From Heloderma charlesbogerti (lineage: Eukaryota; Chordata; Lepidosauria; Squamata; Helodermatidae), in assembly GCA_026122225.1 (NCBI GenBank), contig JANEZZ010002661.1:558001-622000 (forward strand): 64,000 nt of DNA, given 5' to 3'. Every line of letters begins with the position of its first letter. Within the stretch, counting starts at the first letter, position 1. The translations under genes were made by a program, and so were the position numbers. The notes below the pieces were generated by a model. It did not search any database. It had not been told where the DNA came from and saw only the letters and a list, made by a program, of their open reading frames with translations. This document shows positions 1-64,000 of the stretch, piece after piece.

Positions 1-334
1 CAGGGCAAGAAAGGGGTGGGTGGGGTGGGGAGAGAATCTCATCACACAGGAGCATAGAGGAGTTGTGCCGCAAAGGTCTCTGCAATATGTGAAGGGAGCG
101 GCTGGGAGCCGTAAGTCAGAAACAAGCCATGACAAGTCCCAGAGAGGCTGATCATCTGTTGGCGCCATCATGGGTTAGCGACTGAATAACCAACCTACGG
201 TAGCTTGTTCTCAGGGTGGCTATCGTGACATGTGAACCACTCCAGTGTTTCAGCTGGCTGCCAGAAAGAAGCCTTGGAAACTTGGAAGGATATCCTGTTT
301 CCCATTAGAGAAACTGAGGCTGCTTTAAAGACAT

Positions 335-450
335 GGGGTCAGATCCAGTCTTAATAACACTTAGAGTAGAGCCATTGAAATAAATGGGACTTAAGTGAAT
401 AATGATTTGTCCCATTGAATTCAATATGTCTACTGTAACCAATCCAACCC
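335..450. repeat. Degenerate short hairpin MITE remnant
   Basis: The stretch contains a self-complementary pair around AATGGGACTTA and TGTCCCATT, between segments reading 'gatccagtctt' and 'aaccaatccaaccc'. The layout resembles the 81-bp hairpin at 3078-3158. Its ends are too decayed to define a target duplication. Confidence 0.4.
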
Positions 451-1791
451 TAGCACCGTTTGTCTTAGTGTTTGCTTCTCTCAAAAGTCCCTATACTTTC
501 TTCCCTCAAAAAAAGTATCCTCTAAAAGGCTTCTCTTGAACCTTCCTGCTGTTTGGAGAACTAGGGATATGAGTGCTGCTTCCTGAAAGACATTCTGTAC
601 TTGGGTACAAACACTTGAGTACAAGACACTGGTTATGAAGGGAACACACATGTATAAATCAAAGCTTTCCCCTTTAAAATATTTACAAGCAGGTGCTGGT
701 CAGCAGTGGATGCATTTTTAAGAAAAAAAGCTGCAGTTTATACACTTGTGCGCCTAACTGATATGAGGAAATGAGGTGGGGAGTGGAATGAACTGCCTTT
801 TTTGAATATTCAAATGTTTGCAGCTGTACAAGAAGAGTAAATTACAAAAATATTTTAAAAATTATTTTCAGCCCACTTTACACAAATAGCCTACATACAG
901 CAATACCTGTACCCCAAACCAGCAACAGCAGTGGGTGTTCCAAGGCAAAGAGACAAGCAAGACTAAGAAAAAATTTACGGATAAGCCAACGTCAAAAACA
1001 AAATAAACCTCTATTCAATTATTCGCTTTCTCCCCAGTGGTTTGTGGTGACCATTTCACTCTGGAGTACACAGGCGGGAATGGGAGGAGGTAAGGTGAAG
1101 GGAGAAAAGGTTTTAATTTCACGGCTTGCATCAGGCATCACAATTCTGGACACTTTGTTATCTGAATTCGGGGCCTATCTCTGCTCCCTGTACTCCATGA
1201 AGCAGCTTTCAACAGCTGACTTCTTAAATTTTATTCTCTGCTAGGATGAGGATTCTGTTCAAGTGAGAGAGAGAGATCTGGCCAGGCGTACACATTTAAT
1301 AACAAAATGCCTTCAAGTCTGAAAACAGAACTTTGTGCTCTTGTTGCTGGAGGTTGAAGGGCTATAATTTACATGGTATGGTATACAAGATAAAAATCCT
1401 CGGCTTGGTACAATCATACCAATTCCTACCTGCACCTTCATCACGCTTACTTTAAAGAAAGTGTCTTTCCTAAGGTCCTTTCCAGATGATAATACTCCAC
1501 ATTTACGCAATGCTTTTTAAGTGTTCAAAGCATTTCACTTTCTCTCTTGCTTAGTAACCCAATACAACAACCCTGCATGTAGGAGATGACACCGATTATC
1601 TGTTTTCAGGGCAATAAATGCAGAGGGGTGCCATTTAAGATGGGCGGGAGGGCAGTCTCCAGCTTCTCTCAGGCCATATGTGAATATTCCTCAGGAATAC
1701 TGATTTACAATACCGATTTACCTGGATGTTATGAGGAATAACATGCAACCATAACAAATGCTGTTATAATTTATTGCTTTTTAGCAATTTA

Positions 1792-1926
1792 GGGCACAAT
1801 CCTATGCATGTTTAGACAGAAAAGAAGTCCAACAACTCCCAGCATTCCTCAGCCAGCCATGCTGGCTGGGAAATGCTGGGAGTTGTTGGACTTCTTTTCT
1901 GTCTAAGCACGCACAGGATTGTGCCC
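1792..1926. mobile_element. 135-bp palindromic Harbinger-type MITE (TSD TTA)
   Basis: This is almost entirely one inverted repeat. The left arm starts GGGCACAATCCTATGCATGT and the right arm ends with its near-complement GCACAGGATTGTGCCC, around a small central GCCAGCCATGCTGGC. The trinucleotide TTA flanks both sides (1789-1791 and 1927-1929). A TWA trinucleotide duplication together with a GGGC-type terminus is characteristic of PIF/Harbinger elements. It has no coding capacity. Related copies lie at 10524-10910 and 57239-57927. Confidence 0.8.
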
Positions 1927-2028
1927 TTAGAGTCTTGAATATATCAAAGAGCAAGTCTTTGAAACTTCTTGTGAATCATTCCCGTCTCTTCATATAAGAG
2001 GACCTGGGATGGTACCCCTGTTGTTGCT

Positions 2029-2560
2029 CATTTTATTTATTTATTTATTTGACGATATTTATGAATTTCTTACATTAAAACATTTCTAAGAAATATACAA
2101 ACAATATATAACAAAACTATAATAAAATACCATATAAAAAGCTTAAAAGAGACCAATATCATAACAACAGAGGAAAAGAAAAATTACCTTTATTAGGAAA
2201 GTTTGTTGAAACTAGTAAGTTTTCAATAGATGCCCGAAACCAAACGGGTTGGTGCCTGCCTAATTTGTACTGGGAGAGAGTTCCTGGGAGTGGGTGCTAC
2301 AATACTAAAGGCCTATACTGATCCATCATCGATTGAGCCTCCAATATCCTACAACCAACCAACAGGAGAGTCTCTCCTGATGAGCACATCTTCTGCATAG
2401 ACAATTTCCTAAATATCTTGGGCTTGAGTTGTTTAGGGCTATATAAACAGGTACCAAAACCTTAAAGTTGTAGTTGTGAGGAACCCGTGAAGCAGTTTGG
2501 TTGTGAAAGTACCACATTTTTCCAGCCCTGAAACCATAATATTTTGTCACTAGGAAATGC
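2029..2560 (-). mobile_element. Antisense LINE 3'-end fragment
   Basis: The segment begins with an ATTTATTT run, the reverse complement of an AAATAAAT tail. An A-rich stretch follows, and then text such as 'gatgcccgaaaccaaacgggttggtgcctgcctaatttg' in reverse orientation, of the kind seen at L2/CR1-group 3' ends in this window. No reading frame is preserved. The exact LINE family and the distal boundary are inferred. Confidence 0.45.
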
Positions 2561-2629
2561 AACTATTTTCTCAGCTAGTGCATCTGTTGGTATTTTGAGT
2601 GCCATTTGCACTTTGACTTTCTGCACACT

Positions 2630-2896
2630 AATGTTTTCTGCAGTGGCCCCACACTTCTGGAATAAGTTGCCATTGGGGGTCCGCCAGGCCCCATCATTTC
2701 AGGCTTTTAAGAAGGCTCTGAAAACATATTATGTTTTTATACTATACTAAAACATGTTTTACTATGGCCTTCCCCTGATGTTGATGCTATTTTTATTGTG
2801 TTCTTACTGTTTTTAAGACTGCATCAATTTTTATTGTGTTTTATTGTTGTATGTCATCTTGGGGGGGCTCCTGCCCTGAAAGTCAACCAAGAAATA

Positions 2897-2898
<2 letters not shown>
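2630..2898 (+). mobile_element. L2-type LINE 3' end (sense)
   Basis: The translation retains the last coding block of the family, 'FSAVAPHFWNKLPLGVRQAP' followed by 'FQAFKKALKTYY'. The 3' UTR resembles the copy ending at 28387: 'gtatgtcatcttgggggggctcctgccctgaaag'. It ends in 'aagaaatata', which runs straight into a TCTA microsatellite. It is a severely 5'-truncated copy with no function. Confidence 0.75.
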
Positions 2899-2941
<43 letters not shown>

Positions 2942-2942
2942 C
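2899..2942. repeat. (TCTA)n microsatellite
   Basis: About eleven uninterrupted TCTA units directly continue the A/T-rich tail of the preceding LINE fragment. This suggests the array grew out of the retrotransposon tail. Confidence 0.95.
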
Positions 2943-3077
2943 ACATAGCCCCAGAGATGACACCTTTTGAAAAGCTGCTTCTTCACTTTTTATAAGAAAG
3001 GGAGGGAGGTCCCTCACCTCAAAACATTCTTGTGATTTCTATACCTAGTTGCAGCCATAATGGGGATAAGTATATCG

Positions 3078-3158
3078 GTTGTATCCAATCTTAATCTAAC
3101 CTAAATTTCATTCATTTCAATGGGTCTACTCTAAGTAGGACTAACATTGGATACAACC
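3078..3158. mobile_element. 81-bp hairpin MITE with 13-bp perfect TIR
   Basis: The element starts GGTTGTATCCAAT and ends with the exact reverse complement ATTGGATACAACC. The centre is a weaker inverted repeat around 'catttcaatggg'. It is non-coding. Similar degenerate copies are seen near 335-450 and 20646-20760. Confidence 0.7.
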
Positions 3159-4130
3159 AATGGATTAGTCATGTGCTGGATATGTGAAAAATGGGTCATA
3201 AGAATCAACAGCTGGGTTTCAAACTATCCCTTTGGCACTCTCTTTCTAATATAAGATGTATATACACTGCACACACATTTTAATTTTAATTAAGTAATTC
3301 TTGTAAAAATTTAACTGTCATGGCATTCTGCAGAGAACCCTGGGAATTGCAGTTTGGGAAGGGTACAGAACTCTGTTGAGAGATGTCTCATTCACAGAAC
3401 TACAGTTCTCAGAAGGAGAGGGAATGAGCATTACTTCTATAGTGTACATATGGCCATAGTATCATTTGTCTACAGTGGTTATGCAAGTTCCCAATGGCAA
3501 CAGATGAAGGAATCACATGAAATGATACCACTGGCACACTTGAATGATAGGAAGTTTTCCTCTTGAGGAAATTCTCCCCAAAGTTTTGTTCTTCTAACTT
3601 CTACTAAGCCTGGCCTCTCCCCCCATTTCTCTTTCTATTGTGTTTTGTCAATATAAAGTTTAGATTTCTGGCAAAGGACTCAGGATGAAAGAAATCAGAG
3701 CAGGTAATTGCTGCGTGAAAATGACAGCACAGCGATTTACACAGACGAAAATGGGCTGTGGAATACCAAGAGGCAGCCAACGGCGGAGAATCAATACCTC
3801 CCAAGAGGTAGGATTATTAGGGAGAGAAAGGGACTTGAGAGATCCATAACTGCCTGATGACTGGCTGTTTCCAAAAGGCCATCAGCTGAATGAGAAATGC
3901 CTTCACAGACAGACCTTCTTTGGATAACTGAGGCAGGGTAAGTCCTCAGTACTTGGGCACTTGCACTAGGAATAAGAATAAGGAAGACACTGCCATCCAG
4001 CTTTCCACCCACACCTACTGCCACAATTGCATTACGCTTCAGGAAATCCAGCCCTTCTAACATTCTCACCACAGGCCTTACAATCCTGAACCCCCTCCAG
4101 CACTCTGCCATATCATCATGAAAACAGGTT

Positions 4131-4150
4131 TTCTTTCTTTCTTTCTTTCT
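4131..4150. repeat. (TTTC)n microsatellite
   Basis: Five TTTC units followed by a T run. Confidence 0.85.
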
Positions 4151-4229
4151 CAATTTTTTTTGTATCTATCCCTGACTACAAAGGAAGAAATGTATTAAAG
4201 TGCATGATGGGAGAGACACAAGATAAATA

Positions 4230-4325
4230 ACCAACAGCACACCCCTATGCATGTCTATTCACTAGTAAGTCCCACTACATTCAGTGAGATTTAGTTTCAG
4301 GTACTTGTGTTTAGGTTTGCACAAA
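4230..4325. repeat. Degenerate 'AATCCTATGCATG / GTAAGTCCCAC' hairpin MITE
   Basis: The segment reads 'cacacccctatgcatgtctattcactagtaagtcccactacattcagtgagattt' and ends 'acttgtgtttaggtttgc'. It shares its arrangement with the repeats at 30795-30880, 37985-38065 and 56255-56340, which are short hairpins centred on 'cccactg..ttcagtggg'. Confidence 0.4.
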
Positions 4326-6040
4326 AGTTAGTTCCCAATGGAGGCTAAGATTTTTCCTTACCTTTCCTCAAAAAAACCCCCACCTCAAGAACAAGCATAT
4401 TGTAGCTGCAACTATCTAAAACTGCATCTCAAATTTCCTTTTTCTGTTCTGTTCCACACTGGAGCCCAAATACACTGCCCCCTCACTGCTCTGGTGCCCC
4501 CTTTAACCACCAGCAACCCCACCCCCTGCAATGCCTGGTTGGTTCAGCTTGTTGCTACTTATTAGACTTGAGGAAATGCTTTTATTTAAAATGGTACATG
4601 GCTGCGGCCTCCACCAGCGGGCCACCACCAAAGCACTTTATTTTACTGTGAATGCTGGCAGCCAACAGCCTAGCCAGCAAGGAGGAGGAGAAAGAGTGTG
4701 GCCACCTTGCTCAAACCCCATCAGACTTGGTGTCACCTCTGGCATGGCATGGCTGTGCCTGCTGGCCCTAACCACAACATCACATCCCTGTTGTCTCCGC
4801 CATCCACACATTTGTGAGACGATCTGAAGAGGGAAGTCTGCTCTATGCATGTACATTCCCTCTATAATTTAGAACACTGTTTGATCACAGTTCTAAATCA
4901 TGGGGGCGGGGTGTCTATGTATGTGGAGCAGGCTCTCCTCTTCCCCAAATACCTGGACATTGTGACAGGGGACATGTTGTCAGTGGTAGAGCCAGTGGGC
5001 ATGGTCCTTCTCTCTTGCTCCATGCGATGTTAATTGCATGAAGCAGAAGACCCGAGTAAGGTGAATATGCTTTTGAAATATACATATGATTAGAGTTCCA
5101 AGACTGACTTCAGCTCCCTGTCAAGTCTACATTTCACAGTAAAACTGGGTTTCCTGCTGTGGAATGTATTTAATGATCTTGAGCAGTCATGTCATGGATG
5201 AAGAATTCCATCTTTAACCTGAAGGATATCCTCCTCAATTATCCATCTTCCCACACCATCATTAACTTCTTTCCTGAAAACTAAGCAGCAGCTGATGTCT
5301 GGCTTGGTATGGCATGTTGACATAGCACAATGTCCTTTCTACTCAGTTAATATAAATCTTGAGATTCTTTTTTATGGTGAACCTCATCTGTGAGCTCATG
5401 TGTGCAGGAAATGATGGGTTAAAAAGCCCCAAATGGTTCATTACTGTGTTCTTGTGATCATGCCAGAAGTTCAACTGCATGAACACCTGCTCTTCCGCTA
5501 CTTAACACGAGAGCAAACAAAGATAAAATCTTTCCCTTGGAGGAAAAGGGGGGTGGGGAGAAAAAAAGAGCAATATATTCCAAATACCAGAAGGGGAAGT
5601 GTTTGCACTGAATTATCTCAGAGGTAACAGGGACTGTCTTTCTCTCCCCCCGCCCCCGCAAATTAACTCTAGGGATTTTGCATCATTTAGCTCATTAGAT
5701 CTGACAAGCATCTAACAAGTGAAACTATGAGCAAAGAGAAACCCTTTTGGAGGTTTAGATGCATGGCTTGTAAAGAAAGGGAGAATATGAATTCTGTTTC
5801 TCACCATGAGTGGATATTTTTGGTCTAGTTCCAACCTGGCTGCTGAAAATCCATGGAAAACACATATTCATGTAAATCTGAGGCCTCTATCATAACTAAC
5901 ATTTCATTGACACTTCCTTTTTTATTCCTGCTCTGCACATTTAATCCCTTCCTACTTTACATTTGGATAATATGAAATAACTTTAAGAGAACTGGTTGGT
6001 GTGTGTTGTTGTTGTTACTCGAGTCACTTTTGGGAGATTC
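4326..6040. other. Unique sequence, no gene recognised
   Basis: Only short chance open frames are present. I see no splice-site-bounded exon with recognisable protein, no RNA gene and no clear repeat. The short frames around 4338-4860 show no conserved motif. Confidence 0.5.
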
Positions 6041-6457
6041 AGGTATGCGGGATGGCGTAGTGGATGCCATTTGAGTCCCCGCTCTTTGTCGTGATAGGCT
6101 ACATCAATCTTTATGTAGCCTATCACGGCAAACAGCAGGGATGCAAATGGCGCAGCGGACGCCATTTGCGTCCTTGATCTTTGCCGTGATAGGCTACGTA
6201 AAGATTGACATAGCCTATCATGGCAAAGAGAAGGGACATAAATGGCATCTGCTACGCCAGATGCCATTTGCTTCTGCAGACCGGTAGTGGATGGCAGCTG
6301 ACGGACCGGACCCAGCTGGTGGCAGGTAGGATCCGTTCTGGGAAAACTTTGCGGGGTGGTGGAGGTGGGTGGTCTGTTCTGCCACGGACTCCGAGGGGCC
6401 GGAATCTTTAGAATCCAGCCTCATTGGAGTCCGTGGCGGAATTCTCCGCCATCCCTA
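6041..6457 (-). mobile_element. MP-hAT copy 1 (one end truncated)
   Basis: The right end is the family's 'type 2' terminus, reading inward from CTCCGCCATCCCTA at 6444-6457. The interior holds hairpins with arms GTGATAGGCTACATCAATCT / AGCCTATCACGG and CGTGATAGGCTACGTAAAGA / CATAGCCTATCATGG, separated by CATTTGCGTCC blocks. A GGTAGG motif sits near 6325. The left end (near 6041) does not show the TAGGGATG terminus and no 8-bp duplication is found, so this copy is truncated or rearranged on that side. It is non-coding and lies 35 bp from copy 2. Confidence 0.75.
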
Positions 6458-6492
6458 CTTAAAAAAATGGAAAATCGTTGGTGAATGACAGG

Positions 6493-7233
6493 TGGGGATG
6501 TATGAAAATCACTTACCTTTCGGGGATTATGCTGATGGTGCAGGGGGAGGCGTTCCGTCCCTACCCCCGGAATCCTCACAAGGGGGGGAGGTGCTCCATT
6601 CCTCCCCCCCCCCGGAATCCTGGCCAGCCGGCTGTGCTCCACAGTGATTCTGCGGAGCCGCCGGCCGGCTCCGCCAGCAGCCGGACATCTGGCCGCTGGC
6701 TAGCAGGGACGCAAATGGCAGCGGCCGTAGCCGCCGCCGTTTGCATCCCTGCAGTCAGCCGTGATAGGTTACGTAAATGTTTATGTAGCCTATCACGGTT
6801 GAGTAAACAAAAAAACAAAAAAACACGCGTGTACGCAAATGGTGCACCGCCATTTGCGTACGCACGTGTTTTTTGTTTTGTTTTGTTTTACTCAGCCGTG
6901 ATAGGCTACGTAAACATTTACGTAGCCTATCACGGTGTTTTTTTAAAATCTAGCCGTGATAGGCTACGTAAATCTTTACGTAGCCTATCATGTTTTTTTT
7001 TTACTGGAAATGGCGGCGGTGGCAGCTGGTCGGAAGACCGGCCACCACAGCCGCCGCCGCCAAACTGCCGCCGGAGCCGCCGCCGGAGCCGCCACCGCCA
7101 GGAAGATCCGCCCCAGGTAAGTCTCGTCCTGCGGGGGGGGGGGGGCAGATCGTTCCACCACCAATTTCGGGGGGCCGAATGCGCTGGCATTCGGCCTCCC
7201 CGAGATCCGTGGAGGAATTCTCTGACATCCCTA
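6493..7233 (-). mobile_element. MP-hAT copy 2 (741 bp, TSD ATGACAGG)
   Basis: The 8-bp duplication ATGACAGG occupies 6485-6492 and 7234-7241. The left end is 'type 1' (TGGGGATGTATG, then ACTTACC at 6511-6517) and the right end is 'type 2' (CTCTGACATCCCTA). The interior includes three TACGTAAA hairpins (about 6757-6800, 6893-6935, 6952-6990) and a palindrome built on ACGCAAATGG / CCATTTGCGTACGC at 6820-6885. The GC-rich ends carry GCCGCC runs. An outward-facing GGTAAGT is at 7116-7122. Open frames here, up to 271 codons, are low-complexity products of the GC-rich palindromes and not genes. The 8-bp duplication and TAGGG-type terminus point to the hAT superfamily. Confidence 0.9.
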
Positions 7234-7241
7234 ATGACAGG

Positions 7242-7380
7242 CCCCCAACATGTCATTCACCAACCCAGAACCAAATTTCCAGATGGCAACTGAGAAGAAG
7301 TTTTTTTGTAAGCCACCTTGTGTCCCAATACTGGAAAAAAGGTGGGGTATAAATATTATAAGATGATGATGATGATGATG
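7242..7380 (+). mobile_element. LINE/SINE 3' tail ending in (GAT)n
   Basis: The stretch contains 'gtaagccaccttgtgtcccaatactgg' and 'aaaggtggggtataaatatt', a tail shared by many L2/CR1-mobilised tetrapod repeats. It closes with a run of GAT repeats. MP-hAT copy 2 lies inside the 5' part of this repeat. Confidence 0.55.
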
Positions 7381-8067
7381 AAACAGGCCAATGAGAAGGC
7401 AGGACAATTGAGGGATGTCACTGAATCAAGAACGCAAATGCCAGAACCCTCTGGTCACTCTTCTCATTTCATTTGACTTTTTACTTAGCTTCAGTTTCTT
7501 AGCAGATTGTTGCCTGTTCTGGAGCTGTTTTGATCCTACTTTTCCTTTTTGCCTTTTCTTTGAAAGGGAAGGGATTTCTTACTTCGACCATGTTCCTTCT
7601 GAAACTGTGCCTGGCCATTTTTTCTGAGCCAGCCTTTTGGGGTTCAAACGTCACTACTTTACTTTTTAAAAATCTTTTTCTCCATCTCCACCTGGCAGCC
7701 CTGGTGCAAGCTCTCTCACCTCATGAGGAAGGAGAGAACCTGTACCGCCGCTGCTGCAACACTCTGTCAGGAATTAATCTGAGTGTGTGGAGATGTCTGG
7801 CCAGATTCAGAATCAGAATGGGAACAGCAAGAACATAGGTGTGCCCAGATATGGCAAGACTTTCTTCCCAAGACCTTGACACACAGATGGGCCAGCCTGA
7901 ATGGGTCCCCCATTCCTGCATCATAAGAACTCAAGTTTCAGAGGGAGAGGGAGAGGCGGGTGAAGGGCATGACTTGAGGGATGCTGGGCTCCATCACAGA
8001 GCAAAGCGGGAAAAGTTAGGGGCAGAGCTCAGACGCTCCACCAGGTTGGCCACTTGTGGAAGCCAAT

Positions 8068-8602
8068 TGTCAGGGTTGTATCTGAGCCCGCAGAGTCCCA
8101 AAGCAGCTCTGATTCTGAGGAGGAGAGACAACTCATGAGGGAGGAACTCTCTCAGACTTCAGAGGCGCAGCTGGAGGGGGAGCCCCCCCTCCTCACATCC
8201 CTGGGAGCGACAGTGAAGGGAGGGACAACCTGAACTTTTAGATGCAAGGCACAGACACAGGCACAAGCGAGAAATCGCAGGAGCCGAGCTTCGGTGCTCA
8301 GCCTGATTGGCTTGACGCCAACAGCTGCGCCCAGAAGCATCACGGGAGAGGGGGAGATCTTCCCCTCCCACCCCTTAAGTTCAGAGAATTGCTGTGTTTT
8401 TCCCAAACAGAGATCAACTGACATCCTAACCCTTAGAAACTCCTAGATGGCTGTTCCTTTGTAGTTTCTCTGAGTCTCAAGCAATTAGCATCTGTATGCC
8501 TCATTAGGATAAATGGTATTAAAGCCTTGGAAAGCAGCCCTTTTGTCTGAGTGGTGATTTTGGCTATTGGAGAATTCAGTAGGCAACAGGGGTATCCTGG
8601 CA
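8068..8602 (+). mobile_element. Solo LTR, copy 1 (535 bp, TSD CCAAT)
   Basis: The element begins TGTCAGGG and ends TATCCTGGCA, with the 5-bp duplication CCAAT at 8063-8067 and 8603-8607. It aligns by eye with the elements at 22175-22726 and 57274-57827 through shared blocks: 'cccaaagcagctctgattctgaggagg', 'agatcaactgac', 'caattagcatctg' and 'attaaagccttggaaa'. The last is a likely polyadenylation-signal region. A TG...CA terminus with 5-bp duplication fits a Ty3/Gypsy-like or retroviral-type LTR. No second LTR or internal coding region is adjacent, so it is a solo LTR. The family is not identified. Confidence 0.85.
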
Positions 8603-10520
8603 CCAATGTAGGAGGGAGCCACTACAAGGGAGCGGCATCCCTGTGAAGGAAGTCTGTCTGTGAAGTTCATGCCCAGACTGCTGGCAACTTCTCTAACTTC
8701 CACTTCGTATCCTTTATTGATATTCGTAGATGTGTGGATTAGCTGTTTCTATGCAGTCTGAGAGTTTCCTAGAACCTGCATTTGTAAAGAAGCTAGTCAT
8801 TTACGAATAAAGTAGTGTTGCCCTGAAGCTTTGTTTCCTGGTGTGTGTAGATTGTGAAGGGAGAGGACAAAGGAACATGACACAAGCCCCCATCCCACTT
8901 CCCCCTTCTCATGCCACCCTTACCTTTGCTGCTGCCCATGCTCTGTTTGCCTCATCATGTGGAGAGCCACATAGCTGGAAGAAGTGGCTGTGGTGCTCTC
9001 ATGAGAGCTTGCCCAGATCTTACAAGACCCCCACAGCTGCTTCATCTGGCCATGGGGCTTTCCATGCAGTGAGGCAAACAGAGGGTGGATGGCTGCTTTA
9101 GGGAGCCCCGCCAGCCACTCCCTCACTGCAGGCAGCAGGCAGGCCCTCCTGGGGGTGGGGCAGGGGGCATCAGTGCAATTCACCACTCCTCCTGCTTCAC
9201 CACCTGATGCAGGTGCCTCACCCTGCTTCATGGGATGGCTAGCCCTGCCACCTAGCTCAGTCTTCCTCAACTCTCATCTGAGGCCAGATGAGGCTGTCTC
9301 CTCTGTTTTGGATAGATAGCTATAAGTCTTCGTTCCCTAATCTTTAGGTTAAACTACTATATAATTGGAAACATAGTAAGCTTTAACTAGTCTGGACTGG
9401 TGAAAGTTTTAGGTGGTTGAAATTTTGGGCTTAGTAATATATATACTTTATTGATAGCTGTTTGATGATGATGATAATGACGATGATGATTTTAATTAAT
9501 TTATTTTATGTAAATTGCTGCTATCTTTATATTTACATTGTACTGTCTGATCCCTTGGATTAATTTTCTATTGTTTCTGAATTTCCATTTTCACATTTTC
9601 CTCCAGTCAATCATTCCGTGTATCTACTTGTCCATGTATACATTGCTCTCATTGCTGGCTCTGAATGTTTTAATCATTTTTCATTGAATACATCTTTCAA
9701 ATTTATTTTCTGGCTCTGGTCTTTTCTAGTTATCAGTAGAAGCTCAGTGGAGCAAGCTCAATAGAGCTAAAATTCAAACCTATTTTCAGTTGCTTAATCC
9801 TATTTCACCTGGATTTTCTAAGTTCCATGTCTCTTTTTGAGACTATGAGGGGAAACTGGAGAGGGGTGAGTGATGGTCTTGACTTTGTTCAGTATTACTG
9901 GCTTTCCTTTAACAGAGCCAAAATTCTATTCTGAGAGTCAGCAAAGTTTGAAAAGCTAGTCCTAACTGTCATGTGCATGTAAGTCTCATTTCCTATTTTT
10001 ATCATTTTTGTCAAAGGCACGGCACCAGTTTGCATATTTTAAATGGGCTTCCTACAAAAAAAAATGCCATTGAAATGTTAATAAGTTAGTCACCTAAGCA
10101 GATGTTTGGTTACACAGCTTTGGTCCAAGTCCTGTTTATAACTTGCCCATCTCTAATTGGCCCAGGGACCTGGAATCAAGGAGGAATGATTTTGATATAA
10201 AAGAGAGACTGGAGACAAAATAATGGAACAAGGAGCTTGCTTTCTTCCTTTTTCCTGTCCTGCTACCTGATGCCTTGTAAGACAGGAGTGGCCTAGAATG
10301 CACACAGTCAGAACCATCTTTGATTGGACACTTTGAAATGGTCTAAATGAAGATTTTTTTTTAGAACTTTTGGATTTGGGGGCCCTGTTTGATACTTCCA
10401 TTCTAACCAATACATGAAGGAAAGCAGCTATCTAAGTAACCTTATTATAACAGAAGAATGAGTAGAGGAAAGATTGCTAGCAGGGGCCAGATGGAATGAT
10501 GGGTTGAGTTACAAGTCAGT
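8603..10520. other. Unique sequence, no gene recognised
   Basis: The stretch contains an imperfect GAT-type microsatellite near 9463-9490 and otherwise unremarkable A/T-rich sequence. Short open frames around 8841-9320 have no recognisable domain. Confidence 0.5.
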
Positions 10521-10523
10521 TAA

Positions 10524-10910
10524 GGGAGCAATCCTAGGTGGATTGATGGTCACCTCCGAGCCTGGAGGTAACCACCTATCCAGTGCAGGGTGTGAGGAGT
10601 GGATCTCCCCCCTGCTCCCACTGCCCTGCTTTCACAGCTAGACAGCCAATTTCAGCTGTCTAGCTGAGGGGGCCTGGAGCATGGGAAGGGGTGGCCGAAC
10701 GACACATAGGATGTGTCGTACTGGCACTTCTGACCTTGCCACCCCAGCCCTCCCCCCGGAATGCCCCATTTACCCCGCTCCACGCTGTTTTTCCAAGCGC
10801 TGAGTGTGGGGCTGATCCGTGCTGCCTACGAGGGGGTGAGGGTCAGTTTCCAGGAACTGACCTATCCTATGGCCATCTAGCCGCTGACTAGCAGCCATAG
10901 GATTGTGCCC
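10524..10910. mobile_element. 387-bp Harbinger-type MITE (TSD TAA)
   Basis: The left end GGGAGCAATCCTAGG pairs with the right end CATAGGATTGTGCCC. TAA flanks both sides (10521-10523 and 10911-10913). The terminus matches the 135-bp MITE at 1792-1926, but the interior is a different GC-rich filler with a small palindrome, CAGCTAGACAG...CTGTCTAGCTG, near 10636-10663. It is non-coding. Confidence 0.75.
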
Positions 10911-11372
10911 TAAGAAAATCAGTTAGAACTGGGAGCTGACTGGGAGATGCTTCGTTAAAAGGCAGAGTTAGTTGACTTCAAAGTCAGGGCTGACAAGGTT
11001 AGTTGGTTCAAAGAGAAGTGTTAGTGAGATCACAGATGTTAGGTTATTAGAACCATTATTTATTATTCATCAAATGTTTACTTGTTCTGGATGTTGCTAT
11101 GTCCCATAAATAAATATATGTTTAATGGTTTAACTATGTGAGTTCTGATCTGGTGGATGCGAAGTCTGATGTATCTCATGCCATGTGCTGGCTTTGAGAT
11201 ACACAGTTAAGCATATAAAAGAAAGAGTTCTACTGCTCTCTGTAAATCAGTAGATGGTGACAACAAGCTATTTTTGGAAGATATTAGGGAACTATGGACC
11301 AGCTGACTGACATATCCAATGATTCTAAGGGCCAGGGCTTTCTGGGGTCCCCTAGATATGTCACACCTATAT

Positions 11373-11480
11373 TAGGGACGTCAGAGAAATCTGCAATGGA
11401 TTCAAATTAGTTTGGATTTCTATGAATCTGACCTCTGGATTCTGCAGCAGACTGGCTCTTTCTGAGTAATGCAGAACGGT
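11373..11480. repeat. hAT-like terminal fragment (TAGGGACGTCAGAGAAATC)
   Basis: The terminus TAGGGACGTCAGAGAAATC resembles the 'type 2' MP-hAT terminus TAGGGATGTCAGAGAATTC, but the interior is A/T-rich and lacks the GC-rich palindromes. The far end is not found. It could be a relic of an older relative of MP-hAT. Confidence 0.4.
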
Positions 11481-11684
11481 TTTTTTACATAATACATACA
11501 TTTCTTTCTTTATTTAAACATTTATATTCCACCCTATATCATTAAGATCTCAGGGCGGCGTACACACAAAATAAATTTTAACAGTATAAAACAGTAAATA
11601 ATTTAAACAGCTAAAAACATATTAAACCATAGACAAGCTAATACCAATTAAAATCTAAAACAATAAAACAGTTAAAACAGTGTG

Positions 11685-11984
11685 CTACTTTAGGGAATGC
11701 ATATAGCCCTCAAAGTCTTTGGTAAAAAGCCATGTTTTTACTTGGTGCCAAAATGAGATCAATGTCTGCGCCAATCGGGCCTCCAAGGGGAGGGCATTCC
11801 ACAACCGGGGAGCCACAGCAGAGAAGGCCCTCTCCCATGTCCCACCATAGCGTATGTCTCGTACTGGTGAAACACAGAGAAGGGCCCCTCCAATAGAACT
11901 CAGTCCTCGGACAGGCATACATAGGGAGAAGTGCTCCCTCAAATATTGAGGTCCCAAGCCGCTTAGGGCTTTAAATGTCATCAC
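11685..11984 (-). pseudogene. L2-type ORF2 terminal block
   Basis: On the minus strand this reads 'TFKALSGLGPQYLREHFSLC' and 'ERAFSAVAPRLWNALPLEAR', then 'SFWHQVKTWLFTKDF'. This is the conserved C-terminal end of L2/CR1-group ORF2. Its upstream continuation is on the far side of MP-hAT copy 3, starting at 12882. Confidence 0.8.
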
Positions 11985-12881
11985 TAGGGATGGCGGAGAA
12001 TTTCTCCCCGAAACTTCGGGGGGCCGAGCGCCAATGTGTTCGGTCCCCCGAACAAGTTTCGGGGAGAAATTCTCCACACACCCCCGTACCCCGCACCCCC
12101 CCCAGGACGGGACTTACCTTTGCCGAATGTCCCTCCCGGCAGCGGGTCCGGCTGGCGGTTCGGCGGGTGTTCGTGCGGGGCAGGAGCGGCAGCTGGTCTT
12201 TCGACCGGCTGCCGCCGCCGCCATTCCAATAAAAGAAAAAAAAAAACGCCCCCGTGATAGGCTACGTGACGATTAATGTAGCCTATCACGGCTAGATTTG
12301 CAAAGTCAGCCGTGATAGGCTTCGTAAATCGTCACGTAGCCTATCACGGGTGACTTAAAAAAAAAAAAAAAAAGCGCGTACGGATAATGGCGGCCCCCAT
12401 AGGGAGCTGCCATTCCCGTTCCTTATTTGGTCGCTGTAGTCTACGTAAAGATTTACGTAGACTACAGCAAAAATAAGGGCAACGCTAAATCTTTACGTAG
12501 ACTACAGCGACCAAATAAGGAACGCGAATGGTGGCTCCCTATGGGGGCCGCCATTAGCGTACGCGCTTTTTTTTTTTTTTTAAGTCACCCGTGATAGGCT
12601 ACGTGACGATTAACGTAGCCTATCACGGCTGACTTTGCAGATCTAGCCGTGATAGGCTATGTTAATCGTCACGTAGCCTATCACGGGGGCTTTTTTTTTT
12701 TTTTTAACTTTGGAGTTCGCGGCCGGGTGAGGCGGGAAGCCTCCTCCCCAGCCTAAATTTCGGCCGGGCGAGGCGGGAAGCCTCCCCCCCCAGCCTGAAC
12801 TTCATGGGGGGAGCAGTGAAGCGCCTCCCCCCCATCGCGAACAAGCTTTGACGACAGGTAAGTGACTTTCGTCCACCCCTA
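11985..12881 (+). mobile_element. MP-hAT copy 3 (897 bp, TSD GTCATCAC)
   Basis: The duplication GTCATCAC is at 11977-11984 and 12882-12889. It matches the hAT target pattern nTnnnnAn, and the insertion splits an L2 reading frame. The left end is 'type 2' and is itself a palindrome: GAGAATTTCTCCCCGAAACT pairs with the complementary block ending near 12076. The right end is 'type 1' (TTCGTCCACCCCTA). Between them a multi-level inverted repeat spans 12248-12690, containing CGTGATAGGCTACGTGACGA-type hairpins, A/T-run spacers, CCCCCATAGGGAG blocks and TAGTCTACGTAAAG hairpins. Outward GGTAAGT motifs are at 12112-12118 (complement) and 12857-12863. Confidence 0.92.
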
Positions 12882-12889
12882 GTCATCAC

Positions 12890-13217
12890 CAAAGCCTTGA
12901 ATTCCGACCAGAAGCATATTGGCAGCCAGTGCAATTCCTTTAAAACTGGTGTTATATGGTTTTTATGAGGTGTTCCGGTCAGCAGTCTAGCTGCTGTATT
13001 TTGCACTAGCTGCAAATTCTGAGTCATCTTCAAGAACAGCCCCATGTTAAGTGCATTGCAGTAGTCTAATCGGGGAGTTACCAGTGCATGTACTACTCTG
13101 GCTAGGTTATCCCTGTCCAGGAAAGTCCATAGCTGGCAGATCAGCTGAAGCTGCCCCAAGTACTCTGGGCCATGGAATCCACCTGGAGCTCCAATGACAG
13201 GGATACGTCTAGGAGTA
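12890..13217 (-). pseudogene. L2-type reverse transcriptase C-terminal fragment
   Basis: On the minus strand this reads 'LARVVHALVTPRLDYCNALN', then 'LQLVQNTAARLLTG' and 'ITPVLKELHWLPI'. These are conserved blocks downstream of the RT fingers/palm in L2/CR1-group ORF2. It is bounded by two MP-hAT insertions. Confidence 0.85.
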
Positions 13218-13225
13218 CTCCCAAG

Positions 13226-14190
13226 TAGGGGTGGACGAAAGTCACTTACCTGTCGTCGAAGGCCATTCGCGGTGGGGGGGAGGTGCTTCGCTGCTCCCCC
13301 CGTGAAGTTCAGGCCGGAGGGGGAGGCTTCCCGCCTCGCCCGGCCGAAATTCAGGCTGGGGGGGGGAGGCTTCCCGCCTCGCCCAGCCGAAATTTAGGCC
13401 GGGGAGGAGGCGCCTCGCCCGGCCGCGAACGCGAAAGTAAAAAAAAAAACACGCCCCCTGATAGGCTACGTGACGATTCACGTAGCCTATCACGGCTAGA
13501 TCTGCAAAGTCAGCCGTGATAGTCTACATGAATCGTCACGTAGCCTATCACGGGTGACTTAAAAAAAAAAAAAAAGCGCGTACGCGAATGGCGGCCCCCA
13601 TAGGGAGCCGCCATTTGCGTTCCTTATTTAGTCGCTGTAGTCTAGGTAAATGTTTACATAGACTACGGCGAAAATAAGGGCAACGCAAATAGCGTTGCCC
13701 TTATTTTCGCCGTAGTCTACGTAAACATTTACGTAGACTACAGTGACCAAATAAGGAAGGGGAATGGCGACTCCCTATGGGGGCCGCCATTATCCGTACA
13801 CTCTTTTTTTTTTTTTTAAGTCACCCGTGATAGGCTACGTGACGATTCACGTAGCCTATCACGGCTGACTTTGCAAATCTAGCCGTGATAGGCTACGTGA
13901 ATCGTCACGTAGCCTATCAGGGGAAGTTTTTTTTTCTTCTTTCATTGCAATGGCGGCGGCAGCAGCCGGTCAAAAGACCGGCTGCCGCTCCCGCCTCGCT
14001 CGAACACCCGCGGAACCACCGGCCGGACCAGCCACCGGGAGGGACATTCGGTGAAGGTAAGTCCTGTCCCGGGCGGGGGTGCGGGGTGCGGGGGGGTGCG
14101 GAGGATTTCTCCCCGAAACTTGTTCGGGGGGCCGAACACGTTGGCGCTCGGCCCCCTGAAGTTTCGAGGAGAAATTCTCCGCCATCCCTA
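13226..14190 (-). mobile_element. MP-hAT copy 4 (965 bp, TSD CTCCCAAG; fullest palindrome)
   Basis: The duplication CTCCCAAG is at 13218-13225 and 14191-14198 and fits nTnnnnAn. The left end is 'type 1' (TAGGGGTGGACGAAAGTCAC) and the right end is 'type 2' (CTCCGCCATCCCTA). The core is an approximately 469-bp inverted repeat, 13455-13923, centred near 13689 on GGGCAACGC...GCGTTGCCC. Each arm contains further complete palindromes: two CGTGATAGGCTACGTGA hairpins and one TAGTCTACGTAAA hairpin. Outward GGTAAGT motifs are at 13244-13250 (complement) and 14056-14062. It is the longest of the three closely related copies 3, 4 and 5. Confidence 0.92.
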
Positions 14191-14282
14191 CTCCCAAGCT
14201 ATGTACCTGTTCCTTCAGGGGGAGTGCAGCATCATCCAGGATAGGTCACTTACCCAATTCCCAGGGCCAATCTACATTGCGC

Positions 14283-15138
14283 TAGGGATGGTGGAGAATT
14301 TCTCCCCGAAACTTCAGGGGGCCGAGCACCAACGTGTTCGGCCCCCCGAACAAGTTTCGGGGAGAAATCCTCCGCACCCCCCCACACCCCGCATCCCCCC
14401 CTGGGACGGGACTTACCTTCGCCGAATGTCCCTCCCGGCGGCGGGTCCGGCTGGCGGTTCGGCGGGTGTTCGTGCGGGGCGGGATCGGCAGCCGGTCTTT
14501 CAACCGGCTGCCGCCGCCGCCATTCCAATAAAAGAAAAAAAACACGCCCCTGTGATAGGCTACGTGACGATTAACGTAGCCTATCACAGCTAGATTTGCA
14601 AAGTCAGCCATGATAGGCTACGTAAATCGTCACGTAGCCTATCACGGGTGACTTAAAAAAAAAAAAAAAAGCGCGTACGGATAATGGCGGCCCCCATAGG
14701 GAGCCGCCATTCCCGTTCCTTATTTGGTCACTGTAGTCTACGTAAAGATTTACGTAGACTACAGCGACCAAATAAGGAACACGAATGGCGGCTCCCTATG
14801 GGGGCCGCCATTAGCGTACGCGCTTTTTTTTTTTAAAGTCACCCGTGATAGGCTACGTGACGATTAACGTAGCCTATCACGGCTGACTTTGCAGATCTAG
14901 CCGTGATAGGCTATGTTAATCGTCACGTAGCCTATCACGGGGGCGTTTTTGTTTTTTTTTAAATTTTCGAGTTCGCGGCCAGGCAAGGCGGGAAGCCTCC
15001 TCCCCGGCCTGAATTTCAGCCGGGGCGAGGCGGGAAGCCTCCCCCCCCGGCCTGAACTTTGTGGGGGGAGCAGCGAAGCGCCTCCCCCCCACCGCGAACA
15101 AGCTTCGACGAAAGGTAAGTGACTTTTGTCCACCCCTA
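14283..15138 (+). mobile_element. MP-hAT copy 5 (856 bp, TSD CATTGCGC)
   Basis: The duplication CATTGCGC is at 14275-14282 and 15139-15146, within the left end of the GGGGCC-TIR element. The left end is 'type 2' and the right end 'type 1' (TTGTCCACCCCTA). The inverted repeat spans about 14546-14944 (399 bp). Relative to copies 3 and 4 the central hairpin block is shortened to a single TAGTCTACGTAAAGATTTAC hairpin near 14735. Outward GGTAAGT motifs are at 14411-14417 (complement) and 15114-15120. Differences from copy 3 are few and many are C-to-T or G-to-A at CpG. Confidence 0.92.
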
Positions 15139-16144
15139 CATTGCGCCCGCCATTGCAATGAAGTCGGCGTACTCTCGGGTTAAACGCAATCGCATTAAAA
15201 CGTGATTATCCACACTCACCCCGTTTCCCCATTCCAATATCTCGTTGAATGCACAAGCACGGTTCACACTCGGGTGCCACGCTGTTTTCCAGCTCATCAG
15301 CAAGCTGGCTCTCATTAGAGGAGTGGCAACTCTTCCTGTTTTAGCTGATCTCCAGCCCACCGTCCCTCTCTTCCTCTATCCCCGTGTGTGTGTAGGGATG
15401 ACACGAGCATCCTGTTGGGGCTCGAAGCCCGGTGAGAAGTTGCCACTCCACCCCCCACCAGACACCAGTTCCCTCAGCAAGAAGAGGGGAAGAAGGCAGT
15501 GCCTCTCGTCCTCCCCCCATCATTGCTACAGCGGCAGTGGTGCAGGAGAGGCTGGTTGTTCTCCGTAAGTTCTCCTGGCCTTAGGGGAAATGACCAGCTT
15601 GTCCCTCGCCACTGCTGCTATAGCAGGTGGGGGTGGAGGGAAGGAGGAGGCACCTATCCTCTTCTCTCCCCACACACCTGTTGGAAGCCAGGGGGAGAGG
15701 CGGAGGGGTGACTCCCAATGCTCTTTTCCCCATGCCAGCCCTTAAGAGCCTGCATGAGGAAGAGAGGCAGTGGCAGCGGCACCCAGTGCTCAGGTTTTGG
15801 GGGGGCTGCTAGTGTCTTCGAAGCTTTGAAGCTTTGAAGACTGCCCTGTGTTTGTCCGCCACTCGTGAGATGATGCTAAAATTGTCCACGGACATTTTTA
15901 TTGATGTTAGTCCATGAGTAGTGATGACTGCCTGCTTGGATATGTGTGTGTGTTTCTTTCCGTGCTGCAAGCATGGTGGGGACAGTGAAAAAAATTATGC
16001 TTGCCTGGGCTTGCCTGGGCAAGTGTGCAGAGAAATTGGGCTGGAGAAGCTACGATTCTTCAAAGATTTGAAGATTTGAAGATCTGAAGATAATGCCTTA
16101 ATTTTTTTAAAAAGCCAAAGCAGGGGATAGCAGGAGGTAAAAGT

Positions 16145-16300
16145 TAGTGTCATTTGAAGGGAGACAACAACCCCCAGCTCAATGCAGGAAGCCTGATTCC
16201 CAGGCGGTCGCCCATCCAAGCACCGACCAGGGCCAACCCTGCTGAGCTTCCGAGATCAGACAAGCATGCGCACATCCAGCCCTTTGCTGGTTGATGAAGA
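16145..16300 (-). mobile_element. 5S-rRNA-derived SINE-like insert
   Basis: On the minus strand, 16272 to 16197 reads 'gtctgatctcggaagctcagcagggttgg' and then 'cttggatgggcgaccgcctggga'. This is the central and 3' part of vertebrate 5S rRNA, including the box A-like and box C internal promoter blocks. A non-5S tail of about 50 bp follows toward 16145. The segment is absent at the equivalent position of the second GGGGCC-TIR copy (near 45340), so it is an insertion. The 5' quarter of 5S is missing and the tail is unrelated, which fits a 5S-derived (SINE3-class) retroposon and not a working 5S gene. Confidence 0.7.
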
Positions 16301-16622
16301 AATTTTGAGTGCTGAGGAAGCTATGCAATCAGTATCCGGAAGACCACATGGGGGCGTTGAGAGCTGTGATTGGACAGGAGGGAAATACAAACACCGCTGT
16401 ATATGGGCAGGCATGGGAAGGGACTATGACCTTATACAGTGATGAACACGAAAGCGCAGAGCACATGAATGGGAAATACTGGAATATCAGGGTATTGAAA
16501 GTGGTAGCAAGGAAGCGGGAAATTGCGGTTCCAATACGAGGCAGGGATGGCGTAATGTGAAAGACAGGGGGCAAAACCTCATTGGAAGTGTAAAAAACTG
16601 TAAGTGTAGATTGGCCCCAGAC

Positions 16623-17236
16623 TCAGGAACCACCAATCCACAGAGCCTCTGTCTTGTCAAGATTTAGCTTCAGTTTATTGGCCCTCATCCAGCCCATTAC
16701 AGCCTCCAGGCACTGGTCCAGCACCTTCACTGCCTCAGCTGACTCCAATGACAAGGAGAAATAGAGCTGAGTATCATCAGCGTATTGGTGATACCCCACC
16801 CCCAAACTCCTAATGACCTCACCCAACACCTTCATATAGATGTTGAATAGCATGGGGGATAGAATAGAACCCTGTGGCACCCCACAACTTAATAGCCATG
16901 GGGTAGAACAGGAATTCCCCAATCCCACTCTTTGGAATCAGCCCTGCAGGTAGAAGCAGAAGCACTGTAGCACAGTGCCCCAACTCCTGTCCCGCAGAGC
17001 CAATCCAGTAAGACACCATGATCAATGGTGTCAAAAGCCACTGAGAGATCCAGGAAGATCAACAGGGTAGCACTCCCCCTGTCTTTCACCCAGAGCAGGT
17101 CGTCAGTCAGAGCAACCAAGGCTGTTTCAGTGCCGTACCCTGGCCTGAAACCAGACTGAAATGGGTCCAGATAATGAGTTTCCTCCAAGAACATCTGAAG
17201 CTGCCCAGCCACCGCATGCTCAAGCACCTTGCCCAA
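16623..17236 (-). pseudogene. L2-type reverse transcriptase core
   Basis: On the minus strand the order is: 'YLDPFQSGFRPGYGTETALV', then 'LIFLDLSVAFDTIDHGVLLD', then a frameshifted stretch, then 'CGVPQGSILSPMLFNIYMK', then 'YHQYADDTQLYFS' and 'ANKLKLNLDKTEALWIGG'. The catalytic YADD motif is intact. The break near 16900-17010 shifts frame, so the copy cannot make a complete enzyme. It is interrupted upstream by MP-hAT copy 6 and downstream by the GGGGCC-TIR element. Confidence 0.85.
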
Positions 17237-17282
17237 AAAGGGAATATTAGCAGTGGGGCAATAGTTCTCACATACGTCTGGG

Positions 17283-18123
17283 TAGGGATGTACGAAAGGT
17301 ACTTACCTTTCACGGATTATGTTTACGGTTGGGGGGGAGGCGTTCTGCCCCTCCCCCTGGAATCCTTGCCGGGGGGGGAGGCGCTCCGTTCCTCCCCCCC
17401 CCCTCGGAATCCTGGCCGGCCGGCTGTGCTCCGCAGCGATTCTGCAGAGCCACCGGCCGGCTCCGCCAGCAGCCAGATATCCGGCCGCTGGCTAGCAGGG
17501 ACGCAAATGGCGGCGGCCATAGCCTCCGCCGTTTGCGTCCCTGCAGTCAGCTGTGATAGGCTACGTAAATGTTTACATAGCCTATCACAGTTCATTAAAA
17601 AAACATTAAAAAATGTGCGCATGCAAATGGCACGCTACGCTATTTGCGTTCCCCTTATTTTGCCGTCTTAGTCTACGTAAATGTTTACGTAGACTAAGAT
17701 GTGCCAAAATAAGGAATGCAAATGGCGGCCGTGGTTGCCGCCATTTGCGAACGCGCTTTTTTTTTTTTAAGTCAGCCGTGATAGGCTATGTAAACATTTA
17801 CATAGCCTATCACATTTTTTAAAAAAAACCTAGCCGTGATAGGCTACGTAAATCTTTACGTAGCCTATCACTTTTTTTGTTTTGTTTTTAAACTGGAAAT
17901 GGTGGCGGCGGCAGCTGGTCGGCAGATTGGCCACTGCAGCCGCTGCCGCCGAACTGCCGCCGCTGCTGGAGCTGCCGCCACCAGGAAGATCCACCCAAGG
18001 TAAGTCTCGTCCCGGGGGGGTGGCGGGGGGGGTGGCGGGCCGTTCCGCCACCAATTTTGGAGGGCCGAATGCGCTGTCATTTGGCCTCCCCGAGATCCGT
18101 GGTGGAATTTTCGTACATCCCTA
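17283..18123 (-). mobile_element. MP-hAT copy 6 (841 bp, TSD CKTCTGGG)
   Basis: The flanks are CGTCTGGG (17275-17282) and CTTCTGGG (18124-18131), 7 of 8 identical. The left end is 'type 1' (TAGGGATGTACGAAAGGTAC) and the right end 'type 2' (TTTTCGTACATCCCTA). Hairpins with TGATAGGCTACGTAAATG arms occur near 17553-17591, 17774-17814 and 17832-17871, and a TTAGTCTACGTAAA hairpin near 17668-17699. Outward GGTAAGT-like motifs are at 17301-17307 (complement) and 17999-18005. It is inserted in the L2 reverse transcriptase region. Confidence 0.9.
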
Positions 18124-18500
18124 CTTCTGGGTCCAGGGAGGTTGTCTTCAGGACAGGGTGTACTACAGCCTCTTTCAAGGTGGCAGGCACCACCCTCCGA
18201 AAGAGGGAAGCATTTACTACCCCCTGGACCCACCCAGCCAATCCGCCCCTGCTAGATCGTATGAGCCAAGATGGGCAAGGGTCAAGCTTACATGTGATGG
18301 GATGGACTGATTCAAGTGTCTTGTCCACATCATCAGGCTGCAGCAAATTGAAACTGATTCCAGGAAACACAACCAGACAAAACACTGGACACCTCCCCAG
18401 ACTCTGTGATAACTGTGGCATCAAGTTCTGAGTGAACACAAGAGACTTTCTCCTCAAAGTGCCTAGCAAATTTATTATGACAAATGACCGAGGGTTCCAA
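18124..18500 (-). pseudogene. L2-type pre-RT region
   Basis: On the minus strand this reads 'PDDVDKTLESVHPITCKLDP' and 'CPSWLI', then 'VNASLFRRVVPATLKEAVVH' and 'PVLKTTSLDP'. This is the conserved stretch just before the RT fingers of L2/CR1-group ORF2, matching the sense copy near 26750-26940. The 5' end is truncated or unrecognisable beyond about 18500. Confidence 0.75.
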
Positions 18501-18509
18501 TCCCAAAAG

Positions 18510-18587
18510 TATCGGGGTGGTTTGCAGAAGTGCACATTAGCACAAATGCACATTTGCAAATAGGAATGAAATTCTCATACATCCCTA
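18510..18587 (-). repeat. hAT-like terminus TAGGGATGTATGAGAATTTC (relic)
   Basis: The segment ends 'gaaattctcatacatcccta'. Its reverse complement starts TAGGGATGTATGAGAATTTC, the same opening bases as MP-hAT, but it is followed by A/T-rich 'cattcctatttgcaaatgtgc' and no palindromes. A similar 'gtgcatttccaaatttgtgcat' interior appears near 21990-22090. The opposite end is missing. Confidence 0.4.
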
Positions 18588-18735
18588 AAAGAAAATCTGA
18601 TTCCTTCAATAAGCAGACAACAGAACGAAAGACACCTGAAAATCCATGGAACACAGACAGAATGGATTTAACAAAATATTTACAAAACCTATATTTTGCT
18701 GTTTTGCACTTTCTGTTCGCATATTCTCTATAAAT

Positions 18736-19051
18736 GCTTTTCTAGACGAGGCTTTTAATTTGCCATTTTACTGCTGCTGCTGCTTCTGAATTCCATGGTG
18801 GGATTAAGATTGGATCAGTACATTCTGCTATATAACCTCTAGGTGATGCTGTAGTATAGTGGAATTGTGCAACTTCACTAGTATTCTATCATTCCTCCAA
18901 ATGCTGGATTTTCACAGGTCAACCCCCGCCCCCATAAAAATACTTGGAAAGCACAGGAGAGACCTTGGAGGAGGAGGATATAGTCTAACTCCCACAAGCT
19001 ACCATGAGTGAGGAACGGTCAACATACAATAAAAGCCTCGTCTAGAAAAGC
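18736..19051. mobile_element. 316-bp MITE with perfect 22-bp TIR
   Basis: The 22 bases at 18736-18757 (GCTTTTCTAGACGAGG, then CTTTTA) are the exact reverse complement of 19030-19051. The interior is non-coding and not itself palindromic; it includes a GCTGCT run near 18774. No duplication is clear beside the TIR, so the superfamily is not assigned. I see no second copy in the window. Confidence 0.75.
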
Positions 19052-20640
19052 CCTCATCAAGAATTTTGTCAAAAAGCATTAAGATTGCACTCACGTTTTA
19101 TGACACAGCCTGCCTAGATTGCTTGGTTTGGTTGCATGCTTTCATGTTATTCTAGGGCATCCAAGAGACCCAACTTGACAGCAGCAATAATAGTATAGAG
19201 GAATAATTGTTATCAGCGAGTTAAGATATTGCATACGCTTACCTTGAGTATTTTACTTCTGTGCAAATGCAATGGGGCAACTTCAGCCAGTAAAAGAAGG
19301 GTAAAAACTTTACAAGGAGAACCCCCTGCCCCCTGCCCCCTGCCCCCATCCCAGAGATTAACCAGAAGAAAAATAATAATAAGTTCTCCATATACTGAAA
19401 TAGCCATTGTTGCTTAACTGCACCTTATCTGTGAAAAGACAGCATGCAGCCACATTGGCGATCAATGAATGATGTCTTCCAATAAAAGCTGTAGACCAGG
19501 GCTCTCACTTCATGGTAACTAATTTGAAAAACAATTTTTCATAAAGGCACTTTGCAGAATGAGTCATTCCACATTAGGCCATTTCTTTAGAAGATTTGAT
19601 ATTATGCCTTAACTTTACCATGATTGGCTTAGGGGCAAAACTGAACATAACTGATCTAGTCACAGGATTATTTCATTAAGGAAACTTGATCACATAGGTA
19701 GATATTATGAAGTGCTGCTTCCAAGAAGTAGGGGCAGAATTTATAGCACCAACATTTTTTAAAGCCAGAAGATGGCATCCTATTTTAAAGAGACATTTTA
19801 AAGAGACAAAAAAGGCAAAGCCCTAAGATGTCCTTTAGAGAAAAGGGGCATTAAATCTTAAGACTGGAATGTGGGAAGATACCTATACGCGTCAATGAAA
19901 AATAGTCAGTAAGGAATACGGGATAGGGGATGAACTGAAATAGAACAAATTAGGTGTGGAAGCAGCAGTTATGAGGCTAGCTTCAGTATTATGCACAACT
20001 AGGTAGGCTGCCTTGGGAGGCAACTGTTGGAGGGCAAGCAAAACAGCTGTGATAGATCCGATTTTATGCTTTTCTTAAAATCCTCACCCAAGCCATATCT
20101 TAAGAGAAGCCAATCTTAAGGGAAACATTCATGCAAATGCTATTTCACCCTTAAGATGGTGGTTTGAGGGCTTTCCAGGCTCTGAGGCATCGCTGCTAGT
20201 GCAGGAGCACAGACACAGTTTACACCCTGGCTGGAACCTTTAAACATGAAAAATCCATGTAAGTCTAATAAACGTTCTAATATTACCCTTATAATATTCT
20301 GCCTAACAGGAGGAGCTGCCATGGGCAGAGATGGGGTGGGAGGCAGGAGCAGCACAGGTAACTAGAGCCAAGGGAAGGTGTGATGGGATTTCTTACATAT
20401 TTCTAACACTTTTAGACCGCCTAATAACTGATGATTGGCAGGATGGGTACTCTTTTTGGAGACATCAGCCACCCTGGTTTTGTAGTTTCCTGCCTAACCA
20501 GTACATGAACTATTTTTTTAATATGGCACAATTTAGACAGCCCAGCTGTTTGCAACATCAGCGAGTCATAAAGTGGCTTATTAAGACCACAATTACTGAT
20601 ACTACTCAATACTTGTGGGTAGTTATTAAATATAGATTTG
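19052..20640. other. Unique sequence with a short (CCCCTG)n run
   Basis: A CCCCTG hexamer array of about four units lies at 19321-19347. The rest holds only short chance open frames, with no recognised gene or RNA. Confidence 0.5.
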
Positions 20641-20645
20641 GGCTA

Positions 20646-20760
20646 GTGTCCAATATTAGTCCTATTTAAAGTAGACCCATTGAGATGCATGGACCTTAAG
20701 TTAGTCAGAATTTGTCTCACTCATTTCAATGGTTCTACTCTACATAGGATTAACATGAAC
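20646..20760. repeat. Degenerate hairpin MITE remnant
   Basis: The sequence reads 'gtccaatattagtcctatttaaagtagacccattgagatg' and ends 'caatggttctactctacataggattaacatg'. Its two halves are imperfectly complementary (AGTAGACCCATTGA with TCAATGGTTCTACT). It is similar in layout to 3078-3158. Confidence 0.5.
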
Positions 20761-21255
20761 TACTACCCATAGAAAACATTGTTTTGTATGAGAAATACAT
20801 CGTAACAGAAATTATGGATAAATACCATCAATAATGTGTTTCCCACTTATTACAGGCAGAGCTGCCAAAGTATGAATTCATAAAAATTAGGTAGCCAGGA
20901 ATAATGGAGCTAGGAAATAGAATGGAGACTAACCGAACAAGGATGAAACTTGCTCTGGGAAACATAAGGGATGTATGTCCAGGAAGACATTAGGGAACCA
21001 GCATAGTAAACTAATACCCTTTGTTTGTCTGAGTATCTGAGAGGGGTAAAAAGGAGAAGGGAGGCACATTTTAATATCTTCCTTGGAGTTCTAAATCTAA
21101 GCCTGGCTTTGGGGCTTATATTTTCAGAGTTAATCTCCTTGTTCTACAAAAGCACCCCTGTTGCTAGTTACAACACTAGAAAAACAATCCAACAAAATGA
21201 TGCTTGGAAGAAAAAGTTCTGTTAAAAATTGAGTAATGAAGAAATGTTGTTTTGG

Positions 21256-21440
21256 TTTTTTTAATCCAATAGCCAATGGCCACATTCAGACATCACTTTA
21301 AACCATGGTGGCTTAATAAACTACTCACAGTAGCTTATTTTTGAAAGAGTCCATGATGCCCCGCCACAGGACCAGGCTAATAAGCTACTGTGTGTAGTTT
21401 ATTAAGCTATTGTGCCTAATCTGACTCACTGCCCTGTCCC
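21256..21440. mobile_element. Hairpin MITE ('CTTAATAAACTAC' arms)
   Basis: CTTAATAAACTACTCACAGT with AGCTTATT near 21311-21340 is nearly complementary to AATAAGCTACTGTGTGTAGT with TTATTAAG near 21378-21408. The flanks read 'acattcagacatcac' on the left and 'aatctgactcactg' on the right, weakly complementary. It is non-coding. Confidence 0.55.
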
Positions 21441-21543
21441 TTGTCCTACTGCAGTCCTCACACCCAAGCAGTAGCACTGTTTCACCCAATCATCGCAGCA
21501 GTGGCTACAAGGAGTGAAATCCCGGTGGGTCCCAAAAAGGGGA

Positions 21544-21910
21544 TGGCACAAATAAACCCTTGGAAATTTGCAGGATTGGGACCAAACTTCACACACAGCC
21601 TCTCCTAGTTGGGAGGCACCTGATGCACCATCAAAACCCTGTGTAATTACACCTTGAGGTTAGGGGAAATCCTAGGTGCACCAAGAAGGGTGGTGGTGGC
21701 TATAACACCTTGGGGGTTTGCAGGACCAGGACCAAACTTCACATGCAGCCTCTCCTAGCCAGGAAGCACCTGATACTCTATCAAAACCCTGCACAACTAC
21801 TGCAGAGGAAGGAAAGTCCTAGATGCACCAAAAGGGGGGGGGGCACAAATAAACCCTTGGAGGTTTGCAGGATTGGGACAAAAGTTCATGGGCAGTCTCC
21901 CCTAGTCTCC
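21544..21910. repeat. ~148-bp imperfect tandem repeat, about 2.4 units
   Basis: The phrase 'cttgg(a/g).(a/g)tttgcaggattgggacc' followed by 'aaacttcaca..cagcctctcctag' starts near 21558, 21706 and 21855. The second half of each unit contains 'catcaaaaccctg' and 'gaaagtcctag.tgcaccaa'. The array is followed by 'gtgcat'-rich sequence and then a solo LTR. Confidence 0.75.
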
Positions 21911-22174
21911 CCCCAAATCCATCAATTAAGCATCCCTCCCCCCACTGCCATAGCCACTGCTGTTCCTCTTTATTTTTTATTTTTCCTTTGCATTTTTGTG
22001 CATTTCCAAATTTGTGCATTTTCAGAGTTGCAAACAGGGATCTTTTCCTCTTTACTTTTACACAAATGTGCAAATGTGCATTTTCATAGTAGTGATCAGG
22101 GAAGTCTGTGATTGTGTAACTTCGCTGTAGAAGGATCACACGATCTGGAAAGGCTGGCATTCTCAGCAGGGGAG

Positions 22175-22726
22175 TGTTAGGGTTGGATCGGAGCCCAGAG
22201 ATCCCCAAAGCAGTTCTGATTCTGAGGAAGAGATAGAAACCGCGGGAGAGGAACCTGCGTGCTGTTCAGAGGAGCAGCTGGGAGAGAGCCCCTCCCAGTA
22301 CACATTCCTGAGAGTGATAGTGACCCTGGCAGGGAGAGGGAGGTGCAATAGCAGTTTCTGGATGCTAGGCGCTGGCGCAGCGTCAAGCGGGAGATGGCGG
22401 GCACTGAGAGGAGGCGCTCAGCCCGCTTGGTGCAACAGCAACAGCGGCGCCCCGATGCCCCACGGGAAAAGGGTGGGCTCTCTCCTCCTAGCCCATAAGT
22501 ACAGTGGTTTCCCACCTTCCCCTCCAAATGGAGATCAACTGATTCCTAAATTTAGAACCCCGGAGTAGGCAGCTGTCTTAAGTCTCACTCGTGGGATCAA
22601 GCAATTAGCATCTGTAAGCGTCATTAGGTTGAATGGGAGTAAAGCCTTGGAAAAGAGCCCTATTGTCTGCGTGTTGATTCTGGCTACCTGAGGATTTCAG
22701 AAGGCGGCAGGTGTGACCTCCCGACA
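22175..22726 (+). mobile_element. Solo LTR, copy 2 (552 bp, TSD GGGAG)
   Basis: The element starts TGTTAGGGTTGGATCGGAGC and ends ACCTCCCGACA, with GGGAG at 22170-22174 and 22727-22731. Blocks shared with the copies at 8068 and 57274 include 'ccccaaagcagttctgattctgagg', 'ggagatcaactga', 'aagcaattagcatctg' and 'gtaaagccttggaaa'. There is no internal coding sequence. Confidence 0.85.
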
Positions 22727-23235
22727 GGGAGGCTGTTATTGTGTTACTTCGCAGCCAAGGGATCATGCAATCAGGGAGGGCTGGCCACAAAAGGAAAAAG
22801 GGGGTGGGAGTTCTAGTTCCTTGACAGTTTGCTGGAATGGGGTGAAATTGCACCGGTGGAGTGCCTTCATGGGGAGCCTCCAGATGCTGTAGTGGATAAC
22901 TACAGAAATGCACTTCTTCATGGAAAATTGAGCAATTCTTTCCCTGTTGCCCTATTTCCACTATTTCCCAAGTTGCGCAGTTTCAAAGTAGCAATCAGGG
23001 CAGCCTGTCACTGTGGAACTTGTAGAAGCAGGGTAGCACCATAGCATAAGGATGTCACTGTACTAGGGGAAAGCTGTCATTTTGTAACTGTAGTGTGGTA
23101 TTAGGGAAGGCAGTGATTGTTTGGCTGTGGTTCTCCCTGGGTTGCTTGTCAGATCTCAGAAAAAGGGCTCTGCAGGTTGGAGCAGAGCGGCCACAGCAGT
23201 TTTGGTTGCTCTTGCCAGCTGACTCTGTAGGTGAT

Positions 23236-23450
23236 TGGGAATAAGCCACGGTGAATGCCAAATGACATGCTAACTCACGGTGGGTTAAATAACCCTTACG
23301 GCAAACAATGGGTTATCAGAGTGGGTTATTTCAGCCAAATAAACCATTGTGGATTTAAAAATCCTCAACAGACGACACGATAACCAACGATGGGTTAAAT
23401 AAGCCATTGTGGCTTAGTTAACACATCATGGGTTATCATGACATCTGAGC
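23236..23450. mobile_element. MITE with repeated 'ATGGGTTAT' motifs
   Basis: Several copies of TGGGTTA(T/A) and their complements (AACCCTTACGG, AACCATTG) alternate between 'aatgacatgctaactcacgg' on the left and 'catgacatctgagccc' on the right. This kind of hairpin repeat also appears, more decayed, near 38872-38935 and 49300-49500. Confidence 0.45.
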
Positions 23451-24937
23451 CCAGTCAATGTGAAAAAGTGACCTTGATAGTAGCAAAGCAGCATTCTACA
23501 AAAATAATATCTTTACAAGACTGTATTGCCTATCTCAGAAACGCTATTTTATGTCTTTTAAAAAAATCACTCCTGAAGGAACATTTAACATTTGCTAAAA
23601 ACAAACACACAACTGAAAACATTATATCAGCTAATTAGGATTCAAGTATTATTTCTCTTCTGCCCCTCTGTCAGACTCAGTGAAGGATTAAGTTGTGCAG
23701 CTTTTGTTTTGTTTATTACTTCTAATGACTTTCTCATTATCATTTTGCTGTGAAACATAAACGATGGTTATAGGAGAAAATCATATTATTTGGATGACTT
23801 TATTAAATTAGAGCGCAAATCTGTGTATATTTCTGGCTCAGGATAAATGTCTGAAACTCCTGGAAGCCAAAAATCATTTTCAAATGGAGCAGCTTTGGAA
23901 TCTGCAGTTAAATTAGGCTTCAGGCACAAATGGAAGGAGAACAATGGATGTCAATTTGGTCCCTATATACATAAAACAGCAGTTCAGCAAACAAAATGCC
24001 AGCCAGATCTACCTAGAGTGCATAAAAGCCCATAACTTCAGGTGATGTTATATCTGTAATAGCTGTCTTATGTACAGTCATCTGGTTGTTTCCACGTGCA
24101 CCTTTTGCTTGTAGTCCATCACTCCACTGAACAAGATCTATCTTTGCTTTCATGCCCACTGTCCTTCTTAAACCATAATAGTCAGAAACACATTACAATT
24201 CAACAATGTGATTGGCTAAAAGGACAAGTTTTGCATTAGCAAGTAAGCATGTTCTGTTTCTTATTGTCTTCTGCACTCCATAATCTTGCACATTTTTTCA
24301 CCAATAGAAGAAGATGATCCAAAAACAAGCAGACCTCAGTCCACCAATGCAACACTGGCCAATTTCCAGCGGACCTCCTAGTACCGTTGGGTTGCAAAGA
24401 TTCGTACAAAGAATGCTGGGTTAGCTAGAATCTGGTTAGATCCAAGAAAGCCATTGCTTCCTTAAGTGCATGCTCAATACCACAACATAGATTCCTTATG
24501 CCTTAATTGTTAAGAACACCAAATCCTGTTATATCTCTAATGACGTTCCTTGCCACAAATATAGCCTACTGAAGGAATTGTGATTCTGTCAGTTTGAGAC
24601 TTGTTGCAGTCCCCACTGCCATTTTCACTATCCCCTCTCTGTGACTTCATTTCAGCCCTCTAGAGTAGTTGTCATCTAACTGATGAACATTCACATCTTC
24701 CTTGAAACGTATTTAAATTAGAGCTGCCATCCACAATGTTTTTCTACATGATGTTCTTCCATAAGAAGATCAACTGACAAAAAGAGATGGTAGGAATGCT
24801 TATGCCTTGTCCAGCAAATGAGCAAGGAGAAGTGTCCACAGTTAAAGAGAAGTCCAGTCACTTCAGTACATCAATAAATGTGCATAAAAACTGTGCCTGA
24901 AAAGAGAATGAAAATCAAGTAAACTCCATCCTGCAGT
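23451..24937. other. Unique A/T-rich sequence, no gene recognised
   Basis: Only short open frames without recognisable motifs are present. There is no RNA gene and no clear repeat. Confidence 0.5.
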
Positions 24938-25160
24938 TAGGGATATGCTTTCATGTTTAACTGAATTAAACACAAAATGAATGCACTCCATTCAAACCAA
25001 AAATGAATGGGAAATATTAACGGAACTCCATTTGTTTTGTTTTCCCCTTCATTTTCATTAATTTCTATAGTGTTGCATTTGTGGCACTTGTTTGCATTAG
25101 ATACGCTGTCTGAACAACAAAATGTCTTGTGGGCAGTGTCCACAAAAGCTTTTGCTGAGA
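24938..25160. repeat. hAT-like A/T-rich relic (TAGGGATATGC...)
   Basis: The segment opens TAGGGATATGCTTTCATG and then repeats AAATGAATG-type words. A TAGGG(A/G)T opening plus A/T-rich ATGAAAAT text resembles the element ending at 28882. The right end is lost against the L2 fragment. Confidence 0.3.
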
Positions 25161-25242
25161 CTACTTTGTCAGGAGCGGCTCAGGACTTCATGGCCGCCAT
25201 GTCAACCATGGGCCTGACTCAAATAATATCTTGCCCAACACA

Positions 25243-25977
25243 TAGGGATGTTGGAGAATTCCACCACAGACTCCAGTGAGGCTGGATTCCATGGCGGAAT
25301 GGGGCAATCCCCCCCGCCACCCCACAGAATCCCCCCGGGACGGAGCCTACCTGGTGGCGGATGCGGTGGTACTGGTGGATGCGGCGGCAGCAGATGCAGT
25401 GGCAGATGCAGTGGTGGATGCGGTGGCGAATGCGGTTGCAGTGTCGGCTCCAGCTCCTCTTCCGGCCCCTGCAGCTCCAAATGGCAGCCGTCATAGTGGC
25501 CGCCATTTGCGTAGCTGCTTTTTGCCAGGATAGGCTATGTAAATACTTACATAGCCTATCACGGCAAAGAGCAGGGGTGCAAATGGCAGCCGCTATGCCA
25601 TTTGTGCCCCTGCTCTTTGCCGTAATAGGCTACGTAAGTATTTACATAGCCTATCACGGCAAAAGGCAGCCACGCAAATGGCAGCCACTACGCCATTTGC
25701 ATCCCTGCCTTTTGCTGTGATAGGCTACATAAATACTTACATAGCCTATCATGGCTTAGCAGAGACGCAAATGGCGGCCGGCATAGCGGCCGCCACTTGC
25801 GGCCACAGCAGCCTGGCAGTGGCTGGAATCTAGCTGTGGCCAGCCCTGGCCGCTAGCTCCGTGGAGTTGCAGCGGAGCGGAGCTGGCCGGGGAGGATTTT
25901 GGGGGGAGAGACAGAGTGCCTCCCCCCCACCGCGGATGTCCCTGAACGGAGCCAGGTAAGGGATTCGTACATCTCTA
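25243..25977 (+). mobile_element. MP-hAT copy 7 (735 bp, TSD CCAACACA)
   Basis: The perfect duplication CCAACACA is at 25235-25242 and 25978-25985, inside the L2 endonuclease region. The left end is 'type 2' (TAGGGATGTTGGAGAATTCC) and the right end 'type 1' (TTCGTACATCTCTA). The interior alternates TGATAGGCTACGTAAGTATT-class hairpins (near 25520-25563, 25619-25662 and 25715-25755) with GCAAATGGCAGCC / GGC-type palindromes. Outward splice-donor-like motifs read CCTACC on the left (complement GGTAGG) and GGTAAG on the right. A GGATGCGGTGG-type short tandem lies near 25355-25440. Confidence 0.92.
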
Positions 25978-25986
25978 CCAACACAT

Positions 25987-26379
25987 GTGGCAGGACACAC
26001 TTTGGACCTGGTTTTCCGTGCTGGATTGGGAGAAAATGAACTGCGGGTGGGGGAGCCAGTGGTGACTCCTTCAGCATGGACAGATCATTATCTGATCAAT
26101 TTTGACCTTCAGGCCACCTGTAACCTCCACAGGCGTGGGGGAACAAATTCGATGGTCCACCCCTGGAGAGTGATGAATCTGGATGGATTTTTGAGGTCTC
26201 TTGGGGGTTTTCCTGCAGGCTTAGGCGGCGGTCCTGCTGAGGACCTGGTCATTGCTTGGAATGAGGAGATGACCTGGGCTATTGATATGATCGCTCCCAA
26301 ATGTCCTCAACCTAGTCGTAGAACTGTGTTAGCTCCTTGGTATTCTGAGGAGCGGAGGGCGATGAAACGACTGTGTTGA
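25987..26379 (+). pseudogene. L2-type endonuclease C-terminal fragment
   Basis: The reading starts 'AGHTLDLVF' and continues to 'WTDHYLINFDL'. In the AP-endonuclease domain of L2/CR1-group LINEs, the corresponding positions are the 'T-LDL-F' strand and the S/TDH catalytic motif. The upstream 'GLTQIISCPTH' lies on the other side of the MP-hAT insertion at 25206-25242. Confidence 0.8.
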
Positions 26380-26689
26380 CGATTACAGCGCAAATGGCAG
26401 AAGTCTCGGAACGAATACGATCAAACACAGGTAAGAATCCACTTGCAATCTTATTCTGTGGCAGTGATGGTGGTGAAGAAATCCTACTTCTCCATCACCA
26501 CTGCATCTGCTCAGTGATGTCCAGTGGAGCTCTTTCATGTGGTTAAAGGTCTCTTGGACGTAGGCCTTGAAACACAAGAATTTGAACCTTCAAAGGCCCG
26601 CTGTGAACAATTTGTCAGACACTTTGCAGATAAACTTGCTCACATTTGTGCTGATTTGGATGGATGACATTGTTTTGACAGAGTCTGAT

Positions 26690-27400
26690 ATGGACAAGGC
26701 TGCTGCACCATCTAGTCATGTTATGGATACCTTTCAGCTTGTGCAACCTGAGGATGTGGACAAACTGCTTGGAGGACTGAGGACTGCTACTTGTTCTTTA
26801 GATTCTTGCCCATTCTGGCTCGTGAAATCTGCCAGAGCTGGGCTGGATATCTGGACCTCGGAGGTGGTAAATGCCTCCTTGAGGGATGGCAAGGTGTAGT
26901 GAGGCCTTTGCCGAAGAAACCAAAGTTAGATCCCATGGTTCCAGATAATTACCGCCTGTGTCAAATTTGCAGTTTTGGGGCAAGGTGCTAGAGCATGTGG
27001 TAGCCTCACAACTCCAAGCTGTTTTGGATGAAACTGATTATTTAGATCCATTCCAATCAAGTTTCAGGCCGGTTATGGGACAGAAACAGCCCTGGTTGCC
27101 CTGGTTGATGACTTATGCTGGGGAATGGATGGGGGGAGTGCTACCCTGTTGGTTCTTCTGGACCTCTCAGCAGCTTTCGATACCATCGACCATGGTATCC
27201 TTCTGGATTGTTTATCTGGACTGGTCCTGGGAGGCACAGTTTTAAAGTGGTTCTGGTCCTTTCTGGAGGAGTGGTCTCAGAAGGTGGTGCTGGGGGACTT
27301 TGGTTCCACCCCATGGCCATTAGCCTGGGGGTGCCGCAAGGTTCTATCTTGTCCCCCATGCTTTTTAACATCTACATGAAATGTCTGGGGGAAGTCATCA
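26690..27400 (+). pseudogene. L2-type reverse transcriptase, decayed
   Basis: The blocks in order are 'LVQPEDVDKLLGGLRTATCS' (26735 onward), 'LEHVVASQLQAVLDETDYLD' with 'PFQSSFRP', and 'LLVLLDLSAAFDTIDHGILL' in a second frame. 'GVPQGSILSPMLFNIYMK' follows in a third frame. The catalytic motif downstream reads 'HQYASHPLIF' where active copies have YADDTQLY, so the active site is lost here. Confidence 0.82.
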
Positions 27401-27512
27401 GGAGGTTTGGGATGAAATGTCATCAGTATGCTTCCCATCCTCTCATTTTCATCTGCACATCCCAGGGAGGCTGTGGAACTCTTGAACCAGTGTTTGCCTG
27501 GAGCCAGACAAG

Positions 27513-28133
27513 ATGGAGGTACTGTGGGCTGGGAAACCAACTACTTCAGATGGAGGCTTACAACTGGTCTTAGATGGGGTTGCACTCCCCCTGAAAGACC
27601 AAGTGCACAGTTTGGGAGTCCTCCTGGACTCTGAGCTAACTGGGGAAGCCCAGGTGGCTGCGGTGTCCAGGAGTGCTTTTTACCAGCTTAGGCTGGTACC
27701 CCAACTCTAGCCCTATTTAGAGAGGATGGACCTTGCCTCAGTTATCCACGCACTAGTCACGTCCAGGCTGGACTTCTGTAATGTGCTATCCATGGGGCTG
27801 CCTTTGAAGATGGTTCGGAAACTCCAGCTTGTGCAGAATGCGGATGCCCAAGTATTGGTGGGGGCAAGCCAATTCAATCATATAATGCCTATACTGCGCC
27901 AGCTGCACTGGTTACCAGTGTGTTTCCAAGCCCAATTCAAAGTGCTGGTTTTGACCTTTAAAGCCTTAAATGGTTTGGGACCAAGTTACTTGAAGGACCA
28001 CCTACATTCATATCAGCCTGCCCTCACTTTAAGATCAGAAAAAGAGGCCCTTCTGATTTGCCCACCTGTGAGAGCAGTCAGGTGGGTGAACACATGTGAG
28101 AGGGCCTTCTCTGCAGTGGCCCCACATCTTTAG
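27513..28133 (+). pseudogene. L2-type ORF2 C-terminal blocks
   Basis: The first frame reads 'LVLDGVALPLKDQVHSLGVL' and 'LDSELTGEAQVAAVSRSAFY'. The second reads 'VIHALVTSRLDFCNVLSMGL', 'LQLVQNADAQVLVG' and 'CERAFSAVAPHL'. These are the same blocks as in the antisense copy and in the copy at 35303-36528. Confidence 0.82.
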
Positions 28134-28689
28134 AACAAGCTCCCATCAGAGGTCGGCCATGCTCCTTCACTGCAGTCTTTTAAGAAGGTCTTGAAAACAT
28201 ATTATGACTGCTACTGTTGCTGCTGTTAACATCACTGTGGGTTTTATTGTTTATTGTTGGCTTTTATTGTTTTTACATTTTATCACTTTTAATATTTTAA
28301 TTGTTTTTATGTATTTTATTGTTGTAAGCTGCCTTTGGAGGGCTTCTGCTCTGAAAGGCAGCCAAGGAATATTTTAAATAAATAAATGCCACAATAAATT
28401 TGTTCTTCTTTAGGGTTCACACGTGTTAATCTGCTGCAACAGACTACCATTGCTACCTGCATGGAAACGTCCTGTACACTTCACAAAAGGTCAAAGGGAG
28501 GCAGAGAAAGAGAAAGCACGGTGAAATTGACAGCTTGCAACACTCTATTTAGTTTAGATAGCAATTAGCTAGCAGTTAGGCTAATAATTACCTATAACAT
28601 ATAAAATAGGGACAATTTGTCCCATTTGTCTAACATTTGCCTGGTCTTATGATGGGGAAGGGTGGGTAGTAGAATACCTGAAAATATCA

Positions 28690-28882
28690 TGCCATTTGTA
28701 CAGAAAACACAAAATTACAGTCAGCAGAAGACTGTCCAGTTCTTCAATTGAAATCAATGGGAAATGAATGATTTTTTTAAAACCCTACATGAATGCATTT
28801 AAAAGAAATGGAAAATGAAAGAAATGCAATTTTAAAAATGGATGGAAAAAACAAATGAAAATATTTCCTCTGCACACCCCTA
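28690..28882 (-). repeat. hAT-like A/T-rich relic ending CACACCCCTA
   Basis: The reverse complement begins TAGGGGTGTGCAGAGGAAAT and continues with ATTTTCATTTG-rich text. A TAGGGGTG terminus with an A/T-rich interior suggests an older hAT-type MITE. The other end is not visible. Confidence 0.45.
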
Positions 28883-30790
28883 CTGTAACATTATGAAACC
28901 CCCAGAAAGCAGGCATTTGCCTTAGGAAAAGGGGGAAGACATCTCAGATCTTCAGTTGTGTTTCTGTACAGCTACAGCTGCTGTTTCTGTAATCAAGGAA
29001 AAGGTGGCAGCAGTGGCAGCAGCAAAGCTAAATGCAATTGAAGTTGGTCAGCTGGTGAGGATAAAACCTCTTATCTTCCCAGGATGGATGGGACAGGTCA
29101 GAATGGAGTAAGTTGGCAGCAAGAGAAAGCATAGCAGGAAACAACTCTGGTAGGCAGAAGGCTAGCCTGACCAGTGGTCTTTCCCAATGTTCCTGGTTTC
29201 CACTCTAGTCTTGGTGGACCTTGACTTACCCAGGACAATGCATGATGGTAAGATGGAGTAAACTATTAGGAATGGAGCTGAGCCAAAGGGTGGGGGGAGA
29301 CTATTTTTGCTTAGTATCTTTTGTCTGTAAAGACAGCCTGTGATGGGACAACAGTGTAGAAACTTTAGAGACCCCACCAAATATAGAATAAAGTTTGCAC
29401 AGACAATATATAGAAAGTAGTCTGTTGAGCAACTCCAGGTATTTTTCCCCTTTTCCTTCTCTTTGAAGTAAGAGAGAAGCTTTCGGTTGCATCGCACATA
29501 GGATATTTAGCACATACCTTCATTAGTTTATCTAACTCTTAAAATATTGTATTACTGATCTATACAACATCCTGGAAGCAAGAGACATGATGTAAGAAAC
29601 AGCAACAATAGTTGCAGGGAATACTCTAACAAAGAGATATTAGGAGCAAAAACTGAAAACAGAGTGTCTAAACTATTCAGACCTGAGCGAGGTCTTTCTT
29701 TACCCTAAACTACTATAATACATCAAAGCACTACAACCAATTCTCCAAACTCAGACACAATGTACCGAAAGCTCGGTAGTATCTTTCAGAAAGGCCATAA
29801 CATTCTAAAGCTTTGTCTTCAGTTTTGAGAACAGCGCTTTGTGTAACAACATACATATATATAAACCTAAGCTGGCCAGCTGAATAATGGAATTCTCTTT
29901 AGAATCGCTACTATCGCATCAGTAAACAAGGAAAGAATGAATTTCTTACATTCCAAATCAAACTGTCCAGAGAAATACTGACAAGCTCTTTAAAATGAAT
30001 ACCTGACAAAAATGCACCGGTTAAAAGAATAAATACTTCCAATGAGTGCCTAAAGGGAAAATGCAACAAGAATGGACTTGACGAAAGATCTGTTAAAAAG
30101 AAAGCACTTTTGTGTTCCAAAGTCATGTCATGGAAACAGCCCTATCATTAGAAGAAAAAACCTGTGTTACGTTTTGCACCAAGTGGGAAAAGAAGACATT
30201 TTGGTATGACAAACATGATCTATTTCACAGGATTTTAGATGTTATTTGCCACATGACCTCACAGAAGTGATTAGCAAATAAAGTAGTTTACAGAGTGCCT
30301 CTGTCCCATTGAGAGGTCAATAAAACACCTCTTGCCCTTCTCTTTTCACTGCCAGCACAGTCTTTCTTCTGCCTCATAAACCCAGAGGCTCATTTCTTCA
30401 AAATTAGTAACTAGCACTTAAAGGGTATTTGGGGGGAGGGGGGAGAGATCGTCAAACAAAACAATTTCGTTTTGCAGTGTGCATGCACACACACACACAT
30501 GATTAGCCAACCTCAGATGATTAAAACATTCCGCTCAATAGTCCTGTGATTCATGGCACTGATTGATAGGTGACCAAGTGAAAAGGAGGAGCTAGGTTCT
30601 TGGAACTGTAATAGTTGTGCTGAATATAATGTGTTCTAGAGGTGCATCTTTTCTCATCCTCATACCATGACAAGCTACACTCCACAAATTCCCTCTTCTG
30701 TACAACTATTAAAATCACAAGAGTGTTATCTTCCTTTATTTGATTTTTTCCAAGACTTTTTAGATGGTTGTGGAATGGGAAGATACATTA
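28883..30790. other. Unique sequence, no gene recognised
   Basis: No recognised coding or RNA feature is seen. The part near 30230-30420 is less repeat-like and might be conserved, but nothing in the sequence alone shows a function. Confidence 0.45.
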
Positions 30791-30794
30791 ACAG

Positions 30795-30880
30795 TGCAAT
30801 CCTATATATTTCTACTCAGAAGACCCACTGAGTTCAGTGGGACTTACCCCCAGGAAAGTGTATATGATTGCAGCCTAAAC
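30795..30880. mobile_element. Short hairpin MITE ('CCCACTGAGTTCAGTGGG' centre)
   Basis: The left end TGCAATCCTATATATTTCT pairs with the right end AGTGTATATGATTGCA around the near-perfect centre CCCACTGAGTTCAGTGGG. Decayed relatives lie at 4230-4325, 37985-38065 and 56255-56340. Confidence 0.65.
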
Positions 30881-31257
30881 CCAATTATTTTCTGAAACTG
30901 CTCTCTTTTTATAAGATTTTGGATTACAGTTAACCTGAACATATGGCAAAATGTATCCGCTGTTATAATCTGTTACCTGGTCTGTTGTTTTTTAATGTTA
31001 CTTTGCAATTAATAATATGTGATTAGTTTATTTTCTCTGTTCTCTTTTCCTTTATATGTCTTCTTAAATTTAATAACATTTTGAAAGAAAGAAAAAAACA
31101 TAACTTCCACAGCCTGTTTACAAAAAGCTCTGTCAAAAGGTTTTACTGGTTTCCAAAACATTAGTAGAAAACTGTTCACATGCTTTCAGCATTCTCCCCC
31201 TCCAATATTAGAAACATGACTTTTTTTCAAAGTTGTATAATAAAATAAATGGCAAGT

Positions 31258-31287
31258 TCACACACACACAAACACACACACACACAT
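31258..31287. repeat. (CA)n microsatellite
   Basis: CA dinucleotide run with a single AA interruption. Confidence 0.9.
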
Positions 31288-31363
31288 TTTCTTTGGAAAT
31301 TAATGAGATTTCTCTTGGAAAGAGAAATACACATTTCTTATCCAGGGGTCCTACAGGATTGAG

Positions 31364-31411
<48 letters not shown>

Positions 31412-31414
31412 TCC
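31364..31414. repeat. (TTTC)n microsatellite
   Basis: About twelve uninterrupted CTTT units. Confidence 0.95.
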
Positions 31415-32603
31415 TAAATGCCACTATGACATTGCTCTTGGTGTTGCCCTAATAAATCAAGGAGACAGGGCCAGCCCAAGACATTTTGCTGCCTGAGAAA
31501 AAGGACAAAATGGAACCTCCCCACATTTTGCATACCAAAGCTGACGAGACCAGTAGCTGAATCTGAGCTTCAGCGTCTGCAATGGGTGATTCTATTTGTT
31601 TCTTCTACATCCAGGTCTCCAAGGCTTCTACCTCTTTCCTGAGCCAGAAACTGAGAGATCTCCCACATGGCATTGACTCCTTTTTACTGGCACTGTTCAT
31701 CGCCATTGAGAGTAGCCTGACATGCAGAAAATCAACTAGTGAAGCTTTCCCTGGCATGGAGACAAACGGGCAGGAAAAGCTTCACCAGCTTAATTTTGTG
31801 TCTGAGGCTTCTGCTGCTAGGCACAAGTGCAGGGCTCTTCCAGCTGCTCTTCTTTCATTCCCTCTTTTGTTGTTAAAAACATGTGTCCAAAGATGCTCAG
31901 AAGCAGGTGGATGAGTAATTAACTGAAGAGGCGCATGACATCTACTAAAGAACAAGTTAATTAATTAAAGCCTCCTTTCTTCAGTCTACAGGAGGCTGCA
32001 TTCCACCATCACCTGCATGTGTCACTAACAATTTTTCCTTCAGCAGTTTCCACTGGAGTCCTCACAATAATCCTTAAATAATCACATCATATCAGCCTTC
32101 CATTTCAAACCCTTGCAAAAATCTGTGTTTTTACCTTCATTAGAATTCTGTCAACATTTCATTTAAGTTACATCCTACTGCCCCCTACCATTTTTTTTAA
32201 ATCAAAGTAGTAGGATATTATTTATACAGTCCATGCTGTAAGCACTAATTTACTATGAAGGTATGACCGGTTGTTCTTTGTACTGTTAGTATTTCTATTT
32301 TCATCAGGTACAGGTAGGGGCTGCCAGCCCCAGTTTTATGGTAATGTAAAGGTGGCAGTGTTTCCTTATTATTTAAAATAATATCAGCACCTAGTTATCA
32401 CTTTTAGTGTGTTTATATGCATTAAGCAAATTTAATTATTAAAGCATATTATGCCAGTTCACATAAGTTTGGCATTACATGTGGACTGAGTCATTGGCTC
32501 AATTCAGATGATCCTCCAAACCATAATCTGGAGATTTCACAAGCTCACACACTACCCCTTCACACATGGATTCCCACCTCAATTTGTGGGTTGTGATAAC
32601 CAT

Positions 32604-32882
32604 AGTCTTTGGAATGGCCTCCCTATAGAAGGTCAACTGGCACCAACGTTACTGTCATTCCAGCAAGAGGTTAAAACTTATTTATTTGCCCAGGCACTTT
32701 AAAGATTTAAAGCTAGTTAACACCTAGTCTGTTCTGCTGTATTTATGCCTCTGATTTGTTTTTATTATAATTCATTTTATTGTTTACTGTGTTATGTTTT
32801 AGTCTTTTCACGCCTCTTGTATCTTGCCCTGGAATCCATTAGAATGAAGGGCAGCTTTAAAATACTTTAAATAAATAAATAA
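32604..32882 (+). mobile_element. L2-type LINE 3' end
   Basis: The translation includes 'SLWNGLPIEGQLAPTLLSFQ' and 'QEVKTYLFAQAL', the terminal ORF2 block. The 3' UTR follows with 'ttgccctggaatccattagaatgaagggcagc', then a tail 'taaataaataaat'. It is a fully 5'-truncated dead copy. Confidence 0.78.
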
Positions 32883-32960
32883 GCCAAATTAGGGAAACTA
32901 TAGTTAGCAACTTGTGTTCTGAAACCATGATTTGGAGTGGGTTTGCAAACCATGGTTTAG

Positions 32961-33082
32961 AGCAGCCTTCCCCAAGTTGGTGCCCTCCAGACGTTTTGGA
33001 CTGTAACTCCCATCATCCCTGACCATTGGCCATGCTGGCTAGGGCTGTTGGAAGTTGTAGCCCCAAAACATCTGGAAGACAC
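32961..33082. mobile_element. Palindromic MITE ('TGCCCTCCAGACGTTTTGGA')
   Basis: The left arm has CCTCCAGACGTTTTGGACTG and then TAACTCCCATCAT. The right arm has GTTGGAAGTTGTAGCCCC followed by AAAACATCTGGAAGAC, its degenerate complement, around GGCCATGCTGGC. The family is common in squamate sequences as I know them. A shortened relative lies at 56849-56930. Confidence 0.65.
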
Positions 33083-33265
33083 TAGGAATGGAAAGACTGA
33101 TTATAAGAAACCATACTTGTCTGATTTTGACATCATGGAAAACTATGGTTATTGTACATCCTCTCCTCCCCTACACATATTCCTTGGTCCATTTCAAGGC
33201 TGCAAGTCAAAAACATGTCCTCAATTCTCCAAACCACAATTTGGACAATCATCAGAACTACCTGA

Positions 33266-35270
33266 ATAACACAAATCGAATTTCCATGAAAAATATGTCT
33301 ATATAATATATATTTTAAAACAAATCAAACCATTATGCTTATTGCAGTCAATTTATTACTAAGATCATCTGAACATGCTTTTATAAATACATAGCATATT
33401 ATTATGAAGAATAAATCATTCAAGTAGCACAGTTCATGATTTTAAATAAATTGTAACCTCCTCATTCATAGCATATTGGAAACTGTTATAAATAGATCCT
33501 CAAAAAGTTAAAAGGATTTTTTTCCTGTTAGGAAAAAGTTTTAAAATTACCATCATTTTGCTTGTAGATACAATGATAACAGTACCATTGTGAAAAGCAA
33601 AAGGAATTAAGGAATTTGAATGTTAGGCCTAAACATGAACGATTAAATAACAGACAGATAACCAGAGAAATAATAATCCAAAGGAGGCAGACAAAGTTGC
33701 TAGTATTTTGTATTAAGATTTTGAGAAGTTTGGGGTATGAAAACTGGGGCAAAATTACCTCACTTAAACAACAGAATGCGAATGAAACACGTTATCTTGG
33801 AAAGATATGGGAAATAATTTAAAATAGAGGATGATCAGATGCAAAGGAGAATAGGACCTCTGTAGTTTTAATAGTCTTGTAGAAGAGATACAGCTTTTCT
33901 GGCAAAGGAGAGAAAAGTTACATGTGGTGGAAAGCCCAATAGGATGACAAAGGCTTTGAGGCTCCTGCAGACAGATATAATTTGGGTGGGGCTTAAAAAT
34001 TGCCCACAGAAGCATGGATAGAAGTTTATGAAGTATCCTGCAGCTAATCCCAGTTTAATTGAGAGTAAATCAAGAGGAAAATAATTTTTGTAAGATGGAG
34101 AAGCAGACATGCCAGGCATACCTCTTTGCAAAATTCACCCTATTTCTCAAACTAAATGAAAAACTTAAGGTCAGGCAGAGAAATATTGATTAAATAATCA
34201 ACTACACCAATCCATATCTCACACTACATGATTTTCCCCCCAAATGTATTTAGAACAAAGTTAATTCCATGTGCAAATTGTCTCTTTTGATAGATTTACA
34301 AACCTAATTGAGCAAAGAAACCAATATTCCATCTGCACAAATGAAGGACAGCCTTTTCTTCTATTTTAATTTAGCTTTAACTGCTTTTTGCTGAATTCCT
34401 ATGATTTTTGTGTCAGTGCCTAGTTCATCCTTCCTCTGGCAATCAGGGAAAGTAGCCCAGTTGCTACGAAGACCAGGTTTGTCATGAGGAAGTGGAATCC
34501 TCTAGAAATAAAGCCTGTGGGGGAGAGATAAGACACATCTTCTCCACACACCAGAGTTTAGAAAAGGAATCAACACAAATATTAATGAGACACATTTAAC
34601 ACTGTCTACATAGCAATCAGTAACACTAGGCAATGTGCACCGTCATACAAGACACTTGCAAGCCCCTGATGAGTTCGGACCAGAACTGATTGATCTTCTG
34701 CTCACCCCCTCCTCAGGCAAACAGCATGAGTCTGAGCAGTACAACTTCATTTGCTGCAGTGTATTATTTGATTCCATTGAAGCCAGGAAAGCTGGCTACC
34801 ACACTCACTCTCAAGTGGCGATAATTTTATGGTTTCAGATTATTCTTTCTCATCAGATTCCCAGCCTTTCTATTTTATTATTTATCCTCATCAGATTAAA
34901 TCTGTTTACTATTTATCCCCATTAGACTATTTGTTTACTGTGTATACCCATCAGATTAAATCTGTCTGCATGTACAAGATTGTGGAGAGAGAGGGAGAAA
35001 AGCACAGTAAGAAAATACATTAGGTTTATGCCAACCATAAAAGAATGCAGAAGGAAGGGTGTGGACGTGCAACTAATATGAAGCCTTAGAAAACTTAGTA
35101 GTAGGAAATTAGTGGTTTTAAATATGGGATAAAAAGACATCAGTTAAAAAAGAGAGAACAAAAATGTAACCTCACCAATAAGAATCAATGCAGAACCTTA
35201 TGAAGTTCATGTGTCTACAGATAGGGATTGTAGGTCTGGGAATCTAATATCCTTAATGTGGTGATTATTA
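33266..35270. other. Unique A/T-rich sequence, no gene recognised
   Basis: No repeat with definable ends and no convincing open frame. Repeated 'catcagattaaatctgttta' phrases near 34852-34970 form a small local duplication of about 50 bp. Confidence 0.5.
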
Positions 35271-35274
35271 AAAC

Positions 35275-35302
35275 AATAACAACAACAACAACAACAACAA
35301 CA
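35275..35302. repeat. (AAC)n microsatellite
   Basis: About nine AAC units directly before the truncated LINE copy. Confidence 0.9.
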
Positions 35303-36528
35303 GCCTTAGATCAGGGGTAGGCAGGAGGGCTCTGGATAGGGGTGAATGCTCCTTCCTTGTTCTCCTTGACCACTCAGCAGCTTTTGATACCGTTGACCAC
35401 GGTATCCTCCTGGACAGCCTGGAGGGGTTGGGCATTGCAGTGGTTCCGGTCCTTCCTCTCCAGCAGGTACCAGAGGGTAGCACTGGGAGAGGAAGTTTCA
35501 GACCCATGGCCACTCACTCGTGGGGTGCCACAGGGTTCCATCCTCTCCCCGATGCTATTTAACATCTATGTGAAGCCTCTGGGATCATCAGGAGGTTTGG
35601 GGTGCGGTACCATCAATATGCGGATGACACGCAGCTCTACCACTCATTCAAATCTTCACCAAGGTTGGCCACAGAATCCCTCTCCAAATGTCTGGAGACG
35701 GTGAGTGGCTGGATGGGGAGGAATAAGCTGAAGCTGAACCCTGACAAGACCGAGGTACTTTTGGTGGGAGACAAGAGGAGGCTGGGGGATATTGACCTGG
35801 TGTTGAATGGGGTATGGCTACCAGGTCCGCAGCCTGGGGGTCATTTTGGACTCCCAGCTGTCCATGGAGGCTCAGGTGTCCCCTTCCGTCCCGACCATCT
35901 GCTCCCATCAGTAGTACATGCCCTGGTCTCCTCTCGTTTAGACTACTGTAATGCGCTCAACGTGGGGTTACCCTTGAAGATGGTTCGGAAGCTGCAGCTG
36001 GTACAGAACGCAGCAGCTCGCCTGATTAAAGGCAACCGCCGGCGAGATCACATCACTCCAGTGCTGAAGGAGTTGCACCAGTTGTTTTCTGGGCCAAATT
36101 CATGGTGTTGGTTTTGACCTTTAAAACCCTATATGGTTCCAGCCCAGCCTATCTTAAGGAGCGCCTCCAGCAACACCAGACAGGCCACTTAACAAGATCA
36201 GCCTCAGATGGCCTTCTCTCTGTCCCATCAGCCAGGACAGCTAGACTGGTGGGGACGAGGGAGAGGGCCTTTTCTGTGGTGGCCCCCACTCTGTGGAACT
36301 CCCTCCCTAGGGAACTCTGCCATGCCCCCACTTTAATGAGCTTCCGCTGTGCATTAAAAACGTGGTTATTCAGGCAGGCATTTGGGGTGGGTTAGGGTAT
36401 TTTAGAAAAAAAAATTATTGTAGAATTGTATTGTTTTAAACTGTTTTGTTATATGCTTTGTACATCGCCCAGAGTGGCTGGGTGACTGGCCAGATGGGCG
36501 ATTAATAAATTTAATAAATAAAAAAATA
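35303..36528 (+). mobile_element. 5'-truncated L2-type LINE (1.2 kb)
   Basis: The copy starts within the RT domain ('SAAFDTVDHGILLDSLEGLG' across a frame change), has 'GVPQGSILSPMLFNIYVK', and retains 'HQYADDTQLYHS' and 'GRNKLKLNPDKTEVLLVG'. It continues with 'VVHALVSSRLDYCNALNVGL' and 'ERAFSVVAPTLWNSLPRELC'. The 3' UTR closes 'cagagtggctgggtgactggccagatgggcg' and then 'attaataaatttaataaataaa'. Two frameshifts divide it, near 35600 and 36100. Apart from these it is the best-preserved RT-to-end copy in the window, and its 3' end differs from the copy ending at 28387, so it is a different subfamily. Confidence 0.88.
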
Positions 36529-36869
36529 GGCAGACTTTATGCTTGTGGGATTTACTTTGTTTTTCACTAGAGCCTTGATGTCCACTAACTGGAGTCTGGT
36601 CCAAAACAGTGACTTGGGAAGGTGGACACAGAATTGCAGAACAAGATGCCTTTGAGTACATGCTCAGCCCAGGAATTTCTGGTTTTCAATATCAGAAGTG
36701 GACCTTGCACATAAATCATTTTGCACACAAAGCTACTCCTGTTTTCCCACCAAGCTTTCTTCCTTGTTTTCAGCAACTTAATTTAGGAGGAAGAACAGTT
36801 TATTGTTGTTGCTAGTGTTAAGCCACTGAGAGTCAGAAACCCCTGGTGATCTATTATTATATTAGATCA

Positions 36870-36905
36870 GCAGAAACCTCTGGTGATCTATTATTATTAT
36901 TATTA
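36870..36905. repeat. (ATT)n microsatellite
   Basis: Two short ATT runs within a locally duplicated phrase 'aacc(c)ctggtgatctattatta'. Confidence 0.7.
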
Positions 36906-37200
36906 GAGATATTATTAATAATAATTTATTGAAATTTCTATGCTGCCCAAGAACCAGAGCTTTCTGGGCGATTTACAAAAGATTTCAACATTACAAATAC
37001 AATATAAAACATAATATAAAAAGCTTTTACATACAAAACAATTTAATGCATTCAACAATAAACATCTCGGGACCAGTTAAAAACCTTATCATACATATGC
37101 TGTCAAATGCCTGGGAGTTGAGGAAAGTCTTAACTTGGTGCTGAGAGAATGACAATGTTGGTGTTAGGCAGACTTCAGTGGAGACTGGAGAGAGAATTCT
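36906..37200 (-). mobile_element. Antisense LINE 3'-end fragment
   Basis: This reads 'aataatttattgaaatttctatgctgcccaag' and 'tctgggcgatttacaaaag'. That is the complement of a tail of the kind 'cttt.taaatcgcccaga..gc', as in the copy ending at 36528, followed by A-rich UTR and then 'gaaagtcttaacttggtgctgagagaatgac'. No coding region is preserved. Confidence 0.6.
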
Positions 37201-39420
37201 ATCTACTGTAAATCACCTGGTGACCTACCAGTTGATCCTGATCTACCTTCTGCCTACCCATGCCTTAGTTTGTCAGCAGCCAACTTCAGATGAACTCAGT
37301 TTTACTTCCTTAAGCAATGACATCTTACTAAAACACAATTTCATACCACTGTGAGAATTGTAAAAAAAAAATTTAAAAAGAAATTGAAGTACCAGGACAC
37401 CCAGTTACAATAAATTACAACCAAAACACAGTATTATCCAGGACAATTATCTTGATGGGCAAGAAGAAGAAAAATAAACAAAGGTTGGCCATTCTGCAGC
37501 TACACACAGAAGATAGTAAGCCATGTTTCTCTCCCTCTTTTCCTTTCCTCCCTCTCGTCCGGCTGCCATACGGACTTTCATCAGGATTCCCAGGCTGCGT
37601 TTGAGGGAGCTTCAATCACTCCTATCGCACCGACTGCAGGAAGAGAATGGCTTTCAGCTCAATTACCCTTCACATTCCAATTCCATAACGCTCCGATGAG
37701 GCTTTTTAACCAAAAACAAAAAAAGCATGTCTGCCGCAGTCCTGCTTGAAGCGCAAACGTGCAGAATGGACGTGACTAATAGACCTTGCTGATTTCTCTG
37801 GCTTGGAGATCTATACTCCATCTTTACACAACTTGCCTCAGTTTCTCCGTTACCCCCTTTCTCTTTCCTTCTCATTATCCTCTAGCTGCTTTCTGAAAAG
37901 GGAGAGAAATAATTAAATATCCTTTTACCTTTCTGCTCCCTTAACAGACATATTTAGGTTCCAAGAACACATTCTCAAGGAAGCTGCAATCCTAAGCATG
38001 CTCATTTGGCAGTAAGTTTTCATGAAACCCACTTGGACTTTCTTCCAAGTAAACTTGGCTATTATTATGTTGTTAGAATAGATGAAAACATCTCATTAAT
38101 TGACTTAAATAATATATGCTCATCGCAAGCACATTTTTTTAATGGTTACAGCTTCCTAACGGATTGTTGGAAAAACTACAATTGGAACAGTGAATACACT
38201 TCAGCTGATAAGGCAGTATCTTCATAACCATTATCATGTGAAACTATAGTTGCTTTCTGTGCCTTATTGACTTCAGAGTTTTCTCTCTAGTGACATTTTC
38301 TGCAAATGTCTTACCCCCAAATTCTTTAGATCTGTCTTCAGTGCCTTCCAATCGAGAGCAGAGGCATCCTCAGGATGTGCAGTTCCTTCACAACTTATCC
38401 ATGCATAAGTGGATAAGTTATCCACTTATGTATAAAACATAAAAGATATCTCAACCAGTGCTGTATCCAATCTCTTCCACTATGCTTACTTGATCAGACA
38501 TCTTTTCTTCCTCTGTTCGTCCTTCTCCAGGTTTAGATAGATCTATCTAAAGAGCTTCCAGAGATTTATTTCTGGAATTGATCTGCAATATTTCTAAACT
38601 TTTCTTTAAAGTGATGGTTGTACAACTGCAATCACTAAGTGAGAAACATATTCCATGTAAATGTAAAGCTAACCTTACTCTCATCTGATCAGAGGTTTGG
38701 AGAATTGCAATACTTCTGAACTGGCTAACATGAGCTGCACACAACATTCCAGGATTGTACTCACAGGGCTGTTTTGCACATTGCAAGGCAAGCATCCTGG
38801 ACTTACAACCAGGCATGCATAACAGGAAGAAATAGCCAATCCTGGTCCTCTGAGAGTATATACAAATGTCACACTGGGCTAGTTCAGATGACACAGCAGC
38901 CCATCATGGGTTAATTTACCCTCAAGGAGTAAAGAACCTGTGAAGCAGCTCTAAGTTACTGCCAAATATCAAACAAATATAACTTGAATTTCTAGAACTG
39001 ATAAACACAGCAGGAAGAGAATAAGGAAGACACACAAGACAAGTGGAAAGGCATGTTTATAAAGCTCATTTATTGGACATTTACACAATTGTATGCTCAG
39101 AAGGGAATGAGTTCCATATCCATAACACAACATTAGGAATGAGCCACTTTAATGCACCTCATTGAAATTTCTTGAAGTCATAAGTTATTATGACAAACAG
39201 GACGGAACCCATCCTGTGGAAAGATATGAAATCTCAAACTAGTTTAGATAAAAGCTTGAATGCATCTCAGGATGCTGTTTTTCTAACCTATTACATAAAC
39301 AAGACTGTATTTCATCTGATGCCCATTCCTTAATTATGCTCAGCCTCTGTACAGCCAAGACCAAATTTTTCAAGTCTTCTCAAGTATAGAAAACACCAAA
39401 AATAGTTGCTCTAGTCCATA
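37201..39420. other. Mostly unique sequence, no gene recognised
   Basis: A decayed AATCC / CCCACTTGGACTT hairpin MITE lies at about 37985-38065. The remainder, including 37540-37900, has no recognisable exon. Confidence 0.45.
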
Positions 39421-39424
39421 AACA

Positions 39425-39550
39425 AGAGACAAGCGCTCATGTCCTGCTTGTGGGTTCCTGGTCAACAGCTGGTTGGCCATTGTGTGAACAGAATGCTGGA
39501 CTAGATGGGCCCTTGGTCTGACCCAGCCTGGCTCTTCTTATGTTCTTATG
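39425..39550 (+). repeat. CR1-like 3'-tail repeat, copy 1
   Basis: The sequence reads 'tcctgcttgtgggttcctgg' and 'acagaatgctggactagatgggccc', ending in the octamer-like repeat 'cttatgttcttatg'. A (TTCTTATG)-type terminus is typical of CR1-mobilised elements. Confidence 0.65.
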
Positions 39551-39859
39551 TGTTTATATAACGCTTTTAGATTCCTTGGTGAGACAGGTTAAAGACGCAA
39601 TGATCTGCTGATATAGAGGGTGTGACCCACTGACTCCCAATGCTCACAACTATTTGAAATTATAGTCAAATCAGGTCTTCTTGGAGTTCAAGAAGCTAGA
39701 GAGAAATTACCAATGCATTTTTGGATCAAAGGCATCTTTTCCTCTAGACAAAGGCAATTCTTCAGTTATATACAACACATCCTGTCTCTTGGGGTAAATA
39801 GCAGCTGCAGGGAGGATTTTGAGCAGTATGCCTCTGAACACCAGTAGTTAGGGGACCTG

Positions 39860-39993
39860 AGCAGGAGAGTGCTATTGCACTTTTGTCCTGCTTGTGAGCT
39901 TCCCCTAAACATCTGGTTGCTATTGTGGGAACAGAATGCTTATCTAGATAGGCCTTTGCTCTGATCTAGCATGGGTCATCTTATGTTCTTATG
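39860..39993 (+). repeat. CR1-like 3'-tail repeat, copy 2
   Basis: The same repeat as at 39425-39550 in the same orientation, more decayed: 'gtcctgcttgtgagcttcccc', 'acagaatgcttatctagatagg', ending 'cttatgttcttatg'. A third relative, without a clean tail, lies at 56931-57030. Confidence 0.6.
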
Positions 39994-40004
39994 CTTCTGT
40001 TATT

Positions 40005-40300
40005 ATTAGTTAGATTTTTAGCTCACTTTTCAGGGTAAAAACCCACACAAAGCAGATCACAACATACTTTAAAATATAAAATAAATAATCAAACAATAAA
40101 AGCAATAATCAATATTCAATATATAACAAATAAGATAGTAGCAGAAAGCCTCACTTAAAACCACAGTACACTAAAATTAACCAAATGCAGTCTGAAATAG
40201 GTAAGTCTTTAACATTTTCCTAAAGGTCAGGACATGTGCACATTTAATTGTGTCCTGAAGAAATTAACAGTGGTTTATGTCCAGGTAAATATGCCAATAT
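40005..40300 (-). mobile_element. Antisense LINE/SINE 3' fragment
   Basis: This reads 'ttagctcacttttcagggtaaaaacccacacaaagcagatcacaac', followed by A-rich UTR-like sequence. It looks like the complement of a retrotransposon tail. Further on, 'aagtctttaacattttcctaaagg' continues the same kind of sequence. Confidence 0.5.
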
Positions 40301-41699
40301 AACATAATCCTGGAAACAGTAACTGGAAGTTTGCAATGGTTTAATATGAAGGGATGATTCCGGGAAAAGAGGGTTTTGCAAAGTGGGTAGCTTTTCCTGT
40401 TCCTTCTGCTGTCAGATACATCACTGCCTGCTTATATGGATTCACTCCTTTTATTTCCCTTTCCCATTCATGGGGTAGCTTGCTTGGGGAATTCTGCTGT
40501 ACACAGTTCTTCAAATGCTGTCCTGAGATTATTTCTTTGGCGTTAGAAATTTTATTTTCCCAGCATGACAGCGGAGCCACATATGTCTCCTCACTTTGGC
40601 ACAATATATGTCTCTCTCCCCACATTTATATAACCAAGAACCGTGCTGGATGGAATAATTATTTTTTAATTTATACTTTGTCTCCCCTCCCCCACCCGCC
40701 ATTCCCTGTTTGCTTTTTGCTGCAGTATCCCTACCCTGCTGAAGCGTTGCTTCATGGAAATGACTGTAATCTCCAGTACACTTTAGACATTACTTCCACA
40801 CCATTTGGAGTTTTCCGCCCCAGTAGTTTTGTTGTGCCTCTCATTTCACAACTTGGGCATATGTTTTAAAAAGGCTTGGTCATGGACTTGCAGCTGAACT
40901 TGGACAAATGGCAGGATTCCCTGATCTGCAGAATATGTTTTTTTAAACATAGACTCCCAACAGAAATAGTCCAGGAAAGCAGGCAGCAGTGTTACATTTC
41001 CAGAAAAGCTATACATTTTATAGGGGGCTCATTTTTAAAATAATGGAAAATCCCATAGTCAGGAATGTGAACCCTTTCGGCCATACCACCCTGCAGGTTA
41101 ACTTGCTTCTATTTGGAATGGCTCTTAGTTGCATTGCTTATTCTTCAGCTGTGTCTCATCTAATCTTCCTCACAATGGCCTTATGTTGCAGTTATTAGTT
41201 TACTATATGGCACCTAGAGACACATGTGCATTGTTCGGATTCTGTCATCCTCTCTTAGGTTGGGAGTCAGCAACTGGTTGACCCCCACCCTGACTAAATC
41301 TAACCTATCCACATAAGTGACATTTCTTCCTTATAGGGCTTCTCCACACCAAGTCTTTTATCCTGCAGCTTTACCAGGGTGTCTGCTTGCATATTTTTTG
41401 TGGGATTAAGATCGTCCCTTTTCATGCACTTCTGCTTCCCCCCCCCCTCGGGAGTTCCTTTATCTGCAAGCTCTATATGTTTCATTATACAGCCACTAGC
41501 TAGCACTGTGTTATGGCACCACTTCATCTTCTCACTGAGAAAATCAACTTGCAATATTTAAATAGCTCATTATCCACAATCTTTAAAAAATGGGATAAAG
41601 GTCAGAAAGCATGGGAGAGGTCCTGGAGCTTGACGGCATCATGTAAAGGACACACAAATTTCCATGAGTAACCAATCTTGACCGCAGGATAAAAGCCCC
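40301..41699. other. Unique sequence, no gene recognised
   Basis: A 171-codon open frame at 40354-40869 has no recognisable domain, signal or repeat, and its composition gives no support for coding. I treat it as a chance frame. Confidence 0.4.
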
Positions 41700-41707
41700 A
41701 TGTGGAG

Positions 41708-42471
41708 TAGGAATGGCAGAGAATTCCGCCACGGATCTCGGGGAGGCCGAATGCCAGTACATTCGGCCCCCCAAAATCTGTGGCGGAACGGCCTGCCCCC
41801 CCGCCCCCCCCACAGATCCCCCCGGGACGAGACTTACCTGGGGCGGATCTTCCGGGTGGCGGCGGCAGCGGCAGTGGTGGCAGCTGCAGTGGCTGGTCTT
41901 CCAACCAGCTGCCGCCGCCACCGCCACCACCATTTGCAGGTTTTTGGTTTTTTTTACACACACATGATAGGCTATGTAAGTTTTTACGTAGCCTAAAACA
42001 TCTGGGTAAAAAAAAAAAAAAAAGGCATACGCAAATGGCGGCGGCTATGGCCGCTGCCATTTGCATTCCTTATTTTGGGCCGTCTTAGTCTACGTAAATA
42101 ATTACGTAGACTAAGACGGCGAAAATAAGGGGAATGCAAATAGCGTCTGCTACGCTATTTGTGTTCCCCTTATTTTCGCCGTCTTAGTCTACGTAAATAT
42201 TTATGTAGATTAAGACATCAAAAATAAGGAATGCAAATGGCGGTGGCCGTAGCCGCCGCCATTTGCGTACGCGGTTCCCCCCCCCCCCAGAGCCCTCTGC
42301 GGCCGGAAATCCGGCTGGGGACGGCTCTGGCCTGGCTGGGCCTGGCTGGCTGCTCCATGGAGCTGCCGCGGAGCACAGCCGGCCGTGGAGGATTCCGGGG
42401 GGGAGGAACGGAACGCCTCCCCCCCCCTAAACATAATCCGCAAACAGGTAAGTGATTTTCGTACATCCCTA
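41708..42471 (+). mobile_element. MP-hAT copy 8 (764 bp, TSD ATGTGGAG)
   Basis: The perfect duplication ATGTGGAG is at 41700-41707 and 42472-42479 and fits nTnnnnAn. The left end is 'type 2' (TAGGAATGGCAGAGAATTCC) and the right end 'type 1' (TTCGTACATCCCTA). The interior has hairpins TTAGTCTACGTAAATAATTA near 42086-42116, its partner near 42183-42213, and AATAGCGTCTGCTACGCTAT near 42138-42160. CGCAAATGGCGGC / GCCGCCATTTGCG pairs lie near 42030-42065 and 42233-42270. Outward GGTAAGT motifs are at 41832-41838 (complement) and 42447-42453. Confidence 0.92.
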
Positions 42472-42479
42472 ATGTGGAG

Positions 42480-43849
42480 AAGCCCATATTCTTCTTGACA
42501 GAAACAGATATTTCAGGGAGGGGTATGTATGCATGGTTGACATGTTAGCAGAAGGAGGCAGGAGGCAGGTGAAAAAGGGAAAGCTCCCTCCTCCACCACC
42601 TATCTCCCATCTTCCTTTTTCACTTCTGCATGCAGTTCCCTCCCCCGATCACCTGAAACATTTGGTTCTGGTAAGTGGAAGATAAAACCCCTGCTTGCAG
42701 TACTCTTGTGAGTTTTGAATACCCCTTGTGAGTTTTAAATAGTTTTACACATATCCACTTGTTTCTGAATAAGCAGGTCCCATCGAACTTGCTATAAATT
42801 AGCATCATGGTTTGTGTGCTGCCCCCTTTTTAAGATGTCATCTACTTTAGGGATCAGACAAATGCACCCTCTAAATACAAATAGGAGACAAGTACGATGG
42901 ACACAGGGTGGAAAAAGGATGGAGATGCCTATGTTCCTAATATGGAGGGAATTGGGAGGAATTCACTTTAGGAATCCTGAATTCATAAGCTGCAGTGTTC
43001 TCCATCTGCATGTATTGAATTCTAATGTGCACTGACAACACTTTCTTTTTTCTTAGCACCTGAACACAGTTTAAAACAAAAACTAACCTCTCTCTTGTAG
43101 CTATCAAGACAGTATAGAAATTAACCAGTATGAAATAATAGTTGCTTCTCTCAGGGATATTGTACCTAGTGATTACTAACCAAATGACACCTCTCCAACA
43201 CATTATCTTATCTGGAAAAAGAGATGGCTTTTTAAATAGATGGATACAATGCTTCCATTTAAAACTATTAAAAGAAAAGAACAGCCTCTTCTCACCACTT
43301 GCCTTGTTCTTCCACTAGCTTGCAATGCGAAGTTGTGAAGTAATTAAAGGTTGCTAAAGTATAAGGGAATTTTTTATAATGCCATCAGGCTTGGAAGGAA
43401 GTGATCTTTCACAAGACTCATCAAAACAACCTATTTGTGACCAGCTCTTTAGTGTCAAACAGAAAGTATGCACACCTATCCTGTTCTTTTTTTAATGACA
43501 GATTGATCTGTCAGCACAATTGAAGTGGGAATTAAATAAATAGATAAAATTAAATAAGTCTGTCGCAGCAATGAGGATAAAACATCCAAACATCTAACCA
43601 GCTCTCCCATGGGGAAAAGTAGCTTTCAGAAAGAAATGCCATTTTTTCCTAACTTGCCCACTTCAAGAGTCTTGCAGATTCTTTTTCATTATAAATACGA
43701 GGTACAACTTAGTGTGCCTTATTTTATGTATGACCAAATGTAGCTGTTAAAACTGAAAACACAAAACTTTTTTTTTACCCCCCCATTCCAGAATGGAGCT
43801 ATGGTCCAAAACTGTAAGTACTAATCTCTCTCTTTTGCGATGATTCCCT
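42480..43849. other. Unique sequence, no gene recognised
   Basis: Only short chance open frames; no recognised repeat ends. Confidence 0.5.
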
Positions 43850-43882
43850 CCACCCCACCCCACCCCACCCCACCCCACCCCA
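43850..43882. repeat. (CCCCA)n microsatellite
   Basis: About six tandem CCCCA (ACCCC) pentamers, G-rich on the minus strand and capable of forming a quadruplex. Confidence 0.9.
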
Positions 43883-44323
43883 ATACATGCAAGTGTAACT
43901 ACGTTATCGCTGGAATGATTGCCAGGTGAATAGCCATTCAGAACCTGAACTTAGAATGATTTCAGCAGCTGTCCAGATCATCATTAACAAAAGATGTCAT
44001 AATACCAACAGAACAAATCAAGAAGATTATTAGGAACATGATATTTTAGGCCTCATAGGCACTAGCATACTGTCAGGAATAGTTTGCAAGTTGTGACATG
44101 ATAGGGGCTGTGGCCAGCTATATGAATAAAGGAACGGCCCATTAGAAAGCCTTTAACTTAGCCTAAGCTGTAACAGACCTCCAAAGCCGGTGGAGGAGGG
44201 ATAGGAGAAATAATCAAAAGGGATTTCCTGATGTCCCAGAAAATGAATGCTCAGTACCTGAATACTTGAAGGATCAATCTCAGTGGCTGGAAAGGCTGCA
44301 AGTCATCTGGAGCAATGTGAACA

Positions 44324-45682
44324 GGGGCCAATCTACATTGTGTTTGCTAGCACAAAGAAGTCGGTAGAATGTCACGTTAAATTCAATCACATTGAAATGT
44401 GATTATTCACACTCACTCTTTTTCCCTGTTCCAGTACTTCATCAAATGCGCAAGCATGGTTCACTCTGTAGCGCTGTGCTCTTTTCCTGCTTTTAAAGAA
44501 GGCGGCTCACATGAGAGAGGCAGTAACTCTTCCTGTTTCTGCTGATTCCCTGCCAGAGATGGAGTGAGCATCCAAGCCCAGAGAGAAGTTGTTGGTTCGG
44601 CCCCCAGACACTAGTTCGCAGACCTGAGCTCTAGTGTTGTATGAACCTCCCACTTTCCGGTCTGGGGGGGGAGGGGGTTTGCAAATCTTCCAGAGTGGCT
44701 CCACGTCCAGAGGATTTCGTGGAGCAGCACTCCGGCTCCCTACACCAGGCGACACAGTAATGGCTGTTTGTCATCGTCCCTCTTCCGCATGTCGGCTTGC
44801 AAAGGCTGGTGTGGGGAAGAGGGGACTCGGCGCAGCCACCCCCCAGCGCTCTCACCCTGCCCTCCTCTAGAGAAGCCCAGAGCAAGAGGTTGGGGGGTGG
44901 CTGCTGAGGCCCTTTTCCCTGTGCCAGCCCTTGACAGCCAGCGCGAGGAAGAGGGGTGGCAGTGGCACCCCAGTGCTTGGGTTTGGGGGGGTCTGCTTGC
45001 ATCTTCGAAGCTTTGAAGCTTTGAAGCTTCAAAGACTGCCCTGTTTTTGTCCGCTGATTTCCGACCATGACATGACGTTAATATTGTGTACAGACATTTT
45101 TACTGATGTTAGTCCGTGAACAGTGATGACTGTCTGCCTGGATGTGTGTGTGTGTCTTTCTGTTCAGGACAGCACGCTATGAGCATGGAAGGGACTGTGA
45201 AAAAATTTATGGTTGCCAGGGCTTGCTCGGGCAAGTGTGCAGAGAAATTGGGCTGGAAAAGCTACGATTCTTCAAAGGTTCGAAGATAATTCCTTAATTA
45301 AAAAAAAAAAAAAGCCAAAGCGGGGGATAGAAGGAGGTAAAAGTTGGCGATAAAACTCCGAGTGCTGAGGAAGTGATGCTATCAGTAGCTGGAAGACCAC
45401 ATGGGGCTTGAGAGCTGTGATTCGACAGGAGGGAAATACAAACACCACCATATAAGGACAGGTGTGGAAAGAAAACTCCATGCCCATATACGGTAACTAA
45501 AGCAGAAAAGCAGATCACATGAATGAAATCTATTCGGAAATCACAGAATATCAGGGTAATGAAAGCGATAACAGGACAGCGGGAAATTGCAGTTCCAAAA
45601 CGAAACAGAGAGAGCATCATGTGAAACGAGGGGAACAAAAACTCATTGGAAACATAAAAAAAGCGAGTGTAGATTGGGCCCC
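44324..45682 (+). mobile_element. GGGGCC-TIR element, copy B (1359 bp)
   Basis: It starts GGGGCCAATCTACATT and ends AGTGTAGATTGGGCCCC. It follows copy A (14264-16618) along its length, including 'cttcgaagctttgaagctttgaag' (45004-45027), the 'gacatttttactgatgttagtccgtga' block, and the terminal 'tgaaatctattcgga...gaatatcaggg' block. Unlike copy A it has neither an MP-hAT nor a 5S-derived insert. No transposase frame was recognised; open frames of up to 145 codons on either strand look like chance frames in GC-rich DNA. It is therefore likely non-autonomous. The duplication next to the TIR is not clear. Confidence 0.75.
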
Positions 45683-46002
45683 AGTCATGATGCATTCCAG
45701 GCAGAACTTTGGGGCAAATTAGCAAATGAGAAAGAAGGCTTTGAAATGCAGCACAGCATTTTGAAGTAAGTGAAGTAATATACATTTAACATCTAAAAAA
45801 CCCCCCTCCACCACAGGACCTTTAAGTCCAGAGACTAAACTTACCTAACTGCACCACTACAAACAGGCAAGAGTGAGTCCATAGCGCAAACAGCCAATGC
45901 CACAATTCCCATATGTCGTGGAACCAACCAGGAGACAGATATGGGAGGCAACAGAGAACAGTGAGTCAGAAGTACGGTCAGGGAGCACAGAAGGACAGCC
46001 AA

Positions 46003-46480
46003 GTGCAGGGCCCATCAACCTTTTGGGGTTGGTGGGCACATTTGGAATTGTGAGAGTCTGTTATAGGCACTCTCACAAAATGGTTGCTGTGGTGGACATG
46101 GCCAGTCACAAAACATCCATTTCCTAGAAGGCAAACTGGTGAGGCTAAAAGAAAAGAAACTTGCCCAAGGACAGGTACAAGGCAGAGGTGGGGTCTGAGC
46201 TCCAAAACAATTCTTTTGAACCCACAGTTTTCTGTACAAACTGATGAAGCTCAGAGACAAATAACCTCATCAAGAATGCCATGTGGGGCCCAAAAGCATT
46301 CTTGGAAATAAAGATGGTGCTGGAAGCCAGTACCTTGCTTCGCAGCATTGTCAGCCTCCTGCCAAATGAATTGGGGGGAAAAACTAAACTGAAATAAAAA
46401 ACAGGAGGGGAAAGGAGCCTGGTGTGCACCAAGAGAGGTGTCCACGGGCACCATGTTGGAAACTCCAGACCTAGTGGCTT
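46003..46480. repeat. Decayed DNA-transposon-like repeat
   Basis: The left part reads 'cccatcaaccttttggggttggtgggcacatttgg' and the right part 'gtgtccacgggcaccatgttggaaactcc'. The GTGGGCAC / GTGTCCACGGGCAC pairing suggests a relic of a TIR element. Boundaries are approximate. Confidence 0.4.
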
Positions 46481-46667
46481 CCCACAGTGATAAGGAGCCA
46501 AGATTGAGGGAATACAGCAAACTAGCAGCTATATTTCAGGGAGGAAAGTGGGTGCAGTTCTCCTGGATTACCTAACTACCAAGTTCAGGAGGATTCTAGG
46601 CAGCAGTATTTCTTACACTTACATAATATTATTTGTTGCCTGCTGTACAATTCCCACAGTTCTATAA

Positions 46668-47161
46668 TGTGACATACGGGCCTGGGCCAGAGTGACTCCA
46701 TTTTAAGCTAGCAGCCATTATAGATATATGGTAAGTAAGCAAGGCAAGCACACATGTAAGAGAAGCTTAGCCTGGTGCACAGATGAAACACAGAATGAAG
46801 CTTGTAGGTTTTTGCAGCTTCCTATAGAGCCTGTGGTTAAGCTAGTATCTTCCTGTCAGTTGGTGTAACCTTTATGAATCTATGTTAGACTGTAAGCAAA
46901 AGGTGTAACACTTTAACTGCTTTATATGAGAAACCACAATTATGAATAGCAAATATGGGAAGGGGGAGCACGGAGGAATGTAGTTTTGCATAAGTTGTTT
47001 ACCACTGCCTATATTAGAAGGCTGGAAATTCTACTCTGGGTCACTTAAATGTTTGAGTGACCCACTGTGGTGATTCTTTGCTCTATCCTGAATAAAGCTT
47101 TTGCGAGTGCAGACTGTGTTAGTGTGGTGCTTGAAAGTCCAACTAAGCTGCTGGCCACGAC
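46668..47161 (+). mobile_element. Probable solo LTR, different family
   Basis: The segment runs from TGTGACATACGGGCC to GGCCACGACA. It contains a poly(A)-signal region 'cctgaataaagcttttgcg' near 47087, followed by a U5-like stretch 'gtgcagactgtgttagtgtggtgcttg'. A TG...CA layout and a late AATAAA fit an LTR. A target duplication is not clear at the boundaries and no internal retroviral coding region adjoins it. It is not similar to the three TGTCAGG LTRs. Confidence 0.5.
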
Positions 47162-50100
47162 AATTCCCTTCCTCCAACTAGCAGCCCTGTTGGTACAGGG
47201 AGTGGGAAAGTGGTATCTGGCCTTCAAGGCTCCCTGTGGGCTCAAACAGAGAAATAGCTGGGGGCTGCTCCCAGAATGCCTCATAAGGAACGCTAAGTCA
47301 TTGTTCTAAAGGAATCAGAGACTTGACATGAGGAATCAGGACTAAAAGTAAGAGGGAGAGTAAATAAAAAGATGAACATGAGAAGCTTGAGAAGCTTGAC
47401 ACTTGAGCAACGGGAACAACAGTTGAAGGGACTTGCTGAGGATACAATAAGGAAGTAAGCCCTGAGTTTGGGATGGCTAGCCGATAGTACAAAAGTGCAT
47501 ATGTTAATGCAGGTATGAGGGTGGCCATTTTGTTAGAACACTTCAAGGTGCACAAACACAGCTGGCAATTGCCGTTAAAAACGTATGTCAAGATTGCTGG
47601 AGAGAATACTTGGATGAAAGAGATCAAAGTACAGATCTCTGCTTAGTGCAGTTAAGCTTAGCTTGCGCAAGTAGCTTATCATGAGGCTTTGTCATACGGT
47701 GGGAATAAATAATAAAATAATTCATTTTTAGCTATAATAATAGATTTTACAATGCACTGGTACTGGTGATAAAGGATGGACTATTTTAGCTCTGAAGCAC
47801 AGATTCTGAAATCCTAAAATTATGATCTTCTCTCACCTCCTGAGTAACCGGAATGCAAAATTAATGACAGCTGCCTAATTGCACCCATTGCTAGTGTCCA
47901 GTTCTTATGAATGACTGTGTGATGGAGTTTTATCTGGACAAACATTTGCAGTGAGCAAATGACCATTTTTCAGACATGAGTGACTGCGCACAAAATAAAA
48001 CATTTTACATTTTTAACACAGGTGTATCAAGGGTCTGCTGATCAACTGATGCAAAAAAAACTGAGCAGGAGAATTTGGAATGAATATAGGAGAGTTTCTT
48101 TAAAAATGATTAAATACTTTTTTGCATGCCAAATGCACAAGAGAAAATCAGTATCCTGTTTGTGGGTATTCTGTGGGCCACTTCACAGATTGCACTTTTA
48201 GGTATTCACTTAAAATGTTTTAAGTATGAATGCAAAATAGACACATTTATAAACATGTACATCATATAGAAACACTTGTTAGGGAATGGCAATGGGCTAC
48301 AGCATTCTTTTGGGCATATGCTCATTGCAAATCATGGTTTGTCAATGTGTAATATAGGAGATTCCAGAAGAAGGTTGCTGGAACAAATTGATTATTGTAA
48401 ATTGTTTGCGAAGATCTAGCATGTACATGGATATACATAAGTGCTCTTGAATGGATATAAAAGGAGAGCAGGAGGAAGCCTTTTCTGTCAAAGCTACTAT
48501 CAGTTCTTTCGATTTAAAGGGTCTTTATTTAAAAGTGGGGGAGGGGGAAGAGAAAAGGGAGAAGCAGCCTGCGGTATGCAAGTGAATCGCTAATGTGGCT
48601 GGACTGAGAGTTAACACTCGTTCCAACTGCTTCATATTCATTACACCAGGCCCCCGTAGCCACTGCAATAGAATTATATTGGCCTCTGAAGACTCCCAGG
48701 GCTAGATCAGCTGGGAAACTGATGTAATTATGAACATTATTGCCATTAAAACAAAATAATAATTTTAATTACAATGTGGGTCTTCTAACCCTTTCCTAAC
48801 CAGCCTATTCCCATAGCAAGAGCAATATAATATCCCGGCTCTGTAAGGGAAAAGGGGGAGTTTGGGGCAGGAGGGGGGACAAAATAAATAAGGATAGGAA
48901 GTGGGGGGGTAAAGAAGAAATGATACATTATCAGCATGAGCCAATTAAAAAGGAAAAACAATGACCACAAAGTATGACCTTTCACTACAAGCATGACTTA
49001 GGAGTTACAAAGGTTAACAGCTATAAATAGTAAGATATCACATTATCACCAGGTTCATGATAACTAATCTATACAGGTAATCTAGTAAGTATTATGGGTA
49101 CAATGAAGGATTGACAAAAACAGACTGTCTGTTGCCTAGCCAAAACGTTGCCTTTTGACTCCCTGTCTGATTACACTTCTGTTCCTCTCTCCCGTCTTCT
49201 AGCTCTGTCTCAGATTAGAGCCAGTATTTATTTTTCCTTTGAATGAGAGGATAAAATAGGTAATTCAGTGCTGTGAAGGAGTTTGTAGAAAAAGAGCTGA
49301 TAATACACATAACAACCCATGGCTTGTTCTAGGGTTTCAAGGTGGTTTGTAAACCACCCCAGCCACCTTGCTGGGTTTGGACAACAACCCGCATCTAGCA
49401 AGGGTAACTATGTTAATTAGGCAGCTTGTGACCAGCATGCATGGGGAGGGAAAATAAGACACTGTAGCTTATTTTCCTTCCGTGATCATGTGAACTCAGT
49501 CTGTGTGCATTGTACCAGCGGGACACACCACTATTGCAATAGGAAGCTAGCAACCCCAGAAATGAGCCGAAACGCTGGTTTTCAGAACAGGACAACAGGT
49601 CAGCTCCCTTCCGCTAGCTCCACTGGCCTGTTCTGGAAATGAGCATTTCTGCTAATTTCTGTTGCTTTAGGAAGTGCTAAGTTCCTGTTGTGCGAGCACT
49701 GGGTGCTGCTGGTGTGCAAGCAATACTGATACTGCCCAAAGTCAGAAAGTACAATAGAGGCATCACAGTCTATGGTATGGATGCTCTGCTCATCCCACTA
49801 CTCACTGGTTTTGCGAGTTTATACTGCTTCAAAAAACCTGCCTCATCAAACAACAACAGAGACAATACTAATATAAAAGAAATGCGTGTTTAAGTATGCC
49901 ACAGTCAACAATGGTTCTTTCATACTACTGTCAGTTCTTTTCAGAGCTCCTCTCTCTCCTCTCCCTCCAAGGCCAATGTCCAGTTCTCTCAATCCTCCAA
50001 CTAGTCAGGGGTCTCCTGCTCATTCATTCTCTCTCCTAGGCTCTACAGGAGAGTTGGGAAACGCAGCCATTCCCTTGAAAAACAGCTTGCAAGGGGAGAA

Positions 50101-51160
50101 ATAAAGAGAGAGAAGCATCCCTTATGGGACCTGAAAGGTGGGCCCTGGGAATTCTTCCCATCTGTGTAGCCCTCTCAAGGATTCACTGTCTGAGAAGTAC
50201 TGCTTCTTATGATGAAGACACAGATACAACCTCACAAATTACTTTCATTTCCCCTTAGGTGTGACACTTCTGAAAAAAAGACACATTAAGTTGCTACAGA
50301 CAAGAGTCACCAAACTACACAGCTAGTGTCTTAAAACATACAGAGAAACTGGAAGTGAATGGATGGAGAGTACTATATTCATAACACATCATGGACAGTT
50401 GCTAAAGCATTTAGATCTGGTCCCCGACAGAGAACATGTCCAGTACAAGAAAAACCATTGGCCTGACCCAGTAAAGCTAGTCTAAAGCTCTTAATACAGG
50501 TTTTTTGTACATGAATCACCCAAAGGTTTGGCAGCCACTATTTAGGGTGGTTTCTCCAGTAATGAAGGGACCTTCCTCAGTGTGAATGCACCTTCTTTCA
50601 ATGAAGACTGGGTCAAGAAATCATAAGCTTCCAAAAGTGTTCAGTGAGGGCAGCAAGAAAACCCACACCCACAGGAAACCAGAAATCGGTGGCAGCTCAT
50701 CCACTAAATCCACAAGCCAAGAAGGCTCAGTGATGATTTATTAGCCTGTACTCAGAAGATCAATAGGGGAATGGTTATAGATGCAGTGGAAGCCTCTTGA
50801 AAAAAGAACTCTGGAATAAATTAATATATCCTGTCAAGCTACAGGTACTTTTCTTTTTTCTTTTCTTTTTTTTGGTATGGTTGCTGTTTCACAAGTGGCT
50901 GAGGCCTGCAGTGGTATTCTTGCATCAAAAGCATGATCCAGAGGACACTAATGATGCCAGAAGATGTCACTGCATTTAATGCTAATTAACATAAATGAAA
51001 AAATACATCAAGTGGTTGTAACAAAAGACCAAGGGATGCAGAAACTGCTGCTGCTAAAGATGAAAAATCCCAGAAACAAATGACCTACGGACAAACGGCC
51101 AATCAAGATTTTCAGTTCCCTAACATCTAGCAAGAGCTATGACGTACTTTAAAAACTTTG
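47162..51160. other. Mostly unique sequence; possible conserved non-coding stretch
   Basis: No gene is recognised. The part near 48590-48780 has homeobox-type TAATTA sites ('gatgtaattatgaac', 'ttttaattacaatg') in sequence that is not repeat-like, and may be a regulatory element. A decayed hairpin MITE lies near 49300-49500. A pyrimidine run lies at 50848-50870. Confidence 0.35.
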
Positions 51161-51557
51161 TATGTGAATCCCTTCATGGATCAGTGCCTTCTTGTGGTGA
51201 AGGGGCTTGCGTAATTCAGTGAAGTCATAAGCTATGCCGTGCAGGGCCACCCAAGACGGACAGGTCATGGCAGACAGTTCTGACAAAATGTGGTCCACTG
51301 GAGAAGGAAATGGCAACCCACTCCAGTATTCTTGCCAAGAAAGCCCCATGGAACGTATCACAATGCTAAACGATATGACACCAGAAGATGAGACCCTCAG
51401 GTCGGAAGGTGTCCAATATACTACTGGGGAAGAGCAGAGGGTATTTCCAAGTAGCGCCAGAAAGAGTGAAGCGGCTGGGCCAAAGCCGAAAGGACACTCA
51501 GCTGTGGATGTGTCTGGTGGTGAAAAGAAAGTCCAATGCTGTAAAGAACAATATTGT

Positions 51558-51893
51558 TTAGGAACCTGGAATGTCAGATCAATGAATCAAGGTAAGCTGG
51601 AGGTGGTCAAACATGAGATGGCAAGATTGAACATCGACATCTTGGGACTCAGTGAACTAAAATGGACAAGCATGGGCGAATTTAATTCAGGTGACCATCA
51701 TATCTACTACTGTGGGCAAGAATCCCTTAGAAGAAATGGAGTAGCGCTCATAGTCAACAAAAGGGTGGGAAAAGCAGTACTGGGGTACAATCTCAAAAAC
51801 GATAGAATGATCTCAGTACGAATCCAAGGCAAACCATTCAACATCACAGTAATTCAAGAAAAAGAAATGCAAGAAAGCCAAGTGGCTGTCTGA
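51558..51893 (+). pseudogene. Bov-B endonuclease N-terminal part
   Basis: The frame shows 'LGTWNVRSMNQGKLEVVKHE' and 'LDILGLSELKW'-type text ('NIDILGLSELKWTSMGEFNS'). These are the N-terminal asparagine and glutamate motifs of the AP-type endonuclease. It is followed by 'RRNGVALIVNKRVGKAVLGY'. After 'KPFNITVIQ' near 51857 the sequence jumps to the pre-RT region, removing the catalytic SDH part, so the nuclease is not functional. Confidence 0.88.
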
Positions 51894-53359
51894 TGAGGCT
51901 TTACAAGTAGCTGAGGAAAGAAGGGAAATGAAAAGCAAGGGAGAAAGGGGAAGATATATCCAACTGAATGCAGAGTTCCAGAGAATAGCAAGGAGAGACA
52001 AGAAGGCCTTCTTAAATGAACAATGCAAAGAAATTGAGGAAAACAACAGAATGGGAAACACTAGAGATCTCTTCAAGAAAATCGGAGATCTCAAGGGAAC
52101 GTTTTGTGCAAACATGGGCATGATAAAGAAGGCAGGGACCTAACAGAAGCAGATGAGAACAACAAAGCTAGCGGAGATGACAGTATTCCAGCTGAGCTAT
52201 TTAAAATCCTAAAAGATGATGCTGTTAAAGTGCTGCACTCAATATGCCAACAAATTTGGAACACTCAACAGTGGCCACAAGACTGGAAAAGGTCAGTTTA
52301 CATTCCAATTCCTAAGAAGGGCAATGCCAAAGAGTGTTCAAACTACCGCATAATTGCGCTCATTTCACATGCCAGCAAGGTTATGCTCAAAATCCTACAA
52401 GCTAGGCTTCAGCAGCATGTGAACTGAGAACTACCAGAAGTACAAGCTGGGTTTCGAAGAGGCAGAGGAACTAGAGATCAAGTCGCCAACATTCGCTGGA
52501 TCATGGAGAAAGCAAGAGAATTCCAGAAAAACGTCTATTTCTGCTTCATTGACTACGCTAAAGCCTTTGATTGTGTGGATCACAACAAACTGTGGCAAAT
52601 TCTGAAAGAGATGGGAGTACCAGACCACCTTGCCTGTCTTCTGAGAAACCTGTACGAGGGTCAAGAAGCAACAGTAAGAACCAGACATGGAACAACCGAT
52701 TGGTTCAAAATTGGGAAGGAGTACGACAAGGCTGCATATTGTCACCCTGCTTATTTAACTTATATGCAGAGTACATCATGAGAAACGCCGGGTTGGATGA
52801 ATCACAGGTTGGAATTAAGACTGCCGGGAGAATTATCAACAACCTCAGATATGCAGACGATACCACCCTAATGGCAGAAAGCGAAGAGGATCTAAAGAGC
52901 CTCTTGTTGAGGGTGAAAGAGGAGAGTGCAAAAGCTGGTTTCAAACTCAACATTAAAAAAACTACGATCATGGCATCTGGCCCCATCACTTCCTGGCATA
53001 TAGAAGGGGAAGAAATGGAAGCAGTGACAGATTTTATTTTCTTGGGCACCAAGATCACCGCAGACGGTGACTGTAGCCATGAAATTAAAAGACGTTTGCT
53101 CCTTGGGAGGAAAGCTATGGCAAACCTAGACAGCATAGTAAGAAGCAGAGACATCACCTTGCCGACAAAGGTCCGTCTAATCAAAGCTATGGTTTTCCCA
53201 GTAGTAATGTATGGCTGTGAGAGCTGGACTAAAAGGAAGGCTGAGTGCCGAAGAATTGATGCTTTTGAACTGTGGTGCTGGAGAAGACTCTTACGAGTCC
53301 CCTGGACTGCAAGGAGGTCAAATCAGGCAATCCTAAAGGAAATCAACCCTGACTGCTCA
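51894..53359 (+). pseudogene. Bov-B reverse transcriptase region
   Basis: Blocks in order are 'LNAEFQRIARRDKKAFLNEQ', 'KASGDDSIPAELFKILKDDA', 'CSNYRIIALISHASKVMLKI', 'YFCFIDYAKAFDCVDHNKLW', 'GCILSPCLFNLYAEYIMRNA', the catalytic 'LRYADDTTLMA', and 'RRIDAFELWCWRRLLRVPWT'. Disabling changes include the deletion near 52140, a stop at about 52425 (after 'LQARLQQHVN'), and a frameshift near 52727. The frame then stays open from there to the MP-hAT insertion at 53360. Confidence 0.9.
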
Positions 53360-53771
53360 TAGGGATGGCAGAGAATTCTGCCACGGATCTCGGTGAGGCC
53401 GAATGCCAGTATTTGCATTCCCCTTTATTTTCGCCATCATAGTCTATGTAAATATTTACGTAGATTAAGACAGCCAAAAATAAGGAACGCAAATGGCGGT
53501 GGCTGTAGCCGCCGCCATTTGCATACGCAGTTCCCCCCCCCCCCCAGAGCCCTCCGTGGCCGGAAATCCGGCTGCGGATGGCTCTGGCCTGGCTGGGCCT
53601 GGCCGGCTGCTCCACGGAGCTGCCGTGGAGCACAGCCGGCCGTGGAGGATTCCGGGGGGCAGGAATGGATCGCCTCCCCCCCCGTTGAGGATTCCGGGGG
53701 GAGGAATGGAACGTCTCCCCCCCACCATCGACATAATTCGCGGAAAGGTAAGTGACTTTTATACATCCCTA
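53360..53771 (+). mobile_element. MP-hAT copy 9 (412 bp, TSD ACTGCTCA)
   Basis: The perfect duplication ACTGCTCA is at 53352-53359 and 53772-53779, inside the Bov-B C-terminal coding region. The left end is 'type 2' but is cut off after about 50 bp (TAGGGATGGCAGAGAATTCT). The GC-rich left arm and most hairpins are missing. One AGTCTATGTAAATATTTACG hairpin remains near 53440-53470 and one GCAAATGGCGG / CCGCCATTTGC pair near 53489-53523. The right end is 'type 1', with outward GGTAAGT at 53747-53753. The intact duplication shows the internal deletion happened before or during transposition. Confidence 0.92.
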
Positions 53772-53779
53772 ACTGCTCA

Positions 53780-54046
53780 TTGGAAGGACAGATACTGAAG
53801 CTGAAGCTCAAATATTTTGGCCACCTAATGCGAAGAGAAAACTCCCCAGAAAGCAATCTTTCCCTGATGCTGGGAAAGATTGAAGGCAAAAGGAGAAGGG
53901 GACGGCAGAGGATGAGATGCCTAGATAGCATCACTGATGCAATGAATATGGACTTGAGCATGCTCCGGGAGAGAGCGGAGGACAGGAAGGCCTGGCGTGC
54001 TATGGTCCATAGGGTCACGAAGAGTCGGACACGACTGAACGACTGA
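53780..54046 (+). pseudogene. Bov-B ORF2 C-terminal block
   Basis: The translation reads 'LKLKYFGHLMRRENSPESNL', then 'KIEGKRRRGRQRMRCLDSIT' and 'DRKAWRAMVHRVTKSRTRLN', then D and stop. This is the highly conserved end of Bov-B ORF2. It is the direct continuation of the frame interrupted at 53359. Confidence 0.9.
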
Positions 54047-54052
54047 ACAACA

Positions 54053-56240
54053 TGTGAATTAAAGGTGGTAATGTGGCAGCTATTTCACGCCAGTCTCCTG
54101 AGGAACTTGTATGTTGTCTGTAAGCTCTAGTAGTATTACTAAGAATACAGGATTTCATTTTTAAATGTTTCTACTCTTCTTAATTGCACAGAATAAGTTT
54201 GAAAACGTTATGACAAAATACTTACCAGAAACAGTAAGGCAAATAAAAAGCCGTAAGAATTACTAGGAGTATTGATCCAATTATGTACACTGTCTCACAT
54301 ATAAGAAAGTGAGATGGTCATTTACAAATTTACCCGTATTATCAGTACTGAGTATTGGTTTCACAAAAGATTACTTTATCACTGCGGAAATTAAAAACAA
54401 CAACAACACCTGTATCTATTGGTGTGTGTTCATCAATATTTTGCAAATGAAAGAGTCTGTAATGATTTAAAAAGAATAGAAAATATTTTACTTTGATGTT
54501 CGGGTCTTAGAAAACCCCCAACTGTAGTTAGGTATCAACCACGGTGTATGAAAAGTATTTGCAAGACATATTAATTATTCAATTCAGATAAATATGTAAA
54601 TTAACTGCAGCTCATGATATATTTTCAACCTAGAACCTATAGCTAAAACATCAGCAATCCTAGTATATAACATGTTAATGGAATTGATGTCAGTGATCAG
54701 AAAGAAGGTAACTTTCTAAAAGGATTGATTCTTAGTAATTTTGTGGACATATTCAATAGTTACAGAACTCTCCTTTAAGGAGTGACATTCACCTTGAATA
54801 CAAAGAACAGCCTACTTAGGGGTGTCATACCTGCCCTTGAATATTTTTTATTGCAACAGTAGTGTTTGGTAGAGTAGAGTTTTCTGTAGTAAGAACTAAA
54901 ATACTGCTGCATCATCCAAAAGAAAATATTCTTCATTACTCTGATAATGCGTGTGGCCAAAGTGGCCACTATGCAGACAGGCCAAGTGGCACCCGTTTTG
55001 GCTCTGATAAGTGCATTTTATGCTTAGTGTACCATACTTTGTTAAGTAAAATGGAAGGGATCAAAGGAAGACTGTTTAATTAGCTGGTTAGATCTAGTCA
55101 TGTCAAGTAATACAACCCTAAAAATAAACAAGTGTTTGCCTTCATACATGAATGAGTACAGAGGGATTTCTAGAATTTTGTTTATTCATCCATTTCAAAA
55201 GATATGGAGGGATAGAGGAAGATCACTGGATTATGTCCCTTGCAATCTGAAATCCACAGGATGGGGAATACTACAGTGGAAAACTGTGAAGAGAGGGGAT
55301 TATACAAAGGAGGAAGGCTAGAGAGAAAGAAGCACGCAGAGAAGGATAAACCCTGAAGGTCAGTATGTCAAGTGCATGGGAGCCTAACTAACATATGGGA
55401 GCAGCCCTGTGGGGCACAGACACAGGCAAACACGTTGTAGCAAATTGGAAAGCCATAAAAGTCTATTACAGAAAATCAAACAGCAGCCAGCATGACAGCC
55501 ATTAGCCTGAAATGAATACATGGGAACTTAATGAGGTCTGTCGAGGCCAGCTTGGTGAATTAAGTAGTAGGATTCCCCCTTCCTTTACAGGCTTGAAAGC
55601 ATCAGCACCGGCTTGTTAAGAGTTTGACAAGTGAGTTGCGCAGGAAAAATGCGTAATTATTTGTAGAACAGGATTATGTGGAGAAAGGAAGAGATCTTCT
55701 TTGTGCAAATGCATGTGTGTGCTCACAGACACATCTTTGCTTTCCTAGTTCAGGCAAGTAACCAGGGAGAAATTAAGACATGGCAAGTACAGAAGACTGA
55801 TACAGCATGGCCCTCAGCAGAGCACAAAGCAAAGCCAACTGATTCCCAGGCAGGGAATTTAATAGGATTTATGATCCCAAGCAGTGATTCGGCACAATAT
55901 CGGGTCTGAGGTGATAAGAATTACTAAACAATTCCTTCCACAGATCCCAACTACCAATACCTTGTTTTAGGGTTGCCAATCTTGTCTTTTTTTAAGTTGA
56001 CCATCTGTCTGCTAACCAATTAATCAATTATATTTGAATACATTTAATATTAGAACAAAACCTTAACATAGTTGCTTTATTTTTGAAGATACTGAAGGAC
56101 ATATAAGATGTTTTTATGGATTAAATCAAAAGCTTCCACTTATTGTTAGGGAGCCATTATCAGTAATTTTGTTATATTAACATACCCAAACCAAAAAAAT
56201 AAACAAATGTGCCTTAAACTCACAGTTCCACTAATTAAAA
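54053..56240. other. Unique sequence; possible conserved non-coding stretch
   Basis: No gene is recognised. The segment 55490-55680 is not repeat-like and includes 'ttaatgaggtctgtcgagg' and 'aaatgcgtaattatttgtag', which have the look of a regulatory element. That is an impression, not a demonstration. Confidence 0.35.
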
Positions 56241-56254
56241 TTTACCCTATCAAC

Positions 56255-56340
56255 TTAAAGTCAAATCCTATGTATGTTTACTTTGAACTGTCCACTGTGT
56301 TCAGTGGGATTTACTCCCAAGTAAATGGGCATAGGGTCAC
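56255..56340. repeat. Decayed hairpin MITE ('CCACTGTGTTCAGTGGG' centre)
   Basis: The sequence reads 'tcaaatcctatgtatgtttac', centre 'ccactgtgttcagtgggattt', and end 'gggcatagggtcac'. It is the same family as 30795-30880. Confidence 0.55.
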
Positions 56341-56848
56341 ACTGTTAAAGTTTTGTTGATTAATATATACCATTTCCAGTCCAACCTGTTTTCCTCTGTT
56401 AAGATCATGAGGCTAAGCTATGACTATAGCTGTAATAGCAATATTTGAACATACCAAGAGAGGAGAGCTCTGGTTTTGCCATCAGCAGAGCAACCCTCAC
56501 ACCACTAGAGGACAGCTTTTTCCGTGTGGACAGCCCTACTGCAAAATATACCACAAACTAGGCCACAGATATAATTTTATTGATTGAACTGATTTGTACC
56601 CTGCCTTTCCACCAAGAAAAATGGCAATCAATGTGGCTGAGTGACAAATAATATGAACATTTCAATTGCAAGTCACTTTCATGACGCAGACAACGAAAGA
56701 ATTAGAGTCGGTGGATGTATTGCAGCGACTCTGCAAACGTGTAGTGCAGAAATAGTTTCCCACAAATGTGAAACCCCTTACATAGCCCTCAAATTCATGG
56801 CTCCAGGTTCAGAGGCAGTATGCCAGTGAATAGCAGGGTATTTGCTTC

Positions 56849-57030
56849 ATACCAGCTTTCCCTAACCTAGTGGTGTCCAGATGTGTTGCAGCACAATACA
56901 TCCGGACACCCCCAGATTGGGGAAGGCGAATCTTGCTTATGGGCTTCCCAGAGGCATAAGGTTGACCACTCTGGGAAACTGTTGGGTACTAGATGGTCCT
57001 TTGATCTGATCCAGCAGGAGTCTTCCCGTG
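56849..57030 (+). repeat. Truncated palindromic MITE joined to CR1-like repeat
   Basis: The segment 56849-56930 pairs 'ttccctaacctagtggtgtccagatgt' with 'acatccggacacccccagattggggaagg', an internally deleted relative of 32961-33082. From 56931, 'ttatgggcttcccagaggc' and 'actagatggtcctttgatctgatccagcagg' match the repeats at 39425 and 39860. Confidence 0.55.
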
Positions 57031-57238
57031 ACTTTCTGAAGCACAGAAAGAGTGAAGAAAAACAACAATGCATTTGGAATTTCTTGTTTCCAAGCTCCTC
57101 ACATTTTCAAAATTCCTTCTCCCCTGCCCTCCACCCACCCAAAATAGAAACATACTTTAGAGACCACATTATTAGCCACCAAGCTGTCAACATGGTTGCC
57201 TCATCCTTCCCTGCCAAGTTATTTCTGCAGGTCACTAA

Positions 57239-57927
57239 GGGCACAACCCTATACATGTTTAGACAGAAAAAAATGTCAGGATGGAAACTGAGCCCATAGA
57301 GCCCCAGAGCAGTTCTGATTCTGAGGAAGAGCAACAACCCGTGGGAGAGGAGCTCACTCATCGTTCACAGGCACAGCAGCAGGGAGAGATTCCTCCTGCC
57401 TGCATTCCTGAGAGAGATAGTGACCCTGGCAGCGAGAGAGCAGGGGATGGGGCCTTGCTGGATGCTCGTTGCAGACGCAGGGAGCGGCGCTAGATGGGGG
57501 GCGCCGAGAGGAGGTGCTCTGCTCGCTTGACGCTAAAACAACGGTCATGTCCCGAGGACCCAAGGGTAAGAGGGAGGACCTCTCCATAGCCCATAAGTTC
57601 AGAGGCTCCCCGCTCTTCTCATTCAAACAGGGACCAACTGCCTTACCTGGAGCTTAGGCTACTCTGCTAACTACCCCAGTGCAGTTCCTTGCTTAGTCAC
57701 TGGTGATTAGCATCTGAAAGAGTCATTAAGTTGTAAAGGAATAAAGCCTTGGAAAGAATCCTCTTCATCTGTGTCTTGAGTTGGCTATTGGAGGGGACTG
57801 TAAGAGGCAGCTAGGGCGCTCCTGACAAAAAAAGCCCTATAACTTCCAGCTTTCCTTGAAATGCTGGAATGCTGAAAGTTGTAGGACTTTTTATGTCTAA
57901 ACAATAAACATGCATAGGATTGTGCCT
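57239..57927. mobile_element. Harbinger-type MITE interrupted by a solo LTR (TSD TAA)
   Basis: The left arm GGGCACAACCCTATACATGT with TTAGACAGAAAA lies at 57239-57270. The right arm 'tttttatgtctaaacaataaacatgcataggattgtgcct' ends at 57927. TAA flanks both (57236-57238 and 57928-57930). Without the LTR it is about 130 bp and matches the MITE at 1792-1926. Confidence 0.8.
57274..57827 (+). mobile_element. Solo LTR, copy 3 (554 bp)
   Basis: It starts TGTCAGGA and ends with the exact complement TCCTGACA, giving an 8-bp terminal inverted repeat and the TG...CA signature. A-runs of at least five bases on both sides agree with a 5-bp duplication (AAAAA) but do not prove it. The blocks 'ccccagagcagttctgattctgagg', 'gattagcatctg' and 'ggaataaagccttggaaa' match the copies at 8068 and 22175. 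It sits inside a Harbinger-type MITE, so the LTR is the younger of the two. Confidence 0.85.
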
Positions 57928-57930
57928 TAA

Positions 57931-60040
57931 ATTGCTCTTTCCTACATCTGCTGACTATTTGTTCTTATTAGCCACGCTCTCCAAACTGTCCACTTTGCCT
58001 ATCTTCTATCCTTATGTCACAGCTCTTGCCAGACCAGAGACAGAAGGAAGATGGCAAAGAGTCTCTCTCATAGGGAAGGAACCAGTAGGGGCCCCTTTTC
58101 TCATTGGGAGCATGCCCGTCCTGGAAACTTTGATAAGGGTCATGGAGTACCATGTAACCCACTCTATTATTGTTAAGAGGCATCCTTGGTGATCTGGCTA
58201 GTTTCCACCAATGCCTACAGCCTGTGTGCAGGCTCAGGCTGAATCCCTGATTGGCATCCATCCCTTAGGTCCCAGGTACAATTCACATTCTAGGCTTAAG
58301 TCCCAACATGTTGCCTATCAGCACTTATTTGTATCCATCGTCTGACTGCATCATGTGATTGTTTTCTCAGAATAGTTTGGACTGTTGTCCAACTTACTAC
58401 AGTAACAGTTCCATCTTGCCTGGCTCTCTTTGTCTGACTTTCTCAGGATGTTATGCTTGATACTGCCATACACTTTTGCTCCAATTACACCAAACACACA
58501 ATCTGTAGTTCCAGTTTCTCCAGCATGCAAATACCCAAGTACTGGTCATGAAATCTGCCTCCATGCATTCACAAAGCACAGTGCCTCTCCCAGCCCCACA
58601 TAATTTACATTCCCCAAACAAGCCCAGTTGATAAAGCAGCGTTATGCATATTTTAAATCAGTATTTTAGGAGGCAAGTTTATTTCGCATTCCACTTATTC
58701 ACGCTGATCCTTTTCCGATGTTCCAGCTGCCAAACAACAGCAGTAAATTTGAATAGCCTTCCCCTACTGCTCTACCCTTTTGCTGGAAGTGCTGCAACTG
58801 AGAGGATTATTCATGTCAAAGCAAAACAAAGAAAAAACTGCTTTCAGTGCCTACAAATATTACTAATTAGTAGTCTGTGCAAAGGCGTGTTTGCAATACA
58901 GCTGTCTGTTCCCTCTTACACTTCCCACCTCAGTCTGTCTACTGCATATCCATGTTGTCTGGTATTATAAAGTGTGTGTGTGTGTGTGTGTATTTGGGTG
59001 GGGAAGACAGAACTGTTTGGTAGCAGCTGTTTTTCCAGTATTAGTAATAATATTGAGGGGGGGACTCTACTTCGTAAGGCAGGTTTGTAAAACCCTTTCA
59101 CTCTAGAGCTGTAGTCTTTATTTTTTTCCAGACTATGACCCAGGGCCAGTGTCAAGGGTGGGCATGGTTCGGCACCTGCCAAGGGCCCACAATCCAGCAG
59201 GGGCCCACTAGCAAGAGCCCCCTGGAGATGTTCCTCTTCTTTGCCATTGCCACCTTCAGCTATTGGGTGGTATAGAAATGTAATAAACAAACAGACAGAG
59301 TAGATAGAATAGAATAAAACCCTGCCTCTCGCTCTGGCCCAGACGAGAGTGGTGCTGAAAAGGAGGAGCAGTAGATGCCATGGCCTCTGCCTGTCAAGCA
59401 GGCAACTGGTAGCAATGAAGAGAAAGAGGTTGAGGAGCAAATGCAGCTGGTGACGATGATGGTGAGAAGATAGACTCACTGAGGAAGGGGGTCTATTGAG
59501 TGTGTCTTGCCCAAGGACCCTAAGAAAACTGTAGCCAGCACTGCTAAGACTTACCTAAATCCAACCTGCAACATGGGCTCATTTTTCATTGTTTACTATA
59601 TATGAATGGGTATTTCTGCTTCTCTCTAATTTTCCACCCCTCCCTACAACTTTCTCCATGGGAGTGTTTCCACACTATCAGCTTCACTTTGTTTGCCATG
59701 TTTCCCCATTCGCATTTTCTTCTGTTCCTGTTTACACAGCCCTTAAAGACCTGGCTTATCATCACTGTAGCCTGGGGCTCTGTGCTGTTTCCATTGAGCT
59801 CTAATGGAATAATTTTCTTGATGGCTGGGTGGAGTCTGAGTGGAGTCTGGGTCGGGTCTGATTATCTCATCAGTGTTCCCACCTCCTCTGCCATGTTTCC
59901 AGGCCAACGGAAGGAGAAGCTAATGGAGGAGTACCGGATTTTTAAAAAGGAATTAGCTTTGCTGTGAAGAGAGGCTTCCCCCCTCTCTTCCCCCCGTTTC
60001 TCCTTTCCCCTGAAAGTCCAGATACACCTGCATTTCACGG
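57931..60040. other. Mostly unique sequence, no gene recognised
   Basis: A (GT)n run lies at 58972-58992. A short LINE-tail relic 'gctattgggtggtatagaaatgtaataaacaaac' lies at 59254-59290. A 187-codon minus-strand frame at 58916-59479 has no recognisable domain. Confidence 0.45.
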
Positions 60041-60924
60041 CCAAGCCTCATTGAGCACCATGGGAGTTACTTCCGAGTAGGTACTCATATGCTTGTGCTG
60101 GGAAAGTGGGGGAGAACACAAAGAGGGAAACCAGCCCCCATTTTAACCCAGAGGACCTAACTGACCACAATGGGAGTTACTTCTGATGAGACAGTAATGG
60201 GTTTGCTGGGGGAAAGAAAGCGGTAAACACAAAGACAGAAACCAGCCCACATTGTAACCCACAGGATATCTATTAGGAAGCTGTCTTCCTAAGGCAATTA
60301 TTCAGAGCCTCAAGATCCCACTTGATCACTTAAGCGCAATTAAGGAATTGGGCTTAAAGGTGTGCCATCTCAATTTAGGGGGAATTGCTGTAAATTCTGA
60401 TGTGGGCATTCAAAGGCATGCCTCATTCAGCACAATGGGAGTTACTTCTGAGGAGACACTAATGGGTTTGTTGTGGGAAAGAGAGTAGTAAACACAAAGA
60501 TGTTACATCCCCCATTGTAACCTGCAGGATCTCTATAAGGAAGCTGTCAAGTACTTTTTTCCTAAGGCAATTCATTGGAGCCTCATAATCCCACTTGGTC
60601 ACTTAATCACACTTAAGGAAATGGGCTTTAACATGTGCCATTTCAATTGAGGGGGAATCTCTGTAAGTTCTGATGTGGGCATTCAAAGGCAAGCCTCATT
60701 GACCGCAATGGGAGTTACTTCTGAGGAGACACTAATGGGTTTGTTGTGGGAAGGGAGCAGTAAACTCAAAGACAGAAACCATCCCCCATTGTAACCTGCA
60801 GGATCTCTGTACGGAAGCTGTGAGTTTTGTCCTAAGGCAATGGACTGGAGCCTTGACATCGCGCTTAATTGCATTTGAGGAATTGGGCTTCGATATGTGC
60901 CGTGTCAACTGAGGGGCCTCTCTG

Positions 60925-61647
60925 TAGGGATGTCAGAGAATTCCGCCACGAATCTCGGGGAGGCCAAATGTCTGCCCCCCCCCCGGATGGGACTTACCTT
61001 GGGCGGATCTTCCTGGCGGTGGCGGTGGCTCTGGCGGCGGTTCGGCGGCAGTTCGGCAGCGGCGGCTGCGGCGGCCGGTCTTCCGACCGGCTGCCACCTC
61101 TGGCATTTCCAGTTAAAAAAAAAAACAGAACGTGATAGGCTACGTAAAGATTTACATAGCCTATCACAGCTAGATTTTTAAAAAACACCGTGATAGGCTA
61201 CGTAAATGTTTACGTAGCCTATCATGGCTGATTTAAAAGAAAAAAAAACACGCGCGTACGCAAATGGCGGTGCCCAGGGTGCCGCCATTTGCGTTCCTTA
61301 TTTTGGCACGTCTTAGTCTACGTAAACATTTACGTAGACTAAGGCGGCGAAAGTAAGGGGAACACAAATAGCGTAGACGCCATTTGCATACGCGCGTGTT
61401 TTTTTTTCTTTTAAATCAGCCGTGATAGGCTACGTAAACATTTACGTAGCCTATCACGGCTGACTGCAGGGACGCAAACGGTGGCGGCTACGGCCGCCAC
61501 CATTTGCAGAGCCAGCCAGCCAGGATTTGGGGGGGAAGGATGGAGCGCCTCCCCCCCCAGCCAGAATTTCGGGGGGAGGGACAGAGCGCCTCCCCCCCAC
61601 CACAAATGTCACCCTTCGAAAAGGTAAGTGACTTTTGTACATCCCTA
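60925..61647 (+). mobile_element. MP-hAT copy 10 (723 bp, TSD CYTCTCTG)
   Basis: The flanks are CCTCTCTG (60917-60924) and CTTCTCTG (61648-61655), 7 of 8 identical. The left end is 'type 2' (TAGGGATGTCAGAGAATTCC) and the right end 'type 1' (TTTGTACATCCCTA). It contains the clearest unit hairpin, 61419-61460, with two perfect 20-bp arms (GCCGTGATAGGCTACGTAAA and complement) and a 2-base spacer. A TTAGTCTACGTAAAC hairpin lies near 61312-61343. Outward GGTAAGT motifs are at 60992-60998 (complement) and 61623-61629. It is inserted in the last unit of the tandem array. Confidence 0.92.
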
Positions 61648-61662
61648 CTTCTCTGTTATTTC

Positions 61663-62241
61663 TAGGGATGTTAGAGAATTCTGCCACGGATCCCAGGGGG
61701 GCCGAATTCCAGTGAATTTGGCCCCCTGGAATCCATGGCAGAACAGAGCCCCTCGCTCCACCACCCCGCGAAAACCCCGCAAAACGGAGCCTACCTGGCT
61801 ACGGCTATGGCTTTGGCGGCGGCTCCGGCTGCTGCCGGGCTGCTGCAGCTGCAAATGGCGGCCGTCATAGCAGCTGCCATTTGCGTCCCTACACCAGCCC
61901 GTGATAGGCTACGTATATACATATACGTAGCCTATATACGTATACGTATATACGTACACCATTTGCGTCCCTGCTTTAGCCGTGATAGGCTACGTAAATA
62001 TTTACATAGCCTATCATGGGCTTGTGTAGGGACGCAAATGGCAGCAGCTGGAAGCCTCGCTGTGGGTTGGCCCGGCCGGCAGCTCCACGGCCTGGCTGCG
62101 GAGCAGAGCCGGCCAGGCAAGATTCCAGGGGGGAGGAACGGATCGCCTCCTCTGTCGAGGATTCCGGGAGGAGGAGTGGATCGCCTCTCCCCACCTGCAG
62201 AACCCGGAGGAGCCAGGTAAGTGGGGTTTCGTACACCCCTA
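61663..62241 (+). mobile_element. MP-hAT copy 11 (579 bp, TSD GTTATTTC)
   Basis: The perfect duplication GTTATTTC is at 61655-61662 and 62242-62249. The left end is 'type 2' (TAGGGATGTTAGAGAATTCT) and the right end 'type 1' (TTTCGTACACCCCTA). One hairpin has expanded into an unusual ATACGTATA-rich block, 61900-61955. An ordinary TGATAGGCTACGTAAATATT hairpin follows near 61980-62018. Splice-donor-like motifs read CCTACC on the left and GGTAAG on the right. It starts only 15 bp after copy 10 ends. Confidence 0.92.
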
Positions 62242-62709
62242 GTTATTTCTGTGGTCATTGAGAGGGCAAGCCTCATTCAGCACAATGGGAGAAAACATCC
62301 CTTTGTTCATGGGCTGTGTGTTCTGATGCTTATTTTCAATGATGTTTTAAAAGTTGGTCCTCAGCATCCTGCTCCAAAATAGTGATGAAACTTCCAGTTT
62401 CCCAGGGAGGGAAAGGGTTGGGTCACTGAGGTCAGAGAGACACACCCACAAAGGCCGAGCTATATGCCCCATGGGCAGGACTACCGAACCCAGTGCAGTT
62501 ATGGAAACAGGTCAGTAATGGAGCCGAATTAAGCTGGAAAAGTCAGACCATAAGCAGTCTCAGAAGAAGTGTTTTTTCTGCGTTAAAATGCAGGGCTGGT
62601 GCTGAATGGCCATGAGACCTCACCGCACAGCCAGGTTGGAGTAAATCGCAGGTGGAAACACAGCCCGTGTCCCCCATTTTCCTGCTTTCCCTCTTGTTCC
62701 CCTTTTCTT

Positions 62710-62742
62710 AAAACACACACACACACACACATACACACACAA
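62710..62742. repeat. (CA)n microsatellite
   Basis: About fifteen CA units with one TA interruption. Confidence 0.9.
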
Positions 62743-63074
62743 TATTATTAAAATGATAAAAGAAAATGATGCATGTTCCCTTAGTATAGCCCAGCTTAGT
62801 ATGGCCCAGCTTAGGCTGGCCCATGACCAATTTTGGATCCCAACCCACCAGTTGAGTACCACTTCACTGGTATTAATAGTCAATTTGTATTAAGTAGGAC
62901 ATCAGGGATGCAAAGTTACAGGCTAGATGGGAGACCGTTTCACACATGATTTATGGTAAGGAGACCTACTTTCTAAGGGTGGGAAGCAGTAAAAACCCTT
63001 GTTTTTTCGGACTGCTTTTACCTAAGGCACCTGTCCCTATTTTTACTCTGCCTACTGTTTACTTTTGTTGTTGA

Positions 63075-63178
63075 TGACTGATTTCTGTTGGCCTTTTTTA
63101 AAGTGTTGCAAGCACCGCCTGAGCACTACAAAGGCTGTGGAAGAGTGGGAGATAAATATTTTTAATAAAATAAATATT
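63075..63178 (+). repeat. LINE/SINE 3' tail relic
   Basis: The segment 'ctgagcactacaaaggctgtggaagagtgggagataaatattttt' with a closing 'aataaaataaat' resembles a retrotransposon 3' tail. No coding part remains. Confidence 0.45.
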
Positions 63179-63675
63179 AGCAGTTGCAAACCAAGACCAC
63201 CACCACAAAACAAATAACTGCAGCTATGTTTTGTGTTTGTTAGCTTTTATATAGGACTCGGGAGGTATTTTAAAGGCACTGGATACATTCAGACCCCATG
63301 GGGAAGAACCCAGAAGAACCTTGGCCTTGGGTGCTCCCTCCCTCTTCCCCTTGTGCTCGACAAGATGGTTTGTAATCACAGTTTATAGGCAAACACAAAT
63401 GATCGTTTGCCTGTTTGGATAAAATGGCAAATGGTTTTCACAAACCAGGATCAGAAGTTATAAATCACCACACATAAGGAGAAGAGGGAGATCATGAGCC
63501 CAAGGTTTGCTCTTCTGTTGCAGAGGTGGTGAACATTTTTTGGCTCAGAGGCTGGATTCCAATATGGGGAGGGTCTCAGGAGCCATGTTCTAGCAGTGTC
63601 CAGGGCTAAGGGGGCAGGGCCAAGGACAGTGGGTGGGGCCAGATGTAATTTGTAGCGATTTGGACATTTTCCCAG

Positions 63676-63892
63676 CCACAGCTCAATTCTACGCATTTCC
63701 ACTCAGGAATAAGCCCCAGTGTAACAGCTTTCAGCCATGCAGGCTGCAACTCCATTCTACAACTAACTAAGAAGCCTGCCCCAGTGCAACAGCTTGCAGG
63801 CATGCAAACCATAGCCCAACTCCATACATGTCTACTGAGGGGTAGGCCCTAGTACATAAGCTTTCAGGCATGCAAAAGACAGCTCAATTCTA
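63676..63892. repeat. ~68-bp imperfect tandem repeat, about three units
   Basis: The phrase '(a/c)agctcaattcta' with later 'taagccc(c/t)agt..aacagctttcag.catgca' recurs near 63680, 63748, 63816 and 63880. Spacing is about 63-70 bases. It is a minisatellite-like array. Confidence 0.65.
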
Positions 63893-64000
63893 AAATTTAA
63901 AGATATTTAATCTTTAAAAACCCAGCTTTTATAATATAAAGCCAAACTAGTACTTTATGCTGAAAGTTGCATGGATAACTTTTCTAACATTTTCATGGGG

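Follow-up and report, generated by a model that had tools for sequence, protein, structure and literature searches.

The 64,000-nucleotide stretch of Heloderma charlesbogerti contig JANEZZ010002661.1 analysed here (the window) harbours eleven copies of a transposon family with hAT-like ends and a palindromic interior (Table 1). A scan of the window for ends and target site duplications (TSDs) recovered all ten two-ended copies that a sequence-only reading had reported, and likewise its eight perfect TSDs and two TSDs with one mismatch; the eleventh copy is truncated and retains the A end. The copies total 7,930 bp, that is 12.4% of the window as compared to the ~12% estimated before, and the ten complete ones are 0.4–0.97 kb long. 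Short terminal inverted repeats (TIRs) of hAT elements begin with C/TAGNG, and the window copies possess such TIRs: TAGGGATG is found exactly at 10 of 11 A ends, with c7 one base off, and at 4 of 10 B ends. The remaining six B ends are one base off, and among the B ends c1 (TGGGG) deviates from TAGNG.

Table 1. Copies of the transposon family in the window. Donor string, perfect outward splice-donor string at the B end unless indicated.
Copy	Position	Strand	Length (bp)	TSD	Donor string	Remarks
c0	6041..6457	-				truncated; A end at 6457, B end missing; contains hairpin modules
c1	6493..7233	-	741	ATGACAGG	6511-6519	complete
c2	11985..12881	+	897	GTCATCAC	12855-12863	complete; empty-site relatives at 36131 and 28001
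c3	13226..14190	-	965	CTCCCAAG	13244-13252	complete; empty-site relative at 27811; self-complementary 13433-13943
c4	14283..15138	+	856	CATTGCGC	15112-15120	complete; empty-site relative at 44325
c5	17283..18123	-	841	CGTCTGGG/CTTCTGGG (1 mismatch)	17301-17309	complete
c6	25243..25977	+	735	CCAACACA	25953-25961 (CAGGTAAGG, 8/9)	complete
c7	41708..42471	+	764	ATGTGGAG	42445-42453	complete
c8	53360..53771	+	412	ACTGCTCA	53745-53753	complete, with internal deletion
c9	60925..61647	+	723	CCTCTCTG/CTTCTCTG (1 mismatch)	61621-61629	complete; inside a unit of the 273-bp tandem array
c10	61663..62241	+	579	GTTATTTC	62214-62222	complete; target shares one base with the c9 target

The TSDs of the Ac group follow the consensus nTnnnnAn. 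The earlier count of seven T's among ten TSDs at position 2 holds only when the T-bearing side of both mismatched TSDs is taken; the perfect ones give five of eight. When a modest sample of 21 perfect TSDs is oriented by element, position 2 is T in 12 and position 7 is A in 9, which we count as a nominal lean towards the Ac consensus. The TSD finder behind this set recovers eight of the ten complete window copies, missing c6 and c10. Empty sites with a single copy of the 8-mer were found for c2, c3, c4 and the c9/c10 pair. They are diverged paralogous host repeats inside the window, whose one copy of the eight bases has often changed: two LINE-like relatives for c2 (36131–35918 and 28001–27904), one relative each for c3 (27811–27573) and c4 (44325–44538), and a unit of a 273-bp tandem array for c9 and c10. 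For c1, c5, c6, c7 and c8 no such relative was found in the window. The copies are clustered, four of the ten gaps among them being at most 350 bp (P ~0.002 under uniform placement), as could be expected of segmental or tandem duplicates that arose without insertion. However, every complete copy is flanked by its own 8-bp duplication and five copies have empty sites; the distinct TSDs rule out duplication as the source of the copies for all practical purposes.

The copies are rich in hairpins. Perfect inverted repeats (arm of at least 12, spacer of at most 12) number 28 within copies and 2 in the remaining 56,070 bp, and 20 single-base shuffles of the copies yielded a mean of 0.0. The interior had been described as repeated perfect hairpins. 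The concentration of hairpin modules in the copies stands, but only 2 of 38 modules are free of mismatches in their 19-bp arms, while 31 have one to three and five have more. Self-inverted alignment is best within the interior (e.g. ~228–751 of 897 in c2), and the copies lack the long terminal inverted repeats reaching to the ends that mark Foldback elements. Selection on RNA structure could have retained the hairpins: in 37 modules, 87.8% of cells are paired as compared to 79.1% in shuffles, and 42 pair cells have changed on both sides (shuffle mean 12.5, maximum 22, 1,000 shuffles). However, these shuffles ignore the kinship of the modules, and the same covariation results from inverted duplication or template-switch repair (PMC8794818). 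Moreover, the count of further pair types (12) falls inside the shuffle range (mean 8.3, maximum 14), no strand bias is seen where pairing is broken (26 G-T and 37 A-C cells), and searching the copies against Rfam at gathering scores returned no match, making a role of RNA structure very unlikely. A YY1-like motif, taken as AAnATGGCGGC, was dropped, as it occurs neither inside nor outside the copies; the shorter ATGGCGGC belongs to the palindromes and is present 23 times inside and once outside the copies. The exact arm 16-mer is also present in two stretches of viral contigs, a bare count.

Pfam analysis of ten of the window ORFs outside the copies revealed no transposase among them; five matched reverse transcriptase (three below Pfam's own cut-off), one an endonuclease and four no family. 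A longer relative with both ends and a hAT transposase, which the sequence-only reading had suggested looking for, does exist in the same genome (2.30 Gb). This parent, a 9,387-bp element at G000:C235, has the termini TAGGGATGTCAGAGAAATTC (A end) and ...AAAGGTAAGTGACTTTCATCCACCCCAA (B end), is flanked by the TSD CACAACAC (8/8) and contains an open 879-codon transposase frame at element positions 3047–5683, reading from the A end. The protein matches Dimer_Tnp_hAT with 60.7 bits (cut-off 21.4) and zf-BED with 23.3 bits (cut-off 20.6). Alignment to Hermes (6dww) in two stretches reveals that the D, D, CxxH, RW and E positions are retained, of which we take D, D and E to be catalytic. Roles of CxxH and W in hAT transposases are covered in part of PMC4763223. 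The hAT reading is thus borne out by the ends, by 8-bp TSDs at window copies, empty sites and parent, and by an element that combines BED finger and dimer domain with the same ends, namely those of the c2–c4 type. A Myb/SANT-like frame lies closer to the B end on the other strand of the parent and is open in all four copies read; a search of 5.8 billion proteins with this frame gave 27 candidates, none at E ≤ 0.001.

Genome-wide, 53 matches to the transposase protein were scored out of 1,308 candidates (86–100% identity), of which 12 span all 847 residues without a stop. Eight further long copies were probed at the expected end positions. The B end with AGGTAAGT was present in six, which are those bearing the 879-codon frame, and the A end in three; in another three the A-side stretch read lay inside the element, and C1779 and C356 had neither end at these positions. 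TSDs match at 8/8 bases in C838 and 7/8 in C2955, and C1330 has both ends and no TSD (4 mismatches). Exact B-end 18-mers number 27,286 in the genome as compared to 0 for the control. The small copies resemble MITEs in being short, non-coding, numerous and in sharing their ends with a transposase-bearing element. However, we use this label loosely, because their interior is not AT-rich (GC 56.1% in copies, 42.8% outside copies in the window).

Comparison with the parent reveals how c2–c4 are built. The terminal ~390 bp on the parent's B side already contain palindromic hairpin modules. Positions 502–895 of c2 correspond to parent 9033–9385 (91.7% identity), and c2 246–503 to parent 9001–9255 in inverted orientation (89.6%); the equivalent values for right half and inverted left arm are 92.5% and 88.8% in c3 and 90.9% and 87.0% in c4. 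At the A end, positions 1–29 of c2 and c3 match parent 1–28 (86–89%), and for ~215 bp within the A end of c2–c4 the parent offers no convincing counterpart. Since the right half matches directly and the left arm in inverted orientation, the palindrome of c2–c4 represents the parent's right end duplicated in inverse and capped by the left end. The B region of the parent is matched by c1, c5, c7 and c9 at ~73–80% over their longest pieces only, and by c0, c6 and c10 mainly over the ~40-bp hairpins. The low match of these seven copies to G000:C235 places their own parents outside the elements read.

A tree of the arms of six copies separates both arms of c2–c4, together with the parent, from all arms of c1, c5 and c9 (100% bootstrap); its internal nodes are weak (29–70%). 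This clustering by lineage would also fit an ancient palindrome whose arms are kept alike by ongoing conversion within the element, and in all four H hairpins c3 deviates from c2 and c4 at the identical loop-side position. However, the arms of c2–c4 differ as much within a copy (0.067–0.087) as between copies (0.029–0.109), which gives no support to concerted evolution of whole arms in these copies. In addition, left arms tend to form a cluster of their own (70%) and right arms do so more weakly, and the parent carries the right half only. Ancient origin with conversion is therefore rather unlikely.

Near the right end, AGGTAAGT forms part of a perfect outward splice-donor string in 9 of 10 complete copies and in all seven parent ends read; c6 has AGGTAAGG instead. 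The conserved subterminal ACTTACCT, which reads outward as the donor string, is mainly a candidate recognition motif for the transposase. It might instead be kept for a role in RNA, either in splicing outgoing element transcripts to host exons or in protecting host transcripts through U1 binding, with the elements acting as exon traps. Indeed, all 16 perfect MAG|GTAAGT strings of the window lie inside copies and point outward (at 9 of 10 B ends and 7 of 11 A sides), with none in the 56,070 bp outside, although 35 strings matching at 8/9 bases occur there. AGGTAAGT comprises the best conserved eight columns of the B end (0.988, terminal repeat 0.925), and the preceding base is C or A in 10/10 B ends, as in donors. 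Maize Ds and Ds1 likewise provide splice sites, according to parts of PMC5432752. However, in the parent the string is confined to the B end, 3.7 kb beyond the transposase frame and with no evident role in the parent's genes, while the A end is devoid of it. The string also decays: 20,345 of the 27,286 exact B-end 18-mers retain it, a change of ~3.6% per base that compares to 2–5% at other non-CpG sites, and it is intact in 27 of 31 among the copies listed in a wider set (two rows being one locus). Of the ten perfect strings in a 200-kb sample, three lie outside the family. CpGs in the copy interior decay ~5-fold faster than other sites, indicating that it is not a protected CpG island, which also weakens the idea of a CpG-island promoter. 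Derivation of the A-side donor from an inverted B-side donor is unsupported beyond the motif itself (score 18–24, shuffle maxima 24–26). Beyond the TIR, both parent ends share AGTCACTT within 60 bp; this is no evidence for a common motif, because some 7-mer is shared in 495 of 5,000 shuffles, and we therefore give splicing slightly more weight. Even so, retention for an RNA role is a possibility that we regard as doubtful.

Taken together, the copies are, with high confidence, non-autonomous elements of a recent hAT system with a parent of the 9.4-kb kind, the c2–c4 type having arisen by inverted duplication of the B end. Judged by ends and TSDs, the system is Ac-type. The parent kind has the same two ends, a BED/hAT transposase frame reading from the A end and, on the other strand towards the B end, a Myb/SANT-like frame. 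During DNA synthesis, its B-terminal stretch may have been copied onto itself in inverse, through template switching or gap repair, to give small elements consisting of A end, inverted B-subterminal region and direct B-terminal region. The c1/c5/c9 lineage may reflect a separate inverted duplication, as the arm tree suggests, or later homogenization of the arms. Transposase acting in trans would then move the small copies and create the 8-bp duplications. No palindromic hAT element of such kind appeared among the literature matches listed, which is weak evidence of novelty.

The system most closely recalls maize Ac/Ds, which has a C/TAGGGATGAAA - TTTCATCCCTA terminus, 8-bp TSDs and short non-autonomous partners in which mainly the ends and subterminal motifs are shared (as given in parts of PMC3260210). 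However, the first eight bases match those of the copies and the following AAA does not, palindrome arrays are not described in those parts, and the parent here, with its second frame, measures 9.4 kb instead of 4.6 kb. Long inverted repeats also dominate Foldback/Galileo elements (portions of PMC3688188 and PMC2775673), but Galileo is a member of the P superfamily, and in the present family the large inverted repeat lies in the interior, between short, hAT-like termini. At the protein level, named relatives of the transposase occur in Sceloporus, Phrynocephalus, Eublepharis, Sphaerodactylus and Heteronotia (n = 5), in keeping with the squamate host suggested by the sequence-only reading, and are labelled ZBED4/ZBED6-like. 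Compared as protein records only, they share BED and hAT dimer domains, Sceloporus LOC121921799 being 41% identical across 88% of the transposase. The solved transposase of Hermes aligns in its dimer region and catalytic positions, but this is an insect element, and the two stretches are weak (21.6 and 35.0 bits). PIF/Harbinger elements encode a transposase and a Myb/SANT-like protein, a pairing also seen in the parent, but generate 3-bp TSDs, whereas the transposase here is of the hAT type and the TSD 8 bp. By analogy, the putative Myb/SANT-like protein might bind the palindromic modules near the B end and aid the transposase in locating it. The small elements would then have spread because the inverted duplication gave them twice as many binding sites, with the nested palindromes as amplified docking arrays. 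We offer this two-gene scheme tentatively, as possible but not probable.

Short non-autonomous transposons are usually inferred to have originated by internal deletion. Here, the short partners and the transposase-bearing parent occur in one genome, and the c2–c4 type, as an inverted duplication of one parent end, illustrates concretely how palindromic short elements could arise. With at least 20,345 exact outward donor strings beside right ends, effects on host splicing are directly measurable. A hAT element with a second, Myb-type frame would be unusual and, if the two-gene scheme is true, the nested palindromes would be docking arrays rather than debris.

All eleven copies described by the sequence-only reading were recovered in the window, ten with both ends (c1–c10) and one with a single end (c0), and the target-site duplications (TSDs) of 8 bp again comprised eight perfect ones and two with one mismatch. 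Exact copies of the terminus TAGGGATG stand at 10 of 11 A (left) ends and 4 of 10 B (right) ends, all others being one base off. The A end, approximately TAGGGATGNNRGAGAATT except in c5, can be told from the B end, which reads approximately TAGGGATGTACGAAAGTCACTTACC inward. At paralogous empty sites, represented by relatives of the host repeats that have diverged, the corresponding 8 bases occur once, as compared to twice at the occupied sites; the single 8-mer on which the hAT reading had been staked was seen for c2, c3, c4 and c9 plus c10. The targets of c9 and c10 share one overlapping base, and the unit following a 273-bp tandem array received both copies. The insertions cluster: of the 10 gaps between copies, 4 measure ≤350 bp (P about 0.002, simulated). 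LINE open frames with endonuclease and reverse transcriptase domains, which we take to be of BovB type, also lie in the window, and the final one extends into c8.

A PF05699 search of the genome (G000; 2,302,168,690 bases) gave at least 150 matches (150 scored out of 871 candidates). The longer relative asked for, sharing both ends and encoding a hAT transposase, was found on contig C235 and read with its flanks: this 9,387-bp parent has the A end TAGGGATGTCAGAGAAATTC and the B end AAAGGTAAGTGACTTTCATCCACCCCAA, is flanked on both sides by the TSD CACAACAC, and contains an 879-codon frame with a BED finger and a hAT dimer domain. Two stretches of the transposase align with Hermes and keep D, D, CxxH, RW and E in place. 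The protein has at least 53 genomic matches (1,308 candidates) of 86–100% identity, 12 of the 53 scored comprising the complete 847 residues without a stop. When eight additional long copies were examined at the end positions predicted from the parent, the B end with AGGTAAGT was present in six and the A end in three, with TSDs matching at 8/8 (C838) and 7/8 (C2955) bases and with 4 mismatches (C1330) in those possessing both; C1779 and C356 had neither end at the expected positions. In three others the A-side stretch lay inside the element, which may be caused by length variation of a G-rich tandem array upstream of the transposase frame. Among 17 hits from 7,994 scored candidates in a set of 5.8 billion proteins, which include lizards, geckos, frog, tick, fish, grass and unnamed sources, the closest relative is from Sceloporus (41% identical). 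The tick, frog and fish relatives (P0009, P0010, P0012; 32–39% identity) may possibly reflect old horizontal transfer.

Coordinates of features in the window, the parent and the sampled genome
Feature	Location	Remark
Window in genome	C2431:558001-622000	
Parent	G000:C235:52195-61581	
G-rich tandem array	parent about 749-1244 (L052)	unit roughly 97 bp
Myb/SANT-like frame	parent 8012-8467, minus strand	152-153 codons
c2 right part	c2 502-895	parent 9033-9385, 91.7%
c2 left part	c2 246-503	parent 9001-9255 inverted, 89.6%
Empty-site relatives, LINE-like	window 36131, 28001, 27811	
Empty-site relative, repeat	window 44325	
273-bp tandem array	window 60164-60853	2.6 copies; units are empty-site relatives
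LINE open frames	window 51231-53362	
Repeat-like sequence with donor string	L014:6175, L028:8286	

The second frame of the parent matches Myb_DNA-bind_4 with 37.7 bits (cut-off 27), scored with a query containing three extra residues. It is open in 4/4 copies read (the C235 parent, L071, L072 and L073), the stretch read on C1330 covering just its last 120 codons. The DNA is about 98% identical between copies, at which openness is only mild evidence for selection. As the frame terminus lies close to an CTGGTAAGT string, the frame may be one exon of a spliced gene. No relatives were found in the protein set.

Within the window, 28 perfect inverted repeats lie inside copies versus 2 outside. Aligned with their own reverse complements, c2, c3 and c4 match over 524 bp (93.8%), 511 bp (92.7%) and 433 bp (93.0%), respectively. 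The smallest interior units are the 40-bp hairpin H (beginning CCGTGATAGGCTACGTAAA), the related K with TAGTCTACGT, and palindromes P of the GCAAATGGCGGC type. The right parts of these three copies match the parent directly and their left parts match it inverted (Table; c3, 92.5% and 88.8%; c4, 90.9% and 87.0%), and the initial 29 bases of c2 and c3 match the parent A end. Because the parent carries the right half alone, in which two hairpins are of type H and one is K-like, these alignments identify the large palindrome of c2–c4 as an inverted duplication of the parent B-terminal region. Matches are weaker in c1, c5, c7 and c9 (73–80% across the longest pieces) and mostly limited to the ~40-bp hairpins in c0, c6 and c10, so that a like history of the remaining copies would follow by analogy. 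A tree of arms from six copies (c1–c5, c9; c0, c6, c7, c8 and c10 were left out) places the two arms of c2–c4 with the parent, separated from the two arms of c1, c5 and c9 by a split with 100% bootstrap (inner nodes 29–70%), which would fit either separate duplications in two lineages or homogenisation afterwards. Both-side changes amount to 42 cells over 37 modules versus a mean of 12.5 in shuffles, which ignore relatedness; the pair-type count of 12 for the same modules is inside the shuffle range (maximum 14), and strand bias is absent among the broken pairs (26 G-T, 37 A-C). Template switching, described as able to make and mend hairpin stems (PMC8794818), may have acted on these elements.

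The exact 20-mer arm occurs 43,499 + 43,486 times genome-wide (reversed control, 0) and the exact B-end 18-mer 27,286 times (control, 0). The family share of about 12% estimated for the window came out at 12.4%, versus 2.4% (4,703/200,000 bases) in a genome sample of twenty 10-kb stretches, set at round coordinates across five contigs, which is not truly random and is compared with queries taken from the window, tilting the comparison toward the latter. Non-CpG divergence from the group majority is 2.0% for c2–c4 and 5.0% for c1, c5 and c9, with decay about five times quicker at CpG. The CpG ratio, 0.95 within copies versus 0.23 outside, fits youth of the copies rather than a protected CpG island.

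All 16 perfect splice-donor-like MAG|GTAAGT strings of the window lie inside copies and face outward, at 9/10 B ends and 7/11 A sides, the c6 B end matching 8 of 9 bases; 35 strings with 8 of 9 matches lie outside. Such strings could suggest a role in splicing, but the parent A end lacks one and loss in genomic copies is neutral-like, the string being intact in 20,345 of 27,286. AGGTAAGT is the most conserved 8-column block of the B end (0.988) and occurs at 7/7 parent B ends read. We take the string to be a recognition motif that by coincidence is also a strong donor string, although no motif common to both parent ends was detected beyond chance. The 200-kb sample contains 10 perfect strings, of which 7 fall in family sequence and 3 elsewhere; another repeat-like sequence (with ACTTACCTGGGAGTA) carries one in two sampled stretches.

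Coral CMITEs likewise have conserved interiors, but their duplications are TTAA (PMC2872659), unlike the 8-bp TSDs. Literature searches returned neither a palindromic hAT element of this kind nor a hAT with a Myb frame among the matches listed. All defining hAT features testable here are present, and the ends and TSDs would suggest placement in the Ac group. The system works like maize Ac/Ds, whose terminus has the same eight opening bases (PMC3260210), whereas its palindromic interior, outward donor string, parent length and second frame set it apart.
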